A DNA stretch of 64,000 nt from Mycetocola zhadangensis (GTDB lineage: Bacteria > Actinomycetota > Actinomycetes > Actinomycetales > Microbacteriaceae), in the NCBI RefSeq assembly GCF_003668565.1, contig NZ_RCWJ01000001.1:1240001-1304000 (forward strand). The letters run 5' to 3'. The stretch's first letter is position 1. Each line of letters begins with the position of its first letter. Both the position numbers and the translations under genes were made by a program. Of the stretch, positions 1 through 64,000 are shown one piece after another. Below the pieces are notes generated by a model that ran no database searches, had not been told where the DNA came from, and saw only the letters and a program-made list of their open reading frames with translations.

Positions 1-2
1 TG

Positions 3-389
3 GCCCTTCCCGCTCTCGAAACGGGTCAAGGCGATCGGCCGGTCACATCGCACACCTTCTCACCGTCGTCAGCCGATACGTACCCGTCTCTGACCTCCAT
101 TCACCTCCGGGCGAGCGACACCGGGCTTGTGCTCACGCTCGTTGAGGACGAAAACCACATCGAGGTTCCGGCGGGATTCGGCGAGTGGCTCACGAGCGAA
201 GCGACGTCGGCGAGTGCCGGCTGGGGCTCGAAGCACCTCGCGGTCGACGTGATCTTCATCGAAACACCGCATCGGCTTCACATCCGTCTCGATTCGGAAA
301 CCTCAACCTTTGAAACCCGCTGGGAGACCGAACCGTTGCACGCTCCCCCGCTCGTCTCGCTCCGCAAACCGCAGGAACCACGTTCCTGA
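3..389 (+). CDS. C-terminal fragment of a cut-off protein (possibly a serine hydrolase)
   Basis: The reading frame is open from the first bases of the window and stops at 387-389, so only the last ~128 residues are visible. The fragment is mostly beta-strand-like with several Trp and His residues (an ETRWETEPLH stretch near the end). No catalytic motif lies in the visible part. It resembles the C-terminal extension seen in some actinobacterial beta-lactamase-like serine hydrolases, but that is only an impression. It ends 15 nt before the convergent glycosyltransferase. The real start is outside the window; an internal GTG at 129 is unlikely to be the start because coding-like sequence continues upstream of it. 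Confidence 0.5.
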   Translation, partial: ALPALETGQGDRPVTSHTFSPSSADTYPSLTSIHLRASDTGLVLTLVEDENHIEVPAGFGEWLTSEATSASAGWGSKHLAVDVIFIETPHRLHIRLDSETSTFETRWETEPLHAPPLVSLRKPQEPRS

Positions 390-403
390 CCAGCTGAACC
401 TCG

Positions 404-1681
404 TCATTGCACCTGTTCGAGCTCCTCGATCAGCCCGTTGTGTTCGGCGTCATGGGCGATCGCCTTGCCAAGCCTCTCTGCGGCCTCGCGATAGATGGGC
501 CTGGTGAGGATTGTCGTTGCAGCACGCGCCATACGCGGGGCTCCGGCGCGACGGGACAGAGCGATTCCGGCGCCACGGGTGGTGACACGCACCGCGTTGT
601 CGGACTGGTCGCGGCCGTGGGGAAGAACGAGCAGAGGCACTCCGGCCGCGAGAGTTTTGACCACCGTGCCATGGCCGCCGTGTGTGACGACCAGGGCGGC
701 CTGGCGAAGCACCTCACCGTGCGGTGCGGATGAAACGACAGAGACATGCGCTGGTGCGGAGATGGCATTCGTAGGCACCGCAGGCCCGGTTGTGACAACG
801 GCACGCACCGGGAGCGAACTCAGGGCATCGACGATCTTCTGCATGCACCCGACGTGGTTCTGAAACGTTGATGACATTGCCACGAGAACGAGGGGCTCGT
901 CGCCTGCCGGTGGGATCCACGGTTGCGTTGCGGCCCACGCCGGGTCGTCGAGGATGGGGCCGACGTAGCGGGCGTTTTCGGGCATTCGTGCCGGAAAATC
1001 GAACGACCTCGACGTGAGAATAAGGTGACGTCGTGCAAAACGCATTTGAGCCCACGTCGTCGGAATGGGCGCCAGAGAGTATTCGCTGCGAAGCGTGTTA
1101 ATTCCCGGCAGAGCATATCGATCGAACAACCGCACGCCAGCGGTGCTGAAAATCCTGTCACGAAGAGGACCGAACGGCCCTCGAGCCGGCGCCAATCCCG
1201 CGCCAAACGGCGGCATTCCCTCGGCAGGGAATGGATACACGTTAGGAATCAGGAGATCGAAAGGCACTCCGCGTACCTCGGCCGCGACCATGGCGCCGAC
1301 CGCAAGAGACGACGCGACGACGAGGTCGGGCTGGACAGCATCGATGGCCATCAGGGTATCCGCAGCCTGATCCGGTGCGGGTCCGACCATCATGTGATCT
1401 GCCATGGTTCGAGCGAGAGCGAGGGGCGTCAGGTTCCAGTCGCGGAAAGTGCCAGAGGGTGCGGTGGCCCGCGGCAGGTATGCCGCGCCCGTGCGGCGTA
1501 CCGCCTCTGCGAGAGTCTCGTCCGCGAGGACGGTGACCTCGTGCCCGCGGTCGACGAGTCGACGGGCGACACCGAGCTCAGGAGGAACTGTGCCGCCCGC
1601 GTCGATGAGCGCGAACAGGTATCGTCGGGGCGGTGTCCCGTGAGGATGGTGCGGTGAGTCGTCACCGGTCATGGCTGTCAT
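404..1681 (-). CDS. GT1-family (macrolide/UGT-type) glycosyltransferase
   Basis: A probable cytoplasmic enzyme that transfers a sugar from a nucleotide sugar to a small hydrophobic acceptor. The N-terminal Rossmann half begins with a hydrophobic strand and a Gly-rich turn (LFALIDAGGT), followed by RGHEVTVLAD. The C-terminal half carries the donor-binding signature VVTHGGHGTVVKTLAAGVP and then PHGRDQSDNAVRV, typical of the UGT/MGT fold. The length of about 425 residues is normal for the family. The frame reaches a TTG at 1708; I prefer the ATG at 1681 (a second ATG follows at 1672). It lies tail-to-head with the TetR gene. The acceptor cannot be told; such genes often modify macrolides, sterols or flavonoids. 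Confidence 0.85.
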   Translation of the reverse strand: MTAMTGDDSPHHPHGTPPRRYLFALIDAGGTVPPELGVARRLVDRGHEVTVLADETLAEAVRRTGAAYLPRATAPSGTFRDWNLTPLALARTMADHMMVGPAPDQAADTLMAIDAVQPDLVVASSLAVGAMVAAEVRGVPFDLLIPNVYPFPAEGMPPFGAGLAPARGPFGPLRDRIFSTAGVRLFDRYALPGINTLRSEYSLAPIPTTWAQMRFARRHLILTSRSFDFPARMPENARYVGPILDDPAWAATQPWIPPAGDEPLVLVAMSSTFQNHVGCMQKIVDALSSLPVRAVVTTGPAVPTNAISAPAHVSVVSSAPHGEVLRQAALVVTHGGHGTVVKTLAAGVPLLVLPHGRDQSDNAVRVTTRGAGIALSRRAGAPRMARAATTILTRPIYREAAERLGKAIAHDAEHNGLIEELEQVQ

Positions 1682-1756
1682 GTTAGGCAGCGTCTTTGAG
1701 CCCCGCAACGGGTCGGGCAGGTTGCTGGTGCACGCATGGCTACCCGCGCCCAGCCG

Positions 1757-2344
1757 CTATCCGGCCGGGCGACTCGCTCCGAGCACAGCGTCGACGATTC
1801 CATCCAGACGCGCTGGGTTTGGGGCTTGAGCGAGCAGTCGAAAAAGCACAGTCCCCAAAAGTGCGTCAGCGATGGCAGCGGAATCCACCGCTGCTGACAA
1901 TTGTCCAGCGTGCTGGCCGCGCTCGAGACGATTCAGGAGGTCTCGATGGAGCGGTCCCGTCAGGTGGTCCCACAGAGCGGTTGCCTGGGCGGCATCGTCC
2001 GAAGCGGCGGCGGCAAGCGCGCGAACCATGGGACCGGTTGCTGCGTCATTCATCACCTGAACGGTCACGTGCAGCCAGGCTTTGAGGTCGTCCTCGAGTG
2101 ACCCCGTTACCGCGACGTCAGCTGAGGGCAGCCGAAGGTATCCCTCAACGACCGCATCAGCGATAACGCTCGACTTCGCTCTCCACCACCGATAGATGGT
2201 TTGTTTGCCAGCGCCCGCTCGCGTGGCAATGGCTGTCGTCGTGATGTTGGCGTACCCGATTTCGTCGACGAGCCCGGCGGCGGCCCGAAGAATCGCATGG
2301 CGGGTTGCCTCGCTTCGCGGTCGACCCAATTTCGCTTCAACCAT
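1757..2344 (-). CDS. TetR-family transcriptional regulator
   Basis: A 195-aa one-component repressor. The N-terminal 60 residues form the TetR helix-turn-helix (ITTTAIATRAGAGKQTIYRWW), and the rest is a helical ligand-binding domain with an Ala/Asp-rich TetR_C-like pattern. It is transcribed away from the SDR gene at 2413, and the 68-nt gap holds a palindrome, so it probably represses itself and the SDR gene. The inducer is unknown. The start ATG is at 2342-2344. Confidence 0.9.
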   Translation of the reverse strand: MVEAKLGRPRSEATRHAILRAAAGLVDEIGYANITTTAIATRAGAGKQTIYRWWRAKSSVIADAVVEGYLRLPSADVAVTGSLEDDLKAWLHVTVQVMNDAATGPMVRALAAAASDDAAQATALWDHLTGPLHRDLLNRLERGQHAGQLSAAVDSAAIADALLGTVLFRLLAQAPNPARLDGIVDAVLGASRPAG

Positions 2345-2362
2345 TTTCTGATTCTAGGGTTT

Positions 2363-2400
2363 ATAGTCGCATTACGAGACGGAGTGTCTCGATAGTCGCA
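2363..2400. promoter_or_regulatory. Probable TetR operator: palindrome inside a direct repeat
   Basis: CGAGAC (2375-2380) and GTCTCG (2386-2391) are a perfect 6-bp inverted repeat with a 5-bp spacer. It is flanked by two exact copies of ATAGTCGCA (2363-2371 and 2392-2400). It lies midway between the divergent TetR and SDR genes. The TATAGT at 2362-2367 could be a -10 box for the SDR gene, in which case a bound repressor would block the promoter. Confidence 0.6.
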
Positions 2401-2412
2401 AGGGAGCACAGC

Positions 2413-3243
2413 GTGGATCAGGTAGTCGTCGTCATCGGTGTCGGCGGAATGGGCGAGTCGATCGCGCGTCGCCAAGGCTCAGGCAAGAAGCTCGTTTTGG
2501 CCGACTTCAACGAAGAAGGGCTTCTTCAAACGGCTGATGCACTGCGTGGCGACGGATACGTTGTTGAGACTCACGTCGTTGACGTTTCATCGCGAGCGTC
2601 CGTCGCGGATTTGGCCACCGCCGCGGCGGCTGGCGGCGCGGTCACTGAGGTGATTCACACGGCTGGCCTCTCCCCGGCACAGGCGCCTGCGGACGCGATC
2701 CTCCGCGTTGATCTCGTTGGCGTCGCGAACGTACTCGACGAGTTTGCGGCCGTCATCGCGCCCGGCGGAGCCGGAGTCGTCATCGCAAGCATGGCCGGAA
2801 GCATCGCGGCTGGAAGCTTGCCCGCCGAGCTCGAAGGAGCACTGGCGCTCACACCAACTGACCAGCTGCTCGACCTGCCGCTGTGGGCTGACCCCAAGTT
2901 CTCGAACCCCGGCGCGGCGTACAGCATCTCGAAGCGCGCCAGCCAGCTCAGGGTTCAGGCCGCCAGCATCGCATGGGGCGCCAGCGGTGCACGGATCAAC
3001 AGCGTCAGCCCCGGGGTCATCTCCACGCCGATGGGGCTCCAGGAACTCGCAAGTCCCAGCGGAGAGAACATGCGCACGATGATCGACGCCTCAGGCACGA
3101 AGCGGGTCGGCACCCCAGGCGACATCGCGAACGCTGTCGCGTTCCTGCTTTCCCCTCAGGCGTCGTTCATGACGGGAACCGACGTCCTTGTGGATGGTGG
3201 AGTCGTCGCCGCCATCCGCTCAGGCGTCCTGACGCTCGGCTGA
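2413..3243 (+). CDS. SDR-family oxidoreductase
   Basis: A short-chain dehydrogenase/reductase of ~276 residues that would act on an alcohol or ketone with NAD(P). The N-terminal cofactor motif is atypical (GVGGMGESIA in place of TGxxxGIG). A catalytic YSISK motif is present (Y-x-x-x-K), preceded by an unusually Ala-rich Ser region (VVIASMAG). The C-terminal half has the NSVSPGVISTPM and FLLSPQASFMTGTDVLVDGG signatures. I chose the GTG at 2413 because the cofactor-binding strand starts there and AGGGAG lies 7 nt upstream; extending to 2305 would run through the operator. The substrate is unknown. The adjacent TetR protein probably controls it. Confidence 0.85.
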   Translation: MDQVVVVIGVGGMGESIARRQGSGKKLVLADFNEEGLLQTADALRGDGYVVETHVVDVSSRASVADLATAAAAGGAVTEVIHTAGLSPAQAPADAILRVDLVGVANVLDEFAAVIAPGGAGVVIASMAGSIAAGSLPAELEGALALTPTDQLLDLPLWADPKFSNPGAAYSISKRASQLRVQAASIAWGASGARINSVSPGVISTPMGLQELASPSGENMRTMIDASGTKRVGTPGDIANAVAFLLSPQASFMTGTDVLVDGGVVAAIRSGVLTLG

Positions 3244-3249
3244 TTTCCC

Positions 3250-3314
3250 CGAGCAGGCCGTGTCCCACTGTGGGCCTTGACCTGAACAGCGTTGGATATT
3301 TCACGGCCTGCTCG
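3250..3314. repeat. 13-bp perfect inverted repeat with a 39-nt loop
   Basis: The arms 3250-3262 (CGAGCAGGCCGTG) and 3302-3314 (CACGGCCTGCTCG) are exact reverse complements. The element sits just after the SDR stop codon and before a second, tighter hairpin. It may be part of the SDR 3' end or a second transcription stop. There is no T-run. Confidence 0.45.
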
Positions 3315-3317
3315 CAT

Positions 3318-3343
3318 CTTCCCGCCCCAACTGGCGCGGGAAG
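3318..3343. terminator. Candidate bidirectional terminator hairpin
   Basis: CTTCCCGC (3318-3325) and GCGGGAAG (3336-3343) form an 8-bp stem with a 10-nt loop between the convergent SDR and DUF7144 genes. No clear U-tract follows, as is common in high-G+C actinobacteria. Confidence 0.45.
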
Positions 3344-3349
3344 TCCGAG

Positions 3350-3769
3350 CTACCGGCGCTCGAGAGACTCGTCGCTGCGCACGACCAGGGCGTAGATGAT
3401 GGTGATGTCGATCGCGATGACAATGAGCGACCACCACGGCTGCGCCGGCATGAGCAGAAGTTGAATCAGCGCGCTCACCACGGCAAGGACGATCGCGGTG
3501 ATTCGCGCCCATCCCTGTTCCGCGAAGACGCCGATGGCTGTGGCGATGAGCAAGACCCCGACGATCAGGTTGAACCAACCCCACCCCTCAACGTCAAAGA
3601 GGAAGAGTCCGCTTGGCATGGCCGCGTAGTAGGTATCGGGGCCAATGAGCGCCACGACACCCTGGATGACGCTGAAGATCCCGTTGATCATCAGGATTAC
3701 TCCGGCGAAGGTGACCCAGCCGGCCCATACCCCTGATCTGGCTCGCGCTTCGGTAGTGGAAATACTCAT
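3350..3769 (-). CDS. DUF7144-family small membrane protein (copy 1)
   Basis: A 139-aa protein with four hydrophobic segments: a first one starting GWVTFAGVILMINGIFSVIQG, then FNLIVGVLLIATAIGVF, ITAIVLAVVSALIQLL and SLIVIAIDITIIYALVV. The signatures DVEGWGWFNLIVG and MPAQPWWSLIVIAIDI also occur in the proteins at 13743 and 32337, making three paralogues in this window. The function is unknown; the family sits in the actinobacterial cytoplasmic membrane. It follows the 461-aa membrane protein by 36 nt and is probably co-transcribed with it from the operator at 5256-5272. Confidence 0.85.
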   Translation of the reverse strand: MSISTTEARARSGVWAGWVTFAGVILMINGIFSVIQGVVALIGPDTYYAAMPSGLFLFDVEGWGWFNLIVGVLLIATAIGVFAEQGWARITAIVLAVVSALIQLLLMPAQPWWSLIVIAIDITIIYALVVRSDESLERR

Positions 3770-3805
3770 GATGCGGACCTCTTCCTCGTGGCGCAGGTAT
3801 CGCTG

Positions 3806-5191
3806 TCATTCCACAGCGACAACGGGCACCTGCTCCTCAGCCGTGGCTGGCACTGTGATCACCGGCCGTTGAACAAGTTCGAGAATCAGAAGAACCAGGC
3901 CAGCGAGCACCAGCGTCCACAGGGTCAAACCGACGGTCACCGGTCGCACGATGAGGACAACGGCCGCAGCAATAACGGCAACGGCGGCTCGCAGGAGCGT
4001 TCGGTGTGTGTACACCCACACGCCCACCCGACCGGTCGTGATTCCGCGTCGCTCTGCCGCATTGCGCAGCACAGCCGTGCCCTCATTGGCGAATCCGCGA
4101 AGGCGACGTGGAAGCGCAAACGGGCCGGCCAGCCAACCCACCAGCGCGACAACGACGGCGAGCACGAGAACCGCGACCGCTGTTGCTCTCATGTTTTCTG
4201 CGACAGTTTCATACAGCAAGCTGGTGACGCCGGAGGGCAGGATGTCAGGGCTGAGGGCGGAGACGAGGGCGAGACTGCCGACAACGAAACCAGCGAGAGC
4301 GAGCCCCATCGACAGGGCCAGTGCGATGGCCGCCCAGATCAACGCGATTGGCCTGCGCCGAGCAACCAGCACTCCGAGTGCGAGAAGGACGATGGCAATC
4401 CACGGCAACCACGAACCCAGTGTCACGGCAGCCCCGTAGGCCAGTTGCACTGACGCGAGCGCATCGGACTGCGCGATGACTATGGTTCGGTCGACCGCGG
4501 GAATCTGGTTCGCCAATTCGATGCCCTGGTCGAGCAGGGCGGACTTCACAGCATCGATGATGGGGCCGAGTTGGATACCAACCGAGCCGTCATCGCCTAG
4601 CTGCAGCGCAGCATCCGGATCCGCCCCCATCGCTTTCACCAGCTGAGTGTGGCTGATGCGCAGAGCAGATGCCCACACGTTTGAGAACGCTTCGGACTCA
4701 ACGAAGGTGGTGACGCCGCTTTCCATCAGCGACTCGACTCCTGACGCGGCCGGTCCCTTCAGCAGCTCGAGCGCCTCGGTTGCGCGTGGTCCTGTGCCGA
4801 GTTCGGTGATGCCGTCGATGACGTCCGACGTGATCTGGGGGATGTCGATCTGCTCGTTGATGACGAGGAGTGCCTCGTCGACGACGTAGGCCTGAATACG
4901 CGGGTCCTCTGAGAGAGGCGCGTATGTCGCCACGAATTGGTCGGTGTCCGTGAGGACGGTCTTTGACCAGGATGCGACCAAAGCGACGGGCGCAAGTAAC
5001 GCGCCGAGCACGATTAGCACGGTGGCGAGGACTGTCCACCACCAACCGCGCCCTTTGCGCGGCCCATCGGGCAGCGCGCCTGAGGGGATGGGTTCGGTCG
5101 GCCGGGCGGAATCTCGTTCACGAAGCGTTGTGTTCTCAGCTTCGAGTTCTTCGATCCGCCGCAGCAGGTCCACGTTCGCCAGGTCCGCCAT
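3806..5191 (-). CDS. Conserved actinobacterial multi-pass membrane protein
   Basis: 461 residues. It opens with a short coiled coil (LLRRIEELEAENTTLRER), followed by one membrane segment near residues 52-72. A ~170-residue extracytoplasmic region rich in short helices comes next (TDTDQFVATYAPLSEDPRIQ onwards), then three or four further membrane segments and a hydrophobic C-terminus. The arrangement matches conserved integral membrane proteins of unknown function in Actinobacteria. An RBS (GAGGA) precedes the ATG. The gene starts 64 nt from a TCACCC-type operator and probably forms a two-gene unit with the DUF7144 gene. Membrane-stress sensing is a guess. Confidence 0.75.
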   Translation of the reverse strand: MADLANVDLLRRIEELEAENTTLRERDSARPTEPIPSGALPDGPRKGRGWWWTVLATVLIVLGALLAPVALVASWSKTVLTDTDQFVATYAPLSEDPRIQAYVVDEALLVINEQIDIPQITSDVIDGITELGTGPRATEALELLKGPAASGVESLMESGVTTFVESEAFSNVWASALRISHTQLVKAMGADPDAALQLGDDGSVGIQLGPIIDAVKSALLDQGIELANQIPAVDRTIVIAQSDALASVQLAYGAAVTLGSWLPWIAIVLLALGVLVARRRPIALIWAAIALALSMGLALAGFVVGSLALVSALSPDILPSGVTSLLYETVAENMRATAVAVLVLAVVVALVGWLAGPFALPRRLRGFANEGTAVLRNAAERRGITTGRVGVWVYTHRTLLRAAVAVIAAAVVLIVRPVTVGLTLWTLVLAGLVLLILELVQRPVITVPATAEEQVPVVAVE

Positions 5192-5255
5192 GAGTCCTCA
5201 ATCGCGCTGATGGTGTGCTGCCAGCAACTCTGCCCCCGGGTGTTCGGGAACCAGA

Positions 5256-5272
5256 TCACCCGCGGAGCATGA
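5256..5272. promoter_or_regulatory. TCAYCC-N5-GGRTGA operator, site A (TCACCC/GCATGA)
   Basis: TCACCC-GCGGA-GCATGA has one mismatch to the window consensus. It lies 64 nt upstream of the 461-aa membrane protein (minus strand) and 120 nt upstream of the HerA-like ATPase (plus strand). The surrounding AGATCACCC...GAGCATGA context is nearly identical to site E at 30856. Confidence 0.6.
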
Positions 5273-5392
5273 GATCGCGAAAAAACGACATCGGGCCAAC
5301 CACTCGAACGTGCGGACGCTTGACGTACATCACGCCGCCACAATTAACTGTGAACTCCACCCGACTGGCCGCGAAATAAGGAGAGCCCACCG

Positions 5393-6814
5393 ATGAATGA
5401 TTCGCGATCGCCCGATGCTGATTTCTCCGCGGTCTCCCTCGACGGCCGGTACTTTCGATTCGCCGGGTCCATACGATCGGCGCTCGATCCTGGCGCGTTC
5501 GTCACACTTCTCTCAGACGACGGTACCCACCAGCTTGGACAGGTCGAAGAGGCCAGGTTCTCGATCGAAGACGGAGGCATGCAGGGTGCCGGCAGAATCC
5601 TTGGGTTGGTTTCGGAGGATGGCCAACACCTCGATCAGCGGCGTTCTCGCCCATTCGGTGGAGCCTCAGTTTCGCCCGCGGACGCCACAGCGGTCAAAGC
5701 GCTGTACGACAACCCGGTAGACGTCCTCGACATCGGGTCCTACCTCGCTCTGGCGGATCTTCCCGCTCACCTGCTCCCCCACAGGTTCAACCGACACACC
5801 TTCTGGTGCGGGCAGAGCGGATCGGGAAAGACATACGCGCTCGGAGTTGTTCTCGAGCAGATTCTGGTGCGCACCGGACTGCCAATGGTGATCTTCGACC
5901 CGAACGCCGACTTCGTGCGGCTTCGCGAAGCCAATTCCGGGGCGGGCGAGACGGATGCCACGCGAGCGCTTTCGAATCGCAACATTCGGATACTCCGTCC
6001 ATCGTCCCCCAACCCCGACTCCCTTCGTGTCCGGTTCATCGACTTGCCCCTGCGCGCGAAAGCCGCCGTGATGCGCCTGCACCCGCTCAATGACCGGGAC
6101 GAATACAACGAACTTGTCCACCTGGACGAGATGATCGGCTCGGTCGAAGGCAACGACGTCGTTTCGATGCTGCGCAGCCGAGGTTCAGCAGCCGCAGCGT
6201 CTCTGGCGGCACGTATCGAGAATCTGGGCCTGCTTGACTGGAATGTCTGGGCCCAGGGGTTCGAAGCGGTGACCGATATCCTCGACACGCGTCCTGACGC
6301 GACCGTGCTCGATTTGGGCGGTTTCGACAATCCCGACGAATCGCTCGTCGTGGCGATGGCGGTTCTCGACGACCTCTGGGCCAAGCGTGAGCAGCGACGC
6401 CCACTGCTCATCGTGATCGACGAAGCGCACAACCTCGGATCGCCGGATCAACACAGCCCACTGCACGTCGCTGTGCGTGAGCGACTCATTCAGATCGCCG
6501 CCGAGGGCAGGAAGTTCGGTTTGTGGCTCCTGCTGTCGACGCAGCGGCCGTCGCGGATTGATCCGAGCATTATCTCCCAGTGCGACAACCTCGCGCTGAT
6601 GAAAATGACGTCGCCGCTCGACCTTTCCGAGCTTGCGACCATTTTCGGATTCGTGCCAAGCGCGATGCTCGCGAGGGCCTCGCGGTTCCAGCAGGGTGAA
6701 GCGCTATTCGCCGGCGGGTTCACCGCTGCCCCAACGATGGTGCGCATGGGGCCGCGGCTTACCCGAGAAGGCGGAGCCGACGTTACAGTTCCGACCAGGT
6801 CCGCAGCGGATTAA
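5393..6814 (+). CDS. HerA-like (DUF87) P-loop ATPase
   Basis: A 473-aa FtsK/HerA-superfamily ATPase, a cytoplasmic ring-type DNA pump by family knowledge. An N-terminal ~110-residue beta-rich region may be a HAS-barrel. Walker A is GQSGSGKT at about 140-147, and the IFDPNADFVRLRE motif follows it. Walker B is LLIVIDEAHNL, with ST(Q)RPSRIDPSIISQC downstream as in HerA. AAGGAG lies 9 nt before the ATG. No nuclease partner (NurA, DUF4297, SIR2) is adjacent, so its role is open. It is divergent from the 461-aa membrane gene across operator A and may belong to the same regulon. Confidence 0.8.
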   Translation: MNDSRSPDADFSAVSLDGRYFRFAGSIRSALDPGAFVTLLSDDGTHQLGQVEEARFSIEDGGMQGAGRILGLVSEDGQHLDQRRSRPFGGASVSPADATAVKALYDNPVDVLDIGSYLALADLPAHLLPHRFNRHTFWCGQSGSGKTYALGVVLEQILVRTGLPMVIFDPNADFVRLREANSGAGETDATRALSNRNIRILRPSSPNPDSLRVRFIDLPLRAKAAVMRLHPLNDRDEYNELVHLDEMIGSVEGNDVVSMLRSRGSAAAASLAARIENLGLLDWNVWAQGFEAVTDILDTRPDATVLDLGGFDNPDESLVVAMAVLDDLWAKREQRRPLLIVIDEAHNLGSPDQHSPLHVAVRERLIQIAAEGRKFGLWLLLSTQRPSRIDPSIISQCDNLALMKMTSPLDLSELATIFGFVPSAMLARASRFQQGEALFAGGFTAAPTMVRMGPRLTREGGADVTVPTRSAAD

Positions 6815-6826
6815 GACTGCGAAAGC

Positions 6827-7210
6827 CTAGGCAACCGCACCAAGTGCCCGACTCTTCAGTCCGTCGAACTCTGCCTGGCTGATGGTTCCCGAATCGAGGA
6901 GCGTCTTCGCCTTCGCGATCTCCTCGACCGGTGAGCTCGATGCGACATTACGGATGTACTGGTCCGTCTCAGACCTGGCCTGATTCGCGGCGGCACGCTG
7001 GCGTTCGCTCATCCCCTTGCCACGGGCAATGAGATACACGAGGGCGGCCAGGAACGGAACGAACACCAGGAAGATCACCCACACCGCCTTCAATCCGCCG
7101 TTCAGGGTGTGGTCGCGGAAGATGTCGGCGATGATCCCGAAGAGAACCATCAGATAAGCGAAGAAGACGTAGCTCCAGAACACGAACACAATGAAGTCCC
7201 AGAAATTCAT
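6827..7210 (-). CDS. PLDc_N plus SHOCT domain small membrane protein (copy 1)
   Basis: 127 residues. Two membrane helices (residues ~5-30 and ~40-62) with the FRDHTLNGGLKAVWVIFLVFVP signature of PLDc_N. A short cytoplasmic linker leads to a C-terminal SHOCT helix pair (residues ~94-124: EEIAKAKTLLDSGTISQAEF). SHOCT domains mediate oligomerisation in other proteins. The paralogue at 12412 has the same architecture. It starts 79 nt from operator B1 and ends 12 nt from the convergent HerA-like gene. Confidence 0.85.
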   Translation of the reverse strand: MNFWDFIVFVFWSYVFFAYLMVLFGIIADIFRDHTLNGGLKAVWVIFLVFVPFLAALVYLIARGKGMSERQRAAANQARSETDQYIRNVASSSPVEEIAKAKTLLDSGTISQAEFDGLKSRALGAVA

Positions 7211-7289
7211 TTCAGGGCGACCTTTCCACGATAAACATCGGCGAAGTACGCCGATGGCCTGAATCTAATGAGCGACGGATGCCACTGCG

Positions 7290-7306
7290 TCACCCCGCGA
7301 GGATGA
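7290..7306. promoter_or_regulatory. TCAYCC-N5-GGRTGA operator, site B1
   Basis: TCACCC-CGCGA-GGATGA is an exact match to the consensus. It lies 79 nt upstream of the SHOCT gene start at 7210. A second copy (B2) follows 38 bp further on, towards the divergent ion-channel gene. Confidence 0.7.
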
Positions 7307-7327
7307 CCCGCTTCTTCCTCCAAACCC

Positions 7328-7344
7328 TCACCCCGACCGGATGA
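7328..7344. promoter_or_regulatory. TCAYCC-N5-GGRTGA operator, site B2
   Basis: TCACCC-CGACC-GGATGA is an exact match to the consensus, 64 nt upstream of the ion-channel ATG. B1 and B2 together give each divergent gene its own copy. Confidence 0.7.
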
Positions 7345-7408
7345 CGACGAGCCCTGAACTTCGCCGGTAGCATCCCGAGAACCGACCGGCGAAGCCAGGA
7401 GTGCAACG

Positions 7409-8110
7409 ATGATCAAGCCGCGTCGACATTCGCGCAGAAACAGCTCACCCGACAACGAATCCGCGGCGCCGCGACGGACGATCTGGCAGTCAGGATATTG
7501 GCTTGTGCTCGCTCTCCTGGCCACGTCATACGTGCTCTGCGCAAGCCAGACATCCCCGAAAACCAGCCTCCTCGCTCTCATGTTCCAGCTCGTCACTGTC
7601 GCGGTGACCCTGTGGGTGGCCGAGGTGGGTGTGCGCCTCCGACGGCTCGGGCTAATGCTCCTGGTTCTCGTCGCCTCGATTGTGGTTGCGGTCGAGATCG
7701 CCGCGCTCCAAAACACGATCCCTGCCGTCGTCCTCGCTTCAGCGTCCATGGTTGCGTACCTCGTCGCGCCTGTCGCGATCATCGCGCACCAACTACGCAA
7801 GGTTGTCGTCGATGGACAGACACTCCTCGCGTCCATCGCGGCCTACGTCATGGTTGGGATGTTCTTCACGTTCGTCTTCAACCTCATCGCTCTTCTGACG
7901 CCGACACCGCTCTTTGGGCCTGGGACCATAGACTCACTCACCGGTCAGTTGTTCTTCTCATTCACGACGCTGACAACGACCGGTTACGGCAACCTCGTGC
8001 CCGTCGGTGCCCTCGTTCAGAGCGTCGCGATTGCCGAGGCAATCACCGGTCAGCTGTTCCTGGTTATCGCGATCGCGCGGATCGTGTCCGGCTGGCAACC
8101 ACGCCGCTGA
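7409..8110 (+). CDS. Two-pore-helix-type ion channel (Ion_trans_2, K+-channel-like)
   Basis: 233 residues with about six hydrophobic stretches. The last pair frames a pore loop with the selectivity filter TTTGYGNLVP (filter near residues 189-195), the classic K+-channel signature. There is no RCK/TrkA domain, so gating is not explained. It would conduct K+ across the cytoplasmic membrane and may help restore potential during stress. AGGAG lies 7 nt before the ATG. Operator B2 is directly upstream, and the gene is divergent from the SHOCT gene. Confidence 0.85.
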   Translation: MIKPRRHSRRNSSPDNESAAPRRTIWQSGYWLVLALLATSYVLCASQTSPKTSLLALMFQLVTVAVTLWVAEVGVRLRRLGLMLLVLVASIVVAVEIAALQNTIPAVVLASASMVAYLVAPVAIIAHQLRKVVVDGQTLLASIAAYVMVGMFFTFVFNLIALLTPTPLFGPGTIDSLTGQLFFSFTTLTTTGYGNLVPVGALVQSVAIAEAITGQLFLVIAIARIVSGWQPRR

Positions 8111-8126
8111 GGTTCGCCGGTGTGAG

Positions 8127-8330
8127 TCATATCGGGTTGACCGATATCAACTCAATGTTAAGGTTGCCGAAAATCGTGAGGATGCCCTGCAGCCGGGACT
8201 GATCCGGGACCGTACCAACGAGGTGCGTTTCCCCGTGCTCTACCCGATGAATCCGAAACCCATCGATGAGATCGAGGACCGGCTCGCTCAGTGTGCCCTT
8301 GATAACGATCTCGAATGATTCACCGGTCAC
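8127..8330 (-). CDS. Conserved 67-aa small protein
   Basis: A short soluble protein with a GTG start at 8328-8330 preceded by GGAAAGG. It has an alternating beta/alpha pattern (FEIVIKGTLSEP, then RIHRVEHGETHLVGTVPDQ, then LQGILTIFGNLNIELISVN) that is well formed and looks selected. I recall similar small proteins beside ion channels and LuxR regulators in Actinobacteria, without a known function. It ends 16 nt from the convergent ion-channel gene and is divergent from the LuxR gene across operator L. It could be a small ligand-binding or partner protein. Confidence 0.65.
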   Translation of the reverse strand: MTGESFEIVIKGTLSEPVLDLIDGFRIHRVEHGETHLVGTVPDQSRLQGILTIFGNLNIELISVNPI

Positions 8331-8379
8331 AGCCAAACCTTTCCCCCCGCTAGTGTGCGAGCGCTGCCGACTCCCCGCG

Positions 8380-8396
8380 TCATCCGTCAAGGGTGA
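8380..8396. promoter_or_regulatory. TCAYCC-N5-GGRTGA operator, site L (LuxR promoter)
   Basis: TCATCC-GTCAA-GGGTGA is an exact match to the consensus, 100 nt upstream of the LuxR regulator and 49 nt upstream of the divergent 67-aa gene. It suggests the regulator controls its own promoter. Confidence 0.65.
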
Positions 8397-8400
8397 AGGC

Positions 8401-8436
8401 ACCCTAGTTGTGAGGGGTAGAGGAACCCTAGTTGTG
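8401..8436. repeat. Direct repeats ACCCTAGTTGTG in the LuxR promoter
   Basis: Two exact 12-bp copies (8401-8412 and 8425-8436) are separated by exactly 12 bp, giving a 24-bp period that places both on nearly the same face of the helix. The spacer holds GGGGTAGAGG (8414-8423), close to the enteric MalT box GGGGAKGAGG. It lies 60-95 nt before the LuxR ATG, just after operator L. Probably a second regulator site or an activator array. Confidence 0.55.
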
Positions 8437-8496
8437 CGCGGAAACTCTGGTCGCGGCAGGTCACTTATGCAACACTGACCGTGGAACGGAGATGCC

Positions 8497-10956
8497 ATGA
8501 GCGCTTCCAGCCATCCAACGACAAAAGAACACCTGATTGAACGACCGGCGCTTCTCGGTGTACTCGACGGAGCGCTGAACCGACGACTCACTCTCATCAC
8601 GGCGCAAGCCGGTGCGGGCAAGACCACGTTGCTGAAACAGTGGGCGACCACACACGCCGACCGCGCATTCACCCAACTCGACATCGAACCAGACGATGAC
8701 GACCCGGCTCGATTCGTGGGGCGCCTGGTCGCAGCACTCACGAAATCGCGACCGACGGTTGCTCGCGTGCCCCGGACTGCCGGGCCCCATAGCTCAGGTC
8801 TCGATTCCCATCTGAGTGCGACCCTCACGAGCGCGCTCGCAAAATCCCCAGAGACGGTTCTTCTGCTCGACGACGTTCACCGTTTCACCAACGTGTCGCT
8901 CGTGGCCGATCTCGGTCGCCTGATCGAACAGATGCCGGAGTCAGCCCACGTGGTGATGGCGTCGCGGGTGGACCCGCCCATCGCGCTCGGCAACCATCGC
9001 CTCAACGATGACCTTCTCGAATTGCGGCCCGCTCACCTCGCGTTCAGCGAACGTGAGTCCGCGGCATTCCTTGAACGAATCGTCGGTCGCCCAGTGGACC
9101 CGCAACAGGTCAGAGTGCTTCGGGAGAAGACGGAGGGGTGGGCAGCCGGCCTGCAACTTGCCGGTTTGCATCTCAGACACGAAGCCGATCCTGACGCGTT
9201 CGTCGCCCAGTTCAACGGTAGCGACCGACTGGTGGCCGACTACCTGGGTGAAGAGGTCATCGATGGACTTCCCCCTGAGCGGCGACACCTGCTCCTGAAA
9301 ATGTCTGCGCTCGATGACATGTGTGCAGGCCTTGTGGAAGCGGCGATCGGTCCGGTTTACGCGCAACAGGTGCTTGAGGAACTGGAACACGAATGCATGT
9401 TCCTCATCCCGCTCGACGCGCGGCGCCAGTGGTTCCGATTTCATCACCTGTTCTCGGAACTCCTGCGTTCCCGGCTCCGAGTCGAGAACCCTGCCGCTGA
9501 ACTACAGATCCTGACCGCCGCCGCCGACTGGCACCTCAGTCGGGGGCGCGTCAAGCCCGCGCTTGACTACCTTTTCCGCGCGCAAGCACGAGACGGAGCG
9601 ATGGAAGCGATGCTGACGTCCTCCGCGAACGACGCGACCGAACGCACGGAGACTACCGCCAACCTCGAGGCCGAGACCGCGGAGCTGTGGACATCTGACG
9701 TTGTGGACGAAGACTTGTTCGCGGGAGTGCGTCACGCGCGGCAGAGCGAATCCGCGTCAGCCCAGGAGATCAGCCCGCTGCCCGGGCCGTTCAGCACAGC
9801 CACGCCGCGTCGAGGGTGGGGATTCGTGGCTGCACAGGTTCTGTGGCGCACTCGCCCTGACATATCAACTGAAGAGGCCCAGTCAAAGGTGGCGACGCTC
9901 AGTAATTTGTCGACAGCTGCAGGCGCGCCATCTCCCGACCTCGCCGACGCGCTGGTTTCGGGCGGCCGAGCATATTTCCTTGCAGGAAACACCGATGAGG
10001 CTCGACGATGGCTCTCGATGGCGCTTCTCGCTGCATCCGGAGACGTCGTAGGTCGAGTCAGCGCTTTGAGCGCACTGTCTCTCGTCGAAGCCTGGTGCAG
10101 GAACACCGTCATCGCTGACCGCCTCGTGCGAGATGCGCTCGAGACAGCGCGCGACGCAGGGATGCTGGCGCAGCCCGCCATCGCCGACGCCCACCTCGCC
10201 GCTGTTCTGACCTCGCTGGAGCCCGGAAAAGCCGTCGTCTCGACGACGCTGCCCGAATTGCGACACAGCCACAGCCCACCCGACTCCTTCCCCGCAGAAA
10301 CCGGGAGCCCCGGCGAGGAAAAAGTGCGACACCCGCTGGTGCCTCGCACGGCCACACGCCCGGACAACGCCGATCTCGGAGCGTTCGAGTCACCGAAGCT
10401 CGTTCCTACGGTGCTCTTTGACCGTGCCGCGGCCTCCATCTCGCTCGGTGACACAGAGCTCGCTCGCGAGGTCGTCGAAGCCTGGGACGAACTCGTTCAG
10501 GTTCACACTCCGCTGTCGGTTGTCCAACATCACATCCTCCGAGCCCGTCTGGCCGGGGTCGACGAAATGCCGGATGAATCCATTCGCCACCTGACCGCCG
10601 CTCTTCAAATCGCTGAAGTCCACGGTTTCGTTGACGTCTTCGTGCAAGCCGGGCCGTTGATTCTTCAACGTCTCTCGATGCTTTCCGGACCGCAATCGGC
10701 CTTCAGCGACATAGTGCGCACTCGCGCTCGCCGGGAGCTGGAGCCGTCACCAGTCGGGCTCAGCGAACCGCTAACGGAACGGGAATTAGAGGTACTCGCG
10801 TTTCTTCCGACCCGGTATACGAACCTGGAATTGGCACGTCGGTTCTTCGTTTCGGTCAACACCATCAAAACCCACATGGCGCACATCTATCGCAAACTGG
10901 ACGCAACAACGAGGGACAACGCCATCGAACGCGCCCGCGAGCTCGGTCTCCTGTAG
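8497..10956 (+). CDS. MalT/LAL-type LuxR transcriptional regulator
   Basis: A large ATP-dependent regulator of 819 residues, the usual size for LAL proteins. The N-terminal STAND-type ATPase has Walker A AQAGAGKTT (residues ~36-44) and a Walker B-like VLLLDDVHRF. A helical repeat region of about 450 residues (TPR-like, inducer-binding in MalT) follows. The C-terminal LuxR helix-turn-helix begins LTERELEVLAFLP and contains FVSVNTIKTHMAHIYRKL. Its own promoter carries operator L and the ACCCTAGTTGTG repeats. I infer it recognises GGRTGA half-sites at the eleven operators in this window, because MalT boxes contain GGAKGA. The inducer is unknown. Confidence 0.85.
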   Translation: MSASSHPTTKEHLIERPALLGVLDGALNRRLTLITAQAGAGKTTLLKQWATTHADRAFTQLDIEPDDDDPARFVGRLVAALTKSRPTVARVPRTAGPHSSGLDSHLSATLTSALAKSPETVLLLDDVHRFTNVSLVADLGRLIEQMPESAHVVMASRVDPPIALGNHRLNDDLLELRPAHLAFSERESAAFLERIVGRPVDPQQVRVLREKTEGWAAGLQLAGLHLRHEADPDAFVAQFNGSDRLVADYLGEEVIDGLPPERRHLLLKMSALDDMCAGLVEAAIGPVYAQQVLEELEHECMFLIPLDARRQWFRFHHLFSELLRSRLRVENPAAELQILTAAADWHLSRGRVKPALDYLFRAQARDGAMEAMLTSSANDATERTETTANLEAETAELWTSDVVDEDLFAGVRHARQSESASAQEISPLPGPFSTATPRRGWGFVAAQVLWRTRPDISTEEAQSKVATLSNLSTAAGAPSPDLADALVSGGRAYFLAGNTDEARRWLSMALLAASGDVVGRVSALSALSLVEAWCRNTVIADRLVRDALETARDAGMLAQPAIADAHLAAVLTSLEPGKAVVSTTLPELRHSHSPPDSFPAETGSPGEEKVRHPLVPRTATRPDNADLGAFESPKLVPTVLFDRAAASISLGDTELAREVVEAWDELVQVHTPLSVVQHHILRARLAGVDEMPDESIRHLTAALQIAEVHGFVDVFVQAGPLILQRLSMLSGPQSAFSDIVRTRARRELEPSPVGLSEPLTERELEVLAFLPTRYTNLELARRFFVSVNTIKTHMAHIYRKLDATTRDNAIERARELGLL

Positions 10957-10976
10957 AGCCCTCGGAAGCCGCGCGT

Positions 10977-12218
10977 TCACATGGGCAACTCGTCAGGCAG
11001 CGGCGCTGGCTTGCGAGCACTGGATTTGCGCTCGTTGCGCTCGCGTTTGTGAGCCGATCTCTGAAGCCGAGTGTCGGCATCCGTTGCCTTCATAATGCCT
11101 TTCGCCTCGTCGATGTCCCCCGTCAGTGGTCGCCACCTCGCAGCGTTCGGGTCGGCATCGAGCAGGATCGCGCGAACCAGCAGCGTCAGCGGCACGGCAA
11201 GCACAGCCCCGACAGGACCGAGGACCGGCGTCCAGAACAAAACCGAGACGAAAGTGATCGTCTGGTTCAGTGCGACGACATTGCTGACAAGGAAGGGTTG
11301 CACGATCGACTGCACGATCACGTTGATGATGCCGTAGACGAGGATGACCGCGATGGCCGTTGGCCAGCCGCCGACGAGCAAGCCAAAGATCGTTGGCGGG
11401 ATGATCGCGAGGAAATAGCCAACGTTGGGAATGTAGCTGCAGATGAACGAGAGCAGCGACCACAGGAGCGGTGCGGGGACTCCGAGGATCACGAGGGCGA
11501 TGAAGTTCATGGTGCTTTGCAGCAGGCCAAGGCCTGTGGCGGCGACCATGTAGCGCCGGACGCTGGCGGCGTATCCGACGAGCGCGGCGACGAGCGTCGG
11601 ACGAATCCGGCGGAGCTGGGAGAGGAGCGTCGGCAAGTAGGTCGCGTCGAGCGCCATCAGCATAACGAGTGTGAGGATGACGACGAGCGAGAACACGATG
11701 CCCGTGAGCCCTCCGAGCAGTCCGGCTACGAAGTCGAGGAGGTTAGCTGGCTCAAGCCCCGTGATTATCGTGTCCGCTGTTTTCGCGCCTACCCCGATTT
11801 TTTCGAGCCAGGCCGCGAAGTCCTGCCCGATTTGCTCGAGCTGCGTCACGTATTGAGGCAGCAGGGTGGTGAACTGGGTCAGTGCGATGAGGAGGGCGGC
11901 AACGAAGCCGGCGAGCAGCGCGAACACGAGCAGGATTGCGAGAATGGTCGCAACTCCTCGAGGTACCCGGATTCGCTCAAGAGCGCCTCGAACGGGGTGC
12001 GCGCAGATGGTCAGGACAAGTGAAAGGGCGACAGGCGCGGCAACGGTCTGCACCGCCGCGAGGCCGAAGAGCGCTGCTGCTCCCCCACCGAGGCTGAGGA
12101 GAATGATGGTCGCGCGCGGGAGTGTTCCTGGGCTTTCGCTGTAATCGTTCGACTCGGGTTGAGGCGGTCGCGCTACGTCAGGCGAGCGTTCGCCGCGACG
12201 CCAGAAGCGTAGATTCAT
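10977..12218 (-). CDS. AI-2E-family transporter (PerM-like permease)
   Basis: About 413 residues with eight hydrophobic segments. The family pattern includes PVALSLVLTICAHPVRGALE, a long central region with coiled helices (LLPQYVTQLEQIGQDFAAWL), and the late signature GVPAPLLWSLLSFICSYIPNVG. Families of this type export AI-2 or exchange small solutes; the substrate here is unknown. I start at the ATG at 12218 (GAGG upstream); an in-frame extension to 12362 would run through operator C. The C-terminus is basic (KRERNERKSSARK). Convergent with the LuxR gene. Confidence 0.8.
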   Translation of the reverse strand: MNLRFWRRGERSPDVARPPQPESNDYSESPGTLPRATIILLSLGGGAAALFGLAAVQTVAAPVALSLVLTICAHPVRGALERIRVPRGVATILAILLVFALLAGFVAALLIALTQFTTLLPQYVTQLEQIGQDFAAWLEKIGVGAKTADTIITGLEPANLLDFVAGLLGGLTGIVFSLVVILTLVMLMALDATYLPTLLSQLRRIRPTLVAALVGYAASVRRYMVAATGLGLLQSTMNFIALVILGVPAPLLWSLLSFICSYIPNVGYFLAIIPPTIFGLLVGGWPTAIAVILVYGIINVIVQSIVQPFLVSNVVALNQTITFVSVLFWTPVLGPVGAVLAVPLTLLVRAILLDADPNAARWRPLTGDIDEAKGIMKATDADTRLQRSAHKRERNERKSSARKPAPLPDELPM

Positions 12219-12322
12219 AATTCCATCCTCGAAGCACGTCCGCGGCTCTGCGGTCCCGACTTTGTGGCAACCTAGCACTCGGCACAGGGTTTCACCACGG
12301 TTGCTGAAGTCCGCCGCAAATG

Positions 12323-12339
12323 TCATCCGTGACGGGTGA
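12323..12339. promoter_or_regulatory. TCAYCC-N5-GGRTGA operator, site C
   Basis: TCATCC-GTGAC-GGGTGA is an exact match to the consensus. It lies 72 nt upstream of the SHOCT gene at 12412 and 104 nt from the divergent AI-2E gene. Confidence 0.7.
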
Positions 12340-12411
12340 CTGCAAGCGGTGAAGGGCTCCACTAGGTTTCAGCTGACGAGAGTTCGCCTGCGAGCGAAGG
12401 AGTGAGCTGAC

Positions 12412-12795
12412 ATGAACTGGTTCAACGATTTCTGGGACGTCATTGTCTGGTTTTTGTGGATTTATGTCGTCCTCGCCTACCTGATCACGATCGTGTTCGT
12501 GCTCGGCGACATCTTCCGCGACCATTCGCTGAGTGGCTGGCTGAAAGCACTCTGGGTCATCTGTCTGGTCTTCGTTCCCATCCTCACAGTCCTCGTCTAT
12601 GTCATAGCTCGTGGGAAGGGCATGAGCGAACGCAACGCGAGGGGTCCAGTCACGGTGTCCGAACCCGATGACTACCACCCACACATCTATTCCCCCAGCC
12701 CGACTGACCAGATTGCCCAAGCTCAGGGCCTTTTAGCTTCGGGGTCGATCACCGCGGACGAGTTCGCCGCACTCAAAGCAAAGGCCATGGCCTAG
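12412..12795 (+). CDS. PLDc_N plus SHOCT domain small membrane protein (copy 2)
   Basis: 127 residues, the same length and layout as the protein at 6827-7210. Two N-terminal membrane helices carry FRDHSLSGWLKALWVICLVFVP, followed by a polar linker and a C-terminal SHOCT motif (DQIAQAQGLLASGSITADEF). AAGGAGTGAG precedes the ATG. The GAP-family gene follows by 67 nt, probably in the same transcript. Operator C is directly upstream. Confidence 0.85.
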   Translation: MNWFNDFWDVIVWFLWIYVVLAYLITIVFVLGDIFRDHSLSGWLKALWVICLVFVPILTVLVYVIARGKGMSERNARGPVTVSEPDDYHPHIYSPSPTDQIAQAQGLLASGSITADEFAALKAKAMA

Positions 12796-12862
12796 CCGCT
12801 ACGCGACGGCCGGAGCGTGATGAGCAAACGGCGCAGTCCGACCGAACCGCGTGCGAGCAAGC

Positions 12863-13525
12863 ATGACCACCGTCATCGCCCAGATCCTGCCACTCGCGAT
12901 CGCCGTCGCTCTCAGTACGGTGCCCATCATCGCGACAATTCTGATCCTGCTGTCCGATGCGAAACCGCTGGTGAGTATCGCCCTCCTCATCGGCTGGGCA
13001 TGTGGAATGGCAATTATCCTGACCGCCCTGACCATCGGGGTTGCTCTCATCCCCGCTGCGACTCCGGCGAGGAATGACACGACAGTCGGGGTGATCCGTA
13101 TCGTCCTCGGCACTGCATTGCTCATATACTCCATCGGCAAATGGCGCACCAGGTCGAAGGGACCGTCTGCAGCGCCACGATGGATGGATGCGTTGGGGAG
13201 AATCACCTCAGGCGGCGCTTTCGGATTCGGCGCGGCGCTCGCGTTGCGTCCGAAGAACATTGTCCTCTCGTTTGCGGGCGCAATCGTGATCGGGGATGCT
13301 TCGCTTCCAATGGGAGACGTCTTCATCGTCGTCTTGATCTTCACACTCATCGGGGTGTCAACGGTCGCTGCGCCGATCATTGGACACTTCTCCGCACCGG
13401 AAAAGACCAAGCAGCCCCTGGATGCAACCCGTAACTGGATTGTGAGGAGCGGCAGCTCCCTGATGCTCGCCGTAGCTCTCATGGTCAGTGCCATCATCAT
13501 CGGCTCCGGCATCGCAATTCTGTAA
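12863..13525 (+). CDS. GAP-family (Sap/LysE-like) membrane protein
   Basis: About 220 residues and six membrane segments, starting TVIAQILPLAIAVALSTVPIIATILILL. The central basic loop (KWRTRSKGPSAAPRWMDAL) and the following GFGAALALRPKNIVL motif match the actinobacterial GAP family, relatives of LysE-type exporters. The substrate is unknown; mycobacterial relatives act in glycolipid export. The start ATG at 12863 is chosen over an upstream GTG because the first membrane segment begins there. Follows the SHOCT gene. Confidence 0.75.
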   Translation: MTTVIAQILPLAIAVALSTVPIIATILILLSDAKPLVSIALLIGWACGMAIILTALTIGVALIPAATPARNDTTVGVIRIVLGTALLIYSIGKWRTRSKGPSAAPRWMDALGRITSGGAFGFGAALALRPKNIVLSFAGAIVIGDASLPMGDVFIVVLIFTLIGVSTVAAPIIGHFSAPEKTKQPLDATRNWIVRSGSSLMLAVALMVSAIIIGSGIAIL

Positions 13526-13588
13526 GCGAGGAACGCTGAAGTCTCGGATCCGAAGCGCTATTCCGACGATCGCATTGTGTCGGCACAA

Positions 13589-13605
13589 TCACCCCGACGG
13601 GGTGA
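13589..13605. promoter_or_regulatory. TCAYCC-N5-GGRTGA operator, site D (extended palindrome)
   Basis: TCACCCCG-A-CGGGGTGA is a perfect palindrome with 8-bp arms and a single central base, the best-formed copy in the window. It is 137 nt upstream of the DUF7144 gene at 13743. A lone TCACCC half-site follows at 13609-13614. Confidence 0.75.
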
Positions 13606-13742
13606 CGCTCACCCGGGCCCGAAGGAGGAGTGTCGCGGCAGAGGAGGAAGCCGTCTCGCAGACGGACGCTCATCGGTTGCTCTGCTCCACCCGGTTCAGC
13701 TTCGATCGATGCCCTCTCCATTCGGAAGAAACGGAGAAAGAA

Positions 13743-14153
13743 ATGAGCGAAGCACGAGCAACAACGTCAGAAGGAACCGGCGGGTGGGTCAGCTTCGCCG
13801 CCACCATCCTCATCCTCAGCGGAGCGTTCAGCCTCATCCAGGGGTTCATCGCCCTTATCGGATCCAACGTCTACTACACCGTTGAGGGCGGAACCCTCTT
13901 CCTGTTCGACCTCACCGGGTGGGGGTGGTGGAACCTCATCGTCGGAATCGTTCTTCTCCTCACCGGATTTGCCGTACTGACAGGCGCCACGTGGGCGCGC
14001 GTGCTGGCGATCATCGCGGCCGGGCTCAGCGCGATCGGGCAAATGCTGATTCTCCCCGCACAGCCGTGGTGGTCGGTCATCATCATCACGGTCGACATAC
14101 TCATCATCTATGCGGTAACCGCCCACGGCCGGGATCTCCCGCTCGCAGAGTGA
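13743..14153 (+). CDS. DUF7144-family small membrane protein (copy 2)
   Basis: 136 residues with four hydrophobic segments and the family signatures GWVSFAATILILSGAFSLIQG, DLTGWGWWNLIVGIVLLL and LPAQPWWSVIIITVDILIIY. It is clearly paralogous to the genes at 3350 and 32337. The ATG at 13743 follows GGAGAAAG. It is monocistronic under operator D, with a terminator-like hairpin after it. Confidence 0.85.
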   Translation: MSEARATTSEGTGGWVSFAATILILSGAFSLIQGFIALIGSNVYYTVEGGTLFLFDLTGWGWWNLIVGIVLLLTGFAVLTGATWARVLAIIAAGLSAIGQMLILPAQPWWSVIIITVDILIIYAVTAHGRDLPLAE

Positions 14154-14176
14154 TCACGACTCCACGCGAACCACTC

Positions 14177-14210
14177 GACACGCGCCTCGGCATCACACGG
14201 GGCGCGTGTC
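14177..14210. terminator. Candidate terminator hairpin between convergent genes
   Basis: GACACGCGCC (14177-14186) and GGCGCGTGTC (14201-14210) form a perfect 10-bp stem with a 14-nt loop, between the DUF7144 gene (plus) and the lipase gene (minus). Confidence 0.5.
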
Positions 14211-14256
14211 CGCGTTCGACCGAGGGTCAGAGAGCCGCTACGCCTCTGGACCCGCG

Positions 14257-15513
14257 TCAGCCAGATGACGTCGAGCCGCCAGACATTCCCAGTTGGTTGA
14301 TCCAGACGAATAGGTCGTCGAGCGCTTCAAGTGCGACGGTGCCGTGGCCGACCCGCGGGTACGTGTGCGAGGTAACGTCGGTTCCCGCTAGTTCCTGAGC
14401 CCGAACATACGCAGCCGTAATGTGTGGCCGCACGAGTGTGTCCGATTCGCCCTGCGCGACGAAGAGCGGCACAGTCAAAGCGGCGGAGCTCGGCTTATTT
14501 TGCGCGAGCAAACCGTCCCACGGAGGAGATGTCGCTGGCTCGACGGCCAGATAACGTCCGATGAGCGGTTTCGCAATCGCGTGCAACTGGTCGTTCTGAC
14601 CGAGCAGGCATAGTTCGCTCATGCGGCTGGTGGCAGCGACACCATTCGGCGTGAGGATTGTGCTGAGTGGGTCAGGCGGGAGCGCATCGGCATAAGCGGA
14701 CGCATACGCGGTCAGGGCGTACGCTCCGATGGTGATACCGGACACGCCAACGATATCCGCTGTGAGGAGCGCGCCAAGATCGGTCGCCGGAGCGGCGACG
14801 GCTACTCCGAGTACGTCGATGTCCGGCGCATAGAAGGCCGCATTGTGCGCCGCGAAGAGAGCGGCGTGGCCGCCCTGCGAGTGCCCCCAGAGGAGAACGT
14901 CGTTGCTCGCGCGAGCGCCCGGAATCTGTTGCGCGGCGCGCGCGATATCGAGAACATTTGCTGCTTCAGTGTTGCCGAGGAGGAAGGACGGCGGCCCGGG
15001 CAGCCCCATACCGGCATAGTCCGTCGCAACGACCACGTATCCAGCCGAAAGGAATCTGGTCAAACCCTCGATGAAGAAGAACGGGGCGATTCCGATAGAG
15101 GGAGCACAACGGGGCGCGGTTCCGGTTGTCGGGTGTGCCCACGAGACGACGGTGCGCTCGCCGGTCGTATTCGCCGTCGGCGCGACCACGGTTCCCGACA
15201 CGATCGTGTCCGCACCCTGCTCGTCACTCGAGTGGTACAGAACGCGCCACGCCTCGGCACCTGGCGGCGCGCCGACGACGCGTTCCGATCGAACGATCTC
15301 ACCCGGGGAACCGGCGGGGAGAGAATTCGGCACTGTGTAGAAGGCGCTCAGGCTGGGCTCTGCGCGTTTCCCAGCCTCGAGCCGCTCGGCGAAGTCCGCA
15401 ACCTGAAACAGACCGGGCAGCAGCGCCAGAACAAGCAGGGCGAGCAGGCCGAGAACGAGAGGGCGCACCCGCCGTGGTCTACCGAATCCCTGAGCAGCGT
15501 CGCCCTGTCGCAT
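14257..15513 (-). CDS. Secretory lipase (LIP-family alpha/beta hydrolase)
   Basis: 418 residues. The N-terminus has a basic stretch and a strong hydrophobic helix (VLGLLALLVLALLPGLF, residues ~20-36), so it is exported or membrane-anchored. The mature part is an alpha/beta hydrolase with nucleophile motif WGHSQGGHAALFAA (G-H-S-Q-G), an acid in the VAQGESDTLV loop and His in YPRVGHGT. The pattern fits the secretory lipase/triacylglycerol lipase family. AAAGGAG lies 7 nt before the ATG at 15513; in-frame sequence further upstream is not needed. The substrate is probably an ester or lipid outside the cell. Confidence 0.8.
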   Translation of the reverse strand: MRQGDAAQGFGRPRRVRPLVLGLLALLVLALLPGLFQVADFAERLEAGKRAEPSLSAFYTVPNSLPAGSPGEIVRSERVVGAPPGAEAWRVLYHSSDEQGADTIVSGTVVAPTANTTGERTVVSWAHPTTGTAPRCAPSIGIAPFFFIEGLTRFLSAGYVVVATDYAGMGLPGPPSFLLGNTEAANVLDIARAAQQIPGARASNDVLLWGHSQGGHAALFAAHNAAFYAPDIDVLGVAVAAPATDLGALLTADIVGVSGITIGAYALTAYASAYADALPPDPLSTILTPNGVAATSRMSELCLLGQNDQLHAIAKPLIGRYLAVEPATSPPWDGLLAQNKPSSAALTVPLFVAQGESDTLVRPHITAAYVRAQELAGTDVTSHTYPRVGHGTVALEALDDLFVWINQLGMSGGSTSSG

Positions 15514-15710
15514 GAGCAACTCCTTTGCGCACTCAGTGGGGCACGGTTGTCGGATGGTGGGCAATTCTTCGACCATCATCCTCCGGGGAAGTCTTCTGAT
15601 GAAGGCCCTGCCCCAAAATCGCGCAAAACGGCCAGCGATGCACCCGCGCGCCCCGCGGCATCCGCACCGCTCGTCAAGCATCGATGGAAGGAACCCTCTA
15701 ACGTAAACCT

Positions 15711-16316
15711 GTGCACTCTCCTCTTTTGGCTGGCCTTGGCCTTGGCCTTTCCCTCATCATTGCGATTGGCGCTCAAAATGCTTTTGTGCTTCGGCAGGGT
15801 CTTCGCCGCGAACACGTGTTCTGGGTCGTTGCGATTTGCGCACTGTCTGACGCGGTGTTGATCGGTTTGGGAATCTGGGGGCTCGGCGCAATCATCGAGT
15901 CGGCGGATGTGCTGCTCGTTGTGGTGCGGATCGGTGGGGCCGCGTTCTTGATCTGGTACGGAGTGCGCTCGGCCATGCGGGCATGGCGGCCCGGCACATT
16001 GAACGCGGAATCGTCCGGTAGCGCACTCCCGCTGAGGAGCGCCGTGGCCACCGTCCTCGCGCTAACCTGGCTGAACCCGCATGTCTACCTCGATACGGTC
16101 GTGCTGCTCGGCTCGATCGGTGCAACCTACGGCGACAGCCGGTGGCTCTTCGGGCTCGGCGCGATGCTCGGGAGTGTGGTCTGGTTCACCGCGCTCGGGT
16201 ATGGCTCACGGCTCCTGAGACCGCTCTTTGCGAAACCGATAGCCTGGCGGATCCTCGACGCGGGCATCGCGCTCGTCATGTTTGCGATCGCGACCAGCCT
16301 GCTTCTCGGTCTGTAG
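15711..16316 (+). CDS. LysE/ArgO-family amino-acid exporter
   Basis: 201 residues with six membrane segments. The N-terminal signature LSLIIAIGAQNAFVLRQGL is diagnostic of LysE/ArgO exporters of basic amino acids, as is TWLNPHVYLDTVVLLG in the middle. The start is GTG at 15711 with no visible Shine-Dalgarno, so the transcript may be leaderless. No LysG-type regulator is adjacent. Transcribed away from the lipase gene. Confidence 0.85.
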   Translation: MHSPLLAGLGLGLSLIIAIGAQNAFVLRQGLRREHVFWVVAICALSDAVLIGLGIWGLGAIIESADVLLVVVRIGGAAFLIWYGVRSAMRAWRPGTLNAESSGSALPLRSAVATVLALTWLNPHVYLDTVVLLGSIGATYGDSRWLFGLGAMLGSVVWFTALGYGSRLLRPLFAKPIAWRILDAGIALVMFAIATSLLLGL

Positions 16317-16476
16317 GACAGGGTGATGCTCACCGTCCATCCCCAACTCGCGCGACGTCACCGCCGCTGGTTGCCGGTTGTGCGAACCACCCGCCGAGAG
16401 AGTGACCACAGCTCCGGGGCTTGTCGGGCATAACGGTTCCTGACACCCTGAGGAAACTGATCGATCGGAGAAGCCT

Positions 16477-17262
16477 GTGTCCAGTTTTGTCACCACCGAG
16501 TCCGGCGATCGAATCGCCTTCGACCGACGCGGCACCGGCCCGGCTCTCATCTTCGTCGCTGGCGCAGGCCCCTGGCGAGAAATCGACTCAGGAACGAGCC
16601 AGACCGGAGAACTCCTTGCCGGCAAAGGCTTCACCACGGTGGTCTACGACCGCCCCGGTCGCGGAGAGAGCGTCGCTGAAGGCCCATTCACCCTCGAGCG
16701 CGAGCTATCGGCGCTAGCGGCCCTGATCGACGAGGTCGGTGGAAGCGCTGTTCTCTGCGGTCACTCCTCCGGCTGCTCCATCTCCCTTCTCGCCGCAGCG
16801 CGCGGGCTCCCAATTGCGGGGCTTGCTCTCTGGGAAGCGCCACTCGCTCCGCCACACAGCGGAGCCGACGACTTCGCCGACGAACTCCGCCACCTCATCA
16901 CGGCCGGCGAACTCGAGAACGCGCTGAGCTTCTACATGCGTGACATGCCGCCCGAAATCCTCGACATCGTGAAGACCATCCCCGCCATGATCGGGCAGGC
17001 CGCAACACTGCAGCCCGACGCCGATTCGCTCGCGTGGGCAGAGTCGGCGCCGCTGTCCGACCTCCTTTCAGAGCGACGGATGCCAGTACTCGCGATGGTG
17101 GGAACCTCCAGCTTCGACGACGTCATGGTGCCCGCCGCCGAAATGATCGTCACTGAGATTCCCAACGCAGAATGGAAGCGAGTGCCAGGCGCGAACCACG
17201 ATTGGGAACCCGGCCCGATGGCCGACGAGCTGGCCGAGTTCCTGGCGAGGATCCCCCGGTGA
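16477..17262 (+). CDS. Alpha/beta hydrolase
   Basis: 261 residues, cytoplasmic. It has the family beta-strand/turn VYDRPGRGES, nucleophile elbow LCGHSSGCSISLLAA (G-H-S-S-G), a later acid in the MVGTSSFDD region and a C-terminal His in GANHDWEPG. The nearest matches in style are small-molecule esterases and haloalkane/peroxidase-type hydrolases; the substrate cannot be read. The GTG start follows GGAGAAG. The small gene at 17270 starts 7 nt after the stop and may be co-transcribed. Confidence 0.8.
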   Translation: MSSFVTTESGDRIAFDRRGTGPALIFVAGAGPWREIDSGTSQTGELLAGKGFTTVVYDRPGRGESVAEGPFTLERELSALAALIDEVGGSAVLCGHSSGCSISLLAAARGLPIAGLALWEAPLAPPHSGADDFADELRHLITAGELENALSFYMRDMPPEILDIVKTIPAMIGQAATLQPDADSLAWAESAPLSDLLSERRMPVLAMVGTSSFDDVMVPAAEMIVTEIPNAEWKRVPGANHDWEPGPMADELAEFLARIPR

Positions 17263-17269
17263 ACGGACG

Positions 17270-17740
17270 ATGATTCGGAGTCCGCACGGCAGTTCATCGC
17301 GGGGCGTCAGCGAGCGCGTTCCGACGGGTGAGCTGTGGGTGGCGCCCGGACGTTGTTGGCTCGTGTCGACGGTCTATCACCGCGAAGCACGGGCGTTCTT
17401 CCGCGAGGTCTTTTATCGATCTACCGTCGACGGCTGGGAACGGCTCGACAGTTACGCCGCCACCGATCCCGAGTCCGTACGACGGTGGGCGAGGACCTTT
17501 GCAAACGCGGATCGCGACGAGCGCGACCTGTCGGAGCTTCCCGCCCTGCCGCTGCCCAGCCCACCCCACAACCTGCAAAACTTCCCTCGATATCGAACCC
17601 CGACGTCGGCGTCACGAACCGCGGCGACGCGGTTTCTGCCAGCTTGGCTGGCCTTGAGACTTGTCGGCGCGAGCATTCGAAGGAGCCAGCGTCGCCGTGC
17701 GCGGGCCTTCGCACGAACGGCGTCACCGGTTGGGCGCTAG
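17270..17740 (+). CDS. Hypothetical protein
   Basis: 156 residues, not recognised. The N-terminal two thirds look protein-like (CWLVSTVYHREARAFFREVF, then GWERLDSYAATDPESV), while the last ~50 residues are very basic and rich in Arg/Ser, which may be low-quality coding. It starts 7 nt after the alpha/beta hydrolase and overlaps the ArfB-like gene tail-to-tail by 4 nt. The C-terminal part could be chance; codon statistics would tell. Confidence 0.4.
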   Translation: MIRSPHGSSSRGVSERVPTGELWVAPGRCWLVSTVYHREARAFFREVFYRSTVDGWERLDSYAATDPESVRRWARTFANADRDERDLSELPALPLPSPPHNLQNFPRYRTPTSASRTAATRFLPAWLALRLVGASIRRSQRRRARAFARTASPVGR

Positions 17741-18159
17741 TCGGTCGGTGGTCGGCGTCGGTGTTGCTTGGTCTCCGCTCGTCTCCCCTTGGCCGCGAGC
17801 CGCCGACGGTTCGACCCTTTTGTCGGTTTCGTTGGGCGTCGACGTGGGCCGTCAGGTGCGAGACCCGCGCGCACAAGCTCGGCGAGTTTTTTGAGAGCAT
17901 CTTCTCGGTTCCGCAGCTGCGAACGTTCCTCCGACGACGTGACCGTGACAATCCCGGCGATGAGACGACCTCGCAACCGCAACAGCAGTCTGTCCCGTTG
18001 CTCGTCAGACAGCGTCCTCGAGTCGAGAACGCTCCAGGACAGCTCAACCCGGCTGTCCGAGGTGTTCACGTGCTGCCCACCCGGCCCCGATGACCGCGAG
18101 AATCGCCATCCGAGTTCAGAAGCCGGAATCGTCAGCGCGGTCGACACTTCCAGATCCAT
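17737..18159 (-). CDS. arfB: ArfB-type peptidyl-tRNA hydrolase (ribosome rescue)
   Basis: A codon-independent release factor of about 140 residues, the normal ArfB size. The catalytic GGQ motif is in RSSGPGGQHVNTSDSRVEL near residues 30-38. The C-terminal tail is Lys/Arg-rich (GSNRRRLAAKGRRAETKQHRRR), as needed to enter the mRNA channel of stalled ribosomes. It would free ribosomes stuck on non-stop mRNAs. I start at the ATG (MDLEVSTALTI) at 18159; an in-frame ATG at 18186 is also possible. Confidence 0.85.
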   Translation of the reverse strand: MDLEVSTALTIPASELGWRFSRSSGPGGQHVNTSDSRVELSWSVLDSRTLSDEQRDRLLLRLRGRLIAGIVTVTSSEERSQLRNREDALKKLAELVRAGLAPDGPRRRPTKPTKGSNRRRLAAKGRRAETKQHRRRPPTD

Positions 18160-18266
18160 AGGAAAAGCGTCGCACGTTATGGCCACGGAAACGAACGGTT
18201 CGGCGACGGAAGCGCGCAGTCACGCCGCGTCGTAGGCTGTGCTGACGCGGATAGCACAGGGAGGCT

Positions 18267-18962
18267 ATGTTGACCCAGACCACGATGACCGGGACGACGG
18301 TACCCGAACTGATGTCGGAGTTAGCTGCGCTTGACGACCCGCGTGCCCGCGAGGTGAACCACAGACACGGCGACGACCACGGCGTCAATCTCGGAAAACT
18401 CCGCGCGATCGCCAAACGTCTGAAAACGCAACACGAGCTGGCGCTCGACCTTTGGGCAACCGACGACACCGCCGCCCGGCTGCTGGCTCTCCTGATCTGC
18501 CGGCCGAAGGCTTTTTCACGGAGCGACCTCGATACCAAGCTACGCGAAGCCCGTGCCCCCAAGGTGCACGACTGGCTGGTCAATTACGTGGTGAAGAAGA
18601 GCCCGCACGTGGACGAACTACGGGTGGCGTGGTTCAGCGACCCCGATCCAGTGGTTGCGAGTGCCGGATGGGCGCTCACCACAGAACGGGTGGTGAGAAA
18701 GCCGGAGGGAGTGGATCTTGGGGAGCTGCTCGACACCATCGAGACCGACATGAAGGATGCACCCGACCGGCTTCAATGGGAGATGAACAGCTGCCTCGCC
18801 CAGATTGGCATCTCGCATCCGCAGTACCGCGCCCGGGCCGTCGACATCGGTGAGCGCCTGGAAGTTCTCAAGGACTATCCCACTCCCCCTAACTGCACCT
18901 CCCCCTACGCCCCGATCTGGATAGCGGAAATTGTCCGCCGCCAGCAAGCCGTCGAAAAATGA
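18267..18962 (+). CDS. DNA alkylation repair protein (AlkD-like HEAT-repeat)
   Basis: 231 residues, nearly all alpha-helical, with the HEAT-like pattern of AlkC/AlkD glycosylases. The conserved NLGKLRAIAKRLKTQHELALDLWATDD and DLDTKLREARAPKVHDWLVNYVV regions fit the family. These proteins excise N3- and N7-alkylated bases without base flipping. GGGAGG lies just before the ATG at 18267; an in-frame ATG at 18285 is an alternative. It is probably monocistronic, since a divergent-type operator follows the stop codon. Confidence 0.75.
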   Translation: MLTQTTMTGTTVPELMSELAALDDPRAREVNHRHGDDHGVNLGKLRAIAKRLKTQHELALDLWATDDTAARLLALLICRPKAFSRSDLDTKLREARAPKVHDWLVNYVVKKSPHVDELRVAWFSDPDPVVASAGWALTTERVVRKPEGVDLGELLDTIETDMKDAPDRLQWEMNSCLAQIGISHPQYRARAVDIGERLEVLKDYPTPPNCTSPYAPIWIAEIVRRQQAVEK

Positions 18963-19001
18963 CACCACAGACCCCTTGACGTGACACCACTGTGGTGTCA
19001 C
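18961..19001. promoter_or_regulatory. Palindromic operator of the RHH-DUF4097-ABC operon
   Basis: TGACACCACTGTGGTGTCA (18983-19001) is a perfect palindrome with 9-bp arms and one central T. It is preceded by a half-site TGACACCAC at 18961-18969, which overlaps the stop of the repair gene. TTGACG at 18977-18982 looks like a -35 box abutting the palindrome. The ribbon-helix-helix protein at 19011 starts 10 nt downstream and is the likely binder (autoregulation). Confidence 0.65.
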
Positions 19002-19010
19002 CGTGGTGCT

Positions 19011-19499
19011 ATGGAACTCGGGCAGTACGTTCAGGACCTGCAACGCCAATTGGCGGATGCCACGGAGCACGCGTCGGAAGACACCCGCGCCATCGCTGAA
19101 CGGCTCGCAGCCAGCCTCGACGCCGCAACGCGGCTTGTGCTCCTCGATGCCCTGTCGGCCGCGGCCGGTGAAATCACCCGCGAGCTCGCTCCGGGCGCCG
19201 TCGATGTGCGTCTTCGCGGACGGGAGATCGAGTTCGTCGTTCTTTCGCCGAACATCGACACCGACGGGGACGATCGAACGACCTCCCCCGTCGACCTTGA
19301 TGATGCCAGCACCTCCCGAACCACACTTCGCCTGCCCGACGCTCTTAAGGCGCGGGTCGACGAGGCTGCGTCAGCCGACGGTCTGTCAGTCAACACCTGG
19401 CTGGTCCGAGCTGTCGCTTCCGCCCTCCAACCCAAACAACGACGATCCGCCCAACGGAGCCTGCGCACAGGAGACAACTTCGCAGGCTGGGCGCGCTAG
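19011..19499 (+). CDS. Ribbon-helix-helix (HicB/Arc-type) DNA-binding protein
   Basis: 162 residues. The N-terminal ~90 residues are helical and acidic (YVQDLQRQLADATEHASEDT), then a short strand region. The C-terminal RHH motif reads RTTLRLPDALKARVDEAASADGLSVNTWLVRAV, the classic Arc/MetJ/HicB DNA-binding fold. There is no matching HicA toxin nearby; instead it heads an exporter operon, so it is more likely the operon's repressor. The ATG at 19011 sits right after the palindromic operator. Confidence 0.75.
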   Translation: MELGQYVQDLQRQLADATEHASEDTRAIAERLAASLDAATRLVLLDALSAAAGEITRELAPGAVDVRLRGREIEFVVLSPNIDTDGDDRTTSPVDLDDASTSRTTLRLPDALKARVDEAASADGLSVNTWLVRAVASALQPKQRRSAQRSLRTGDNFAGWAR

Positions 19500-19573
19500 C
19501 GCCCTCGCCCCTCCCTGATCCCCGCGAAGACGCGGGGATGGCCGAACACGCCTACCGAAAGGACAGCGTCAGC

Positions 19574-20452
19574 ATGCCCACTTTCCCCACTCCCGCGCCC
19601 ATCGACCTCGCCGTTCACCTCCCAGTCGGCGCGATCGACGTTGTGGCGAGCAACCGAACAGACACGATCGTGACCGTCGCCCCGTCCAACCCGGATAAGG
19701 CGGTCGACCGCAGGGGCGCGGCCGAGACGAGTGTCGAGTTCGACGGACGCAGGCTCACCGTCACCGGCGCGAAACCTCGGTTCACTCTGGTCGGCCCGGC
19801 CGAATCTGTCGACGTCACAGTTGAGCTCCCCTCCGGATCGCGGCTCACCGCTGACATCTCGGTGGGTGGCGTGCGCACCGTCGGGCGGCTCGGAGCCACC
19901 CGCATCAAAGCCTCCACGGGCGCCGTGAACGTCGACGCGACCGGCGACCTGTGGTTGCGTGCGTCCCACGGTAACGCGACGCTCGGTGCCGCGAACGGCG
20001 ACGTTGAGATCACGGCCGACCACGGGCAGATTCGGGCGGGTGCCATCAGGGGCGACGCTGTCCTCAAGTCATCGCACGGCAGCATCCGGGTCCAAGAAGT
20101 CCACGGTGACGTCGATGCCCGGCTGTCATACGGCGACCTCGAAATCTCTCAGGCGAGCGCTTCGGTCACCGCGAAAACGGCGTACGGCAGCATCGAAATC
20201 GGCGAAGTCTCGAGCGGTTCAATCGAGGTCGAGAGCGGCTACGGCGGCGTATCAATCGGCATACGATCCGGCGTCCCAGCCTGGCTTGACCTCTCTTCCA
20301 AAGACGGCCGGGTTCGAAACGAACTCGACGGTGACCGTGCTCCCGCACCCTCCGAACAGACAGTTGCTGTGCGCGCACGAACGCAGTACGGCGACATCGC
20401 CATTTCACGTGCCCCTTCAAATCGGGCACATTCAGAAGGGATACAGACATGA
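19574..20452 (+). CDS. DUF4097-family beta-strand repeat protein
   Basis: About 292 residues made of repeated short beta strands with the GDV/GNATLG/GSI pattern typical of DUF4097 (right-handed beta-helix-like). Examples are ASHGNATLGAANGDVEITADHG and KTAYGSIEIGEVSSGSI. No signal peptide is seen, so it stays inside. In Actinobacteria this family often lies next to a DrrAB-type ABC exporter, as here; its role is unknown. The ATG at 19574 has AGGA about 10 nt upstream; 19538 is an alternative start. It overlaps the ABC ATPase by ATGA. Confidence 0.75.
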   Translation: MPTFPTPAPIDLAVHLPVGAIDVVASNRTDTIVTVAPSNPDKAVDRRGAAETSVEFDGRRLTVTGAKPRFTLVGPAESVDVTVELPSGSRLTADISVGGVRTVGRLGATRIKASTGAVNVDATGDLWLRASHGNATLGAANGDVEITADHGQIRAGAIRGDAVLKSSHGSIRVQEVHGDVDARLSYGDLEISQASASVTAKTAYGSIEIGEVSSGSIEVESGYGGVSIGIRSGVPAWLDLSSKDGRVRNELDGDRAPAPSEQTVAVRARTQYGDIAISRAPSNRAHSEGIQT

Positions 20453-21393
20453 ATATTCCCGCAATCGACGTCCGAGGACTTCGAAAGTCCTACGGCGACA
20501 AAGCAGTCCTCGACGGCGTCGATCTCACCGTTGCTCCCGGAACGGTCACCGCGTTGCTCGGCCCAAACGGAGCAGGCAAGACCACAACCGTGCACATCCT
20601 CAGCACCCTGATCCGGCTCGACGGTGGTGTTGCATTCGTGAACGGATGCGACGTGGCGCGCGACCCGGACGGCGTGCGCGCTGCGATTGGCCTGACCGGT
20701 CAGTTTTCCGCAGTCGACGGGCTGCTCAGCGGCGAGGAGAACCTCCAGCTGATGGCACGGCTTCGCCACCTCGGCGCGAAGCGCTCGAAAACTCGGGTCG
20801 CTGAACTTCTTGAACAGTTCGACCTGGTCGAAGCCGCCCGCAAGCCGCTCGCCACCTATTCCGGTGGGATGCGCCGCCGCCTCGATCTGGCAATGACACT
20901 GGTCGCGACGCCGAGCGTGATTTTCCTCGACGAGCCCACGACCGGCCTCGATCCGCGCAGTCGCCACACCATGTGGGACATCGTGCGCGCACTCGTCGTC
21001 GAGGGAACCACCGTACTGCTCACCACCCAGCACCTCGACGAAGCCGACCAGCTCGCCGACCGGATCGCGGTGCTCGACGGAGGCCGGATCGTCGCGGAAG
21101 GGACACCCGAGCAACTCAAGCGGCTGGTTCCCGGTGGACATATTCGACTCCGGTTCGCGGACGCTGATGGACTGGGCAGAGCGGCGAGTCTCCTCGCCGA
21201 CTCAACGCCCGAAGACGCAGCGCTGGAGCTCGCGGTTCCGAGCGACGGCGGAGTTGGAACTCTTCGCACAGTTCTAAGCCGACTGGACGAGGCTCACATT
21301 GAGGTCGATGACCTCAGCATTCACACTCCCGACCTCGACGATGTCTTCTTCGCCCTCACCGGCCGGGCCGAACCCGAGGACACACCGTCATGA
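20449..21393 (+). CDS. ABC transporter ATP-binding protein (DrrA-type)
   Basis: 314 residues. Walker A is LLGPNGAGKTTTVH (residues ~40-50), the signature is YSGGMRRRLDLAM, and Walker B is VIFLDEPTTGLDPRSR. The switch His is in LLTTQHLDEADQLADR. The DrrA-like C-terminal extension ends in DLDDVFFALTGR. It powers export of drugs or lipids with the permease at 21390, which it overlaps by 4 nt. Third gene of the RHH operon. Confidence 0.9.
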   Translation: MNIPAIDVRGLRKSYGDKAVLDGVDLTVAPGTVTALLGPNGAGKTTTVHILSTLIRLDGGVAFVNGCDVARDPDGVRAAIGLTGQFSAVDGLLSGEENLQLMARLRHLGAKRSKTRVAELLEQFDLVEAARKPLATYSGGMRRRLDLAMTLVATPSVIFLDEPTTGLDPRSRHTMWDIVRALVVEGTTVLLTTQHLDEADQLADRIAVLDGGRIVAEGTPEQLKRLVPGGHIRLRFADADGLGRAASLLADSTPEDAALELAVPSDGGVGTLRTVLSRLDEAHIEVDDLSIHTPDLDDVFFALTGRAEPEDTPS

Positions 21394-22226
21394 CCACTCT
21401 TACAGGCCCACAGCCAACCGCGGGCGGCGTACGCCCGCACGGATACGTCGTCGCAGACGCGGTCACCATGATGCGCCGCAACCTGCTGCACATGATCCGT
21501 TATCCCGGCCTCTCGGTGTTCACCATTCTGGGACCGGTCGTCATCCTGCTGATGTTTGTCTATGTCTTCGGCGGAACACTCGGGGCAGGCCTCCCAGGGG
21601 TTGATCCCGCCGGCGGACGCGAAGCGTATATCGCCTACGTGATGCCGGGCATTCTGCTCATCACCATCGCTGGCAGCGCTGGAGGCACCGCAACCACTGT
21701 TTCGATGGACATGACCGAGGGAATCACGGCCCGGTTTCGGTCGATGGCGATCTCGAGGGCATCGGTGCTCGCCGGGCATGTCCTGGGCAATACCATCCAG
21801 GCGTTGATCGCCGTCACCCTGGTGCTCGGTGTTGGAGTGCTGATCGGTTTCCGTCCGGCGGCTGACCTGCTCGAGTGGTTCGCTGTCGCCGGTCTCCTCA
21901 TCTTCATCTCGTTTGCCATCACCTGGATCGCTGTGGCCATGGGCATGCAGGCGAAGTCGGTTGAGACGGCAAGCAACTGGCCTCTGCTCCTGACCTTTCT
22001 GCCTTTCCTCGGCAGTGGCTTCGTGCCAACCGAGTCAATGCCGACGTGGTTGCAGTGGTTCGCGCAGTTTCAGCCATTCACGCCGTTCATTGAGACGGTC
22101 AGGGCGCTATTGCTCGGCACCCCCCTTGGCTGGAATGGAGTGCTTGCAGTCATCTGGTGTGTGGTGATAACGGGGATCGGCTACGCCTGGTCGATGACCA
22201 TCTACGAACGGAAATCAGTGCGCTGA
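21390..22226 (+). CDS. ABC-2 type permease (DrrB-type)
   Basis: 278 residues with six membrane segments (for example VFTILGPVVILLMFVYVFGG and LIFISFAITWIAVAMGM). The central motif MDMTEGITARFRSMAISRASVLAGHVLGN is typical of the DrrB family. It forms a half-transporter with the ATPase at 20449. The substrate is unknown: daunorubicin-type drugs, antibiotics or lipids are all possible. Last gene of the four-gene operon. Confidence 0.9.
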   Translation: MTTLTGPQPTAGGVRPHGYVVADAVTMMRRNLLHMIRYPGLSVFTILGPVVILLMFVYVFGGTLGAGLPGVDPAGGREAYIAYVMPGILLITIAGSAGGTATTVSMDMTEGITARFRSMAISRASVLAGHVLGNTIQALIAVTLVLGVGVLIGFRPAADLLEWFAVAGLLIFISFAITWIAVAMGMQAKSVETASNWPLLLTFLPFLGSGFVPTESMPTWLQWFAQFQPFTPFIETVRALLLGTPLGWNGVLAVIWCVVITGIGYAWSMTIYERKSVR

Positions 22227-22296
22227 GCACTCCCCCCGAACGCCGAACGGGCAACCACAGCGTTCGTGGTTACCGCCCAGTCGTTCTGACCAGCTT

Positions 22297-22689
22297 TCAG
22301 TTGAGGGGTTGGCCAACCGAGGTGAGGGGCTCGACTGACCCCGGCAGGGCAGCCATGATGACCGAGATCCCTCCCGCTCCAAACAGGAGGAAGAAGTCGA
22401 CGAGGGTCAGACCGGTCGGCAGGAGCCCGAATACCGTGTCATCAAGCAGCCCCAAGCCACCGATCGCCAGCAGGCCAGCACCGACTGCAAACAACGAACC
22501 TCGAATCGCGTTCGGAGAACTGTCTGTCAACGCGACGAAAAAGAGGAGAACTGCCATGAGGAGGTACACCACGTCCACGAAGATGTCGACGTTGAGGATC
22601 GCCAACAGGTGCTCGCCCTCGATAAACAGCCCAATCAACCCGTGGCTGCCAAGCACAATTGCGAGCATCAATGCATATAGTTTTCCCAC
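22297..22689 (-). CDS. Small DUF4383-like membrane protein
   Basis: 130 residues, four hydrophobic segments. The stretch GLIGLFIEGEHLLAILNVDIFVDVVYLLMAVLLFFVAL recalls DUF4383 (a loop with a 'nvd' motif between helices 1 and 2), but the match is from memory and not certain. I start at the GTG at 22689 because GAGGGGA lies 6 nt upstream; the frame runs back to 22779 without clear coding. Convergent with the ABC operon. Unlike the other small membrane genes, no TCACCC operator is seen upstream. Confidence 0.6.
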   Translation of the reverse strand: MGKLYALMLAIVLGSHGLIGLFIEGEHLLAILNVDIFVDVVYLLMAVLLFFVALTDSSPNAIRGSLFAVGAGLLAIGGLGLLDDTVFGLLPTGLTLVDFFLLFGAGGISVIMAALPGSVEPLTSVGQPLN

Positions 22690-22843
22690 GAGTTGTCCCC
22701 TCTGTAATGCTGGCCCTTCCGTCGTCGGGCAGGCTTTGACGGTGCCGAATCTACCGACGTGCCTACGGTAAGGAAGCAATCCGGTTGCGCGTGAGGCGTT
22801 GACAACCAGCGTCGATGTCAGTAGGCCCTGTTACGGTGCCGAC

Positions 22844-23671
22844 ATGCCGGAAAGAATCGAGGACTGGTGGGCGCGTCGCCAGTTCTCCCGTGGAACCGAT
22901 GTGCCATACGCCATCGGCACATACCGCGAGGCGTGGGCGCCATATCCGGCGTTGATCCGGCAGTACTATCCCGACCGCAACGCGGGCATCATGCTGACCC
23001 AAATTCCCCCGGCCGCCGACGTACTGTTGCTCTGGACCTGCAGCGCCGGGCACGTGTTCGTCGCCACTCCAACCGAGCAACGTGCTCGCCCAAGCCGCGA
23101 GCGTCGCAGGTCAGCGTGGTGTCCGGACTGCACGTCCCTCGCGAAACCACAGCACGTTCGACCCGCGAAATCAGCGGAGATCCGCCGACCACAGAGGCCG
23201 GCCCGGCCGGTCTGCCCAAAAACCCCTCGGCTTCCGGTCGGCGAGCCGTTTGTCAGCACGTGCGCTCCCAAGCCCGCGTCAGCGGTCGAAGCACAATTGA
23301 GAGCTGACCTTTTCGCACGTTTGGCTGTTACCCCCGGACTCAACGCCGTGCGCGTGAGCCGGCCATTTTTTGATCACCTCGAGGTCTGGCCTGACCTCGT
23401 TCTCCCCGAGCTGCGCATCGCCGTCGAATACGACAGCACCGGGCGACACGGGCTCGAGCACGTCGGCAAACGGGAAGAGGCGGATCGCCGGAAAGACCGG
23501 TTGCTGCGTGCGGCCCAGTGGGAGGTGGTGCGAATACGCACAGGCAAACTGGAGAAGCTCGGGCCGCACGATCTCCAGTTGTCTTCGGTGACCACCCGCG
23601 GTCTCGAGCGACTTGTGGATTCGTTCCGTGACATCCGCGGAGCTATTCTGGTGAACGCTTACCTGACCTGA
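22844..23671 (+). CDS. Zinc-ribbon protein with endonuclease-like C-terminus
   Basis: 275 residues. The N-terminal half carries two CxxC-type pairs (WTCSAGHVF and WCPDCTS), typical of the treble-clef/zinc-ribbon proteins found near restriction systems. The C-terminal ~120 residues have the pattern of a VSR/DUF559-type restriction endonuclease fold: PDLVLPELRIAVEYDSTGRHG, then KREEADRRKDRLLRAAQWEVVRIR. E in AVEYDS and the following D/K residues would form the active site. No methylase or helicase partner is next to it. Start ATG at 22844. Confidence 0.6.
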   Translation: MPERIEDWWARRQFSRGTDVPYAIGTYREAWAPYPALIRQYYPDRNAGIMLTQIPPAADVLLLWTCSAGHVFVATPTEQRARPSRERRRSAWCPDCTSLAKPQHVRPAKSAEIRRPQRPARPVCPKTPRLPVGEPFVSTCAPKPASAVEAQLRADLFARLAVTPGLNAVRVSRPFFDHLEVWPDLVLPELRIAVEYDSTGRHGLEHVGKREEADRRKDRLLRAAQWEVVRIRTGKLEKLGPHDLQLSSVTTRGLERLVDSFRDIRGAILVNAYLT

Positions 23672-23688
23672 GGGTTGCAGCTGTGCGA

Positions 23689-24600
23689 TCAGGCGTCCAG
23701 CGCGCAGCGAAATCCGATGTGGCTCATCGCCGTGTCCTCGGCCTGCGGCGATCGTGCGGCCGGACGGAACCTGAGGCAGTAGTCCGGGGAGCACAGGTGT
23801 GATCCTCCTTTGAGGACACGCCGAGGCATTTCAGGAAATCCCTCCTCCGCGCTCGCGGCGGCAAGCAGATTCGTTCGACCATGCGCTCTCACCGGCTCGT
23901 CAGACGGCCTGATGTGCTGCGCCGTGTAGAAATCGGATGTCCACTCCCACACGTTGCCGATCATGTCGTGAAGTCCATATCCGTTCGGCGGATAGGAGCC
24001 CACCGGCGCTGTGCCGCCAACCCCCTGGTTGTCGTACGGGAAACGACCGAGCCAGGAGTTCGCCCGCGGTATCCCGTCGGGGTAAGGCTCATCGCCCCAC
24101 GCAAACCGCGCGCCATCGAGGCCACCTCGCGCTGCGTACTCGTATTCAGTCTCCGTAGGCAGTCGCTTGCCTGCCCACGAAGCGAACGCCACGGCATCCT
24201 CGAACGCAACGTGAACGACCGGATGGTTGAGCTTCTGATCGATCGACGAACCAGGACCGGATGGCTGCCGCCAAAATGCGCCAGGCTGCCACCGCCACCA
24301 TCCCCGCCAGTTGCGAAGATCGACCGGGCCAGACGGAGGTGTGAAAACCATCGCACCCGGAACCAGAATGGCCGGATCAACACCGGGGAACTGAGTTGGA
24401 TCAAGATCCCGTTCGGCCACCGTTACGTATCCGGTCTCGCGGACGAATCGGTCGTAGTCCTCGTTGGTCACCTCGAGTCGGTCGATACGAAATGACTCGA
24501 CGTCCCTTTCATGGACAGGCCTCTCGTCGGGGTAGAACTCGGCCGAGCCCATGCGGAATGTTCCGCCGGGAACCAGAATCATGTCCGCCGCCACGTGCAC
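23689..24600 (-). CDS. Formylglycine-generating enzyme (FGE/SUMF1-type)
   Basis: A 303-aa enzyme that converts the active-site Cys of sulfatases to formylglycine. The C-terminal KGGSHLCSPDYCLRFRPAAR and HIGFRCALD stretches contain the paired cysteines that bind copper in true FGEs, so this is not just a generic FGE-sulfatase-domain protein. Other family motifs: MILVPGGTFRMGS, EDAVAFASWAGKRLPTETE and DMIGNVWEWTSD. A type I sulfatase (44833-46374) in the same window is a likely client. Start GTG 24600; GTG 24594 or ATG 24582 are also possible. Confidence 0.9.
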   Translation of the reverse strand: MHVAADMILVPGGTFRMGSAEFYPDERPVHERDVESFRIDRLEVTNEDYDRFVRETGYVTVAERDLDPTQFPGVDPAILVPGAMVFTPPSGPVDLRNWRGWWRWQPGAFWRQPSGPGSSIDQKLNHPVVHVAFEDAVAFASWAGKRLPTETEYEYAARGGLDGARFAWGDEPYPDGIPRANSWLGRFPYDNQGVGGTAPVGSYPPNGYGLHDMIGNVWEWTSDFYTAQHIRPSDEPVRAHGRTNLLAAASAEEGFPEMPRRVLKGGSHLCSPDYCLRFRPAARSPQAEDTAMSHIGFRCALDA

Positions 24601-24689
24601 CTCCAGGAGACTTCCTCACGACATACCAGGGTGTCGTATCTTATGCGCCGAAGCGCACCGACGACAATGAACGCCATCTCCTCTGAGGT

Positions 24690-25205
24690 CTACGTGTTCG
24701 CGGTTGAGCCTGTGCCGAGGAGAACGGCGAGCTTGTCCAGGCATTCCTCGAGGCCGGCGAGCGACATGGCACGGGCGTCGTGCGCGGTGTAGCCGGATTC
24801 GGTGACGCTCACTCGGCTGCGATGATCGTCCAGCCGATCAAAGAGAACAACATGAGGGACGAAGTCCGGCACACCGCCCGGGATACCAGCACTGGCAGGA
24901 CTGATGGGCTGGCCTTCGGGAGTGGAGAACCGCATGTCGTATTCAAGCCGATTCGGAGGATCGACTTTGGTGTACGTCCACGTGTTGTACATCACGGCTC
25001 CGCCAAACTCGGCCGGAGCTCGCATCGCGACCACCGAGACGCCGCCGCTTCGAACGTCCATCTCAGCCATCGGGCAGGTGAAGCCGAGCGGACCCCACCA
25101 TTGTTTGACCAGGTCCCCTTCGGTCCATGCCGCAAACACCGCCTCGACCGAGACGGGAAACGTTCGGGTGGCGTGAACGTCAAATGTGGGTTGCGAGTTG
25201 CTCAT
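24690..25205 (-). CDS. SRPBCC/AHSA1-family protein (copy 1)
   Basis: About 171 residues with a START/SRPBCC fold: RTFPVSVEAVFAAWTEGDLVKQWWGP at the start, GFTCPMAEMDVRSGG, and a C-terminal helix GLEECLDKLAVLLG. Such proteins bind small hydrophobic ligands; the function here is unknown. It is divergent from the HxlR regulator across a palindromic operator and so is its likely target. ATG 25205 has GGAG 7 nt upstream; ATG 25208 is adjacent. Confidence 0.8.
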   Translation of the reverse strand: MSNSQPTFDVHATRTFPVSVEAVFAAWTEGDLVKQWWGPLGFTCPMAEMDVRSGGVSVVAMRAPAEFGGAVMYNTWTYTKVDPPNRLEYDMRFSTPEGQPISPASAGIPGGVPDFVPHVVLFDRLDDHRSRVSVTESGYTAHDARAMSLAGLEECLDKLAVLLGTGSTANT

Positions 25206-25218
25206 CATGTCGCTCCAT

Positions 25219-25239
25219 TCACTATCATCAACGTAGTGA
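25219..25239. promoter_or_regulatory. Palindromic operator between SRPBCC and HxlR genes
   Basis: TCACTA (25219-25224) and TAGTGA (25234-25239) are a perfect inverted repeat with a 9-bp spacer. The same CACTAT...TAGTG arms recur twice upstream of the hydrolase gene at 48641 (spacers 6 and 4). The site lies 13-44 nt from both divergent starts and would bind the HxlR protein at 25283. Confidence 0.6.
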
Positions 25240-25282
25240 GATCACTCTGATGCACAAAGCGAAATGAAGTCAAGGGGCCACC

Positions 25283-25756
25283 ATGAGACGAACAACCGGG
25301 AAGTCCCACTGCCCGATCAACTTCGGTCTCGAGGCCTTTGGCGACCCGTGGGCTCTCCTCGTCGTTCGCGACATCGTCTATTTCGGGAAACACACCTTCA
25401 AAGAATTCCTGGCCTCAGAAGAGGCGGTTGCGCCCAGCGTTCTCGCCGCACGTCTAGCGCGGCTCGACGCCGATGGCATCCTTGACCGGACTCCGGATCC
25501 CACCGATGCGCGAAGAGTGGTCTACAACCTCACCGAGGCTGGCCTTGGGCTGATCCCGATACTCCTCGAGATCGCCAACTGGAGCGCCAGTATCGATCCA
25601 GAAACGGACGCGCCGCCGGAGTGGATCGCGGCTGTCAGGCGCGATGAGACGACCATGACCGATCTGATCGTCAGGACCGTTCGCAACGGCGGCAGCATCT
25701 TTGTTGGCGCAGACAGCGTCGTCGCCTCACTCACACAACCAGCGACGACACAGTGA
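25283..25756 (+). CDS. HxlR-family transcriptional regulator
   Basis: 157 residues. The winged-helix motif with a conserved Cys near the N-terminus (KSHCPINFGLEAFGDPWALLVVRDIVYFG), then FLASEEAVAPSVLAARLARLDADGIL and the wing DPTDARRVVYNLTEAG, is typical of HxlR/YodB-type regulators, which sense thiols or quinones through that Cys in some members. AAGGGG precedes the ATG. It is divergent from the SRPBCC gene and followed by a second SRPBCC gene on the other strand. Confidence 0.85.
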   Translation: MRRTTGKSHCPINFGLEAFGDPWALLVVRDIVYFGKHTFKEFLASEEAVAPSVLAARLARLDADGILDRTPDPTDARRVVYNLTEAGLGLIPILLEIANWSASIDPETDAPPEWIAAVRRDETTMTDLIVRTVRNGGSIFVGADSVVASLTQPATTQ

Positions 25757-25774
25757 TCGACCCGGGCAACGACG

Positions 25775-26236
25775 CTACGGTTCGAGGAAGAAGGCGAGAT
25801 TGACGAGCGAAGACGTCATTCCCTCCGCATGGTCACGCGCTCCGACCCCCACGGGAACGTTTCTCGCCTCAAATTCGACAACTGTCCCGTCGCGCTCTTC
25901 CCGGAGACCCCACTCCATTTGCATGGTTCCCTGAAACGCCGGATCGTCGGACTCGAAATCGACCTCCTGCACGACTCGCTCCCCCGGGACGAGGAGCACA
26001 ACTCGCACCTCGGACACGTCCGAGCCAGCCGATGTCTTCCCCGGCGCTCCTGATGCGTTGTCGTAGGTAAGCACGAGGCGGTACGAACCGCCGTCGCGCA
26101 TGTCGAACCGCTCGAATTTCCCGCGCATGCCCTGCGGCGGCAACCAACGGACGAGAGCCTCTTCACTGGTAAGCGCGGCGAACACCCGATCTCGGTCAGC
26201 GTGAATCAGCAGGCTCGCTCTATCGGTTCGGCTCAC
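25775..26236 (-). CDS. SRPBCC/AHSA1-family protein (copy 2)
   Basis: 153 residues with the SRPBCC start ASLLIHADRDRVFAALTSEEALVRWLPP and the C-terminal helix GARDHAEGMTSSLVNLAFFLE. It is a hydrophobic-ligand-binding fold without a known catalytic role. Convergent with the HxlR gene. It is related in fold, but not obviously in sequence, to the copy at 24690. Confidence 0.8.
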   Translation of the reverse strand: MSRTDRASLLIHADRDRVFAALTSEEALVRWLPPQGMRGKFERFDMRDGGSYRLVLTYDNASGAPGKTSAGSDVSEVRVVLLVPGERVVQEVDFESDDPAFQGTMQMEWGLREERDGTVVEFEARNVPVGVGARDHAEGMTSSLVNLAFFLEP

Positions 26237-26263
26237 CGTTCATCTCCCCGCCATGTGCGAACA

Positions 26264-26755
26264 TCACTGGTCGTTGCTCGACACTCGCCCGCGCGCCGCA
26301 TTGGTGTCACGCATCCGGACGACAGAAACTCCTACGCCGTAGGTCACGAAGTCGCCCACGGGGCGAACACCGATACCGAGCAGTGAGCCGTGCGCGCCCC
26401 CGTCTTCGCTAAGCGTGAGTCCCTGAGTGAGCGCCTGCCGCGCGGCGTCAGGCATCCGTGTCGCTGGCATCACCTCCGCGATTCCCGAGAACGTGATGGT
26501 GGCGGCAGGAACTTTGATCCACGGCAGGAGCGGTACCCGTTTCGGGATCGCCACCGTCACCGACACCTCGGGATTGAACGCGATGTGACGTGCCTTCCAC
26601 TCCCTGTCATTGGTTGTGAACCAAAGCGTGCGATCCAGGGTGAACGGCATCACGCCGGCGGTGCGAGCCTTGCCCCGAGCCGAGACCATTCCCACCACCA
26701 TGAAGTTTTGCTTCTCGAGCACCCGCCACACGTCATCGGTGGTCAGATCCGCCAT
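26264..26755 (-). CDS. Pyridoxamine 5'-phosphate oxidase-like flavin-binding protein
   Basis: About 163 residues. The split-barrel pattern RVLEKQNFMVVGMVSARGKARTAGVMPFTLDRTLWFTTNDREWKARHIAFNPEVSVTVA fits the PNPOx-like FMN/F420-binding fold (a general reductase family). The specific substrate is unknown. ATG 26755 is chosen because GGGAGG lies 6-7 nt upstream; the frame extends back to 26827. Confidence 0.8.
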   Translation of the reverse strand: MADLTTDDVWRVLEKQNFMVVGMVSARGKARTAGVMPFTLDRTLWFTTNDREWKARHIAFNPEVSVTVAIPKRVPLLPWIKVPAATITFSGIAEVMPATRMPDAARQALTQGLTLSEDGGAHGSLLGIGVRPVGDFVTYGVGVSVVRMRDTNAARGRVSSNDQ

Positions 26756-26932
26756 GGTGCCTCCCGGGGCTCGCGGTCGCCCCAAAGTACTGCACTTCAC
26801 CGTCGCGCGGAACCCTGACCCATGCACAGTGGCGGGCAGTCAGCTCCCCCGTCCGCATCACTTCAACAATGAGGGGTAATCCTGTCAAGCGACTATCGCG
26901 CTCCTGCTCGCGGCCGCGAACCGGGAAAAGTA

Positions 26933-27754
26933 CTAACGGTGAGGCGACGGTACCGGTGCTGTAAACCCGGCCAGCACCTTGAGCACCTCTTCGGTGAGCG
27001 CATCGTGAATGGTCGACGCCCAGACGCAGTTTCTGTGCTCACGAAGCAGCCAGTCCATGGCTTCATCCTCGGCCATTCCGACGTCATCCCAATTGATGCC
27101 CGGGTTTGCGAACGTCGCGGGCAGTCCGGTCTCGGGTGAGATGATCACCGCACCGAGGTGGATGTGATTCTCGTCCTCGGATCCCGGCGGTGCCCACAGC
27201 AGTTCCGCATCGCCGTTGCGCTCTTCGTCGTGCATGTGCCACGCGTCGCCGCTGCCCGTCCAAATCTGCGGTTCGGCGTGGCCAGGGATGCTGACCCGAA
27301 ACAGTTTGAAGTCGTTCCGAGTGAAACGCGCCCAGTCTTCTGGCTCGAAACTCGCAGGCGACAGTTGCGCCGAGGTCGCTCCAGCCTCAAACAGGTCGAC
27401 GGCGTCAAAGATGTCGTCGTCGATCATCTCGATGCAGGCGTGCACCTTTCCGACGAATTCAGCCATCCACTCGAGGAGCAATGCGGTCGTCGGTTCGTCC
27501 CACGGTGTCCCCTCCAGGGGCGGACCATCGTGGCCGCCGACGTGAAGGTGCCATGCGACATCGTCGTCGGTTGTCTCGACGTGCATGGCGATATCGCCGA
27601 TCTCGATAAACGTCAGGGTCAGCTCTTCGTCGATGATCCACCGTGCGTGAAGTCGTGGCTCCGGCAGCGAAGCGGGGTACGGCGCGAGAAGCTCCGGAAG
27701 ATCGGGAAGCAGAAGCTCCGCCTCGAGTGTCACGACGTCTTGCTCGGTTCCCAT
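26933..27754 (-). CDS. Hypothetical acidic protein
   Basis: 273 residues, not recognised. It is acidic with many His/Trp residues (HARWIIDEELTLTFIEIGD, DAWHMHDEERNGDAELLW) and has no signal peptide or membrane segment. The HIHLGAVIISPETGLPATFANPGINWDDVG region looks like a folded domain. GGAAAGG precedes the ATG. It stands alone between the PNPOx-like gene and a lipoprotein gene. The length and regular composition support a real gene. Confidence 0.6.
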   Translation of the reverse strand: MGTEQDVVTLEAELLLPDLPELLAPYPASLPEPRLHARWIIDEELTLTFIEIGDIAMHVETTDDDVAWHLHVGGHDGPPLEGTPWDEPTTALLLEWMAEFVGKVHACIEMIDDDIFDAVDLFEAGATSAQLSPASFEPEDWARFTRNDFKLFRVSIPGHAEPQIWTGSGDAWHMHDEERNGDAELLWAPPGSEDENHIHLGAVIISPETGLPATFANPGINWDDVGMAEDEAMDWLLREHRNCVWASTIHDALTEEVLKVLAGFTAPVPSPHR

Positions 27755-27823
27755 TCATCGACCTTTCCGGGATTTATCTTCGCAGCAACGGCAGACGCTC
27801 ACACGACAGCCGTCAGCCTTTCG

Positions 27824-28231
27824 CTATTGGCCGTTGGCGAAATCACGAACCTCTCGGACCGTTGGGCTCTTCTGCAGGCCGATGGCATCGGGCGCTATGG
27901 TGTTCTGCTGCCCATCTTCGGTGACCTGAAACGAGACGGCAGCGGTGGAACTGATGCCGTCGGAGGCCCCGGCGAAGGCCATGAGGGAGTCGTTGAGAAC
28001 CGAGTCCAGGACCGCGCCCGGCTCCGCTGTAACGCGCACGCTAACCGTCGAACCCATGCCGATGCTCGCCTTGTGCCTGGCATTCACGCTGGAGACACCC
28101 TCAACCGCAGAGATCGCCGACTCAAGATTTCCGGCGACATCCTCGGTGCTCTCAGCCCTCGCGGTTCCGCAAGCGGTCAAACTGCACGCTAGAAGTCCAA
28201 CGGCGATCGCCAATCCGAGCTTCTTCAACAT
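27824..28231 (-). CDS. Putative small lipoprotein
   Basis: 135 residues. The N-terminal signal KKLGLAIAVGLLACSLTACGT ends in a lipobox (LTAC), so the mature protein is probably attached to the outer face of the cytoplasmic membrane. The mature part is small and soluble (SAISAVEGVSSVNARHKASIG), not recognised. I start at ATG 28231 with GGGA upstream; an in-frame ATG at 28246 is possible. Confidence 0.7.
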   Translation of the reverse strand: MLKKLGLAIAVGLLACSLTACGTARAESTEDVAGNLESAISAVEGVSSVNARHKASIGMGSTVSVRVTAEPGAVLDSVLNDSLMAFAGASDGISSTAAVSFQVTEDGQQNTIAPDAIGLQKSPTVREVRDFANGQ

Positions 28232-28405
28232 GTATTCGAGTCCCATCCGTGGCGCCGTGCGGCGACGGGTCCAATCTTAGGGGTTCAGCGAGCCACCTCC
28301 CGGGCTGAGCGCCCTCGTCGCATTCGTTCTCAAACGCCCATTTTTTCACGAACGGATGCCATAACTCGCGATCCATGGACGGCGAAAACGCACGCTCAGC
28401 GTGAG

Positions 28406-28699
28406 TCAGAGAGACGCCACGAGTGCGGCCGCGAAGAGGGAGGGAACGCCGGTTGTCAGGACAACCCAGATCGCCGCGAGAAAGCCAATCAGGGAAAGCG
28501 AAAATCCTCGCGCGCCCGGCGTGAGTTTGAGCTGCCGTCGCGCTCCGAGGCTCAGGCCGATCGCCGCGATGGCGAGTAGCGTCGCGACGAAAGGCATGCT
28601 TGTCACGAAGAGGGAGCTGACTCCGACGACCGCCGCAGCGATGGCGGGGATGGAGTACGCGTGGGGCGCCACGCTCTCGGATGAGCTGTCCTCTGTCAT
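28406..28699 (-). CDS. Small DUF4190-like membrane protein
   Basis: 97 residues with three hydrophobic segments (YSIPAIAAAVVGVSSLFV, VATLLAIAAIGLSLGARRQL, SLSLIGFLAAIWVVLTTGV). The SLGARRQL..GARGFSLSLIGFLAAIWVVL pattern fits DUF4190-like proteins. The function is unknown. The start is ATG 28699; a degenerate operator copy is 35 nt upstream. Confidence 0.65.
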   Translation of the reverse strand: MTEDSSSESVAPHAYSIPAIAAAVVGVSSLFVTSMPFVATLLAIAAIGLSLGARRQLKLTPGARGFSLSLIGFLAAIWVVLTTGVPSLFAAALVASL

Positions 28700-28734
28700 C
28701 TTTGGACGCTAACAGCTCTGGCGAACCATCCGAG

Positions 28735-28751
28735 ACACCCAAACCAGGTGA
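28735..28751. promoter_or_regulatory. Degenerate TCAYCC-N5-GGRTGA-like site (J)
   Basis: ACACCC-AAACC-AGGTGA has one mismatch in each half. It lies 35 nt upstream of the DUF4190-like gene and 162 nt upstream of the PspA operon. Reported as a weak candidate only. Confidence 0.3.
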
Positions 28752-28913
28752 CCGAGTCCGGCGCGCACAGCCCCGCCACAACGAGCACGCTCACCGTGAG
28801 CACCGAAGAGCCACAGTGGAACGTGACAAATTGTCGGAAACGAGGGTAGCGTAACCGTTAGATCGTCCCGAGTTCGAGCGGGCGAGACGAACCGCCTCAA
28901 TGAAGGTGAGCAG

Positions 28914-28973
28914 ATGAGCAAGTACGAAGGCGTGCGCAGGACCCGGTCCGTAAAGCGCGGGGATCAGTCATGA
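28914..28973 (+). CDS. 19-aa leader peptide ORF of the PspA operon
   Basis: ATG 28914 follows AAGGTGAG and opens a 19-codon frame (MSKYEGVRRTRSVKRGDQS). It ends at a TGA that overlaps the next gene's ATG (ATGA at 28970-28973). The good ribosome site and translational coupling suggest it is translated. It is basic, soluble and unlike the PspA leader sequences I know. It may be only a coupling leader. Confidence 0.45.
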   Translation: MSKYEGVRRTRSVKRGDQS

Positions 28974-29596
28974 CGATGCTTGAGTGGGTTCTGGCCGGGT
29001 TTCTCCTGATTTACCTCGGCTCGCTCGCCGCAGTCGCACTGGTTGTCCGAAACTTCTATAGAAGGATGCGGCGCAGCCGCGCCGTCAGCGGAGCGATGCT
29101 CCGCACACGCACCCGACTGAGTCTGGGGCGGCGGCACGAGGTCCTTTCGCTGCGACTGCGCCTCGACAATTCGCTCGCAAGCGGTCAGGCGGCGGTAGAC
29201 CTTGCCGCGCATAGCGAGTATGCACACGGTGAGATACCGCGGCTCTTCCGCCGCATCCAGGCCGAGGGAATTGCGCTCGAGTCGCAGTTGCGACTGATGG
29301 AGAGCGAGACCGATCCCGCCGTGCTGGCCGAGGCGATACCGGTCGCAAGACGCCGGGTTGAAGCGGTGGCGAGCGTTGTGCACGAACTCCGCTCCGTCGT
29401 CGCTACTGGCCTCGCGGAAGAATCCGACGCTGGGTTGGAAAGGCTCCGGTCGGATGTCGACATCGAGGTCTCGGCGATGAACGCTGGACTCCGCGAGCTG
29501 CACAACCTCAACGGTTACGACGCACGACAAAATCGACGACAGCACGGGTCGAACCCCCTTGAGATGAACCGCCTGAGCAGAGGAAACAAGCCATGA
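28970..29596 (+). CDS. Membrane-anchored coiled-coil protein of the PspA operon
   Basis: 208 residues: one N-terminal membrane helix (residues ~5-27), then a basic stretch and a long helical region with heptad-like repeats (RLRLDNSLASGQAAVDLAAHSEY, IQAEGIALESQLRLMESETD). The ATGA overlap with the PspA gene at 29593 and with the small ORF upstream indicates one operon. It probably anchors or regulates PspA. It is not homologous to PspB/PspC that I can see. Confidence 0.65.
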   Translation: MTMLEWVLAGFLLIYLGSLAAVALVVRNFYRRMRRSRAVSGAMLRTRTRLSLGRRHEVLSLRLRLDNSLASGQAAVDLAAHSEYAHGEIPRLFRRIQAEGIALESQLRLMESETDPAVLAEAIPVARRRVEAVASVVHELRSVVATGLAEESDAGLERLRSDVDIEVSAMNAGLRELHNLNGYDARQNRRQHGSNPLEMNRLSRGNKP

Positions 29597-30366
29597 GCCT
29601 GACTTCACGTTTGCGAGCCGTATTCCGCATCAAGGCGACGCACGTCGTCGACCGGCTGGAAGACCCGCGCGAAGCGCTCGACGACAGCTACGACGAGCAA
29701 GTGAAGATGCTGCAACAGGTGCGTCAGGGACTTGCCGCGGTCGCGACGGGCAAAAAACGGATCGAGTTGCAGGGCCAGGAGATGGGCAACCGGTATCAAC
29801 GGCTGACCGAACAGGCGCAAGAGGCGCTGAGTCAGGGGCGGGAGGACCTCGCACGAACCGCACTCGAGCGCCGCTCCCTCCTTGAGCGACAGGTCGCAAC
29901 GGTGCGTGAGCAGCATGCGGCGCTGCTCCTGCAGCAGACGCAATTGCAGGAGAATGAGCGCCGACTCGCGGAACGTGTGGCTAACTTTCGGGTCGAGAAA
30001 GAGACGATCAAAGCGACATACACCGCTTCCGAGGCCCAGGTCAGGGCGAACGAAGCCGCCGCTGGTCTTGGCTCATACATGAGTGACGTTGGTGCGAACC
30101 TCAACCGCGCCAAAGATCGGGTCGCCCAGATGCAGGCCCGTGCGGCGGCGACCGACGAGTTGCTCGCCAGCGGCGCCCTTGAAGACCTCACCGCCTCGCC
30201 CGATGCCGACCTCGAGCGCCAGCTCTCAGCCGGCGCAGCGCAAGCTGAGGTCGAGCGGCAACTGCGGGCGCTCAAGAACTCGGGCGCGTCCTCGGACAGT
30301 TCTGGTGCTGACCGGCCCGGCGGGGGCCCTGACGCGTGGTTGAGTATTGGCCAGGGCCCGCGCTAA
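29593..30366 (+). CDS. pspA: PspA/IM30-family phage-shock protein
   Basis: 257 residues, almost entirely coiled coil. The N-terminal RLRAVFRIKATHVVDRLEDPREALDDSYDEQVKMLQQ and the ELQGQEMGNRYQRLTEQAQEALSQGREDLARTALERRSLLERQVA region are the PspA/IM30 pattern. PspA binds and stabilises stressed inner membranes. The C-terminus is Gly/Ser-rich (SSGADRPGGGPDAWLSIG). No PspF-like regulator is present; control is probably by envelope-stress factors. Confidence 0.85.
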   Translation: MSLTSRLRAVFRIKATHVVDRLEDPREALDDSYDEQVKMLQQVRQGLAAVATGKKRIELQGQEMGNRYQRLTEQAQEALSQGREDLARTALERRSLLERQVATVREQHAALLLQQTQLQENERRLAERVANFRVEKETIKATYTASEAQVRANEAAAGLGSYMSDVGANLNRAKDRVAQMQARAAATDELLASGALEDLTASPDADLERQLSAGAAQAEVERQLRALKNSGASSDSSGADRPGGGPDAWLSIGQGPR

Positions 30367-30380
30367 CCACACCCCGCCCG

Positions 30381-30695
30381 TCACAGCAGCTGCACCAGCT
30401 CGGTCACAGCCGTCGTGATTCGGGTGATGGGTGCGGCCCGGCGTTTTTCGGCCTGAATCCGAAAGGTCGCTTCCTCCCCCACTCGCACCGTGTCGAAGTC
30501 GACAACCGGCACAGGGACGTTGTCCCGAGGCAGCACCTCGGCGCCCTCCCTCGTGGATGGCGTTCGAGTGAGCAACACCGGGCGTTCGGCTTCGTTGACG
30601 AGAAGGTACTGTGCCCCTGAGGAAGTGGTGATGCGAAACGCCCCGAAAGTCGCTGTCGTGACCGCTCCAACGCTCACGCTATCTTGAGCACTCAT
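30381..30695 (-). CDS. Small hypothetical protein
   Basis: 104 residues, mostly beta-strand (FGAFRITTSSGAQYLLVNEA, RTPSTREGAEVLPRDNVPVPVV), soluble, not recognised. GAGGT lies 8 nt before ATG 30695. It is convergent with the PspA gene and divergent from the DUF998-like gene at 31014, with operator E in the 318-nt gap between. Confidence 0.55.
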   Translation of the reverse strand: MSAQDSVSVGAVTTATFGAFRITTSSGAQYLLVNEAERPVLLTRTPSTREGAEVLPRDNVPVPVVDFDTVRVGEEATFRIQAEKRRAAPITRITTAVTELVQLL

Positions 30696-31013
30696 CTTGT
30701 CGACCTCTCGTTGTTGCACAGTGCCAAGCTCGCCCGGGGCTGCTGGACGAGGTTTCCGTGCCAGGCCTGTCATCGCGCCCGTGACTTCTGCTTCGGTCCT
30801 CTCCGGCCCGGTCGAGTGATGAGAGCAACAGTGCACCGCGCGGCTGGTCGGCAGATCACCCACCGAGCATGAAATGTCTGTGGCGGCACGCCGTCACAGA
30901 GGGAGCTCCGGTGCTGAGCCGCTCTCACTCGGAACGGATGACGACAGCCCGGAGCCGGAACGCGAAAATGACGACCAGGCCCGCTTCTCACCGCGGGAAC
31001 AACAGGGGAAACT
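30696..31013. other. Intergenic region with operator E, no other gene seen
   Basis: This 318-nt gap holds operator E (30856-30872) and nothing else I can call. A stop-free minus-strand extension of the 30381 gene runs to 30863 but lacks a ribosome site and would cover the operator. The 141-nt leader from operator E to the 31014 start is longer than usual. Confidence 0.5.
30856..30872. promoter_or_regulatory. TCAYCC-N5-GGRTGA operator, site E
   Basis: TCACCC-ACCGA-GCATGA has one mismatch. The flanking AGATCACCC...GAGCATGA matches site A (5256). It is 141 nt upstream of the DUF998-like gene and 160 nt from the small gene at 30695. Confidence 0.6.
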
Positions 31014-32180
31014 ATGTCGACAACGAACACGCGCCGAGGCCGCATTCTCGGTCGAGCCGTGACTGATGAATCGCAAGCGCTACTGGCAGGTGCGGCGGCA
31101 TTCGTGGTGCTCACTCTGGTCGCGCTCCTCATTTTCGGCGGCCAGGATATCCCGCTGGCGGGGCGGCTGTCTGTCGCAACAGTTGGCGCGCTCGGTGGCG
31201 CCGTCGTCGGCGCAGCGACGTTCGCCTTCTCGGCGTTTCGGGCCAGACAGGTACACCCCGATGCCGCCCTGTTCCGCGCCGGACGGGTTCGCTCACTGAT
31301 CGATCTTTTCTCCCTGGCCCTGGCGCACGGGATCGTCGCCCTACTTCTGTGGCTCGGCCTGTTCACCCTGTTACAGGAGAGCTTTCTCGGAGCGGTCCTG
31401 TATCCGATCGCAGCGGCCGTCATGGTCGGCGCTGTCGGGTCGGCGACCGCATACGTTTCTTACCTCTCCGCAACGCGAATGGACGCGTATCGACTGGCCA
31501 CGCTGCTCGCCGTGTTCCTCGTCGGCGGAATGCTCGCGAGCATGCTGACCGCGAGCGACCCCAACTGGTGGCAACGAAACCTCAGCGCCCTTGGTGCCAG
31601 CGCTGACGCGTCAGGCAAGGCGTTCAACATCACGCTGCTTGTCGCCGGAGCACTGGTGACCGCACTGGCGAGCTTCGCCACGCGCCCTTCGGCAACTCCC
31701 CCGGTGCACGCGCCGACCGCAGAGGGGTCAGCGCCCGCCGCCGGTTCGTTCTCTCTTCTTCAGGGCGGCCTGACGTTGCTTGGTGTGTTGCTCGCGTGCG
31801 TCGGACTGTTCCCTGTCGATGAGCTCTTCGTCGTTCACACCATTGCCGCGTCAGGAATGGTCGTCACCTACGCCGTCCTGGTTATTCGCGTTCGCCGTTT
31901 CGTTCAGGGTGCGACAGTCGAGTTCATCTCTCTCGGATACGCGTTCCTCGCGGTCATCATCATTGCGGCATTGCTGTACTTCCCCTTCGGCTATTACAAC
32001 CTGACCGCCGTCGAACTGATCGCGGGGTTGTTGATCTTCACCTGGCTGATCGTCCTGGTGCGCACACTCGCGGCGCACGAGACTGACGACGCCAGCGACG
32101 GTGTCGTGGAACGACGGGAAGCTGCGGATGGCCGCCCCGTTCCTCCGTCGTCCCCGGCCGACCAGAAGGGCTCCCGCTGA
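31014..32180 (+). CDS. DUF998-like multi-pass membrane protein
   Basis: 388 residues with about ten hydrophobic segments. The stretch DPNWWQRNLSALGASADASGKAFNITLLVAGALVTAL matches the DUF998 style (loop NWxxLGA before a helix). The rest is a transporter-like hydrophobic protein with a charged C-terminal tail. Substrate and function are unknown. Operator E lies upstream, so it is placed with the envelope-stress set. Confidence 0.7.
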   Translation: MSTTNTRRGRILGRAVTDESQALLAGAAAFVVLTLVALLIFGGQDIPLAGRLSVATVGALGGAVVGAATFAFSAFRARQVHPDAALFRAGRVRSLIDLFSLALAHGIVALLLWLGLFTLLQESFLGAVLYPIAAAVMVGAVGSATAYVSYLSATRMDAYRLATLLAVFLVGGMLASMLTASDPNWWQRNLSALGASADASGKAFNITLLVAGALVTALASFATRPSATPPVHAPTAEGSAPAAGSFSLLQGGLTLLGVLLACVGLFPVDELFVVHTIAASGMVVTYAVLVIRVRRFVQGATVEFISLGYAFLAVIIIAALLYFPFGYYNLTAVELIAGLLIFTWLIVLVRTLAAHETDDASDGVVERREAADGRPVPPSSPADQKGSR

Positions 32181-32217
32181 ACGCAGCGCCGTTCGACGCC
32201 TGACCCGAACCGCAAGA

Positions 32218-32234
32218 TCACCCACAGCGGGTGG
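32218..32234. promoter_or_regulatory. TCAYCC-N5-GGRTGA operator, site F
   Basis: TCACCC-ACAGC-GGGTGG has one mismatch. It is preceded by CAAGA, as is site G. It lies 102 nt upstream of the DUF7144-cardiolipin synthase pair. Confidence 0.6.
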
Positions 32235-32336
32235 CTCACCCGCTCACCGCGCAGTGTTAGACAAGGACCAGCCTCTCGGTCGTTCACGCCGACCACGGGG
32301 ACGCCGGTACATCACACAGAGAAGGCGGTCGGCACG

Positions 32337-32756
32337 ATGAACAGCTCCGCAGCGGCACCCCAGTCCAAACCAATGGGATGGACGGGTTGGGTCTTCTTCG
32401 CAGCCGCGATCCTCTTCGTCAATGGCATGTTCAGTCTCACGCAGGGCCTGGTGCTCCTGACCGACCCGAACACATACTCGGCGGAGATCAACGGGGAGCT
32501 CCTCGTCTTCGACACAACGGGATGGGCCTGGTGGAACATCATTCTTGGTGTGCTGCTGCTCGCATCGGGCAGCGCTCTCTTTTCAGGAGCGACGTGGGCC
32601 AGGGTGGTCGCCGTCGTATTCGTGGTTCTGAGCGCTGTGTCGCAACTGCTGCTCATCCCCGTGCAGCCGTTCTGGTCGCTTGTCGTCATCGCCATCGACG
32701 TACTTGTGATTTACGCGCTGCTGGTGCACGGCGACGAGATTCGAACCGACAGCTGA
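32337..32756 (+). CDS. DUF7144-family small membrane protein (copy 3)
   Basis: 139 residues with four hydrophobic segments. GWVFFAAAILFVNGMFSLTQG, DTTGWAWWNIILGVLLLA and IPVQPFWSLVVIAIDVLVIY match the paralogues at 3350 and 13743. It is followed by cardiolipin synthase after 17 nt, so the two are probably co-transcribed under operator F. Confidence 0.85.
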   Translation: MNSSAAAPQSKPMGWTGWVFFAAAILFVNGMFSLTQGLVLLTDPNTYSAEINGELLVFDTTGWAWWNIILGVLLLASGSALFSGATWARVVAVVFVVLSAVSQLLLIPVQPFWSLVVIAIDVLVIYALLVHGDEIRTDS

Positions 32757-32773
32757 CTCGGCTGTAGCGCCTC

Positions 32774-34246
32774 ATGGATTCAACCTCTGTGGCCAATCTG
32801 GTCTGGGCGATCGCGTTGCTGGCCGACCTCGCCATCAAGGTGGTCGCTTTGATCGTCATTCCACGCGGGCGCAAGCCCACAGCGGCGATGGCCTGGCTCC
32901 TGGCCATCTTCCTCATCCCGTTTGTGGGCATCGCGTTCTACCTTCTCCTCGGCAGCTTTCGCCTGCCGTCCGCTCGCAGGAACGAGCAAGCGCGCATCGA
33001 CACCCTGATCGCCGAGCGCGTCGCGGAAATCGACACGCACACGCGAGCGGATGTTGCTCTTTGGCCGCGCTGGTTCCAACGGGTCGTGATGCAGAACGAG
33101 GACCTCACCGCGCTTCCAGCCGTGAGCGGCAACGACGCCAGCCTCATCGCCGACTACGAAGCTTCGATCGCGCAAATGGCATCGGCTATCGAGAGCGCTA
33201 CCCGGTTCGTGCACGTCGAGTTCTACATTGTGTCGTTTGACGAGACGACAGCTCCGTTCTTCGCCGCGATGGAACGAGCGGTCTCGCGTGGAGTCACCGT
33301 GCGGCTGCTGGCTGACCACGTCGCATCGAAACGGGTAGCGAACGCGACGGAAACGTTCGCCAAGCTGGACAGCATCGGGGTGTCGTGGGCGTGGATGCTG
33401 CCGGTCATGCCGACTCAGGGCAAGTACCAGCGCCCGGACCTCCGCAATCACCGCAAACTAGTGGTCATCGACGGCCGAGTCGCATTCATGGGCTCGCAAA
33501 ACCTCATCGACCGTTCGTACAACTCACCCAAGAACATTGAGCGTGGCCTGAAGTGGCAAGAACTGATGGTGCGTTTAACCGGACCGGTCGTGGCATCCGT
33601 CAATGCGGTTTTCCTCTCAGACTGGCTGATCGAAACCGGCGATCTCGTGGATCAGGATCACGTGCCGCCTGCTGCCGTGCCTGTGTCCTCAGGCAAACTC
33701 GTCTGCCAGGTCGTGCCGAGCGGCCCCGGATATATCACCGAGAACAACCTGCGGCTCTTCCTGTCCTTGATCTACGGCGCCACGGAGCGGGTGATCCTCA
33801 CCAGTCCGTACTTCGTGCCGGACGAGGCGATGGTTTACGCCATCACCACGGCCTGCCAGCGGGGGCTTGAGGTGCAGTTGTTTGTGTCGGAGATCGGGGA
33901 CCAGGGCCTGGTGTATCACGCCCAGCGTTCGTATTACGGCGTGCTGTTGGAGGCCGGCGTGCGGATCTTCCTCTATCCGGGGCCATACATCCTGCACGCG
34001 AAACACTTCTCGATCGACGACGATGTTGCGGTCATCGGATCAAGCAATATGGACATCCGCTCGTTCAGCCTCAACATGGAGGTCTCGCTCCTCGTGCGCG
34101 GCGGTTCGTTCGTGGCGGACATGCACCGGGTCGAGGACGCCTACCGGGAGGCGGGGCGCGAGCTGACCCTTGAGGAGTGGCGCAGGGAACCCGCCAGGGC
34201 CACGTTCCTCGACGGTCTCGCGCGATTGACCTCGGCCCTCAACTGA
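32774..34246 (+). CDS. cls: Cardiolipin synthase
   Basis: 490 residues with two N-terminal membrane segments (PLDc_N, residues ~8-62) and two HKD motifs: HRKLVVIDGRVAFMGSQN near residue 226 and HAKHFSIDDDVAVIGSSN near residue 408. These are the catalytic pairs of the phospholipase D superfamily. It makes cardiolipin from phosphatidylglycerol (or with PE or CDP-DAG, depending on type) at the inner membrane. Cardiolipin often rises in membrane stress, which fits its place behind DUF7144 and operator F. Confidence 0.9.
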   Translation: MDSTSVANLVWAIALLADLAIKVVALIVIPRGRKPTAAMAWLLAIFLIPFVGIAFYLLLGSFRLPSARRNEQARIDTLIAERVAEIDTHTRADVALWPRWFQRVVMQNEDLTALPAVSGNDASLIADYEASIAQMASAIESATRFVHVEFYIVSFDETTAPFFAAMERAVSRGVTVRLLADHVASKRVANATETFAKLDSIGVSWAWMLPVMPTQGKYQRPDLRNHRKLVVIDGRVAFMGSQNLIDRSYNSPKNIERGLKWQELMVRLTGPVVASVNAVFLSDWLIETGDLVDQDHVPPAAVPVSSGKLVCQVVPSGPGYITENNLRLFLSLIYGATERVILTSPYFVPDEAMVYAITTACQRGLEVQLFVSEIGDQGLVYHAQRSYYGVLLEAGVRIFLYPGPYILHAKHFSIDDDVAVIGSSNMDIRSFSLNMEVSLLVRGGSFVADMHRVEDAYREAGRELTLEEWRREPARATFLDGLARLTSALN

Positions 34247-34262
34247 CGGCGTGAATAAAGCG

Positions 34263-35480
34263 TCAGCGCATCCCGAGTTGTGTTTCGAGCACCTGTGCGG
34301 CCGCTCCCCTGAGGACGAGGTCAGGGTCGTGGCGACCGACCTCGATCTCGAGCCCCTCGACGATGGTTGGGCGCAGGCGTGAGTGCACCCCGGAGACGAC
34401 CCCGGCCGCGAACGCTCCCTCGACGAGGTCAGCTGGGCCGACAACGACGACAACGTTGATGTTCAGCATGAGCACGATGGGGGCGAGCACCTCGCCGAGC
34501 ATGCGTCCGGCGGGCTCAAGCACGCCAGGACCGGAAACCGCGACCCGGCGGGAAAGGTGAGGGGCACCGACCACCACGTCGAGGCATCCGTTCCGTCCGC
34601 ACCGGCACGGGTCTCCGTCCCGGTCGACAGTCAGGTGGGCGATCTCCCCCGCGGCGAACTGTTCTCCGAGCACGGGAACGCCACCGACGAGCACAGCAGC
34701 ACCAACACCGTTGTCGAGCGCGACCACAATCGCGTCTCGCCCCGCGTCGGTCTGGAACCGGCTGAGGCCGAGCGCAAGCAGATTGACGTCGTTTCCGACG
34801 ATCGTCGCAACGCCGGTGCTGCTGTGCAGAACCTCGGCAAGGGCAACGTCGCGCCATTGGAGTCGATCAGCAACGTGCACGGTGCCGTTTTCGTCGACGA
34901 GACCGGGAGAAGCAACGCCGATCCCCACCACCTGCGCGGTGGTGCGCTCGATCAGGACGCTCGCGAGATCAACAGCGTGGGCGAGTGCGTCATCTCCTGC
35001 GGCATCACCGATATCGACCTCGACACGATCCACGATGGCGCCGTCGAGGTCGACCGTCGCGCCGATGAACAGGTCGTCGTGTGTGAGGTCGAGGACGATT
35101 GCCACATTGCCCGCTGTGTCGATTGCCACCCGGGATGCGGGCTTCCCCACGCGGGCCTCCGCGATTACCCCGAGGTCTTCCACGGTGCCGGCGTCAACAA
35201 GCTCGGCGACGAGTGCGCCGACCGTTGGCAACGACAGTCCGCTGAGGCGCGCAAGTTCTGGCCGCGATTGGGGTCCGTTCTCGTAGAGGAGACGGCGGAT
35301 GACCGAGAGGTTGTGCTGTCGAGTCGCCTGGATGGCGGCTCCGCCTGGCGTCGGAAACGGCCTGCGCAAAGCCTGCAGCTCCGTTGATGTCAGCGACAGG
35401 ATGCCGGTCGTCCGGTTGGTTCGCTCGCTTGCGTCCCGCACGTCCCCACCCACATCTTTCTCGTCCTCGATCGTTGTCAC
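34263..35480 (-). CDS. ROK-family transcriptional regulator
   Basis: 405 residues. The N-terminal winged helix (NLSVIRRLLYENGPQSRPELARLSGLSLPTVGALVAELVDAG) is followed by a ROK sugar-kinase-like domain with the zinc site CRCGRNGCLDVVVG. It probably controls the amino-sugar operon (NagC/Mlc-type). The GTG at 35480 overlaps the GH20 stop by 4 nt. It is the last gene of the five-gene operon and on the same strand, an unusual place for the regulator. Confidence 0.85.
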   Translation of the reverse strand: MTTIEDEKDVGGDVRDASERTNRTTGILSLTSTELQALRRPFPTPGGAAIQATRQHNLSVIRRLLYENGPQSRPELARLSGLSLPTVGALVAELVDAGTVEDLGVIAEARVGKPASRVAIDTAGNVAIVLDLTHDDLFIGATVDLDGAIVDRVEVDIGDAAGDDALAHAVDLASVLIERTTAQVVGIGVASPGLVDENGTVHVADRLQWRDVALAEVLHSSTGVATIVGNDVNLLALGLSRFQTDAGRDAIVVALDNGVGAAVLVGGVPVLGEQFAAGEIAHLTVDRDGDPCRCGRNGCLDVVVGAPHLSRRVAVSGPGVLEPAGRMLGEVLAPIVLMLNINVVVVVGPADLVEGAFAAGVVSGVHSRLRPTIVEGLEIEVGRHDPDLVLRGAAAQVLETQLGMR

Positions 35481-37120
35481 CGCACGATTGCGGAGGTCAG
35501 ATCATCGATCTCCCGCTGGCGCTCATCCTGTTCCTGAATGCGTCCGCTGACACCGGGGCGTTCCTGCCACGGTAGCGGTCCTGCCGCACGACGATACTCC
35601 ACTCCCTGCTCGGCGAGTCGCCGGAGATGCACGTCGAGCCGTTGTTTGAACTCGTCGAAGTTGCCGCCTGGCCCGCACCACAGCACCTCGGCCAGCGCCG
35701 ATGCCCGTGGCCAGAGCATGTAATCACGCGAGCGTGCGTCCTCCAGGTGCTCAGCCCAGAGGTTCGCCTGCGCTCCCCGAAGGAACGCGGCCTGCTCAGG
35801 TGTTGCCCAGTCCGGGATGGGATTGAACTCGAACACCTCTCGAAGCCCAACGACGACGCCAACCGGGATCGGCTCACGTGGGTCGTCTGACTGCCGATAG
35901 TCAAAGTACAGGCGGTTGTCTGGGCATGCGACGACGGGGATGCCGCGGCGAAGCGCTTCGCCGACTCCGGCGTCACCACGCCACCCGAGCACTGTGACGT
36001 CCGGCGTCACCTCGTGCTCGAGCACTTCGTCCCACGCCATCATGCGACGCCCGCGCTGTTCGATGTGCGAGCGCAACTGGTCGAGGAACCAGAACTGCAG
36101 CTCACGGGGGTGCGTCAGGCCGCGTTCCCTGGTCAGCTCTCGGGAGCGCGCATCGGCTTCCCATGGGCCTGAGGGCACTTCGTCGCCCCCAAGTCCGATG
36201 TCGACGGACGGGAAGAGCGCGAGCACCTCGTCGAGCACGACCCGGAAGAAATCGACGGTCGACGTCTCGGCGTTGAGCGGGTACTGGCTGATCCCCCACC
36301 GCGGGAACACCTCGACGAGAGGCGGTTCCCCATCCGGGCCGGGCACACCGAGCTCGGGATACGCGGCGATCGCGGCCTGCGAGTGGCCGGGAAGGTCGAT
36401 CTCCGGAACAACGACGATGCCGCGGGACGCGGCGTATGCAACGATTTCGACGATGTCCTGTTGTGTGTAGAAACCACCATGGGGACGGTCGATCTCCGGC
36501 GCTGTGGCGTCGGCTGCACCGACCTGGGTGCGGTAGCGCCACGCGCCGACCTCGGTCAGTTTCGGGAACGCCCGAATCTCGACGCGCCAGCCCTGGTCGT
36601 CGGTGAGGTGGAAGTGCAGGCGGTTGTACTTGTGCATGGCCATCAGGTCGATAATGCGCAGCACCTCCCGGACGGGAAGGAAGTGGCGTGCGACGTCGAT
36701 CATGAGTCCGCGCCATGCGAAGGCCGGTTCGTCTTCGATGTGGCAGGCCGGGATGGTGATCACGCGGGTGATCGCACTGACCGAGCGCCAGATGCCGTCA
36801 CCCATCAGTTGCAGGAGTGTTGTCGTACCGTGCAGGAAACCTGCCGCGTCGCCCGCCGTGATGGTGACAGCCGATGAGGTCACGTCGACCAGGTGGGTCT
36901 CAGCCGCCACCGTGGCATCCGTTATGAAAGAAATCTTCGACGGGGTCTGATCAACGACGTCGACGCGGATGCGTGCACCGGCCCACAGCCGTTCGGTCAA
37001 CAGGGCAACCGCGTCCCGAGCGTCGGGAACCGCGGAAACCGCGACCGAGCCGTGCATGGTGAACTCACCATCGGCGGTCGTGAAGAGCCGCGGACGGGGA
37101 ATCAGCGTGTGCGCGCCCAT
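35477..37120 (-). CDS. GH20 beta-N-acetylhexosaminidase
   Basis: 547 residues. The central TIM-barrel contains ITIPACHIEDEPAFAWRGLMIDVARHFLPV, HFHLTDDQGWRVEIR, and the catalytic D-E pair in VDIGLGGDEVPSG (the GGDE signature of GH20). It cleaves GlcNAc or GalNAc from chitobiose, glycans or glycoconjugates. No signal peptide is visible, so it probably acts in the cytoplasm after import of chito-oligosaccharides. It overlaps the permease gene (37120) and the ROK gene by 4 nt. Confidence 0.9.
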   Translation of the reverse strand: MGAHTLIPRPRLFTTADGEFTMHGSVAVSAVPDARDAVALLTERLWAGARIRVDVVDQTPSKISFITDATVAAETHLVDVTSSAVTITAGDAAGFLHGTTTLLQLMGDGIWRSVSAITRVITIPACHIEDEPAFAWRGLMIDVARHFLPVREVLRIIDLMAMHKYNRLHFHLTDDQGWRVEIRAFPKLTEVGAWRYRTQVGAADATAPEIDRPHGGFYTQQDIVEIVAYAASRGIVVVPEIDLPGHSQAAIAAYPELGVPGPDGEPPLVEVFPRWGISQYPLNAETSTVDFFRVVLDEVLALFPSVDIGLGGDEVPSGPWEADARSRELTRERGLTHPRELQFWFLDQLRSHIEQRGRRMMAWDEVLEHEVTPDVTVLGWRGDAGVGEALRRGIPVVACPDNRLYFDYRQSDDPREPIPVGVVVGLREVFEFNPIPDWATPEQAAFLRGAQANLWAEHLEDARSRDYMLWPRASALAEVLWCGPGGNFDEFKQRLDVHLRRLAEQGVEYRRAAGPLPWQERPGVSGRIQEQDERQREIDDLTSAIVR

Positions 37121-37962
37121 CAGCCCTTCACCGCCCCTGCGGACATTCCGACAACGAGTTTGCGCTGCAGGATCACGAAGAACACAACAACCGGCAGGGA
37201 GAACAGCACGGATGCAGCCATCTGACCGCTCACGTCGGTGCCGGTGAGTGGGGAGCTGAACGATGCCAGCCAGACGGGGAGGGTATACATACTTTGGTCC
37301 TTCATGAAGGTGTAGGCGATGAGGTAGTCGTTCCAGGCATTGATAAACGTGAACACGCTGGTCGCGATCATGCCGGGGAGAACCAGGGGGAACAGGATGC
37401 GGGTCAGCACCTGCCAGGTGCTTGCGCCGTCGAGCTGAGCGGCCTCCTCGAGTTCGGCGGGAAGCGCCAGGAAGAAGCTGCGCATCATCCAGATCGAGAA
37501 CGGCAGGGTCGATGAGATGTAGGCGAGGATGAGCCCGGTGTACGTGCCGAGGAGACCGGCCTGGTTGAAGACCAGGTACTGCGGGATCAGGGTCGCCGCG
37601 CCAGGGATCATCTGGATGAGGAGGATCAGAACGAGGATCTGACGACGACCGCGGAAGCGGAATCTGGAGAGGGCGGCTGCGGCGAAGAGGCCAAGCAGCA
37701 CGGCGAACACGACGGCACCGGTTACGACGATGACCGAGCTGCGCAGGTTGTCGAAGAAGCCGGCCTGGAAGATCGCCGTTTCGAAGTTCGCCAGGGTCGG
37801 GTTAAGAGGGAGGAACGACGGCGTTGTGGTGAGGGCGTCCTTGCGCGGTGTGAACGCGGATTTCACCATCCAATAGGTCGGGAAGGCCCACACCACGCAG
37901 AAGATAAGAGCGATTGTTGTGGCGACCGGAGATGGTCGATGAAGCCGGCGACGTGTGCTCAC
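37120..37962 (-). CDS. Carbohydrate ABC permease (MalG-type)
   Basis: 280 residues with six membrane segments and the EAA loop (EAAQLDGASTWQVLTRILFPLVLPG) that binds the ATPase. The C-terminus QRKLVVGMSAGAVKG is the MalG type. It forms the inner-membrane channel with the MalF-type partner at 37959, which it overlaps by 4 nt (GTG start). The ATPase (MsiK-like) is not in the operon and must be shared. Confidence 0.9.
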   Translation of the reverse strand: MSTRRRLHRPSPVATTIALIFCVVWAFPTYWMVKSAFTPRKDALTTTPSFLPLNPTLANFETAIFQAGFFDNLRSSVIVVTGAVVFAVLLGLFAAAALSRFRFRGRRQILVLILLIQMIPGAATLIPQYLVFNQAGLLGTYTGLILAYISSTLPFSIWMMRSFFLALPAELEEAAQLDGASTWQVLTRILFPLVLPGMIATSVFTFINAWNDYLIAYTFMKDQSMYTLPVWLASFSSPLTGTDVSGQMAASVLFSLPVVVFFVILQRKLVVGMSAGAVKG

Positions 37963-38882
37963 AGGTCCTCCCCCGATCGGATGAGATTACGGATGTAAAC
38001 GCTCGTGATGGCGCCGAGCAACAGTGCGGTGATCAGCGCGAGGGCCGCTCCGGCTCCGATGTCGAGACCGACGAACGCTGTGATGTAGGTGAAGACGCCG
38101 AGCGTCGAGGTCGAGCCGTCCGGCCCGCCTTTGGAGACAAGCCAGATCTGGTTGAAGACGTTGAAGTCCCAGATCACCGACAGGATCGTGACGAGCAGGA
38201 TGGTCGGCTGAAGGAACGGGAGCGTGACCAGGCGGTAGATGCTCGCTTCGGACGCGCCGTCCAGTCGCGCGGCCTCAATGTACTCGCTGCCGACCTGGGT
38301 TTCGGCGGCGTAAATCGTCAACGCGATGAAAGGAACGGCCTGCCAGACCACGAGCAGCCAGATGGCAATGAATGCGAGTCCGGTGTCAGCGCCCCAGTCG
38401 GTGTTGGTCATGTCACCGAAGATGCGCAGTTGCGTGAGAATCCAGTTCATCACGCCGTAGCCGGGCTGGAACATCCAGTTCCAGACGAGCGAGGCCGCTA
38501 CGTTCGGCATCGCCCAGGCGAACACGAGCACGATCGTGGTGACGGTGCGCATGGTGGTGCTCAGCCGGGTCATGAGGTGGGACATGCCAACGCCGATCAC
38601 CACGCTGCCGATAACGAGAGCAGCGGTGAAGACGATCGTGCGGACAAACGATGCCCAGAACTCGGGATCGGTGAGGATGCCGGTGAACTGGGCGAATCCA
38701 ACGAAGGAGTACTCACCGGTGAAGAGCGAGCGCTGGTTGTAGTCGGTGAACGCCATGTAGACCATCACCAGGAGCGGAATGAGCGTCACCGCGGCGAGAA
38801 CGATGCCGGCGGGTGCCATAAGCAGAAAGGGTGGAAGTCGACGCTCTGCAAAGGCGCGCGCGGATTGAGGTTTTCGGTTCAC
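37959..38882 (-). CDS. Carbohydrate ABC permease (MalF-type)
   Basis: About 307 residues with six membrane segments. The EAA-type loop is GSEYIEAARLDGASEASIYRLVTLPFLQPTI, and the N-terminal APAGIVLAAVTLIPLLVMVYMAF is typical of MalF-like subunits. GTG 38882 is chosen because GGAG lies 8 nt upstream; the frame runs back to 38933. It pairs with MalG at 37120 and the binding protein at 38942. Confidence 0.9.
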   Translation of the reverse strand: MNRKPQSARAFAERRLPPFLLMAPAGIVLAAVTLIPLLVMVYMAFTDYNQRSLFTGEYSFVGFAQFTGILTDPEFWASFVRTIVFTAALVIGSVVIGVGMSHLMTRLSTTMRTVTTIVLVFAWAMPNVAASLVWNWMFQPGYGVMNWILTQLRIFGDMTNTDWGADTGLAFIAIWLLVVWQAVPFIALTIYAAETQVGSEYIEAARLDGASEASIYRLVTLPFLQPTILLVTILSVIWDFNVFNQIWLVSKGGPDGSTSTLGVFTYITAFVGLDIGAGAALALITALLLGAITSVYIRNLIRSGEDL

Positions 38883-38941
38883 GGTGTATCTCCGGGTCGG
38901 ACGACAGGATGGGCGCCCGGTTCGGGCGCCCATCCGTCAGA

Positions 38942-40258
38942 TCACTTCAGGGCTTCGCCGGCCTTGGCGTCGTAGGCGGCCGCAGCCTCCTCCGGCGTTG
39001 CCGCGCCGGAGGCCACTGTCGAGAACAGGTTCTGAAGCAGGTTTGCGCCCTCGACCTCGGTCCAGCCCGGCGCCGCGGGGGTCGCACGTGAGTTGAGTGC
39101 CGCCTGGAAGAACCCAGCCTTGACCTCGCTGAGGTCGCCTTCGACAGCTTCGATGCTCTCCTCGCTGTTCGGCATCAGGCCCTGGTCACCGAAGACGTAC
39201 TCGGTCTGGATGTCCGGGTTCACTGCGATCTGTGTCCAGATCAGCGCGAGCTCGGGGTTCGCGCTCTTCGCTGCGATGCCCCACACCGATCCGCCGAGCA
39301 TGACCGGCTGGGTCTCTTCGTTCTGACCGGGCAGTGCGAAGGTGCCGAGGTCCGCCTCGGTCAGTTCGGGGTTGGCGTTGAGCGTCGCCGTGACCGAACC
39401 GTTCGAAGCGATGATTGCGCCGGCCTTGCCATCGGCGAGGATCTGCTCCTGCTCAGGCTTGTCTGCCGAGACGGTGCGCGATGATTCTGCGGAGTACGTG
39501 TTCTGGAATTCTTTCCAGGCTTCGATGCCCTTGAGCGAAGCATCGGAGCCAGCGGTCGAGACCCACTCGCCGTCCTCCTGCGTGGCGATCTCTCCGCCGT
39601 GGTCCCACATGAACTGAAGGCCGACGTACCAGTGCTGACCGGGGAGGTACAGCGGCGAGAAGTCTTCGGCCGGGTTGGCAGCTGCGACGGTGTCGAGCGC
39701 CGCCGTCAGTTCGTCCCAGGTGGTGGGTGCTTCGGTTACGCCCGCTTCAGCCCACATGGTCTTGTTGTAGATGACGGCGCGGTTTCCGGCGAAGCCGGGG
39801 ATGCCGTAGAGCGACCCATCGACGGTCGCGGGCTCCTCGAGGCCGCCGAGCCAGGTCTGACCCTGCGCGAGGTCCTCACGGTAGTCGGTGACGTCGAGCA
39901 GTGCACCGTTGGTGGCGTAACCGGCGACCTGTGTGTTTCCGATGTCAACGACATCCGGTGGGGTGGATGTACCAAGTGCGGTGCTCAGCTTCGTGCTGAT
40001 GCCGTCCCATGGCTGCATCTGCACGTCGACCTCAGCGCCGGTGCGCTCGGTGAACTCTTCGTTGATGGCGTCGAGCGTGGCCTCGCTGTAGTCGTCCTGC
40101 ATGACCCAGACCGTGAGGGTCTCGCCCTTGGCATCAACGCTGTCCGGGATCCCATCCGGGAGGCTGGAGCTTGCTCCACCTCCTGTGCTGCATCCGGCCA
40201 GCGCCAGAGTGGCCGCGCCGGCTAGGGCGAATGCGGTCACGCGATTGATCTTTCGCAT
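38942..40258 (-). CDS. Extracellular sugar-binding lipoprotein (ABC solute-binding protein)
   Basis: 438 residues. Signal and lipobox: KINRVTAFALAGAATLALAGC, so the mature protein is tethered outside the cell by Cys. The fold is a class I sugar-binding protein (SBP_bac_1). YLPGQHWYVGLQFMWDHGGE and NSEESIEAVEGDLSEVK are part of it. With the GH20 enzyme and ROK regulator it probably binds chitobiose or GlcNAc oligomers. It is the first gene of the operon; an AT-rich palindrome lies upstream. Confidence 0.9.
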   Translation of the reverse strand: MRKINRVTAFALAGAATLALAGCSTGGGASSSLPDGIPDSVDAKGETLTVWVMQDDYSEATLDAINEEFTERTGAEVDVQMQPWDGISTKLSTALGTSTPPDVVDIGNTQVAGYATNGALLDVTDYREDLAQGQTWLGGLEEPATVDGSLYGIPGFAGNRAVIYNKTMWAEAGVTEAPTTWDELTAALDTVAAANPAEDFSPLYLPGQHWYVGLQFMWDHGGEIATQEDGEWVSTAGSDASLKGIEAWKEFQNTYSAESSRTVSADKPEQEQILADGKAGAIIASNGSVTATLNANPELTEADLGTFALPGQNEETQPVMLGGSVWGIAAKSANPELALIWTQIAVNPDIQTEYVFGDQGLMPNSEESIEAVEGDLSEVKAGFFQAALNSRATPAAPGWTEVEGANLLQNLFSTVASGAATPEEAAAAYDAKAGEALK

Positions 40259-40807
40259 CTGTACTCCTCTATGAGTCTCGGTGGACCATCGCGATTGGAT
40301 GCCGATGGATTAATTAATAATTCATGCTTATTTATTATTTCACAAGAGCAAATCTCCAACTCGATGCAGGTCGCGGCATCGAATCGATTGTCCAGACTCC
40401 CGCGCACCCGCTTCGGGATATCGATGATCACGGCGATTGCGCCGGCCTAAAAGACGCAGCGCGCTGATGCGGCCGCCCCCGAAATGGGGTCAAAAGTACA
40501 ACCCACTCGTACTGCGCTCCCCGTCTCCCCTACCCGGGCACGTGCACCCTTTTGGCGAGCACAGGTTTCTCCATCGACCATCGCGCGAACCGTGAAGAGC
40601 GTCCGCACCTTGCCATTCACCCGGCGCACTCCGGCCTTCGACTCGGTGCCTCAGTTCGAGGCGCGGCGATTTCAGCACAGGTAGACGGCTTACTTCACCC
40701 GACTGTCCGGAGCGGCCATGTCATACGGTTCGGGCGAGGTGGCCGGGTCGAGGCGTTGGTACCGTGGCGCCCGCTCGCACAAATGACCACTGAAAGTGAG
40801 GACAAGA
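40259..40807. other. 549-nt intergenic region, operators but no gene
   Basis: The divergent control region of the amino-sugar operon and the glutamate decarboxylase gene. It contains the AT-rich palindrome at 40315-40337, an AGTAC/GTACT repeat (40495-40513, spacer 9) and a GCACGTGC palindrome (40538-40545). A lone TCACCC at 40693-40698 lacks the second half-site. I see no gene. Confidence 0.5.
40315..40337. promoter_or_regulatory. AT-rich palindromic operator of the amino-sugar operon
   Basis: TAATAA (40315-40320) and TTATTA (40332-40337) are inverted with an 11-bp spacer in a strongly AT-rich stretch, rare in this DNA. It lies 57 nt upstream of the binding-protein start. Mlc/NagC-type ROK regulators bind A/T-rich palindromes, so the ROK protein at 34263 is a candidate binder. 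Confidence 0.5.
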
Positions 40808-42220
40808 ATGTCCACCGCCGATCCCTTTGAGCCAATACACGGGGGCGAAGCCTTCCGTACACATATCGACCCGTTCACCTTTCCTGAGAACTCACTTCCT
40901 CCTGACGAGGCCTACGAACTCATCCACACCGGGCTCATGCTCGACGGACGCGAGACGCTCAACCTTGCATCGTTCGTCACGACATGGATGGAACCCCAGG
41001 CAGAACAGCTGATCCACGACTCGCTGCGCAAGAATCACATAGACCACGAGGAGTATCCGGCCGCTTCGTTGATCGAGGAAGCGTGCGTGCACATGCTGGG
41101 TGATCTGTTCAACGCCCCTGACCCTGCTGAGGTGGTCGGTGTTGCCACCATTGGATCTTCCGAAGCCATCATGCTTGGCCTTCTCGCGCACAAGCGAAGC
41201 TGGCGTGATCGACGCCAGTCCGAGGGGCTGTCAACGGATCGACCCAACGTTGTGTTCGGTGCGGAAACCCACGTTGTGTGGGACAAGTTCGCCAACTACT
41301 TCGATGTGGAAATGCGCAAAATTCCCATGCGACCTGACCGGTACGTCATGAGCGCAGACGACGTCGAAGAGCAGGTAGACGAGAACACGATCGCCGTGGG
41401 CGTTGTTCTCGGCACGACTCACATCGGCGAGGCAGACCCGATCCCTGAGATCAATGAGCGATTGCTGCGCCTGAAAGCCGAGAAGGGGTGGGACATCCCG
41501 ATTCACGTTGATGGCGCGAGCGGTGCTTTCATCGCCCCATTCGCTCACCCCGACTATTTATTCGACTTCCGACTCGAGCAGGTCGCGTCGATCAACGCGT
41601 CCGGGCACAAGTACGGCCTGGTATACCCGGGCGTCGGTTGGCTCGTGTTCCGTGACCGGTTCCAGCTCCCCGAAGATCTGGTTTTCAGCGTCAACTATCT
41701 AGGGGGCGCCCAACCCACGTTCACCTTCAACTTCTCGCGTGGCTCGGCAATGATCCAAGCTCAGCTGTACAACTTCCTCCGCCTCGGTCGCAACGGCTAT
41801 AAGTCGATCGTCGCCAACATGCTGGACAACGCGCGCCATCTAAACGAGCGTCTCGAGGCGAGCGGCTGGTTCGAAATCCTCAATCCCGGGCTCAGCGAAC
41901 CGGTGGTGACGTTCCGACTCAGGAACGATTCTGACTTCACGGTCTACGATCTGTCGGCCCGGCTCCGCGAGCACGGCTGGATCGTGCCCGCGTACAGCCT
42001 CCCGCCGAACGCGGAGGACGTTCATCTCATGCGAGTGGTAGTGCGCCTCGACCTCAGCCGACAAATGGTCGACATGCTGATTCGTGATATCGAGGATGCC
42101 TGTACTCACTTGTCGGAGGAAAAGCCTGCGACGCGCAAACACACGAGCCCGGATCTATGGACGGCCCCCGCTCTGATGGCGGCCCACCAGAAAGCCCGCA
42201 CTGGCCAACGCCGGGCTTGA
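40808..42220 (+). CDS. gadB: Glutamate decarboxylase
   Basis: 470 residues, a PLP-dependent enzyme converting glutamate to GABA and CO2 while consuming a proton. The PLP lysine is in SINASGHKYGLVYPGVGW (K about 268), with HVDGASGAF before it and ATIGSSEAIMLGLLAHK for PLP phosphate. The length matches bacterial GadB. It is directly followed by a membrane protein (1 nt gap) that is not a GadC antiporter. The enzyme may give acid resistance. Confidence 0.9.
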   Translation: MSTADPFEPIHGGEAFRTHIDPFTFPENSLPPDEAYELIHTGLMLDGRETLNLASFVTTWMEPQAEQLIHDSLRKNHIDHEEYPAASLIEEACVHMLGDLFNAPDPAEVVGVATIGSSEAIMLGLLAHKRSWRDRRQSEGLSTDRPNVVFGAETHVVWDKFANYFDVEMRKIPMRPDRYVMSADDVEEQVDENTIAVGVVLGTTHIGEADPIPEINERLLRLKAEKGWDIPIHVDGASGAFIAPFAHPDYLFDFRLEQVASINASGHKYGLVYPGVGWLVFRDRFQLPEDLVFSVNYLGGAQPTFTFNFSRGSAMIQAQLYNFLRLGRNGYKSIVANMLDNARHLNERLEASGWFEILNPGLSEPVVTFRLRNDSDFTVYDLSARLREHGWIVPAYSLPPNAEDVHLMRVVVRLDLSRQMVDMLIRDIEDACTHLSEEKPATRKHTSPDLWTAPALMAAHQKARTGQRRA

Positions 42221-42221
42221 G

Positions 42222-43130
42222 ATGCACAAGCCCTCCCGGTCGAGCGCACTGGGTCTCAATGTTCCCGCAGGCTGGCACCTGGGTCAGGTTGACGGCCCGC
42301 CGTTCTTTGCAACCCGTGCAGTGGTCAGACGCCCTGATGGGACGGAGATCGATTGGAGCACGCGGCGTCACCGCAAAGGGCTCGCGCCGATGGCGACAGA
42401 AAATCGCCCCGTTCGCCGCCTTCGGGACCTAATGCGCGGAGCGACGCTGTCCAGTTGGTGCATAGGCGGCCTGTTCATGGTCGGGGCTTTCTGTTTCGCG
42501 CTCGGCTCGCTTCCGGCATTTTTCAACCTTGCCGATTCCGCGCTCGTCGCGTGGGTGTTCTTCGGTGGGTCGATTTTCTTCACGGTCGCGAGCTACCTGC
42601 AGTTCCGGGAGTGCCTTGCTGCGCCGGAGACGATCGACCCGGCAGGTTCACGCAAACAAGGTTTGCGCTACCTCGTCGGGTGGCGAACGCGCAGCCTCGG
42701 CTGGTGGGCTACGGCGATTCAGCTTGCCGGAACGATCCTCTTCAACATCAGCACGTTCGCGGCAACCCGGCAGGACCTTGCGGTTGATCAGGAGCGGAAA
42801 CTCATTTGGGCGCCCGACTTCTGGGGATCAGCGTGCTTCCTCATCGCCAGCGTGCTCGCGTACGTTGAGGTCTCTCCGCGAATCTGGAGGCACCCCCGGC
42901 GCGATCTCGGGTGGCATATCGCACTACTCAACCTCGTCGGATCGGTAGCGTTTGGGCTGGCGGCCATTGGTGCGCGCTATCTGCCCACGACGTCGGAGCC
43001 CGCGAACATTGCACTGGTCAACGCCGGCACGTTCGTCGGTGCTGTGTGCTTTTTCGTCGGCGCTGCGCTGTTACCAGCCGAATCTGCTGGCTCGGAGCGC
43101 GCGCCGAAAGTGGCTTCGAACATGAACTGA
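42222..43130 (+). CDS. YrhK-like multi-pass membrane protein
   Basis: 302 residues. A polar N-terminus of ~75 residues precedes about six membrane segments (GGLFMVGAFCFALGSLPAFF, FFGGSIFFTVASYLQF). The GSLPAFF..FGGSIFF..ASYLQF pattern matches the YrhK domain, seen with acid-stress genes. It starts 1 nt after the glutamate decarboxylase stop (translational coupling), suggesting a joint acid-response role. Confidence 0.65.
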   Translation: MHKPSRSSALGLNVPAGWHLGQVDGPPFFATRAVVRRPDGTEIDWSTRRHRKGLAPMATENRPVRRLRDLMRGATLSSWCIGGLFMVGAFCFALGSLPAFFNLADSALVAWVFFGGSIFFTVASYLQFRECLAAPETIDPAGSRKQGLRYLVGWRTRSLGWWATAIQLAGTILFNISTFAATRQDLAVDQERKLIWAPDFWGSACFLIASVLAYVEVSPRIWRHPRRDLGWHIALLNLVGSVAFGLAAIGARYLPTTSEPANIALVNAGTFVGAVCFFVGAALLPAESAGSERAPKVASNMN

Positions 43131-43167
43131 TCAACGCCCTCTCCGCGGCCAAGCCCCTTCCTCAAGA

Positions 43168-43184
43168 TCACCCCGGCAGGGGGA
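43168..43184. promoter_or_regulatory. TCAYCC-N5-GGRTGA operator, site G
   Basis: TCACCC-CGGCA-GGGGGA has one mismatch. It is preceded by CAAGA, as is site F, and lies 113 nt upstream of the DUF4239 gene. Confidence 0.55.
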
Positions 43185-43297
43185 CCCTCCAAGTCACGCT
43201 TACGACCACCCTGAGAAGACGCGCAACACATGCCGCCATAGCCATCGATGTTCAACGGCATGGGCGCGGACCGTCTTCGCAGTTTAAGGAGGAGTGG

Positions 43298-44122
43298 GTG
43301 AACGTTCTCGTCGGCTTTGCTGTCGTGATCGCGATCACCGCTGTCACCGTCACCGCAATGTTGCTCGTCCGCAGACGTGCTCCGTCTGGCAGCTATTTCA
43401 GTGATGGCGACCGGGCATCCGGGGTTTTCGGCGTGCTGGCCACCGGCTTTTCTGTGCTCCTTGGTTTCATAATTGTGATCGCCTTTCAGTCTTATGACGA
43501 ATCGCGGGCGGGAGCAGAGGCGGAGGCCGCGATCGTGGCTCAGCAGGTCCAGACCGCCCAATTCTTACCAGCGGACGCTGCTGAGGATCTGACCGGTCAA
43601 CTCGTCTGTTACGCGCGTTCGGTGATCGGCCCTCAATGGGATGCCTTGGAGCGGGGGCAATTGAGTGAGTCCATTAACCCCTGGGGCGGGCAGATGTACC
43701 TCACTATCAAGGCGGTTGATCCGGAAACCCCCGTCGAGCAGTCAGCTTACGACCGATGGATGGATCAGACGGGAGAACGAGAACAGGCGCGACTCGATCG
43801 AATACACGCGGCTGGAGGACTCATCCCTTTACCTCTGTGGATCGCTCTTTTCACAATCTTTGCCGCAATCCTTGTCTATATGTTGTTCTTCGCCGATCCG
43901 GACGAGGGACCGGCAACCCAAGGCATGCTGATGGGGAGCGTCACTCTGACCATCAGCACCCTTCTGGTACTTCTTGTCTTCTTCAATAATCCGCACGGCC
44001 CGGGTGTCGGACAGCTCCGTCCGACAGCGATGGAGCGCGCAACCCGGATCATCGACGCCGAGCTCGACTTTGTCGGGCTGAACCTGAACCCACCATGTGA
44101 CAGCAATGGCATCGCGCGCTGA
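43298..44122 (+). CDS. DUF4239/bestrophin-like membrane protein
   Basis: 274 residues with membrane segments at both ends (VLVGFAVVIAITAVTVTAMLLV, FGVLATGFSVLLGFIIVIAF, then two near residue 180). The central soluble region and VQTAQFLPADAAEDLTGQLVCYARSVI are typical of DUF4239 (bestrophin-like). The GTG at 43298 has AAGGAGGAG upstream, a strong RBS. It overlaps the gene at 44106 and sits under operator G. The function is unknown; it may be an anion channel. Confidence 0.7.
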   Translation: MNVLVGFAVVIAITAVTVTAMLLVRRRAPSGSYFSDGDRASGVFGVLATGFSVLLGFIIVIAFQSYDESRAGAEAEAAIVAQQVQTAQFLPADAAEDLTGQLVCYARSVIGPQWDALERGQLSESINPWGGQMYLTIKAVDPETPVEQSAYDRWMDQTGEREQARLDRIHAAGGLIPLPLWIALFTIFAAILVYMLFFADPDEGPATQGMLMGSVTLTISTLLVLLVFFNNPHGPGVGQLRPTAMERATRIIDAELDFVGLNLNPPCDSNGIAR

Positions 44123-44753
44123 TCAAGGGGCTGCCAGCCAGGACCGCCTCGAACTGCTTGTCACCGTGCTCCTCGTGGTCGCAGCCGTTGCCACATCGTG
44201 GAGTAGCTACCAGGCGACTCGATGGCACGGCGAGCAGGCGCAGGCGACAAGCCGCACGAATGCCATCCGAATCGACGCCGCTCGCTCGTCGAGCCTTGCT
44301 GAAGCTCAGACTGAGGTGGACGTGGCTACTTTCATCGCGTGGGCTGACGCAGATCAGAGCGGCGACGCCTCGCTCGCCACCTTCTACACCGAGCGATTTC
44401 GTCCCGAGTTCACGGTGGCATTCAATGCGTGGATCGCGACGGAGCCGTTCACGGACCCGAAAGCGCCGGAGACTCCGTTCACCATGGCGGAGTATCAGGT
44501 CGAATCGAAGAATGAGGCAGCTCGGCTCGACGACAAAGCGGAGGAATCCGCGGCTGAAGTTCGTCGTGACATCCAACGGGCAAGCAACTACGTACTCTCA
44601 GTCGTCCTGTACGCCGTAGTTCTGTTCTTCGCCGGTATCAGCACCAAGTTCAGCAGCCGGCGACTTCGCGCCGTCATGCTCCTCTCCGGTCTCGCGGTGC
44701 TCGTGGGCGCGCTGATCTGGGTTGCCACCTTCCCCGTGAGCATCGGCCTGTGA
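44106..44753 (+). CDS. Membrane protein of the DUF4239 unit (DUF4337-like)
   Basis: About 215 residues with an N-terminal membrane helix (ELLVTVLLVVAAVATSWSSYQATRW), a long soluble helical region (SKNEAARLDDKAEESAAEVRRDIQRAS) and two C-terminal helices. The SSYQATRWHGEQA pattern recalls DUF4337. ATG 44106 is chosen; GTG 44097 is possible. It overlaps the DUF4239 gene by 17 nt, so both are in one transcript. Confidence 0.65.
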   Translation: MASRADQGAASQDRLELLVTVLLVVAAVATSWSSYQATRWHGEQAQATSRTNAIRIDAARSSSLAEAQTEVDVATFIAWADADQSGDASLATFYTERFRPEFTVAFNAWIATEPFTDPKAPETPFTMAEYQVESKNEAARLDDKAEESAAEVRRDIQRASNYVLSVVLYAVVLFFAGISTKFSSRRLRAVMLLSGLAVLVGALIWVATFPVSIGL

Positions 44754-44832
44754 TGCCCCGGGAACCGCGCTGAACTCGCCGCCACCGGTCTGGCGAACTT
44801 CGGCACGGTCGACTGCGTTTGCCTCCGACGGG

Positions 44833-46374
44833 TCAGTCCCCGCCAGCGATGAACGCTTCGAGCTTCGCGACCGCTTGATCAATGCCGAATGTCGCGGCTT
44901 TCTGCCGGGGAGGAAACTCCTCGAACGTTGTCAGGAACCGAGATATGAGAGCTTGGGAAGCGAGAATCAGATAGGCATTCTCGAGGATCCAGTTGTAGTA
45001 CGTGTTCGAGGTTACGTCTGCGCGCTCGAACGGGTCGGTACGCAGGTTGTAGAGCTTCGGCACCCGCAAGGTGACAAATGGGTCCGCCCATACCGCAAGT
45101 GTCCCCGCCGTGCGTTGCTCCATAAAGACGACCTTCCAATTGTCAAAGCGAAGTGCAAGAACGTCGCCGTCGTCCGAGAAGTACACAAGACCTTTCCGAG
45201 GGCTCTCTTCCTCTTCCCCGGTCAGATAGGGCAACAAGTTGTAACCGTCGATGTGGACCTTGAAAGTGGCGTCGCCGATGGCTTTACCCGCCTTCAGCTC
45301 CTCGACAGTAGTTGTGTCCCCTGCCGCGGCGAGGAACGTGGGCAACCAGTCGTGGTGCTGCACGATCTCGTTTGACACTGTTCCGGCGGGGATGTGACCT
45401 GGCCATCGCACCATTTCCGGGACACGGAAGGCGCCCTCCCAGTTTGTGTTCTTTTCGCTGCGAAACGGAGTCATTCCTGCATCGGGCCAGCTATTCATAT
45501 GCGGCCCATTGTCGGTGGAGTAGATCACAATGGTGTCGTCCGCGATGCCAAGCTCGTCCAGTTGATCAAGGAGATCCCCAACGAGCGCGTCGTGATCGAT
45601 CATCGTGTCGTGATACTCGGACTGCCACCGACCGGCTTGACCAACACTCTCGGGCTTGGGATGTGTCCTGAAATGCATGTGTGTGGTGTTCATCCACACG
45701 AAGAACGGCGTGTCCGAGCTGACCTGACGACTGATGAAGTCTTGAGCGGCCGCCGCGAACTCCTCGTCGATCGTCTCCATCCGCTTCTTGGTCAGCGCGC
45801 CGGTGTCCTCGATTCGTTGCTTGCCCCGGCGGCCGTATCGTCCGTCCTCCGTGTCGTCATCCTCGTCGGTCGCCCACGAGCGGATGACCCCGCGCGGACG
45901 AGCGTGCGCGTTGAAGTCAGGGAAATCCCTCTCGGAGGGCCAATTCACCGCCTCCGGCTCCTCCTCCGCATTCAGGTGGTACAGATTGCCGTAGAACTCG
46001 TCGAACCCATGCACGGTGGGAAGATATTCGTTCTTGTCACCGAGGTGGTTTTTGCCGAACTGTCCGGTTGCGTATCCGAGCGGTTTCAGCACTTCAGCAA
46101 TTGTCGGGTCCTCGGGCTGAAGGCCGACGTCGGCCCCGGGCATGCCAACTTTGCTCAACCCGGTCCTGAATACGCTCTGCCCGGTGATGAACGAACTCCG
46201 CCCAGCGGTGCAGCTTTGCTCGCCGTACGAATCGGTGAACCGCATTCCTTCCTCAGCAATGCGGTCGATGTTCGGCGTCCGATACCCCATCAGCCCGTCG
46301 CTGTAGCAACTCAGATTTGTGATTCCGATGTCATCTCCCCAGATGACCAGAATGTTCGGCTTCCCGTTGGGCAT
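44833..46374 (-). CDS. Type I sulfatase (arylsulfatase family)
   Basis: 513 residues. The active-site motif is SYGEQSCTAGRSSFITGQS: C55-T-A-G-R, the C-x-A-x-R form in which Cys becomes formylglycine. Metal ligands are in LVIWGDDIGIT and IYSTDNGPHMNSW. No signal peptide is visible. It hydrolyses a sulfate ester; the substrate is unknown. GGAGGAG precedes the ATG. Operator H is 85 nt upstream. The FGE at 23689 is the likely activator. Convergent with the DUF4337-like gene. Confidence 0.9.
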   Translation of the reverse strand: MPNGKPNILVIWGDDIGITNLSCYSDGLMGYRTPNIDRIAEEGMRFTDSYGEQSCTAGRSSFITGQSVFRTGLSKVGMPGADVGLQPEDPTIAEVLKPLGYATGQFGKNHLGDKNEYLPTVHGFDEFYGNLYHLNAEEEPEAVNWPSERDFPDFNAHARPRGVIRSWATDEDDDTEDGRYGRRGKQRIEDTGALTKKRMETIDEEFAAAAQDFISRQVSSDTPFFVWMNTTHMHFRTHPKPESVGQAGRWQSEYHDTMIDHDALVGDLLDQLDELGIADDTIVIYSTDNGPHMNSWPDAGMTPFRSEKNTNWEGAFRVPEMVRWPGHIPAGTVSNEIVQHHDWLPTFLAAAGDTTTVEELKAGKAIGDATFKVHIDGYNLLPYLTGEEEESPRKGLVYFSDDGDVLALRFDNWKVVFMEQRTAGTLAVWADPFVTLRVPKLYNLRTDPFERADVTSNTYYNWILENAYLILASQALISRFLTTFEEFPPRQKAATFGIDQAVAKLEAFIAGGD

Positions 46375-46459
46375 CGTGCGCTCCTCCGACTTGAAACGTC
46401 GACGCCTTCACCGGCGCGACCTGAATACTCGACCCTGTCACCGGACTTGGCGTTGTGTA

Positions 46460-46476
46460 TCACCCGCATCGGGTGA
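46460..46476. promoter_or_regulatory. TCAYCC-N5-GGRTGA operator, site H (sulfatase)
   Basis: TCACCCG-CAT-CGGGTGA is a palindrome with 7-bp arms that matches the consensus exactly. It is 85 nt upstream of the sulfatase gene start. Confidence 0.7.
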
Positions 46477-46558
46477 ACGTAGGCAAGAACGGCTGATTGA
46501 ACACGGTTCCAGAGCCAAGACCAGCCGGGAGGGTGAGCGCCAAACCGGGTCGCTGGCT

Positions 46559-48082
46559 CTATGGCGATCCCGCTTCGACGGGACCCGCGTGCTTCCCATC
46601 CTGGGACGGCGTGGCGGACGTCGGCAGTGTATGACTGACGGATGCCGCGGCTGACGCTGCGTCGTAGAGAGTTCCCACGGCCGCGCGGTGACGACCCATG
46701 ACAACAGCCATCAACACGCCCGCGAGGCTGAAGATCGCCATCACCCATGATGCTCGGGACAGACCATCGGCGAGCGCCTCCGCCGTCTCGGCACCGGCCG
46801 CCGTCTTCGACGCGATCACAGAACCATAGATCGACGCGGCGAGCGCCGTTGCCACCGCCGCTCCCACGTAACGAGCCATGTTGGACACACCGGAAGCCTC
46901 CCCCACCTGATTGGCCGGAACCGACGCCGTTGCCGCCGACGATGCCGGCCCGTTGGAAAGCCCCATGCCAACGGCAACGGCGATCAGCGGCAGGACAAAG
47001 ATGGCATAGCTCCAGTTCGTCTGCGTGAAGCCGATGATCGCGAACCCGACAGCCGTAATGGCAAAGCCAGCACCGACCACCTGTCGACCACCGAACCGGG
47101 CAGCCAGCCGAGGAACGAGAGGTGCGACGATGACCAGCCCGACCGTGGCCGGAAGAGTCGCCAGTCCGGCCTGGAACGAGTCGAAGCCAAGGCTCGCCGG
47201 ATCCTGGAAGTACAAACTCAGCAGGTACATCAGCGCGTTGATGGTGCCCGCACCGATCAGGATCGCCACGGTCGATCCCACCAGCACCCGGTTGCGAAGC
47301 AGAGCGAGATCAAGCAACGGCACCTTCACGCGGCGTTCAACGGCCACGAACGCAATGCCAGCCACCACCCCGAATGCCAGCGAACCCAGCGTCGCCAGCG
47401 AGGTCCACCCCCACTCGGCGCCCTTGCTCATCGCAAGGATGATCGGACCAAGCGTCAACGCGACGAGGATCGTGCCTGCGAAGTCGATGGAGTGCGATCG
47501 GTTGGGGTCACGCGACTCGGCAACCGACATCGCGGTGATCACGATGCAGACGACACCAACCACTGCGTCAACCCAGAAGAGCCCCTGCCAGCCGGTTGTG
47601 CCCACAAGCAGCCCGCCAACCAGCGGCCCGGCAGCCGCACCGACCGCCGCCGCAGCTCCCCAGAGCGACACCGCACGCAATTGCGCCTGTTGCCCCTTAT
47701 TGGCCACGGTCAAGAGGCTCAGCCCGCAGGCCAGGATCGTCGCACCGGCAGCCCCCTGAATCATCCGACCAGCGATCACCATGCCACCGGTCGTCCCCAG
47801 AGCGATAAACACGCAGGAGGCGACGAAGAGCAGCAGGCCCAGTTGGAATATCCGCCGACGACCGAACACATCGCCCAGAGATCCGGAGGTAATGATGACA
47901 GCCGCACCAACCAACGAATACCCGGTGACAGCCCACTGAAGATCGGTCACCGACATCCCGGTATCCTCACTGATCGCAGGCAGCAGGATGCTCACCGCCG
48001 ACGTGTTCGCGTTCACCACGAGAGTCGAGAGACAGGTGGCGATCAGAACGCCGCGCGTTCGGGCGACGGTCTCTGTACTCAT
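46559..48082 (-). CDS. MFS multidrug transporter (DHA2-type)
   Basis: 507 residues with about 14 membrane segments. The N-terminal LSTLVVNANTSAVSILLPAISEDTGMSVTDLQWAVTGYSLVGAAVIITSGSLGDVFGRRRIF contains the MFS motif A (GSLGDVFGRRRIF), and the repeated layout is DHA2 (14-TMS). It exports drugs or metabolites with protons. AAAGAGG precedes the ATG. No regulator is adjacent. Confidence 0.85.
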   Translation of the reverse strand: MSTETVARTRGVLIATCLSTLVVNANTSAVSILLPAISEDTGMSVTDLQWAVTGYSLVGAAVIITSGSLGDVFGRRRIFQLGLLLFVASCVFIALGTTGGMVIAGRMIQGAAGATILACGLSLLTVANKGQQAQLRAVSLWGAAAAVGAAAGPLVGGLLVGTTGWQGLFWVDAVVGVVCIVITAMSVAESRDPNRSHSIDFAGTILVALTLGPIILAMSKGAEWGWTSLATLGSLAFGVVAGIAFVAVERRVKVPLLDLALLRNRVLVGSTVAILIGAGTINALMYLLSLYFQDPASLGFDSFQAGLATLPATVGLVIVAPLVPRLAARFGGRQVVGAGFAITAVGFAIIGFTQTNWSYAIFVLPLIAVAVGMGLSNGPASSAATASVPANQVGEASGVSNMARYVGAAVATALAASIYGSVIASKTAAGAETAEALADGLSRASWVMAIFSLAGVLMAVVMGRHRAAVGTLYDAASAAASVSHTLPTSATPSQDGKHAGPVEAGSP

Positions 48083-48141
48083 GAGAACCTCTTTCGTGAT
48101 TCACGATCAGCGACCGCCAGCGCGACGGTCCGGGTGCGTTT

Positions 48142-48339
48142 TCAATCAAATGCAGAGAGCGGATGCTGTACGGTCGCGGCTTCGTGGACCGCCTTCGATG
48201 GGCGAAGGCGCACGCTCGCAACCCGCGAAAGGGCCGCGAAGGTCGAGGATGATTCGCCGATCCGTGTCGTCGACGACGACGCGGCTCGAGCTCCGGGTGG
48301 AGGAACGACTCCCCCGGACTTCGAATCCACAGCCGGCAT
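48142..48339 (-). CDS. Doubtful small ORF below operator I
   Basis: A 65-codon frame from ATG 48339 with GAGGAG upstream. The product is low-complexity at first (PPPGARAASSSTTRIGESSS) and has no recognised domain. Its third-position G+C, counted by eye, is about 65%, lower than in nearby genes. Its only support is the RBS and the position 104 nt from operator I. It may not be real. Confidence 0.25.
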   Translation of the reverse strand: MPAVDSKSGGVVPPPGARAASSSTTRIGESSSTFAALSRVASVRLRPSKAVHEAATVQHPLSAFD

Positions 48340-48443
48340 TCTCACTCCTCGTCGGTTCCGAACCACAGTGTGAAGCGCCCAGAGCTGACGCCCGGGCTAC
48401 GTGCTTCTGCTGACAGCGTGCTCTCCGCGAACAGATCGTCGCC

Positions 48444-48460
48444 TCACCCCTGCCGGGTGA
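48444..48460. promoter_or_regulatory. TCAYCC-N5-GGRTGA operator, site I
   Basis: TCACCC-CTGCC-GGGTGA is an exact match to the consensus. The nearest starts are the doubtful ORF (48339, minus, 104 nt) and the hydrolase (48641, plus, 180 nt). The controlled gene is unclear. Confidence 0.65.
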
Positions 48461-48565
48461 TTGCACCTGCGGGCGGGGCTTTACGCGAAAACGGGTTGAT
48501 CCATGTGCGCGGAGTTGATGGGCATAGGCGTCGGCACCGACTTCGCTTCAATCAGTACAAATGAC

Positions 48566-48618
48566 CACTATCAACGTAGTGATTGTGGTTGTAGAGTGAG
48601 AGCACTATAAACATAGTG
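48566..48618. promoter_or_regulatory. Tandem CACTAT-type palindromes upstream of the hydrolase
   Basis: Two inverted repeats: 48566-48581 (CACTA-TCAACG-TAGTG) and 48603-48618 (CACTAT-AAAC-ATAGTG). Both are 16 bp with a common CACTATNAACRTAGTG form. A similar site sits upstream of HxlR (25219). They lie 22-75 nt before the hydrolase ATG. Confidence 0.65.
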
Positions 48619-48640
48619 TTCACCGAAGAGGAGGTGCGAA

Positions 48641-49543
48641 ATGACCACCACGATGGCAGCGAAACCTGCGATGCCCATGGTCGCCGACGTCGAGCACACA
48701 TTCATAGATCTGGCGGACGGGCGCATGCATGTCGCGACCCTGGGATCGGGCGACCCCGTGCTGCTGCTGGCTGGATTCGGTCAGACGTGGTGGGAGTGGC
48801 GCGATCTCATGCCCGCGCTGGCCTCTGCGGGCTATCAGGCAATTGCCCCGGATCTGCGGGGCGACGGCTGGACTGATCTGCCAGCCAGCGCTATCACACG
48901 CACTCGCCGCGAAGAAGACGTCATCGCGCTACTCGACACGCTGCAGCTTGACTCGGTGCGACTCGTGAGCCACGACATCGGCTCGATCACGGCGTTCCAG
49001 CTCACCTTGGACTTCCCCGATCGATTCACCGCGCAGGTGCTGCTGGCCGTTCCGCCTCCACAAATGAAGTTCTCACTCTCTCTTATGCCGGGTATGCGTC
49101 ATCTCTGGCACCAGGAAGTGATCCCCATTCCGGGACTCGGACCCGCTCTTCTGCGTGGGGGACGATTACCCCGCAGGCTGTTCTCGAACTTCTCGGCGCG
49201 ACCAATGGATCCCGAGGTCGTGAACCTTGCCGTCGAGATTCTCGGGGACCCGGAGATTTCAGAAGCCTCGGCATTGTTGTGTCGGCGGATGGTGCTCACG
49301 GAACTCGTGCGAATCGTTCGGGGAGCGTACCGGAACGAGAGATTCGCGATGCCGACCCTCTTCGTCTTCGGCACCGAGGACATCGTGTTTCCTCCACAGA
49401 TCGCCCGGAAGGTGTTCGAGAACCCAGAGACCATCGGCGCCGACGTCCGACTCGCGCTCATCGACGGGGCCGCGCACTACATCATTGACGAAAATCCGGA
49501 TGCCACGGTACCCGTGATCGTAGATTTCCTCGCGTCGGTGTGA
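48641..49543 (+). CDS. Alpha/beta hydrolase (epoxide-hydrolase/haloalkane-type)
   Basis: 300 residues, cytoplasmic. The N-terminal HTFIDLADGRMHVATLGSGDPVLLLAGFGQTWWEWRDLMPALASAGYQAIAPDLRGDGWTDLP is typical of the epoxide-hydrolase-like branch. The elbow is LVSHDIGSITAFQLT (S-H-D-I-G, nucleophile Asp in this branch), and the catalytic His is in DGAAHYIIDENPD. AGAGGAGGTG precedes the ATG. Two palindromes lie upstream, so it is probably repressed and induced by a small molecule. Confidence 0.8.
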   Translation: MTTTMAAKPAMPMVADVEHTFIDLADGRMHVATLGSGDPVLLLAGFGQTWWEWRDLMPALASAGYQAIAPDLRGDGWTDLPASAITRTRREEDVIALLDTLQLDSVRLVSHDIGSITAFQLTLDFPDRFTAQVLLAVPPPQMKFSLSLMPGMRHLWHQEVIPIPGLGPALLRGGRLPRRLFSNFSARPMDPEVVNLAVEILGDPEISEASALLCRRMVLTELVRIVRGAYRNERFAMPTLFVFGTEDIVFPPQIARKVFENPETIGADVRLALIDGAAHYIIDENPDATVPVIVDFLASV

Positions 49544-50058
49544 CCGGCGAGATTATTTGCGGCGAAGGGCGCGTCCCGGACGATCAGAGCGAACCGGAAT
49601 CAACCTCGGATACTCAAACGACAACCAAGTAAGTCCCGCAAACCCATGAGTTTCCGAGACGTTGTGATCGGGCCGACATGATTTGAACCCGCGACCCCTT
49701 GGAGGTTATTTCCTAAACTCTGGTTTTACCGAAAATCGCCGAAAACTGGCGGATTCCCTTGTGTTTACAGGGAACCGGGCGGTTCGCTGCCTCCAATTGT
49801 ACGCGGTCAATTCGGGTCAGATGAAGTTGAATTAGATGACTAAATGATGACCATTTGAGCCCCTTTTGGCGGCACTCCGAGCCCTCCAAACGATTCTCCC
49901 CGTGCCGCCGCGTGTCATCGAGCATGGCTGTGCTGGCGCTCGATCTGCGGCCTGATTTGCATCACGACGGCGTTACAAACGGGCAGCCATTTGGGGCGTC
50001 GATGAGAAAGGTAAGACGGGTGAGAAGCCTTCCACTTGCCGTGGGCGGCGATTGCCAG
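49544..50058. other. 515-nt junction region at the island edge
   Basis: It holds the tRNA 3'-end remnant (49665-49702) and a hairpin TTCCCT (49754-49759)/AGGGAA (49769-49774). I see no gene. The A+T content rises here compared with the DNA to the left, consistent with a boundary of acquired DNA. Confidence 0.45.
49665..49702 (-). repeat. Degenerate tRNA 3'-end (possible integration-site remnant)
   Basis: On the minus strand this reads like a tRNA variable loop, T-arm and acceptor end (AAGGGGTCGCGGG-TTCAAAT-CATGT-CGGCCCGA). The T-stem cannot pair (GCGGG against CATGT), so it is not a working tRNA. Such fragments are left at one end of elements that integrate into tRNA genes. The operon to the right may be the integrated part. 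No integrase is visible in the window. Confidence 0.5.
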
Positions 50059-51657
50059 CTAGGCACGCGGCTGGCAGGTGCACCCGAACCCGATGTCTCC
50101 AAGGCGCGCTGCGCTGACCTTTCCACAGCGGCGGCACCGCGTGTGGTGAGGATCATCCCTGTACGAGGGAGCTGTCAAAGGGCCAAGGTAGTCGAAACCC
50201 TGTTCTTCGATGAACGATTTGGCTTCCTCGTAAAGCACCGGCGTTAGGTCGGCCCACTCCCCCTGCATTCGGCGGCTATCCGCTGCCCAGCTACGCCAGA
50301 AACACGCACGGCAGGTTGGCTCTCCCCAACCATTCTTCTCCAACGTGTAGTTGAAGCGATAGTGCGCCTCAACGCTGCACGTCCGGCACTCGGTTAACTG
50401 CCAATCATCAGCGTGCGTGAACGACTCCAACGGACGCAACCCACCCTTGCGCTGAATGTCTTCTATGTGGCCGGCGCACCACGTCGGTTTAGTCCGGGTC
50501 TTGAATGCTGCCACGGCTCCGCAACCGTCGATCGAACAGGTCTGATCGGTCGGGACGGGGATCCGTCGAAGTGGCTTGGGCGGTCTAACGACCTGCGGTT
50601 GAGCTGCCAGCGGTGAGGCGCGCTCAGTAAGCGGTAGTCCTCGCAGACGACTTGGTACTTCGGTGTCTGAGTGGGAGCCCGCATCCGGCTGAGCGACACT
50701 GCAATTAACAAGAACCTCGGCACCATCAAGCATGTTGCCATCGAGGCAGCGCAGGAAGTCATCCTCCGTCATCACCTCAATCTTTTGACCCTTGTCCTGC
50801 AATTCAAATACCTTGCGCGCCTTGCCCGTAAGATTCGAGCCAGGACGCAACACAGCCGGGTTCATGTCGCCGACAACGAGGACATTCGTTCGCTTCGTCG
50901 TGTCGTTCTGGGGAATCGCACCAACCTTGGCGAACTCCTGTCGGGCAATATCGCGAGTCATCGACATCAGAGTGCCCGTAAACACGACGACTCGTCCGTA
51001 CAGATATCCGCCCGGATCCGCTTCAGCATTGACTTCAATTGGGGTGAAGCTACGGCCGCTAGACGAAGCCGCGGTACTCCCCCGGTAAATGCCGCTACCC
51101 ATTCGCCCGACACCCACACCGACCGAAGCGGCAAGCTCCTCGAGGTCGGCAACTCCCTGCTTGGCCGCGAGCCGCGCGACAATCTCGACGACCGCGTTCG
51201 CGTCCGCAAGAGCATCGTGGTGATCATCCAGCAAAAAGCCCAGCGACTCGGCCACGAACGGCAACCGGTAAGTGGGCAGAGCCAGAGCGCGTCGGGCCAT
51301 GACGAGCGTGCACAGGAAGTTCATCTCCGGCCACTCGATACCGTCCAGTGCGCAGGCGTACCGGATTACACCGGTGTCGAATCCGGCGTTGTGAGCCACA
51401 ACGACATCGTCACCGATGAAACTGACGATGTACGGGAGGATGTCTTTCCACCGAGGGGCGTCCGCCACCATGTCGGCGGTGATTCCATGAATGGCGATAT
51501 TCCAGGCGTCGAACCACTCAGCACCCTCGGGCGGCCGGATCAACCAGTGGCGTTCGTCCACGGCCTGGCCATCGCGGACACGGACGAGGCCGACCGAGCA
51601 CGGTGATCCTCTGTAAGAGTTAGCCGTTTCGAAATCGATCGCAGTGTAGTCGAGCAT
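50059..51657 (-). CDS. DEDDh exonuclease-BRCT-zinc-finger protein
   Basis: About 532 residues. Residues ~1-170: DEDDh exonuclease (YTAIDFETANS, VVAHNAGFDTGVIRYACAL, HDALADANAVV). Residues ~225-310: BRCT (VVFTGTLMSMTRDIARQEFAKVGA...NVLVVGD). C-terminal ~150 residues: two or three zinc sites (CSIDGCGAVAAFKTR...WCAGH; CRTCSVE...CRACFW; CRRCGKVSA...CTC). Acts on DNA, probably 3'-5' trimming with zinc-guided binding. Start ATG 51657 (GTG 51669 possible), 4 nt after the helicase stop. Confidence 0.8.
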   Translation of the reverse strand: MLDYTAIDFETANSYRGSPCSVGLVRVRDGQAVDERHWLIRPPEGAEWFDAWNIAIHGITADMVADAPRWKDILPYIVSFIGDDVVVAHNAGFDTGVIRYACALDGIEWPEMNFLCTLVMARRALALPTYRLPFVAESLGFLLDDHHDALADANAVVEIVARLAAKQGVADLEELAASVGVGVGRMGSGIYRGSTAASSSGRSFTPIEVNAEADPGGYLYGRVVVFTGTLMSMTRDIARQEFAKVGAIPQNDTTKRTNVLVVGDMNPAVLRPGSNLTGKARKVFELQDKGQKIEVMTEDDFLRCLDGNMLDGAEVLVNCSVAQPDAGSHSDTEVPSRLRGLPLTERASPLAAQPQVVRPPKPLRRIPVPTDQTCSIDGCGAVAAFKTRTKPTWCAGHIEDIQRKGGLRPLESFTHADDWQLTECRTCSVEAHYRFNYTLEKNGWGEPTCRACFWRSWAADSRRMQGEWADLTPVLYEEAKSFIEEQGFDYLGPLTAPSYRDDPHHTRCRRCGKVSAARLGDIGFGCTCQPRA

Positions 51658-51661
51658 TCGG

Positions 51662-54643
51662 TCACACACGCCTTAAGTCGTCAGTTGGAACAGGTCTAAG
51701 CCGAACTGGTGCAGGCACGACGGGTGCGGGCCAGTTGGGTCCGAGCCGAATCGGTCGCACGCCGAGAGTCTCGGCCGAATGGGTCACATCTGTGGGTGCA
51801 GTGGAGAGCAATGAGCGCAACAGATACGCGGTGGCCACCGCGTCATCGAGCGCGGCGTGGGTGGGTGAGGCATCTATACCGAGCCGATCGCACAGAGCAC
51901 TCAAATTTGCTGGCTCGCCCGGAAACAGCCGCTGCGAAAGCCGCAGCGTGCACAGCGTAGGCCATGACATCGGTCGGGCTCCTGCTCTTTCAAATTCGCT
52001 CGAGAGAAACTTAAGGTCAAAGGGAGCATTGTGTGCAACGACGATCCGTCCCGACAGACGATGCGCAACTTCATCGATAATCCCAGCAAATACGGGAGCC
52101 TCGCTCACGTCTTGACTGCTTATGCCGTGGACGTGGCGAGGGCCGGTATCGACTTCCGGGTCGATTAAAGTCGACCAGGTGTCAGTAACATTGCCCTTGG
52201 AGTCCAACGAAACGAGAGCGATCTCGACGACACGGGCGCCGTTGCGGGGCGAGAGCCCGGTGGTCTCAACGTCCACCACCACGAACGGTGTCTCGCCAAG
52301 CACCGCTAGCTCGTCGACCGACGTCCAAGATTCAGGCACGACATCAGGAATAGCGGGATGATCAGCAACGATCGACGTGAGCTCATCCCACGCGCCATCA
52401 ACATCAAAATCTCGCGCGGCGGCTGAATCCCTCAGCAGGGATTCACTTAGGTACTCGTCGTACTTGTCGACATTCTGTATCGGGGCGCTACCTGCTAGAT
52501 CACGAGCAGTAGGCTTCGGCATGGAACCGATTGCCGCGAGGATGCCGAGAAGCTCTTCGCGTGTGACGTCCTGGCATTTGATCGTCATCGATTCGACGCT
52601 GTTCTTCACGCCCATGATTGTCAGCATCGCGCTCAGCGTCGTGCAAACTCGACTGCCACGCCACACGAACAGCAGGCAGTTCTTGCCCGCACTTACAACC
52701 GCATTCTCCGCGAGATCATGCTGCGCAAAGGCTGACTGCCCCTCAGCGAAGAGCACTCTTGCCTGCTGATCGAGGTAAGCGGGGACTTCAGTCGCCACGT
52801 AGAGCTCGCGCATCTTCTGCCGTATGCGGTCAGCGATATCGCCTGAGCTCGGGTTGAACTGAGGAGTGACTCCACCGCGTGCCTCAGTCAGCTCGATCGT
52901 CTTCGTAGCGGTGTCGACCGCGACGACGAGCCATCTTCGGCCGGCGAAAATCATCATGCTGTCGACGAGAACCGGGAAGTCGACAGGGATTGTTCCTAGA
53001 AGCTGCCCGTGCGCGAGCAAGCGATACTCCTCCGACGAGGCGAACGCTGCGTAGAAACTGTAGTGGTTGATGATCCGCTCGCCCACGACTCCCGGCAATA
53101 GCGTGCCGTCGCCGGCTTGCGAGAGCAGCTCGGTAGATCCGAGGTTCCGCAAGAGCTCGACGAACTGTGATCGCGAAACGTATTCGAATGGGCCCGCTGC
53201 ACACAATGCGTTGAAGAGCTGTCCTGCAGTCGCGCCGCCATGTTGAGCCACAACAGAGAGGATTTGTTGAATCAGAGTCGAGAGGTGGAGCTTGGTCATG
53301 GCAGGAGGTTCATACCAGTGTTTGAGCATTAGGTCCACAACTGCGGCCGTTTGAAAAGTCCTAGTGCGAAGCCTGTCCGTGACATTGGTCTCCGAGTCGA
53401 GCCCAGTCTCCGTGAGGTATATGCGCAAGACCGCGGGCTTGCCGCGGCGCCCAGAACGGCCGACGCGCTGACGGAGTGCCGCGACCGAGTAGGGCGGTCC
53501 GATCTGGGCCACCGAGTCCGCAGACCCGATGTCGACTCCCATCTCGAGCGTCGACGTGCACACGGCGGTCGTAGGGGTGGAGGGATCTTTGAGTCTGGCT
53601 TCAACATCTTCACGCAGCTGCTTGGACAGACTTCCATGATGCGGCAAGAATTCATTCGGAACGCGTGCTGCGTCGCTGGCCTCTCGAAGGCTGTCGGAGT
53701 ATGTCTCGACGTCGGACCGAGAGTTGGCGAAGACTAGATTGTCCTGGCCTCGTAGTACGCGAAACAGGTGCCCAGCGATCGTTCCTTCACAGGGGCTCGA
53801 TCCGTTTTCGTCAGTGAACTCAAAGGCTGTTTGCTTCGGACGACGGTGCTGCTCGCCCGATTCTCTGGGTGGCGGCGACAGGCGGTATCCGCGCACTTGA
53901 AGCCGCAGGTCAGAGCGCCCTTCCGATTCATCTCGCACGACTTCGACGTCGGCGCCCCGCCTCGGTCGAAGAAAGTCCGCCGCGGCGCTGAAGTCCGCAA
54001 ACGTCGCGGACAGCCCAATACGCACCACGCGGCGGCGGGTTGCAAGCTCGATCCGGTGGAGTAAGGACTGAAGCTGAGCGCCTCGCTCTGTTCCGATGAA
54101 CGAGTGCATCTCGTCGATCACCACATAACGAAGTCCCGCGAACAGTGCTGGAACCTGCGGCCCTTTGAGCACGAATTGCGCCTCAAGTGCTTCCGGCGTG
54201 ATCAAAAGCAGGCCATCTGGCTTGCGAGTCAGTGCCTGTCGCTCAGAGCCGGAGACATCTCCATGGCGTCTGACCACGGGCATGTCGACAAGCTCGCACA
54301 GCGATTCCAAACGCTCGAACTGGTCGTTGATGAGTGCCTTCAGCGGGCTGATGTAAAGAGCTTTGATTCCAGGGGCAGATATTCCCGCTTCGGCTTCGTA
54401 CGCGAGCTTCGAACAGATCGGCAACCACGCCGCTTCCGTCTTGCCGCTCGCTGTCGCTGCACTGATGATGACATCGCGGCTGCCCTCGAGGATCGGCGAT
54501 ATCGCCAGCTGCTGCACGCGGCGCAGCTCTGCCCAATTCTGGTTCCAGATCCAGCGCTGTACCTGTGGATGGAGGTCGTCGAACCCACGAGACGGGATCA
54601 GTGCCCGCGAGCCGGGCTCAGAGTCGAAATGCGGTGAGGTCAT
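51662..54643 (-). CDS. Lhr-like SF2 helicase with C-terminal DEDDh exonuclease
   Basis: About 993 residues. Motif I IISAATASGKT (~60-69), motif II VVIDEMHSF (DEMH, ~175-182), motif III GLSATFAD, motifs V-VI CTSTLEMGVDIGSADSVAQIGPPYSVAALRQRVGRSGRR. The middle resembles the Lhr C-terminal region. The last ~210 residues are a DEDDh exonuclease (FVVVDVETTGLSPRNGARVVE, VVAHNAPFDLKFL, THAALDDAVATAY), in the style of the proteins at 50059 and 59952. ATG 54643 overlaps the upstream ATPase by 26 nt; the frame extends to 55093 but that part mirrors the ATPase and looks non-coding. Unwinds and degrades DNA. Confidence 0.85.
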   Translation of the reverse strand: MTSPHFDSEPGSRALIPSRGFDDLHPQVQRWIWNQNWAELRRVQQLAISPILEGSRDVIISAATASGKTEAAWLPICSKLAYEAEAGISAPGIKALYISPLKALINDQFERLESLCELVDMPVVRRHGDVSGSERQALTRKPDGLLLITPEALEAQFVLKGPQVPALFAGLRYVVIDEMHSFIGTERGAQLQSLLHRIELATRRRVVRIGLSATFADFSAAADFLRPRRGADVEVVRDESEGRSDLRLQVRGYRLSPPPRESGEQHRRPKQTAFEFTDENGSSPCEGTIAGHLFRVLRGQDNLVFANSRSDVETYSDSLREASDAARVPNEFLPHHGSLSKQLREDVEARLKDPSTPTTAVCTSTLEMGVDIGSADSVAQIGPPYSVAALRQRVGRSGRRGKPAVLRIYLTETGLDSETNVTDRLRTRTFQTAAVVDLMLKHWYEPPAMTKLHLSTLIQQILSVVAQHGGATAGQLFNALCAAGPFEYVSRSQFVELLRNLGSTELLSQAGDGTLLPGVVGERIINHYSFYAAFASSEEYRLLAHGQLLGTIPVDFPVLVDSMMIFAGRRWLVVAVDTATKTIELTEARGGVTPQFNPSSGDIADRIRQKMRELYVATEVPAYLDQQARVLFAEGQSAFAQHDLAENAVVSAGKNCLLFVWRGSRVCTTLSAMLTIMGVKNSVESMTIKCQDVTREELLGILAAIGSMPKPTARDLAGSAPIQNVDKYDEYLSESLLRDSAAARDFDVDGAWDELTSIVADHPAIPDVVPESWTSVDELAVLGETPFVVVDVETTGLSPRNGARVVEIALVSLDSKGNVTDTWSTLIDPEVDTGPRHVHGISSQDVSEAPVFAGIIDEVAHRLSGRIVVAHNAPFDLKFLSSEFERAGARPMSWPTLCTLRLSQRLFPGEPANLSALCDRLGIDASPTHAALDDAVATAYLLRSLLSTAPTDVTHSAETLGVRPIRLGPNWPAPVVPAPVRLRPVPTDDLRRV

Positions 54644-56012
54644 CGTCGTCTTGGGTCGATGCGACAGAGAGTGCAGCCGCGAACCTCGGCCCGTTAGATG
54701 CCGCCGGTGCAGACTCAGCCCAGCCGTCCGACTCGCCGCCCCCGTCGATCGGCTCCAGATCAGGATTAACTTCCTCGGCGATCTGAACGGTGCCGACGAG
54801 GTCGACCCAACCTCGATCGGGGTTCTGCTCGAGCACTGCGAGAAGATCCAGGTAGCTCTTGATCGACGTGCGTGGGGTGCGGAAGTAGGAATTTCCAATT
54901 CGAGTCTGGCAATGGGCCATGTATGCCTGGATACCGTCATCCGGCATGAGGTAGGCCTCCGGATCGCCCGATGCCTGCACGTGACGCAGCTTGCAGAGAA
55001 GAACGAATAGATCTTCCGGAGTAAGTCCCGGCAGCCGAATGACCGGGCCGGAATAGTCGACAAGCCCGTCCACGGCGAAGGCGTTCTCGGCAAGGCGCGT
55101 TTGGAGAGCTGAATACGAGTAGAGGCCTCTTCGCGGATCCATCAAGAAGTCCGGCGTACCGCCCATGACGAACCCGAGACCAATGGCCGTGCCTTGCGTA
55201 GCGTCGTTGACGATCCGCAGGATCTGTTCGTAGTTGGCATTGCGCGCCTGCGTGTGCGCGAGTTTGTACAGATTGACCATCTCATCCAGGCACACCAGCA
55301 AACCACCGAACCCGGCCAAGCGCACAAAGACTGCGAGCAATTTGAGCTGGTCGTAGACGTTCGAATCGTCGACGATGGTGCGGACGCCGAGGGCATTGCG
55401 AGCGTCGGTCTTCGTCGTGAACTCCCCGCGCATCCACCGCACCGCGTCGGACTTGAGCTGCTCGTTTCCGTTGTCGTGACCCTCCCAGTATTTGGCTACA
55501 ACCTCGGCGAAATCATAGCCGCCGGTGAGCTCCGTCAGCTCATCCAGCCGCTCTCGAATAACCACTTCAACCGCCTGGTTCGAGGTCTTCGACTCGTTCA
55601 ACGCTTCGGTGATGAAGCGCTCGAGGACGTTGGTCATGGCGCCGCCATCCGGTTTGGCGCGCGTCGACATGTTGCGCATCAGCTCTGCGTAGAGGCTTCG
55701 TGCCTGACCCCCGGTCGCCTGCAGCCGGCGATCTGGCGAAAGATCGGCGTGCACCGTGACGAGCTTCTGCTGCAACGCCATCGATCGCACCAGATGCAGG
55801 AAGAAAGTCTTCCCAGATCCGTAGTCACCGATGACGAAGCGAACGCCCGAACCCCCATCCGCAACCCGCTCGATGTCGGTGAGGAGCGCTCGCACCTCGT
55901 TGGCGCGTCCCACTTGGATGTGCTGCTGGCCGGTGCGTGGCACAACACCGGTGCGAAGGGCTTGCAGCACTGCATCGCGGTCGCGAGGGCGAATCGTGTT
56001 GGGTTCGGTCAC
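54618..56012 (-). CDS. DUF2791 P-loop ATPase (BrxC/BrxD-type)
   Basis: 464 residues. Walker A VIGDYGSGKT (~61-70), Walker B GGLLVCLDEMVNLYK (~244-258), and IQVGRANEVRALLTDIERV before Walker A. The DUF2791 family contains BREX-type ATPases and partners of TerB-type proteins. It may drive a complex with the helicase and TerB. The GTG start overlaps the TerB gene by 4 nt. No BREX methylase or PglZ is in the window. Confidence 0.85.
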   Translation of the reverse strand: MTEPNTIRPRDRDAVLQALRTGVVPRTGQQHIQVGRANEVRALLTDIERVADGGSGVRFVIGDYGSGKTFFLHLVRSMALQQKLVTVHADLSPDRRLQATGGQARSLYAELMRNMSTRAKPDGGAMTNVLERFITEALNESKTSNQAVEVVIRERLDELTELTGGYDFAEVVAKYWEGHDNGNEQLKSDAVRWMRGEFTTKTDARNALGVRTIVDDSNVYDQLKLLAVFVRLAGFGGLLVCLDEMVNLYKLAHTQARNANYEQILRIVNDATQGTAIGLGFVMGGTPDFLMDPRRGLYSYSALQTRLAENAFAVDGLVDYSGPVIRLPGLTPEDLFVLLCKLRHVQASGDPEAYLMPDDGIQAYMAHCQTRIGNSYFRTPRTSIKSYLDLLAVLEQNPDRGWVDLVGTVQIAEEVNPDLEPIDGGGESDGWAESAPAASNGPRFAAALSVASTQDDDDLTAFRL

Positions 56013-58867
56013 TTCATCATCTCCTGTAGTACGTCGAGGTTGAGGAACAAGGTGTCATCACCCTCCAGCAATAGGTCATCAGCCACATCGAGGGCGGCTT
56101 CGTTGAGGGTGTCCAAGGCACCGTTCGGCAGCACGTCGAGAACTCGAGCGATCTCCTCGAAGTCGGGGCGCGAAATTCGTGAGAGTCCCGCCAGCCGCCC
56201 AAGCAGTTCGGAGTGGGCAGAATCAAGGGGACCGAAGCACGTAACCTCAACTGCTGGGCTCGCCACCACGGAAGGCTCGTCCTCGGCGAACACGTCACGC
56301 AGGAGTGCAGACACTCGAGCTGTCTCTTGAATAGTCAGATCGATGAGCTGTCGGTTGAGAACGAGCCCGTTCGGCTGCGCGTCCGCCGGGATTGCAGCCT
56401 TCGGATCAGAGGGCTTGGCGGGAATCGACTGCCCAGCGACTGGGGACGGCGCGCGCCACACCGTGATCGGCTCGTCGTCGACAGTGCGAGGCTCGATCGC
56501 CACCTGGGTGGACGAGAGCGCAGTGTGCAGCCGTGATGCGACCAACGAAGGATTCTGGCCGAGCACAGCGAAGATACGCATCAGCATGTCGACCTCTTCT
56601 TTCGCGATGACCCCATCACTGACGGCGACGCGAATAAGGAGGTCTGCCAAGCCCGAGCTCTGCTTCGAGCTCAATTCGGCTACCCGCTTTGGGAGCCCGT
56701 TGAGCTTGGAGGCGCCGGTGGCGACCCATCGTGCGTGAGAGTGGAGTCGAACCTTTTCTTCGTCGCTGAGTCCCAAAGAAGACTTGATGTGCTGCAGCAG
56801 CGTCGATCTTTCAACGTCGACAATGTGGCCGTCGGCAGCGCTGACTGCGACAGCAAGATGCACGAGAAGCTGAGCCGCGTCGTACTCTGCCGTAGGCGAT
56901 CGAGATCCTCCAACGGGCGCTGGAAAAACAAGCACGGGCCGATCTCTGGAGAACGGTTCACCGCCGAAGCGGACATCCGGCTCGACGCCAAACCCGAGCT
57001 CGCCCAGGAGTTGAGCAATCGGCACCGACTCCGCCTTGGTCAACCGAGACGTGTGCTCGCTGTGCCCCCACAGCCGAAACAGGTCGGAAGCTGCACCCTG
57101 CAAGCCTGCTTTACTGAGCGCTTCAGCCCACTCACGCAGCGCGCTAACTCCGTCGAGGGTCGCGTTGATGAGGGGAGCTGGCAGCCGCGATATAGCTTCT
57201 AACGATGTCTCCGATCCCGGATTCTTACCGATGTAACGGCTGTAGCCATCCAGCATCGATTGAGCAGAGTTCGCAATCGAGATCAGAAGGAGCCGTGGTT
57301 CAACCGCGTCGAACACATCGGGGATGCCCTGGAGCGTCGTTTCCGTTGCACCAATGCCAGAGCTAGCCGGAGTGTAGGTGAACGACATCGCCCTCTTGAC
57401 CGGCGGGACCACCACGCCGACTCCGCATCTCTCCCGATACAAGACCTTGAAGAGGGCCTCATACTCCTGACGGCACCTCGTCGCCGGTGTCCGCAGAGTA
57501 ATCGCCGGAGTGAACCACGCCCACGCGAAAGCCAATGCTGCGGGTATCGGCTGGCCAGCCGCTGAGAGGCGCCCTAATTGCACGCGGATCGCGACCGGCA
57601 TGGAGAATCGGTTCTCAGAAGGACGCGGTGGCGATAAATCTGAAGCGGGGTCCCTCTGCAGCAACAACAGGTCGAGAAGCTGAATGAAGTTGGTCGAATA
57701 TCCATTGAACGACGAACTCGACGAACGGTACGCCGCCTGAAGCCTGAGCATCTCGTCGCGAATATGCCGCAGCTCGGTCGCGTCATCGACGCCGTCCACG
57801 AGCACGCGACGCTCCAGCCCGTACATGAACAGAAACATGAACCCCGTTGGCGCGAGTTTCTCGCGGCGACCGTCCGCGAGCCAGCGCAGATAACCGGCGC
57901 GAGACACGGCGCTTATCGAAGCGTAGGAAGGCCAGTACCCCAGTTGATCGACGGTTCTTCGCGCCGAGTGTCGGTTGACGTCCAACATGGGATCGATCAG
58001 CGAAGGCTCTACCCCACCGTACGGGGATCTGAGTCCGGACCCGACGTAGATCAGCCCGCCCCGGATTGCATATCCTGCCACATGGACCGTCTCACCGTGC
58101 CGTATCCATCGACCCCCGCCGATAAATTCGTTTCGTGGCTGCGCCTCAGCCGAGTCGGCATCCGTTGATGAAGCTGGCTCGACGAAACCCAATGTGCCCG
58201 CCGCAAGAGCCGACCTAACGACAGCAGGAACGGAAGCGATCACGCTTCGGGCAGCTGCGGGGACTGAGGCTATCGGCGCCCGGATTGCGCGAACCATCGG
58301 TGCGCCAGCACTGAAATCCACGTAGTTCTCGTACGCGACTGGGTTACCATTCGCTTGGAGGCCACCAGCCGTCACCCCCAGTCCGGCTTCCTGCGCGGCG
58401 CGCTGGGCTTCGTCCTCTCGCTCCGCCGCACGGATATCGCGGCGAGTCCTGAAAGTTGGCGCGGGGGTACGTGGCACGCTCTCAGCCGCCACATGCGCGG
58501 CCTTAGCCGCTGGCAGCAACGGCTCAACGGACTGCGGCTTCCCCGTAGGCAACGTTGGGTGGGTCGACGCCGAATCGGCCGGGTGCTCGTGCGCAAGAAT
58601 CGTCCACCGAGCGCCATCCCACCACCGGCTTTGGCCACCTGACGAGGTATCGGGGTACCATCCGGGTGCGACGACCTGTGCCGCCGGCGGAGACGCGATC
58701 GGCACTGCCACGTTGCCTGTCCGACGGGCATGGGGCGGGACCTGCGCTGATTTACGTCCGCTTCGCCGCATCAGCCACACGATCAGCGTCACCAGCAGCG
58801 CGACCGGCGTCAGAAGGATCACAACAACGACGATCACGCCAATGATTGTTCCGAGCGTTTCCGCCAT
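56009..58867 (-). CDS. Membrane-anchored TerB_N/TerB_C protein with DUF2510
   Basis: 952 residues. An N-terminal membrane helix (residues ~5-33), then DUF2510 (APGWYPDTSSGGQSRWWDG), a low-complexity linker, and TerB_N (EFIGGGRWIRHGETVHVAGY...SVSRAGYLRWLADGRREKLAPTGFMFLFMYGLE). Later there is a TerB-like helical pair (AAQLLVHLAVAVSAADGHIVDVERSTL, ADLLIRVAVSDGVIAKEEVDML) and a TerB_C-like C-terminus. TerB proteins belong to Ter stress systems linked to phage and tellurite resistance. GAGGGG precedes the ATG. First gene of the overlapping operon. Confidence 0.85.
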   Translation of the reverse strand: MAETLGTIIGVIVVVVILLTPVALLVTLIVWLMRRSGRKSAQVPPHARRTGNVAVPIASPPAAQVVAPGWYPDTSSGGQSRWWDGARWTILAHEHPADSASTHPTLPTGKPQSVEPLLPAAKAAHVAAESVPRTPAPTFRTRRDIRAAEREDEAQRAAQEAGLGVTAGGLQANGNPVAYENYVDFSAGAPMVRAIRAPIASVPAAARSVIASVPAVVRSALAAGTLGFVEPASSTDADSAEAQPRNEFIGGGRWIRHGETVHVAGYAIRGGLIYVGSGLRSPYGGVEPSLIDPMLDVNRHSARRTVDQLGYWPSYASISAVSRAGYLRWLADGRREKLAPTGFMFLFMYGLERRVLVDGVDDATELRHIRDEMLRLQAAYRSSSSSFNGYSTNFIQLLDLLLLQRDPASDLSPPRPSENRFSMPVAIRVQLGRLSAAGQPIPAALAFAWAWFTPAITLRTPATRCRQEYEALFKVLYRERCGVGVVVPPVKRAMSFTYTPASSGIGATETTLQGIPDVFDAVEPRLLLISIANSAQSMLDGYSRYIGKNPGSETSLEAISRLPAPLINATLDGVSALREWAEALSKAGLQGAASDLFRLWGHSEHTSRLTKAESVPIAQLLGELGFGVEPDVRFGGEPFSRDRPVLVFPAPVGGSRSPTAEYDAAQLLVHLAVAVSAADGHIVDVERSTLLQHIKSSLGLSDEEKVRLHSHARWVATGASKLNGLPKRVAELSSKQSSGLADLLIRVAVSDGVIAKEEVDMLMRIFAVLGQNPSLVASRLHTALSSTQVAIEPRTVDDEPITVWRAPSPVAGQSIPAKPSDPKAAIPADAQPNGLVLNRQLIDLTIQETARVSALLRDVFAEDEPSVVASPAVEVTCFGPLDSAHSELLGRLAGLSRISRPDFEEIARVLDVLPNGALDTLNEAALDVADDLLLEGDDTLFLNLDVLQEMMK

Positions 58868-59224
58868 TTCGGGCCCCTCCCCTCGGCGCCCTAGCCGTGT
58901 TCATCACGCTAGTGGCAGCTTGCGACATCCGCGAATCCGTCTGGGCTGCGGTGACGTGTCCGTCGTCGATCTACGCGAAGTCGCCGCCAAGCAGCGCCCC
59001 CGCTCGACCTCTCCCCTTTGATCGCGTCGCGCTCTGCACGACTTCGCCGAAATCTGATTCCGAGTTTGACCATATCGGCTACGAAGCTCGGCTAACTGCC
59101 ATCCAGCACACCCAGAACGGGAACCCTCAGCGGGAACGTCCAAGGGGGAACCCAATTGCGGGACAGCGTCGGAACCGCGGACGTTCAGACGCGCTAGCGC
59201 ACGCCTGCCGACGCACGTCATTGG
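58868..59224. other. 357-nt intergenic region upstream of TerB operon
   Basis: Contains copy 1 of the island repeat (59166-59194), a GCGCTAGCGC palindrome and several GGAACC words (59119-59176). This is probably the promoter region of the TerB operon. Frames here are short and basic, and I see no gene. Confidence 0.5.
59166..59194. repeat. Island repeat element, copy 1
   Basis: A 29-nt element, GCGTCGGAACC-N5-CGTTCA-N-ACGCGC, with 25 of 29 positions identical to copy 2 at 61760. The next 11 bases to the left also match in 7 positions. It is 30 nt past the stop of the 59225 gene and 299 nt upstream of the TerB start. Confidence 0.55.
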
Positions 59225-59905
59225 TCAGGGGCTTGTCGTCGCGGACTTGGCCCGCAGCCAGCCGTCCGTGGTCTCACCATCAATCGTGGCCTCTACCATC
59301 TCTACGACCATCTCCACCTTTGTACCGTCCTGCCACCCCGCCGTATCCGACTCATCGACGAACACGGGCAAGTCCTGGGCTCCGTCCTGAGCCTTGAGCA
59401 TGACGAAAAAGTCTCCGGATGCCCCGGTCATCCATAGATCGGACATGAACAACTCGCCATTCAGCCGGAATTGATCCCCAACCTTGACTCCACCCATCTC
59501 GGCGGAGTTGAGCCTTTCGAGTAACTCATCAACGGAAGTGTCTGTGATCACGGCGGCGGGCTCGGGCGCGGCTGATGGTGCGCTTGCCTCGCTTGGTGCC
59601 ACCTGGGACGGAGTTGGCGACGGCGAGCTCTCATCGCCTTCTCTTCCACTACCTCCGCCTCCGATCGCGTTGATGATGAGGAGCACGGCGATAAGGAGTG
59701 CGACTACGCCGCCGCCGATTCCGATCAGTTTCCACGGGGTCTTCGGCTTCTGGCGCCGGAAATTCAACTCCGACCGTACTGTTCCTTGAGTTTGAGAGAC
59801 GAACTCCCAGCCTTCGTTTTCTATCTTGGCTCTGGTCCTGGTTTCCATGCCGCGAACCGTTTTCACGGACCGTGTCTCGTACTGCACATCCGGTGCGGTC
59901 GTCAT
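59225..59905 (-). CDS. Single-pass membrane protein of the island
   Basis: 226 residues. A basic, soluble N-terminal half (MTTAPDVQYETRSVKTVRGMETRTRAKIENEGWEFVSQTQGTVRSELNFRRQKPKT), a membrane helix (KLIGIGGGVVALLIAVLLIINAIGG), then a Gly/Ser/Glu/Pro-rich linker and an external domain (GGVKVGDQFRLNGELFMSDLWMTGASGDFFVMLKAQD). Not recognised. AGGGGGAAG precedes the ATG. It sits between the two exonuclease-type units on the same strand. Confidence 0.7.
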   Translation of the reverse strand: MTTAPDVQYETRSVKTVRGMETRTRAKIENEGWEFVSQTQGTVRSELNFRRQKPKTPWKLIGIGGGVVALLIAVLLIINAIGGGGSGREGDESSPSPTPSQVAPSEASAPSAAPEPAAVITDTSVDELLERLNSAEMGGVKVGDQFRLNGELFMSDLWMTGASGDFFVMLKAQDGAQDLPVFVDESDTAGWQDGTKVEMVVEMVEATIDGETTDGWLRAKSATTSP

Positions 59906-59951
59906 GTAACTTCCCCCTGGTTCCGGGCATCCAACCGCTTCTGCACGGTTT

Positions 59952-61568
59952 TCATGAGCTTGCTGCAGTGAATGCGTCTACCACTTCGAGGGGCAGACGC
60001 CCCCGAACTCCGATGGCGTATCCGTTCGCGGCTGCCCATGCGCGAACTTGTGCCGGGGGTACCGTGATTACGGGGGTGGCCGATTGAGCAACCGACGTTG
60101 TTTCTGAGGCGACTTGGAGTCGCGGGGTGAATTGCGTCCCGACCCGCTGCATGGATGCCGGCTGTAGGTGTGTGAGCAGAATTTCGAACACATCTGGGTG
60201 CACGACGCGTGTCCCGATTTCCGTCGCCTTTGCGAGCTTGGTGCCGGCGAACGTTCCATCGGTCACGAGCAATGTGGTGAGGCGGGAGATACTGCCAGCT
60301 ACGCGCACACCGAGTTCTTCGGCGCGCTTCTCAAGCTTTTCGCGCTGTGCTTCGTCGCATCCGGTGAAGCCGACCTTGTCGCCCACGCGGAGCGGTTCGC
60401 CGTGTGTCCAACCGTCGGGGAGCGGAAGGAGGCCTGCGCTCATTCGGGTGGCGCGAGCAGCATCGGCGTGCTTGATGGCTCCTAACACGGTGCTGCGTGG
60501 CACTGTAAGCAGTTCGGCCAGAGAGTACAGCTCGGCTCGTTCGTCGTTGGAGACGTGCCCGTCGTCGAGTGCTCGATGCGCGAGAGCGAGGAGGCAGGCG
60601 CGATGGGTCGCTGCTACGTCCGCGTCGCTAAGTTCGTATGCTCTGACCAGGTCGGCCAGATGAGCCGTCTCGGTGTCGGACAGGTCGCCGTCTTCGAGGC
60701 ATTCCAACAGCGTTTCGAGGTACGCCGTCGTGCCTTCGGGTGCGCCCTCGTCGACGACTTCAAGCAGACTCAGCGCGGTGAGCTGTTTGATGAGTGGCGG
60801 CTGTTTCGCGCGTGCCGGGGTAAAGCGGACAGGTCGACTATCGATGGGGCGGCTGTTGCTCGGCCTAGGCGCTACGCGCTGCCGGGGCGTGGGCTGACGG
60901 CTGGGGCCTGCGGGCCAGAGGACAGTTCGTGCGTGCGAGGGCAGAGTCAGCAGATCAGAGTGGACCTCGGCACCGCCGTGCCCGGCCATGTAGCGGTTCA
61001 TGAGCCCTGCCGTTGCCCGAGCGTCGCCGAGTGCGGAGTGCGCATTGTCGAGCGTTACGCCGGTCGCCCAACAGCAGTCAGCTAGTTTGCGGCGGGCCAA
61101 ATCAGGCATGTAGTGGTGGCTCGCGTGCAGGGTGCAAAATGACGGGATCGATGGCGTATCCCAGCCGGCTGTGGCAAACTCCGCTCGAAGGAACGCCAGG
61201 TCGAAGGACGCGTTGTGAGCGGCCACCGGCAGCCCCTGCAGGCGGGACGCAACGGTGGGCGCGAGGTCTCGGAAGAACGGCGAGGCCGCGACGTCCGCGT
61301 CCCGGATGCCATGGATGTGTGTCGCACCGACCGGCCCCTCCGGGTTGAAACGCGTCGCCCATTCGTCGACCACCCGCCCCTGGGCGTCGACGTGGACGAT
61401 CGCAAGCTCGAGGACTCGGTCCATCCGAGGTGAGAGCCCGGTCGTTTCAACATCGATGATCGCGAATGTCGGCTCGCTACTCTGTGTCGCCCGGCGCACC
61501 GGTCGAGCCTGAGGCGAGGTCGCGGTGTTCTTCGTGCGGCGGCCGAAAAGTCGGTCAAAAAGGCCCAT
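59952..61568 (-). CDS. DEDDh exonuclease-TerB-BRCT-Lsr2-like fusion protein
   Basis: 538 residues. Residues ~34-195: DEDDh exonuclease (FAIIDVETTGLSPRMDRVLELAIVHVD with D39/E41, AAHNASFDLAFL with D123, DNAHSALGDARA with H177/D182). Residues ~275-365: TerB-like helices (LLECLEDGDLSDTETAHLADLVRAYEL, LAHRALDDGHVSNDERAELYSLAELL). Residues ~395-470: BRCT (KVGFTGCDEAQREKLEKRAEELG...TLLVTDG). Residues ~505-538: Lsr2-like C-terminus (VRAWAAANGYAIGVRGRLPLEVVDAF), which binds A/T-rich DNA in Lsr2. A rare fusion that joins DNA degradation, Ter and nucleoid-type binding. Confidence 0.85.
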   Translation of the reverse strand: MGLFDRLFGRRTKNTATSPQARPVRRATQSSEPTFAIIDVETTGLSPRMDRVLELAIVHVDAQGRVVDEWATRFNPEGPVGATHIHGIRDADVAASPFFRDLAPTVASRLQGLPVAAHNASFDLAFLRAEFATAGWDTPSIPSFCTLHASHHYMPDLARRKLADCCWATGVTLDNAHSALGDARATAGLMNRYMAGHGGAEVHSDLLTLPSHARTVLWPAGPSRQPTPRQRVAPRPSNSRPIDSRPVRFTPARAKQPPLIKQLTALSLLEVVDEGAPEGTTAYLETLLECLEDGDLSDTETAHLADLVRAYELSDADVAATHRACLLALAHRALDDGHVSNDERAELYSLAELLTVPRSTVLGAIKHADAARATRMSAGLLPLPDGWTHGEPLRVGDKVGFTGCDEAQREKLEKRAEELGVRVAGSISRLTTLLVTDGTFAGTKLAKATEIGTRVVHPDVFEILLTHLQPASMQRVGTQFTPRLQVASETTSVAQSATPVITVPPAQVRAWAAANGYAIGVRGRLPLEVVDAFTAASS

Positions 61569-61812
61569 TATGTACTTTCTTCGTCGAGGACAGCCTGCTC
61601 AGCTTGGCATGGGAAACCTGCACCTCACGGTTCCTCCGCGACCCCTTTTCGGGCAGCAGCATGCGCCTGTCCACGACAGTCGACGGCACCCGTGGGACAC
61701 CTCGCAGTCGGTTTGGTTCGCAGTTCGGCGTGCCAGAACGCGGAACCCTGTGCGCGACCGCGTCGGAACCACAGTCGTTCACACGCGCCAGCATGCGCGC
61801 TAGCAGTACAGG
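61569..61812. other. 244-nt intergenic region with repeat copy 2
   Basis: Between the HerA-like gene and the exonuclease-TerB gene, both on the minus strand. It holds island repeat copy 2 (61760-61788) and GGAACC words. Likely the promoter region of the exonuclease-TerB gene. No gene seen. Confidence 0.45.
61760..61788. repeat. Island repeat element, copy 2
   Basis: The second copy of GCGTCGGAACC-N5-CGTTCA-N-ACGCGC. It is 24 nt past the stop of the HerA-like gene and 192 nt upstream of the exonuclease-TerB start. Its position relative to the preceding stop mirrors copy 1. Confidence 0.55.
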
Positions 61813-64000
61813 CTAGAACGGTGCGTCCTCCATCGGTGCGCTAACCGGCAGAGCTATGGGCGCAGCCGTAGTTGACGCAGTTCCGTTTTGAGGTTGGGGT
61901 TGGGTTTGCAATGCCCACCCTTTCCTGTCCGCTTTGTTCTTGTCATAGGGCACGTCAAATGCGATGGGCTGCTCGGCATCAATCCATAGGCCGTGGGCGA
62001 TGGCTCGTAGGCGAGGAAGTTGGGGCAGACCTTCCGCGATCGTCGACCCATAAACATTTCGGAGGAAATTGATACTTGTATCATCGACGCAGGAAAACGA
62101 AACTATCGTGTTGCACTGAGTCAGAACTGACTTACTGACCGTTGCCGTGCGCTGAGCGAGCACCAAAAGCCCTACCCCGTATTTACGTCCCTGCAAAGCG
62201 ATCTGGGTAATTTTCGCGATTGTGCCTTTGGAGTCGAAATCACCAAGTCCAGAGAAGGATGCTTCTGGCATGACCGTGTGGGCTTCTTCCACAACTACTA
62301 CGGTCTTATTGTTTCCCGTCTTGCCTTCTCTTGCTAGTTCGAGAAGAGTGCTGAGGTACATCTCGGTGATCCATAGGGTTGCCTTCGTATTCGAAATTTC
62401 GTTCAGCTCAATGAGACCTAGAGACCCCGCACTACCTGCGAAGAAGTCCTCGAGCGCCTTGCGAATATCAGCGCGGATGTCCTTCGCGAACTGATCCAGC
62501 ACCTTCTTCTCAGCCCCGCCGCCATAGGCCCCAGTTTCTGCCTCAAAGAGCCGTTTCCCGAGGTCGGCGGCTTGCGCGGCGGAAATCGAGAGTTGCACAG
62601 GGTCGAGATCGGAAAGGCGGGGAGCATATTGAGAAGTGAGGTCTATACAGATCACGTTCACCCTGTTCTGCAGAGCGTGGCGGATCAAGTCGAAGGCGAA
62701 CTCGGTCTTTCCACTTCCGGTCGTGCCCAATATGGCGGTGTGTGACTCGAGATTCTGTACAAAGTCCCCACGCAGCGACACGCCCGTGCCTGGAACAACA
62801 CCCAAAGTGAACCGACGATCGTCGTTGCCAAGCTCGACGACCGGAGTGGGCCATTCGAAGACAAGCTCATTCATCATCGGTAGATAGTTGAACCGCTCGA
62901 ATCGACCGTTCTTCAGCAAGCCGATCTGCGTGGCGGAGGCGATGTGTGCGCCATAGTTAAGGCCACCAAATGACTCCTCAGCTGTTTCGGCTTCAGCGAC
63001 CTGATAATGGACAGGTCCTTCACTGGAAGGGACCACAAATACCTGCCCCGAGCTGACTTGACTGTCCGGGAGAATCTCGACCCGTAAACGCGACAGGTTA
63101 GAGCCCTCCCGTACGATTCCGACGAGTGACGCGCCCACGACCCCCGCAAGACCAGCAACTAGCTCAGAACATGTTGGGCCTGCCTCAGCCGAAGGTGGCA
63201 GAACAACGGTACCGGCCCGACCACTGCCAGGGACGATCTGAGGGGAGATAAGGAACGTCGCCCACGAGCCATCGCTGCGATTCTCGCGAAACAACGGAAT
63301 CCCCCATCTCGCGGAGCCGTCATGAAGGTGTATCGCCACGGAAGCATCTCCACCCGGCCAAGATTCGCTCGTCGCAAGCGCGACTCGTGCGATATTTGGG
63401 CTGTCGATCCGGTCCAGATTCCCAACCAAGACTCCGCGCCATGCGGAAGATTTTTTCAGTCGGCTGATGAACTGCGGTATACCCAACGGCCAGATCGCGA
63501 GATATAGACCCCAGAAGACAAGCAACGGTAGAGCAAGTGCAGACCGTTCACTAGCAAAGAAGAAGATCGCGGCTAGAAATACGACCGAGAAGACGACCTG
63601 TGCCCTACCCAATTTTGAAGCTACGAGGTAGGCCACGGCCATTGCCTTGCCGACTCTGCCGCCATGGCCAGCGGACTGCAGGGATAAACAAACGATGCCT
63701 GCCACCATCACGAGTACCAAATACGTTGCGACGGCTATCCAAGGACCGCGCGAGACAGATGGAAAGAGCGGAATAATCGTGATGAGAGCAGTGAATGCGT
63801 TGACTAGTGCATCACCCGGGGCGGTGAAGTGTTTTTCGAGAATAACCGAACCAAGCACCAACAGGAGGATGCTGTTCTGCACGAGTACAGCCTCGGACGG
63901 ATCGTTCGGGATGATTTGTCCGGTCGTCCGCACTACCACTATGCCCAGAATGACCATCGCAACGCTAAGGATGAGCACGCGGACCCAGGGACGAGTCCCA
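61813..64000 (-). CDS. Membrane-anchored HerA-like (DUF87) ATPase, 5' end cut off
   Basis: At least 728 residues; the frame is open through the window end (a GTG at 63978 is not clearly the start). About six N-terminal membrane segments come first, then a middle beta-rich domain. The HerA ATPase follows: Walker A ILGTTGSGKTEFAFDLIRHAL, Walker B NKTVVVVEEAHTVMP, then KITQIALQGRKYGVGLLVLAQRTATVSKSVLTQCN. Tail: PYDKNKADRKG. The gene is less G+C-rich than its neighbours by eye. A DNA translocase at the membrane, possibly feeding the DEDDh nucleases. No NurA is visible. Confidence 0.85.
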   Translation of the reverse strand, partial: GTRPWVRVLILSVAMVILGIVVVRTTGQIIPNDPSEAVLVQNSILLLVLGSVILEKHFTAPGDALVNAFTALITIIPLFPSVSRGPWIAVATYLVLVMVAGIVCLSLQSAGHGGRVGKAMAVAYLVASKLGRAQVVFSVVFLAAIFFFASERSALALPLLVFWGLYLAIWPLGIPQFISRLKKSSAWRGVLVGNLDRIDSPNIARVALATSESWPGGDASVAIHLHDGSARWGIPLFRENRSDGSWATFLISPQIVPGSGRAGTVVLPPSAEAGPTCSELVAGLAGVVGASLVGIVREGSNLSRLRVEILPDSQVSSGQVFVVPSSEGPVHYQVAEAETAEESFGGLNYGAHIASATQIGLLKNGRFERFNYLPMMNELVFEWPTPVVELGNDDRRFTLGVVPGTGVSLRGDFVQNLESHTAILGTTGSGKTEFAFDLIRHALQNRVNVICIDLTSQYAPRLSDLDPVQLSISAAQAADLGKRLFEAETGAYGGGAEKKVLDQFAKDIRADIRKALEDFFAGSAGSLGLIELNEISNTKATLWITEMYLSTLLELAREGKTGNNKTVVVVEEAHTVMPEASFSGLGDFDSKGTIAKITQIALQGRKYGVGLLVLAQRTATVSKSVLTQCNTIVSFSCVDDTSINFLRNVYGSTIAEGLPQLPRLRAIAHGLWIDAEQPIAFDVPYDKNKADRKGWALQTQPQPQNGTASTTAAPIALPVSAPMEDAPF

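Follow-up and report, generated by a model that had tools for sequence, protein, structure and literature searches.

A recurrent TCAYCC-N5-GGRTGA palindrome and a candidate MalT-type regulon in Mycetocola zhadangensis and related actinobacteria

In Actinoplanes sp. SE50/110, the sequence TCATCC-N5-GGATGA was reported at 17 start sites of a region activated by MalT (Droste et al. 2020, PMC7567727). The passages of this report that deal with the motif place its end 34.4 nt before the start site, overlapping the -35 region, and describe lower expression of the regulon after deletion of malT (PMC7567727). The MalT box is given as GGA(T/G)GA in the corresponding sections of PMC9628970 and PMC7567727. 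The window analysed here, a stretch of 64,000 nt from Mycetocola zhadangensis (contig NZ_RCWJ01000001.1), carries the palindrome TCAYCC-N5-GGRTGA, whose half-site GGRTGA agrees with this box. A first-pass annotation of the window had regarded the element as not known to be described; this does not hold, since the Actinoplanes report describes this element, a regulator of the same type and the overlap with the -35 region. No report of the motif outside the Micromonosporaceae was recognised in the open-licence PMC literature.

As far as the consulted sections of PMC7567727 extend, the regulon of Actinoplanes MalT (ACSP50_3915), termed MRLGR, resembles the present one in its palindrome and -35 overlap (34.4 nt to the start there, a -10 element at 22–23 nt here), in the location of the LAL gene within a large cluster whose genes are for the most part unrelated and poorly annotated, and in a gene order that is shuffled between species. 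It differs in the consensus, which here is TCAYCC/GGRTGA (degenerate at positions 4 and 14), with the TCACCC form commoner than TCATCC. The Actinoplanes targets (arginine deiminase pathway, amino acid permeases, peptidases) lie outside the 25 commonest of the 76 Pfam families counted downstream of sites here, and the words SHOCT, sulfatase and DUF are absent from the main text of PMC7567727, to which the comparison of targets applies. E. coli MalT has its domains in the same order as the LAL protein of the window, is 34% identical to it over 363 residues of the ATPase part and has an alignable HTH; its half-site is likewise given as GGA(T/G)GA in the sections cited above. It is nevertheless placed on another, long branch of the LAL tree, in which the clustering of labels is biased because the G-genome loci had been chosen for having sites. 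Unlike in the maltose regulon of E. coli, the window targets include no maltose gene and the half-sites form an inverted pair with a fixed 5-nt gap. The Streptomyces coelicolor LAL protein SCO6993 also binds palindromes, its own promoter included, but acts as a repressor, and its authors found no common consensus (sections of PMC9628970); by eye, the sites printed there contain no GGRTGA pairs.

Seven exact copies of the pattern were found in the window, compared to 0.04 expected from 100 dinucleotide shuffles (shuffle maximum 1); the previous estimate, for equal base frequencies, had been fewer than 0.1 exact copies expected in 64 kb. All 11 copies listed in the first-pass annotation (seven exact, four with one mismatch) were recovered, together with an additional one-mismatch copy at 30925. 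When up to two mismatches were allowed, 21 matches were obtained (7 exact, 5 with one and 9 with two mismatches), whereas the shuffles gave a mean of 10.3 and a maximum of 20; the nine two-mismatch matches alone were not above the chance level of the shuffles. Two-mismatch sites were retained only if they were followed by a proper -10 element and their composite (site plus -10) score was well above the maximum of 12.0 in the reversed window. Two weak sites, newly described here, were kept on this basis (40721, score 19.7; 28735, score 18.0), and 14193 was dropped (12.7 vs 12.0). At spacings from 0 to 13 other than 5, no half-site pair was present in the window. A whole-genome scan (3,322,056 bases), as proposed with the first annotation, yielded 10 exact copies, 7 of them inside the window, against 0 for a reversed control pattern, and 43 against 10 copies with up to one mismatch.

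The LAL gene (8497–10956, +, 819 aa) lies within the cluster of sites and itself follows an exact copy (8380–8396), located 100 nt before its start and 49 nt before a divergent 67-aa ORF (8127–8330, -), whose family recurs beside LAL genes; this small LAL-linked protein is newly described here. Upstream of the LAL gene, the exact site 7290–7306 (-) is followed by the -10 hexamer TAGATT (7262–7267) and faces a PLDc_N/SHOCT gene (6827–7210, -; SHOCT match below cut-off) at 79 nt, and the exact site 7328–7344 (+) is followed by TAGCAT (7368–7373) and faces an ion-channel gene (Ion_trans_2, 7409–8110, +) at 64 nt. The one-mismatch site 5256–5272 separates a gene for a 461-aa protein (3806–5191, -, 64 nt), after which comes a DUF7144 gene (3350–3769), from a HerA-like ATPase gene (5393–6814, +, 120 nt). 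Downstream of the LAL gene, the exact site 12323–12339 (+), with TAGGTT at 12363–12368, faces a second PLDc_N/SHOCT gene (12412–12795, +, 72 nt), whose product gave both domain matches just below cut-off and is 54% identical to the protein encoded at 6827–7210; on its other flank, 104 nt away, begins an AI-2E family transporter gene (10977–12218, -, ATG at 12218). The exact site 13589–13605 (+) stands 137 nt before a DUF7144 gene (13743–14153, +).

In the remainder of the window, the weak site 28735–28751 (-) is followed by TAGCGT (28706–28711) and lies 35 nt before a 97-aa ORF (28406–28699). Two one-mismatch copies, 30856–30872 (+) and 30925–30941 (+), precede a DUF998-like gene (31014–32180, +; below the Pfam cut-off) by 141 and 72 nt, respectively, and a third, 32218–32234 (+), with TAGACA instead of TANNNT at 32258–32263, precedes another DUF7144 gene (32337–32756, +) by 102 nt. 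The cardiolipin synthase gene (32774–34246, +; TIGR04265, 309 bits, cut-off 290), listed previously among the genes preceded by a site, is separated from it by this DUF7144 gene. The second weak site, 40721–40737 (+), with TACCGT at 40760–40765, is located 70 nt before a glutamate decarboxylase gene (40808–42220, +; TIGR01788, 586 bits, cut-off 380), after which comes a YrhK-domain gene (42222–43130). The one-mismatch site 43168–43184 (+) precedes the gene of a bestrophin-like protein (43358–44122, +), formerly assigned to DUF4239; if the gene is read in a longer form, its start is 113 nt from the site. The exact site 46460–46476 (-) precedes a sulfatase gene (44833–46374, -) by 85 nt, and the last exact copy, 48444–48460, lies upstream of both an alpha/beta hydrolase gene (48641–49543, +; 180 nt) and an MFS gene (-; 361 nt), either of which may be its target.

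All seven exact window copies are positioned between likely genes, as had been claimed. A crude ORF caller assigned site 13589 to the interior of an ORF; in the frame concerned, however, the DUF7144 coding sequence begins at ATG 13743, downstream of the site. The same caller placed 38 of the 113 sites from all sources inside ORFs, in uncurated calls that include some apparently spurious or overlong ORFs. The fairly constant distance to genes noted previously was roughly right: it is 64–104 nt for nine starts (7210, 7409, 8497, 12412, 12218, 46374, 5191, 31014 and 32337) but longer for 5393 (120 nt), 13743 (137 nt) and 48641 (180 nt). It is also longer for the bestrophin-like gene, at 113 or 173 nt depending on the choice of start. 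Overall, the commonest placement was 70–79 nt ahead of starts.

Promoter geometry was assessed in 226 site flanks. The hexamer TANNNT began 22 nt (21 cases) or 23 nt (19 cases) past the site in 40 flanks, whereas the remaining 68 offsets together yielded 30 occurrences (about 0.4 each, never more than 3). It was associated with 38 of 113 sites, spread over 14 of 21 sources, and its fixed distance puts the site where the -35 box would be, as for a class II activator. Three of the seven exact window sites show this arrangement (7290-, 7328+, 12323+), the fourth case in the genome being 842182; TANNNT at 22/23 nt is absent from the sites of the LAL gene, the sulfatase gene and the DUF7144 gene at 13743. 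For site 8380, the composite score in the LAL direction was outside the 32 best of the window, and that in the opposite direction was 16.0. A composite scan of 296 genomes of the class returned 37 places in 24 genomes versus 3 in the control. Without G000 and G093, the genomes from which the composite rule had been derived, 31 places in 22 genomes remained.

Short intergenic inverted repeats can also be terminators or mobile repeats, so that a non-regulatory interspersed or terminator-like element has to be considered. This reading is scarcely credible, given that conservation is nearly limited to the 12 half-site bases plus the fixed -10 element downstream, that placement is most often 70–79 nt before starts, with gene families that recur across many genera, and that none of the 10 terminator-like matches in 5000–15000 overlaps a site. 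A repressor blocking the -35 region is very unlikely. Steric repression would account for the -35 overlap no less than class II activation would, and SCO6993 provides a reported example of a repressing LAL protein (sections of PMC9628970). However, no -35 hexamer stood out between site and -10 in the flanks, and a sigma-70 consensus scan of 5000–15000 detected 0 promoters (shuffles, 1.8), so the promoters are expected to be weak without help; in addition, Actinoplanes MalT is described as activating from the same position (sections of PMC7567727).

The 819-aa LAL protein shows an ATPase module (AAA_22, 33 bits, cut-off 27) with the Walker A sequence GAGKT in the alignment, and it matched MalT (PDB 8bob) with an E value of 5.7e-45. 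Its C-terminal LuxR-type HTH reached 42.6 bits with GerE (cut-off 23.5). A TPR_MalT match (37.4 bits, E 2.3e-9) remained below the cut-off of 45, and the NCBIfam MalT model gave 299.2 bits, below its cut-off of 537. Judged from the directly observed sites, their conservation, linkage and common targets and the fixed -10 distance, the palindromes are most likely the operators of a MalT-type regulon read by this protein. With its ATP-binding STAND module, putative TPR sensor and LuxR-type HTH, the LAL protein would be activated by a ligand, and the activated dimer or higher oligomer would bind both GGRTGA half-sites, which are spaced by one helical turn. Where TANNNT follows at 22–23 nt, it would cover the -35 region and recruit RNA polymerase in a class II mode; it probably also controls its own gene.

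Relatives were scanned as suggested with the first-pass annotation, and site number was found to follow LAL presence. Among 149 genomes, the mean number of sites was 3.58 in the 33 LAL-bearing ones, compared to 0.59 in the remaining 116 (Mann-Whitney p 6e-8); the reversed control averaged 0.15 and 0.19, respectively. At least 4 sites occurred in 13 of 33 versus 0 of 116 genomes. In 16 genomes with sites and LAL genes, 37 of 103 sites were located within 10 kb of a LAL match (1.0 expected) and 13 within 1 kb (0.19 expected); this count left out G136, which has a LAL gene and 3 sites, none on the contig of the LAL gene. The best 80 of 502 LAL loci from genome_contigs contained 15 exact sites (control, 0), all in the 6 top-ranked loci, each of which has a site 92–463 nt before the LAL match. 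Within the order, six further families (G093, G102, G106, G123, G128 and G146) also had sites, as did an Acidimicrobiaceae bin. The strict pattern occurred in 2 of 22 genomes of the family of G296. The LAL loci of Actinoplanes aureus and Micromonospora echinofusca contained no site; for the former, there was no exact site in the 19-kb locus and no composite score above 15. Both species are members of the Micromonosporaceae, like the Actinoplanes strain of the earlier report.

Linkage was uneven (0 of 3 sites near a LAL match in G070, 1 of 11 in G093). G005 has 10 sites, some before expected genes (PLDc_N/SHOCT, DUF6325); none of the 10 is within 10 kb of its one ATPase-reaching LAL match among those listed, which sits on another branch of the tree. 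The many sites with little or no LAL linkage in G005 and G093, like the location of the LAL gene itself behind a site, would suit a different DNA-binding protein as reader of the palindrome, for example a second LAL protein or a further response regulator of the LuxR/NarL type, with the LAL gene merely a target. Such a reader is unlikely, considering that site number follows LAL genes over 149 genomes, that sites cluster around them, that the half-site equals the MalT box and that the Actinoplanes precedent, in the sections cited, is a LAL protein. Relatives, linkage and promoter geometry support the earlier proposal that unrelated genes share one element, and point to the local LuxR-type protein as its likely reader.

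The same gene families lie behind sites in many genera. Among PLDc_N/SHOCT genes, picked independently of the motif, an exact upstream site was present in 13 of 47 in LAL genomes versus 1 of 32 in others (p 0.006; reversed control, 0 of 79); the single exception is in G064, a genome counted as LAL-free whose best LAL match has an E value of 6e-12. Three genomes found via the composite pattern (G286, G250 and G424) contain a LAL gene with neighbouring sulfatase, DUF7144, PLDc_N/SHOCT or DUF6325 genes. Of the 28 glutamate decarboxylase homologs among the 149 relatives, 3 had a site. All 3 are among the 12 from LAL genomes, compared to 0 of the 16 from other genomes, which rules out universal membership of this enzyme. 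The recurring targets (PLDc_N/SHOCT, DUF7144, DUF6325, sulfatases, AI-2E and glutamate decarboxylase) and the spread of the motif over the class are described here for the first time. Most targets are membrane proteins without an assigned role.

A regulon reported in the Micromonosporaceae is hereby extended to the Microbacteriaceae, six other families of the order and an Acidimicrobiaceae bin, and several actinobacterial protein families of no known function receive a testable candidate regulator and a composite promoter rule. Searching for the site together with the -10 element picks out the regulon in distant genomes of the class and so opens a route to the function of DUF7144, DUF6325 and PLDc_N/SHOCT proteins. 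The many membrane targets, together with glutamate decarboxylase, ion channels and sulfatases, invite the guess, itself rather doubtful, that the regulon serves envelope, ion or pH homeostasis. A wider reading, somewhat less likely than not, is an ancient class-wide actinobacterial stress regulon, in which MalT-like STAND activators and a small conserved partner protein would maintain envelope, ion or pH balance by acting through a single composite promoter, TCAYCC-N5-GGRTGA-N22/23-TANNNT. The recurring core of targets would comprise sulfatases, channels, glutamate decarboxylase and uncharacterised proteins located mostly in the membrane (PLDc_N/SHOCT, DUF7144, DUF6325, DUF1269). If so, the role of 'MalT' in sugar use would represent one specialised instance of such regulators.

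A spacing-0 form of the palindrome, present in 50 copies in the 80 best LAL loci (control, 0), was rejected as a regulon site. It occurred almost exclusively in mycobacterial loci, with 39 of 50 copies located downstream of the LAL start, and was therefore treated as a different motif.

The palindrome TCAYCC-N5-GGRTGA was scanned on both strands of the window, with 100 dinucleotide shuffles as background. Seven exact sites were found (7290, 7328, 8380, 12323, 13589, 46460 and 48444), compared with a shuffle mean of 0.04 (maximum 1), which bears out the first-pass annotation, where seven exact copies had been reported against fewer than 0.1 expected by chance. With up to two mismatches, 21 matches were obtained (shuffle mean 10.3, maximum 20), nine of which carried two mismatches and were at chance level. 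The whole genome contained 10 exact sites and none for the reversed pattern used as a control; with up to one mismatch, the numbers were 43 and 10. Only three exact sites (C1:840587, 842182 and 1229568) lie outside the window and seven of the 10 within it, so the element is concentrated there. The genes near the window sites encode two PLDc_N/SHOCT and three DUF7144 proteins, an ion channel, an AI-2E transporter, a DUF998-like protein, a cardiolipin synthase, a bestrophin-like protein, a sulfatase and a MalT-like (LAL) regulator. Sites paired 38 nt apart occur in three genomes (window 7290/7328, locus L095 8807/8845, locus L222 4975/5013); the pairs of the window and L095 both lie between divergent PLDc_N/SHOCT and ion-channel genes, and that of L222 adjoins an LAL gene. 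The site at 5256 lies between two divergent genes (3806-6814), one for a 461-aa protein that matches nothing in Pfam and one for a HerA-like ATPase; exact sites in genomes G128 and G102 precede a homolog of each (L218 4984-6342; L210 577-1662).

The LAL regulator (8497-10956, plus strand, 819 aa) passes the Pfam cut-offs for an AAA ATPase module and for a LuxR-type HTH, with a MalT-like TPR region scoring below its cut-off. It reached 299 bits on the NCBIfam MalT model (cut-off 537), matched the solved MalT structure 8bob with an E-value of 5.7e-45, and shared 34% identity with E. coli MalT across 363 residues of the ATPase part, with alignable HTHs. Judged by these scores, it is predicted to be a MalT-like LAL protein, not MalT proper.

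The LAL protein and the exact site were scored in 149 relatives, with LAL counted as present if a match reached the ATPase part at E ≤1e-15. LAL was present in 33 genomes, including that of the window, which carried on average 3.58 sites versus 0.59 in the 116 others (p 6e-8); at least four sites were found in 13/33 versus 0/116, and the reversed control was flat (0.15 and 0.19 per genome). Linkage was counted in 16 genomes that combine LAL with three or more sites: 37/103 sites lay within 10 kb of an LAL match among those listed (1.0 expected). A seventeenth, G136, whose three sites are all on other contigs than its LAL match, is absent from this count and would give 37/106. Linkage varied by genome (4/4 sites in G004, 0/10 in G005, 1/11 in G093). 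Scanning named genomes with the LAL alignment gave 502 loci, the best 80 of which were examined and yielded 15 exact sites (control 0). All of these fell in the six top-ranked loci (Okibacterium sp. HSC-33S16, an Acidimicrobiaceae bin, Agromyces luteolus, Agromyces allii, a Microbacterium bin and Microbacterium fluvii), each with a site 92-463 nt upstream of the LAL match; no exact site was found in the remaining 74. A tree of 55 LAL proteins placed the window LAL in a nine-member group (SH-aLRT 100) in which every row has a site either upstream or no more than 10 kb away. In a more inclusive group (support 88), 17/19 rows have such a site, versus 2/36 outside it; this clustering is partly built in, because the loci from the G-numbered genomes were mostly fetched for their sites.

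Promoter geometry was determined for 113 exact sites fetched from 21 sources picked for LAL and sites (10 of 11 for G093). Measured outward from the site, a -10 hexamer TANNNT began at 22 nt in 21 of 226 flanks and at 23 nt in 19, versus 30 at the other 68 offsets altogether (at most three at any one). Such hexamers accompanied 38/113 sites from 14/21 sources, among them 7290 (minus), 7328 (plus) and 12323 (plus) in the window; the window site of the LAL gene itself has no TANNNT at 22 or 23 nt. In 36 such promoters of relatives, the most common -10 letters were TAGCGT, an A preceded TCAYCC in 20, the letters TGC followed GGRTGA in 24, 23 and 22, and no -35 hexamer stood out. The composite of site and -10 occurred at 37 places in 24 of 296 genomes of the class (control 3), or at 31 places in 22 genomes without G000 and G093, from which the rule had been derived.

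The half-site GGRTGA resembles the MalT box GGA(T/G)GA (PMC9628970, PMC7567727). According to Droste et al. 2020 on Actinoplanes sp. SE50/110, TCATCC-N5-GGATGA ends 34.4 nt before 17 start sites, a distance compatible with a -10 at 22-23 nt here; malT deletion lowered 42/51 genes of the region, overexpression raised 39, no maltose genes were affected, and homologous-gene regions with the motif exist in four other Micromonosporaceae (PMC7567727). On this basis, the window was assigned to this regulon type, with binding, activation and ligand inferred. The LAL activator would replace the -35 contact at target promoters, probably control its own gene and serve scattered targets. The element had been taken as possibly undescribed, but element, regulator type and promoter position were already known from Actinoplanes (PMC7567727). 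Within the open-licence papers searched, the novel parts are the presence of the element in Microbacteriaceae and further families, its recurrent targets, the class-wide composite promoter rule and the small protein linked to LAL.

Reading frames downstream of fetched and class-wide sites (147 readings from a crude ORF caller, 42 singletons) were scanned with Pfam (E 0.001). Among the 25 top-listed of 76 families, the most frequent were PLDc_N (19), SHOCT (18), sulfatase (12), DUF6325 (11), the sulfatase-related SGSH_C (9), DUF7144 (8), pyridoxal decarboxylase, DUF1254, DUF1214, DUF1269 and AAA_22 (7 each), AI-2E (5) and LuxR HTH (4). The commonest site-to-start-codon distance was 70-79 nt (32/147). 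Rescoring the window with a matrix trained without its genome (reversed-window maximum 12.0) added sites at 40721 (score 19.7), upstream of a glutamate decarboxylase gene, and 28735 (18.0), upstream of a 97-aa ORF. The decarboxylase (40808-42220) scored 586 bits on its NCBIfam model (cut-off 380). It is 77% identical to a copy in a genome of another family (G146:C1:653282-654673) and at most 51% to those in 26 other relatives listed, which suggests acquisition by transfer.

For genes chosen independently of the motif, 79 PLDc_N/SHOCT homologs were taken with 400 nt upstream. Exact sites preceded 13/47 in LAL genomes versus 1/32 in others (p 0.006), and relaxed sites (up to one mismatch, or two plus a -10; within 200 nt) 22/47 versus 1/32; the reversed pattern occurred in 0/79. 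Glutamate decarboxylase genes had a site in 3/12 cases in LAL genomes and 0/16 in others. Four genomes (G286, G250, G424 and G305) were examined around strict or composite matches, and genes were scanned in the first three, all of which had an LAL gene and sulfatase, DUF7144, PLDc_N/SHOCT or DUF6325 genes close to sites, with a Na+/H+ exchanger and a mechanosensitive channel in addition in G286. Glutamate decarboxylase, channels and cardiolipin synthase, together with the arginine deiminase pathway named for Actinoplanes (PMC7567727), allow a guess at function (envelope, ion or pH homeostasis), which is weak because few genomes have glutamate decarboxylase among the targets.

A 67-aa ORF (8127-8330, minus strand) is divergent from the window LAL gene, and its family also occurs at L095, L099, L180, L199, L207 and L214. 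It fits no curated family of Pfam or NCBIfam, and three relatives fit none in Pfam. Members lay within 1.5 kb of LAL in 35/80 LAL loci versus 1/30 control loci, which were shorter, and directly downstream on the same strand in 27 of the 35. Its members are possible partners of LAL regulators. The same half-sites without a gap, TCACCCGGGTGA, were found some 30-135 nt past the LAL match in 12 mycobacterial loci (L114, L115, L116, L121, L129, L130, L131, L137, L156, L157, L159 and L166); across the 80 LAL loci, gapless half-site pairs numbered 50, with a reversed control of 0.
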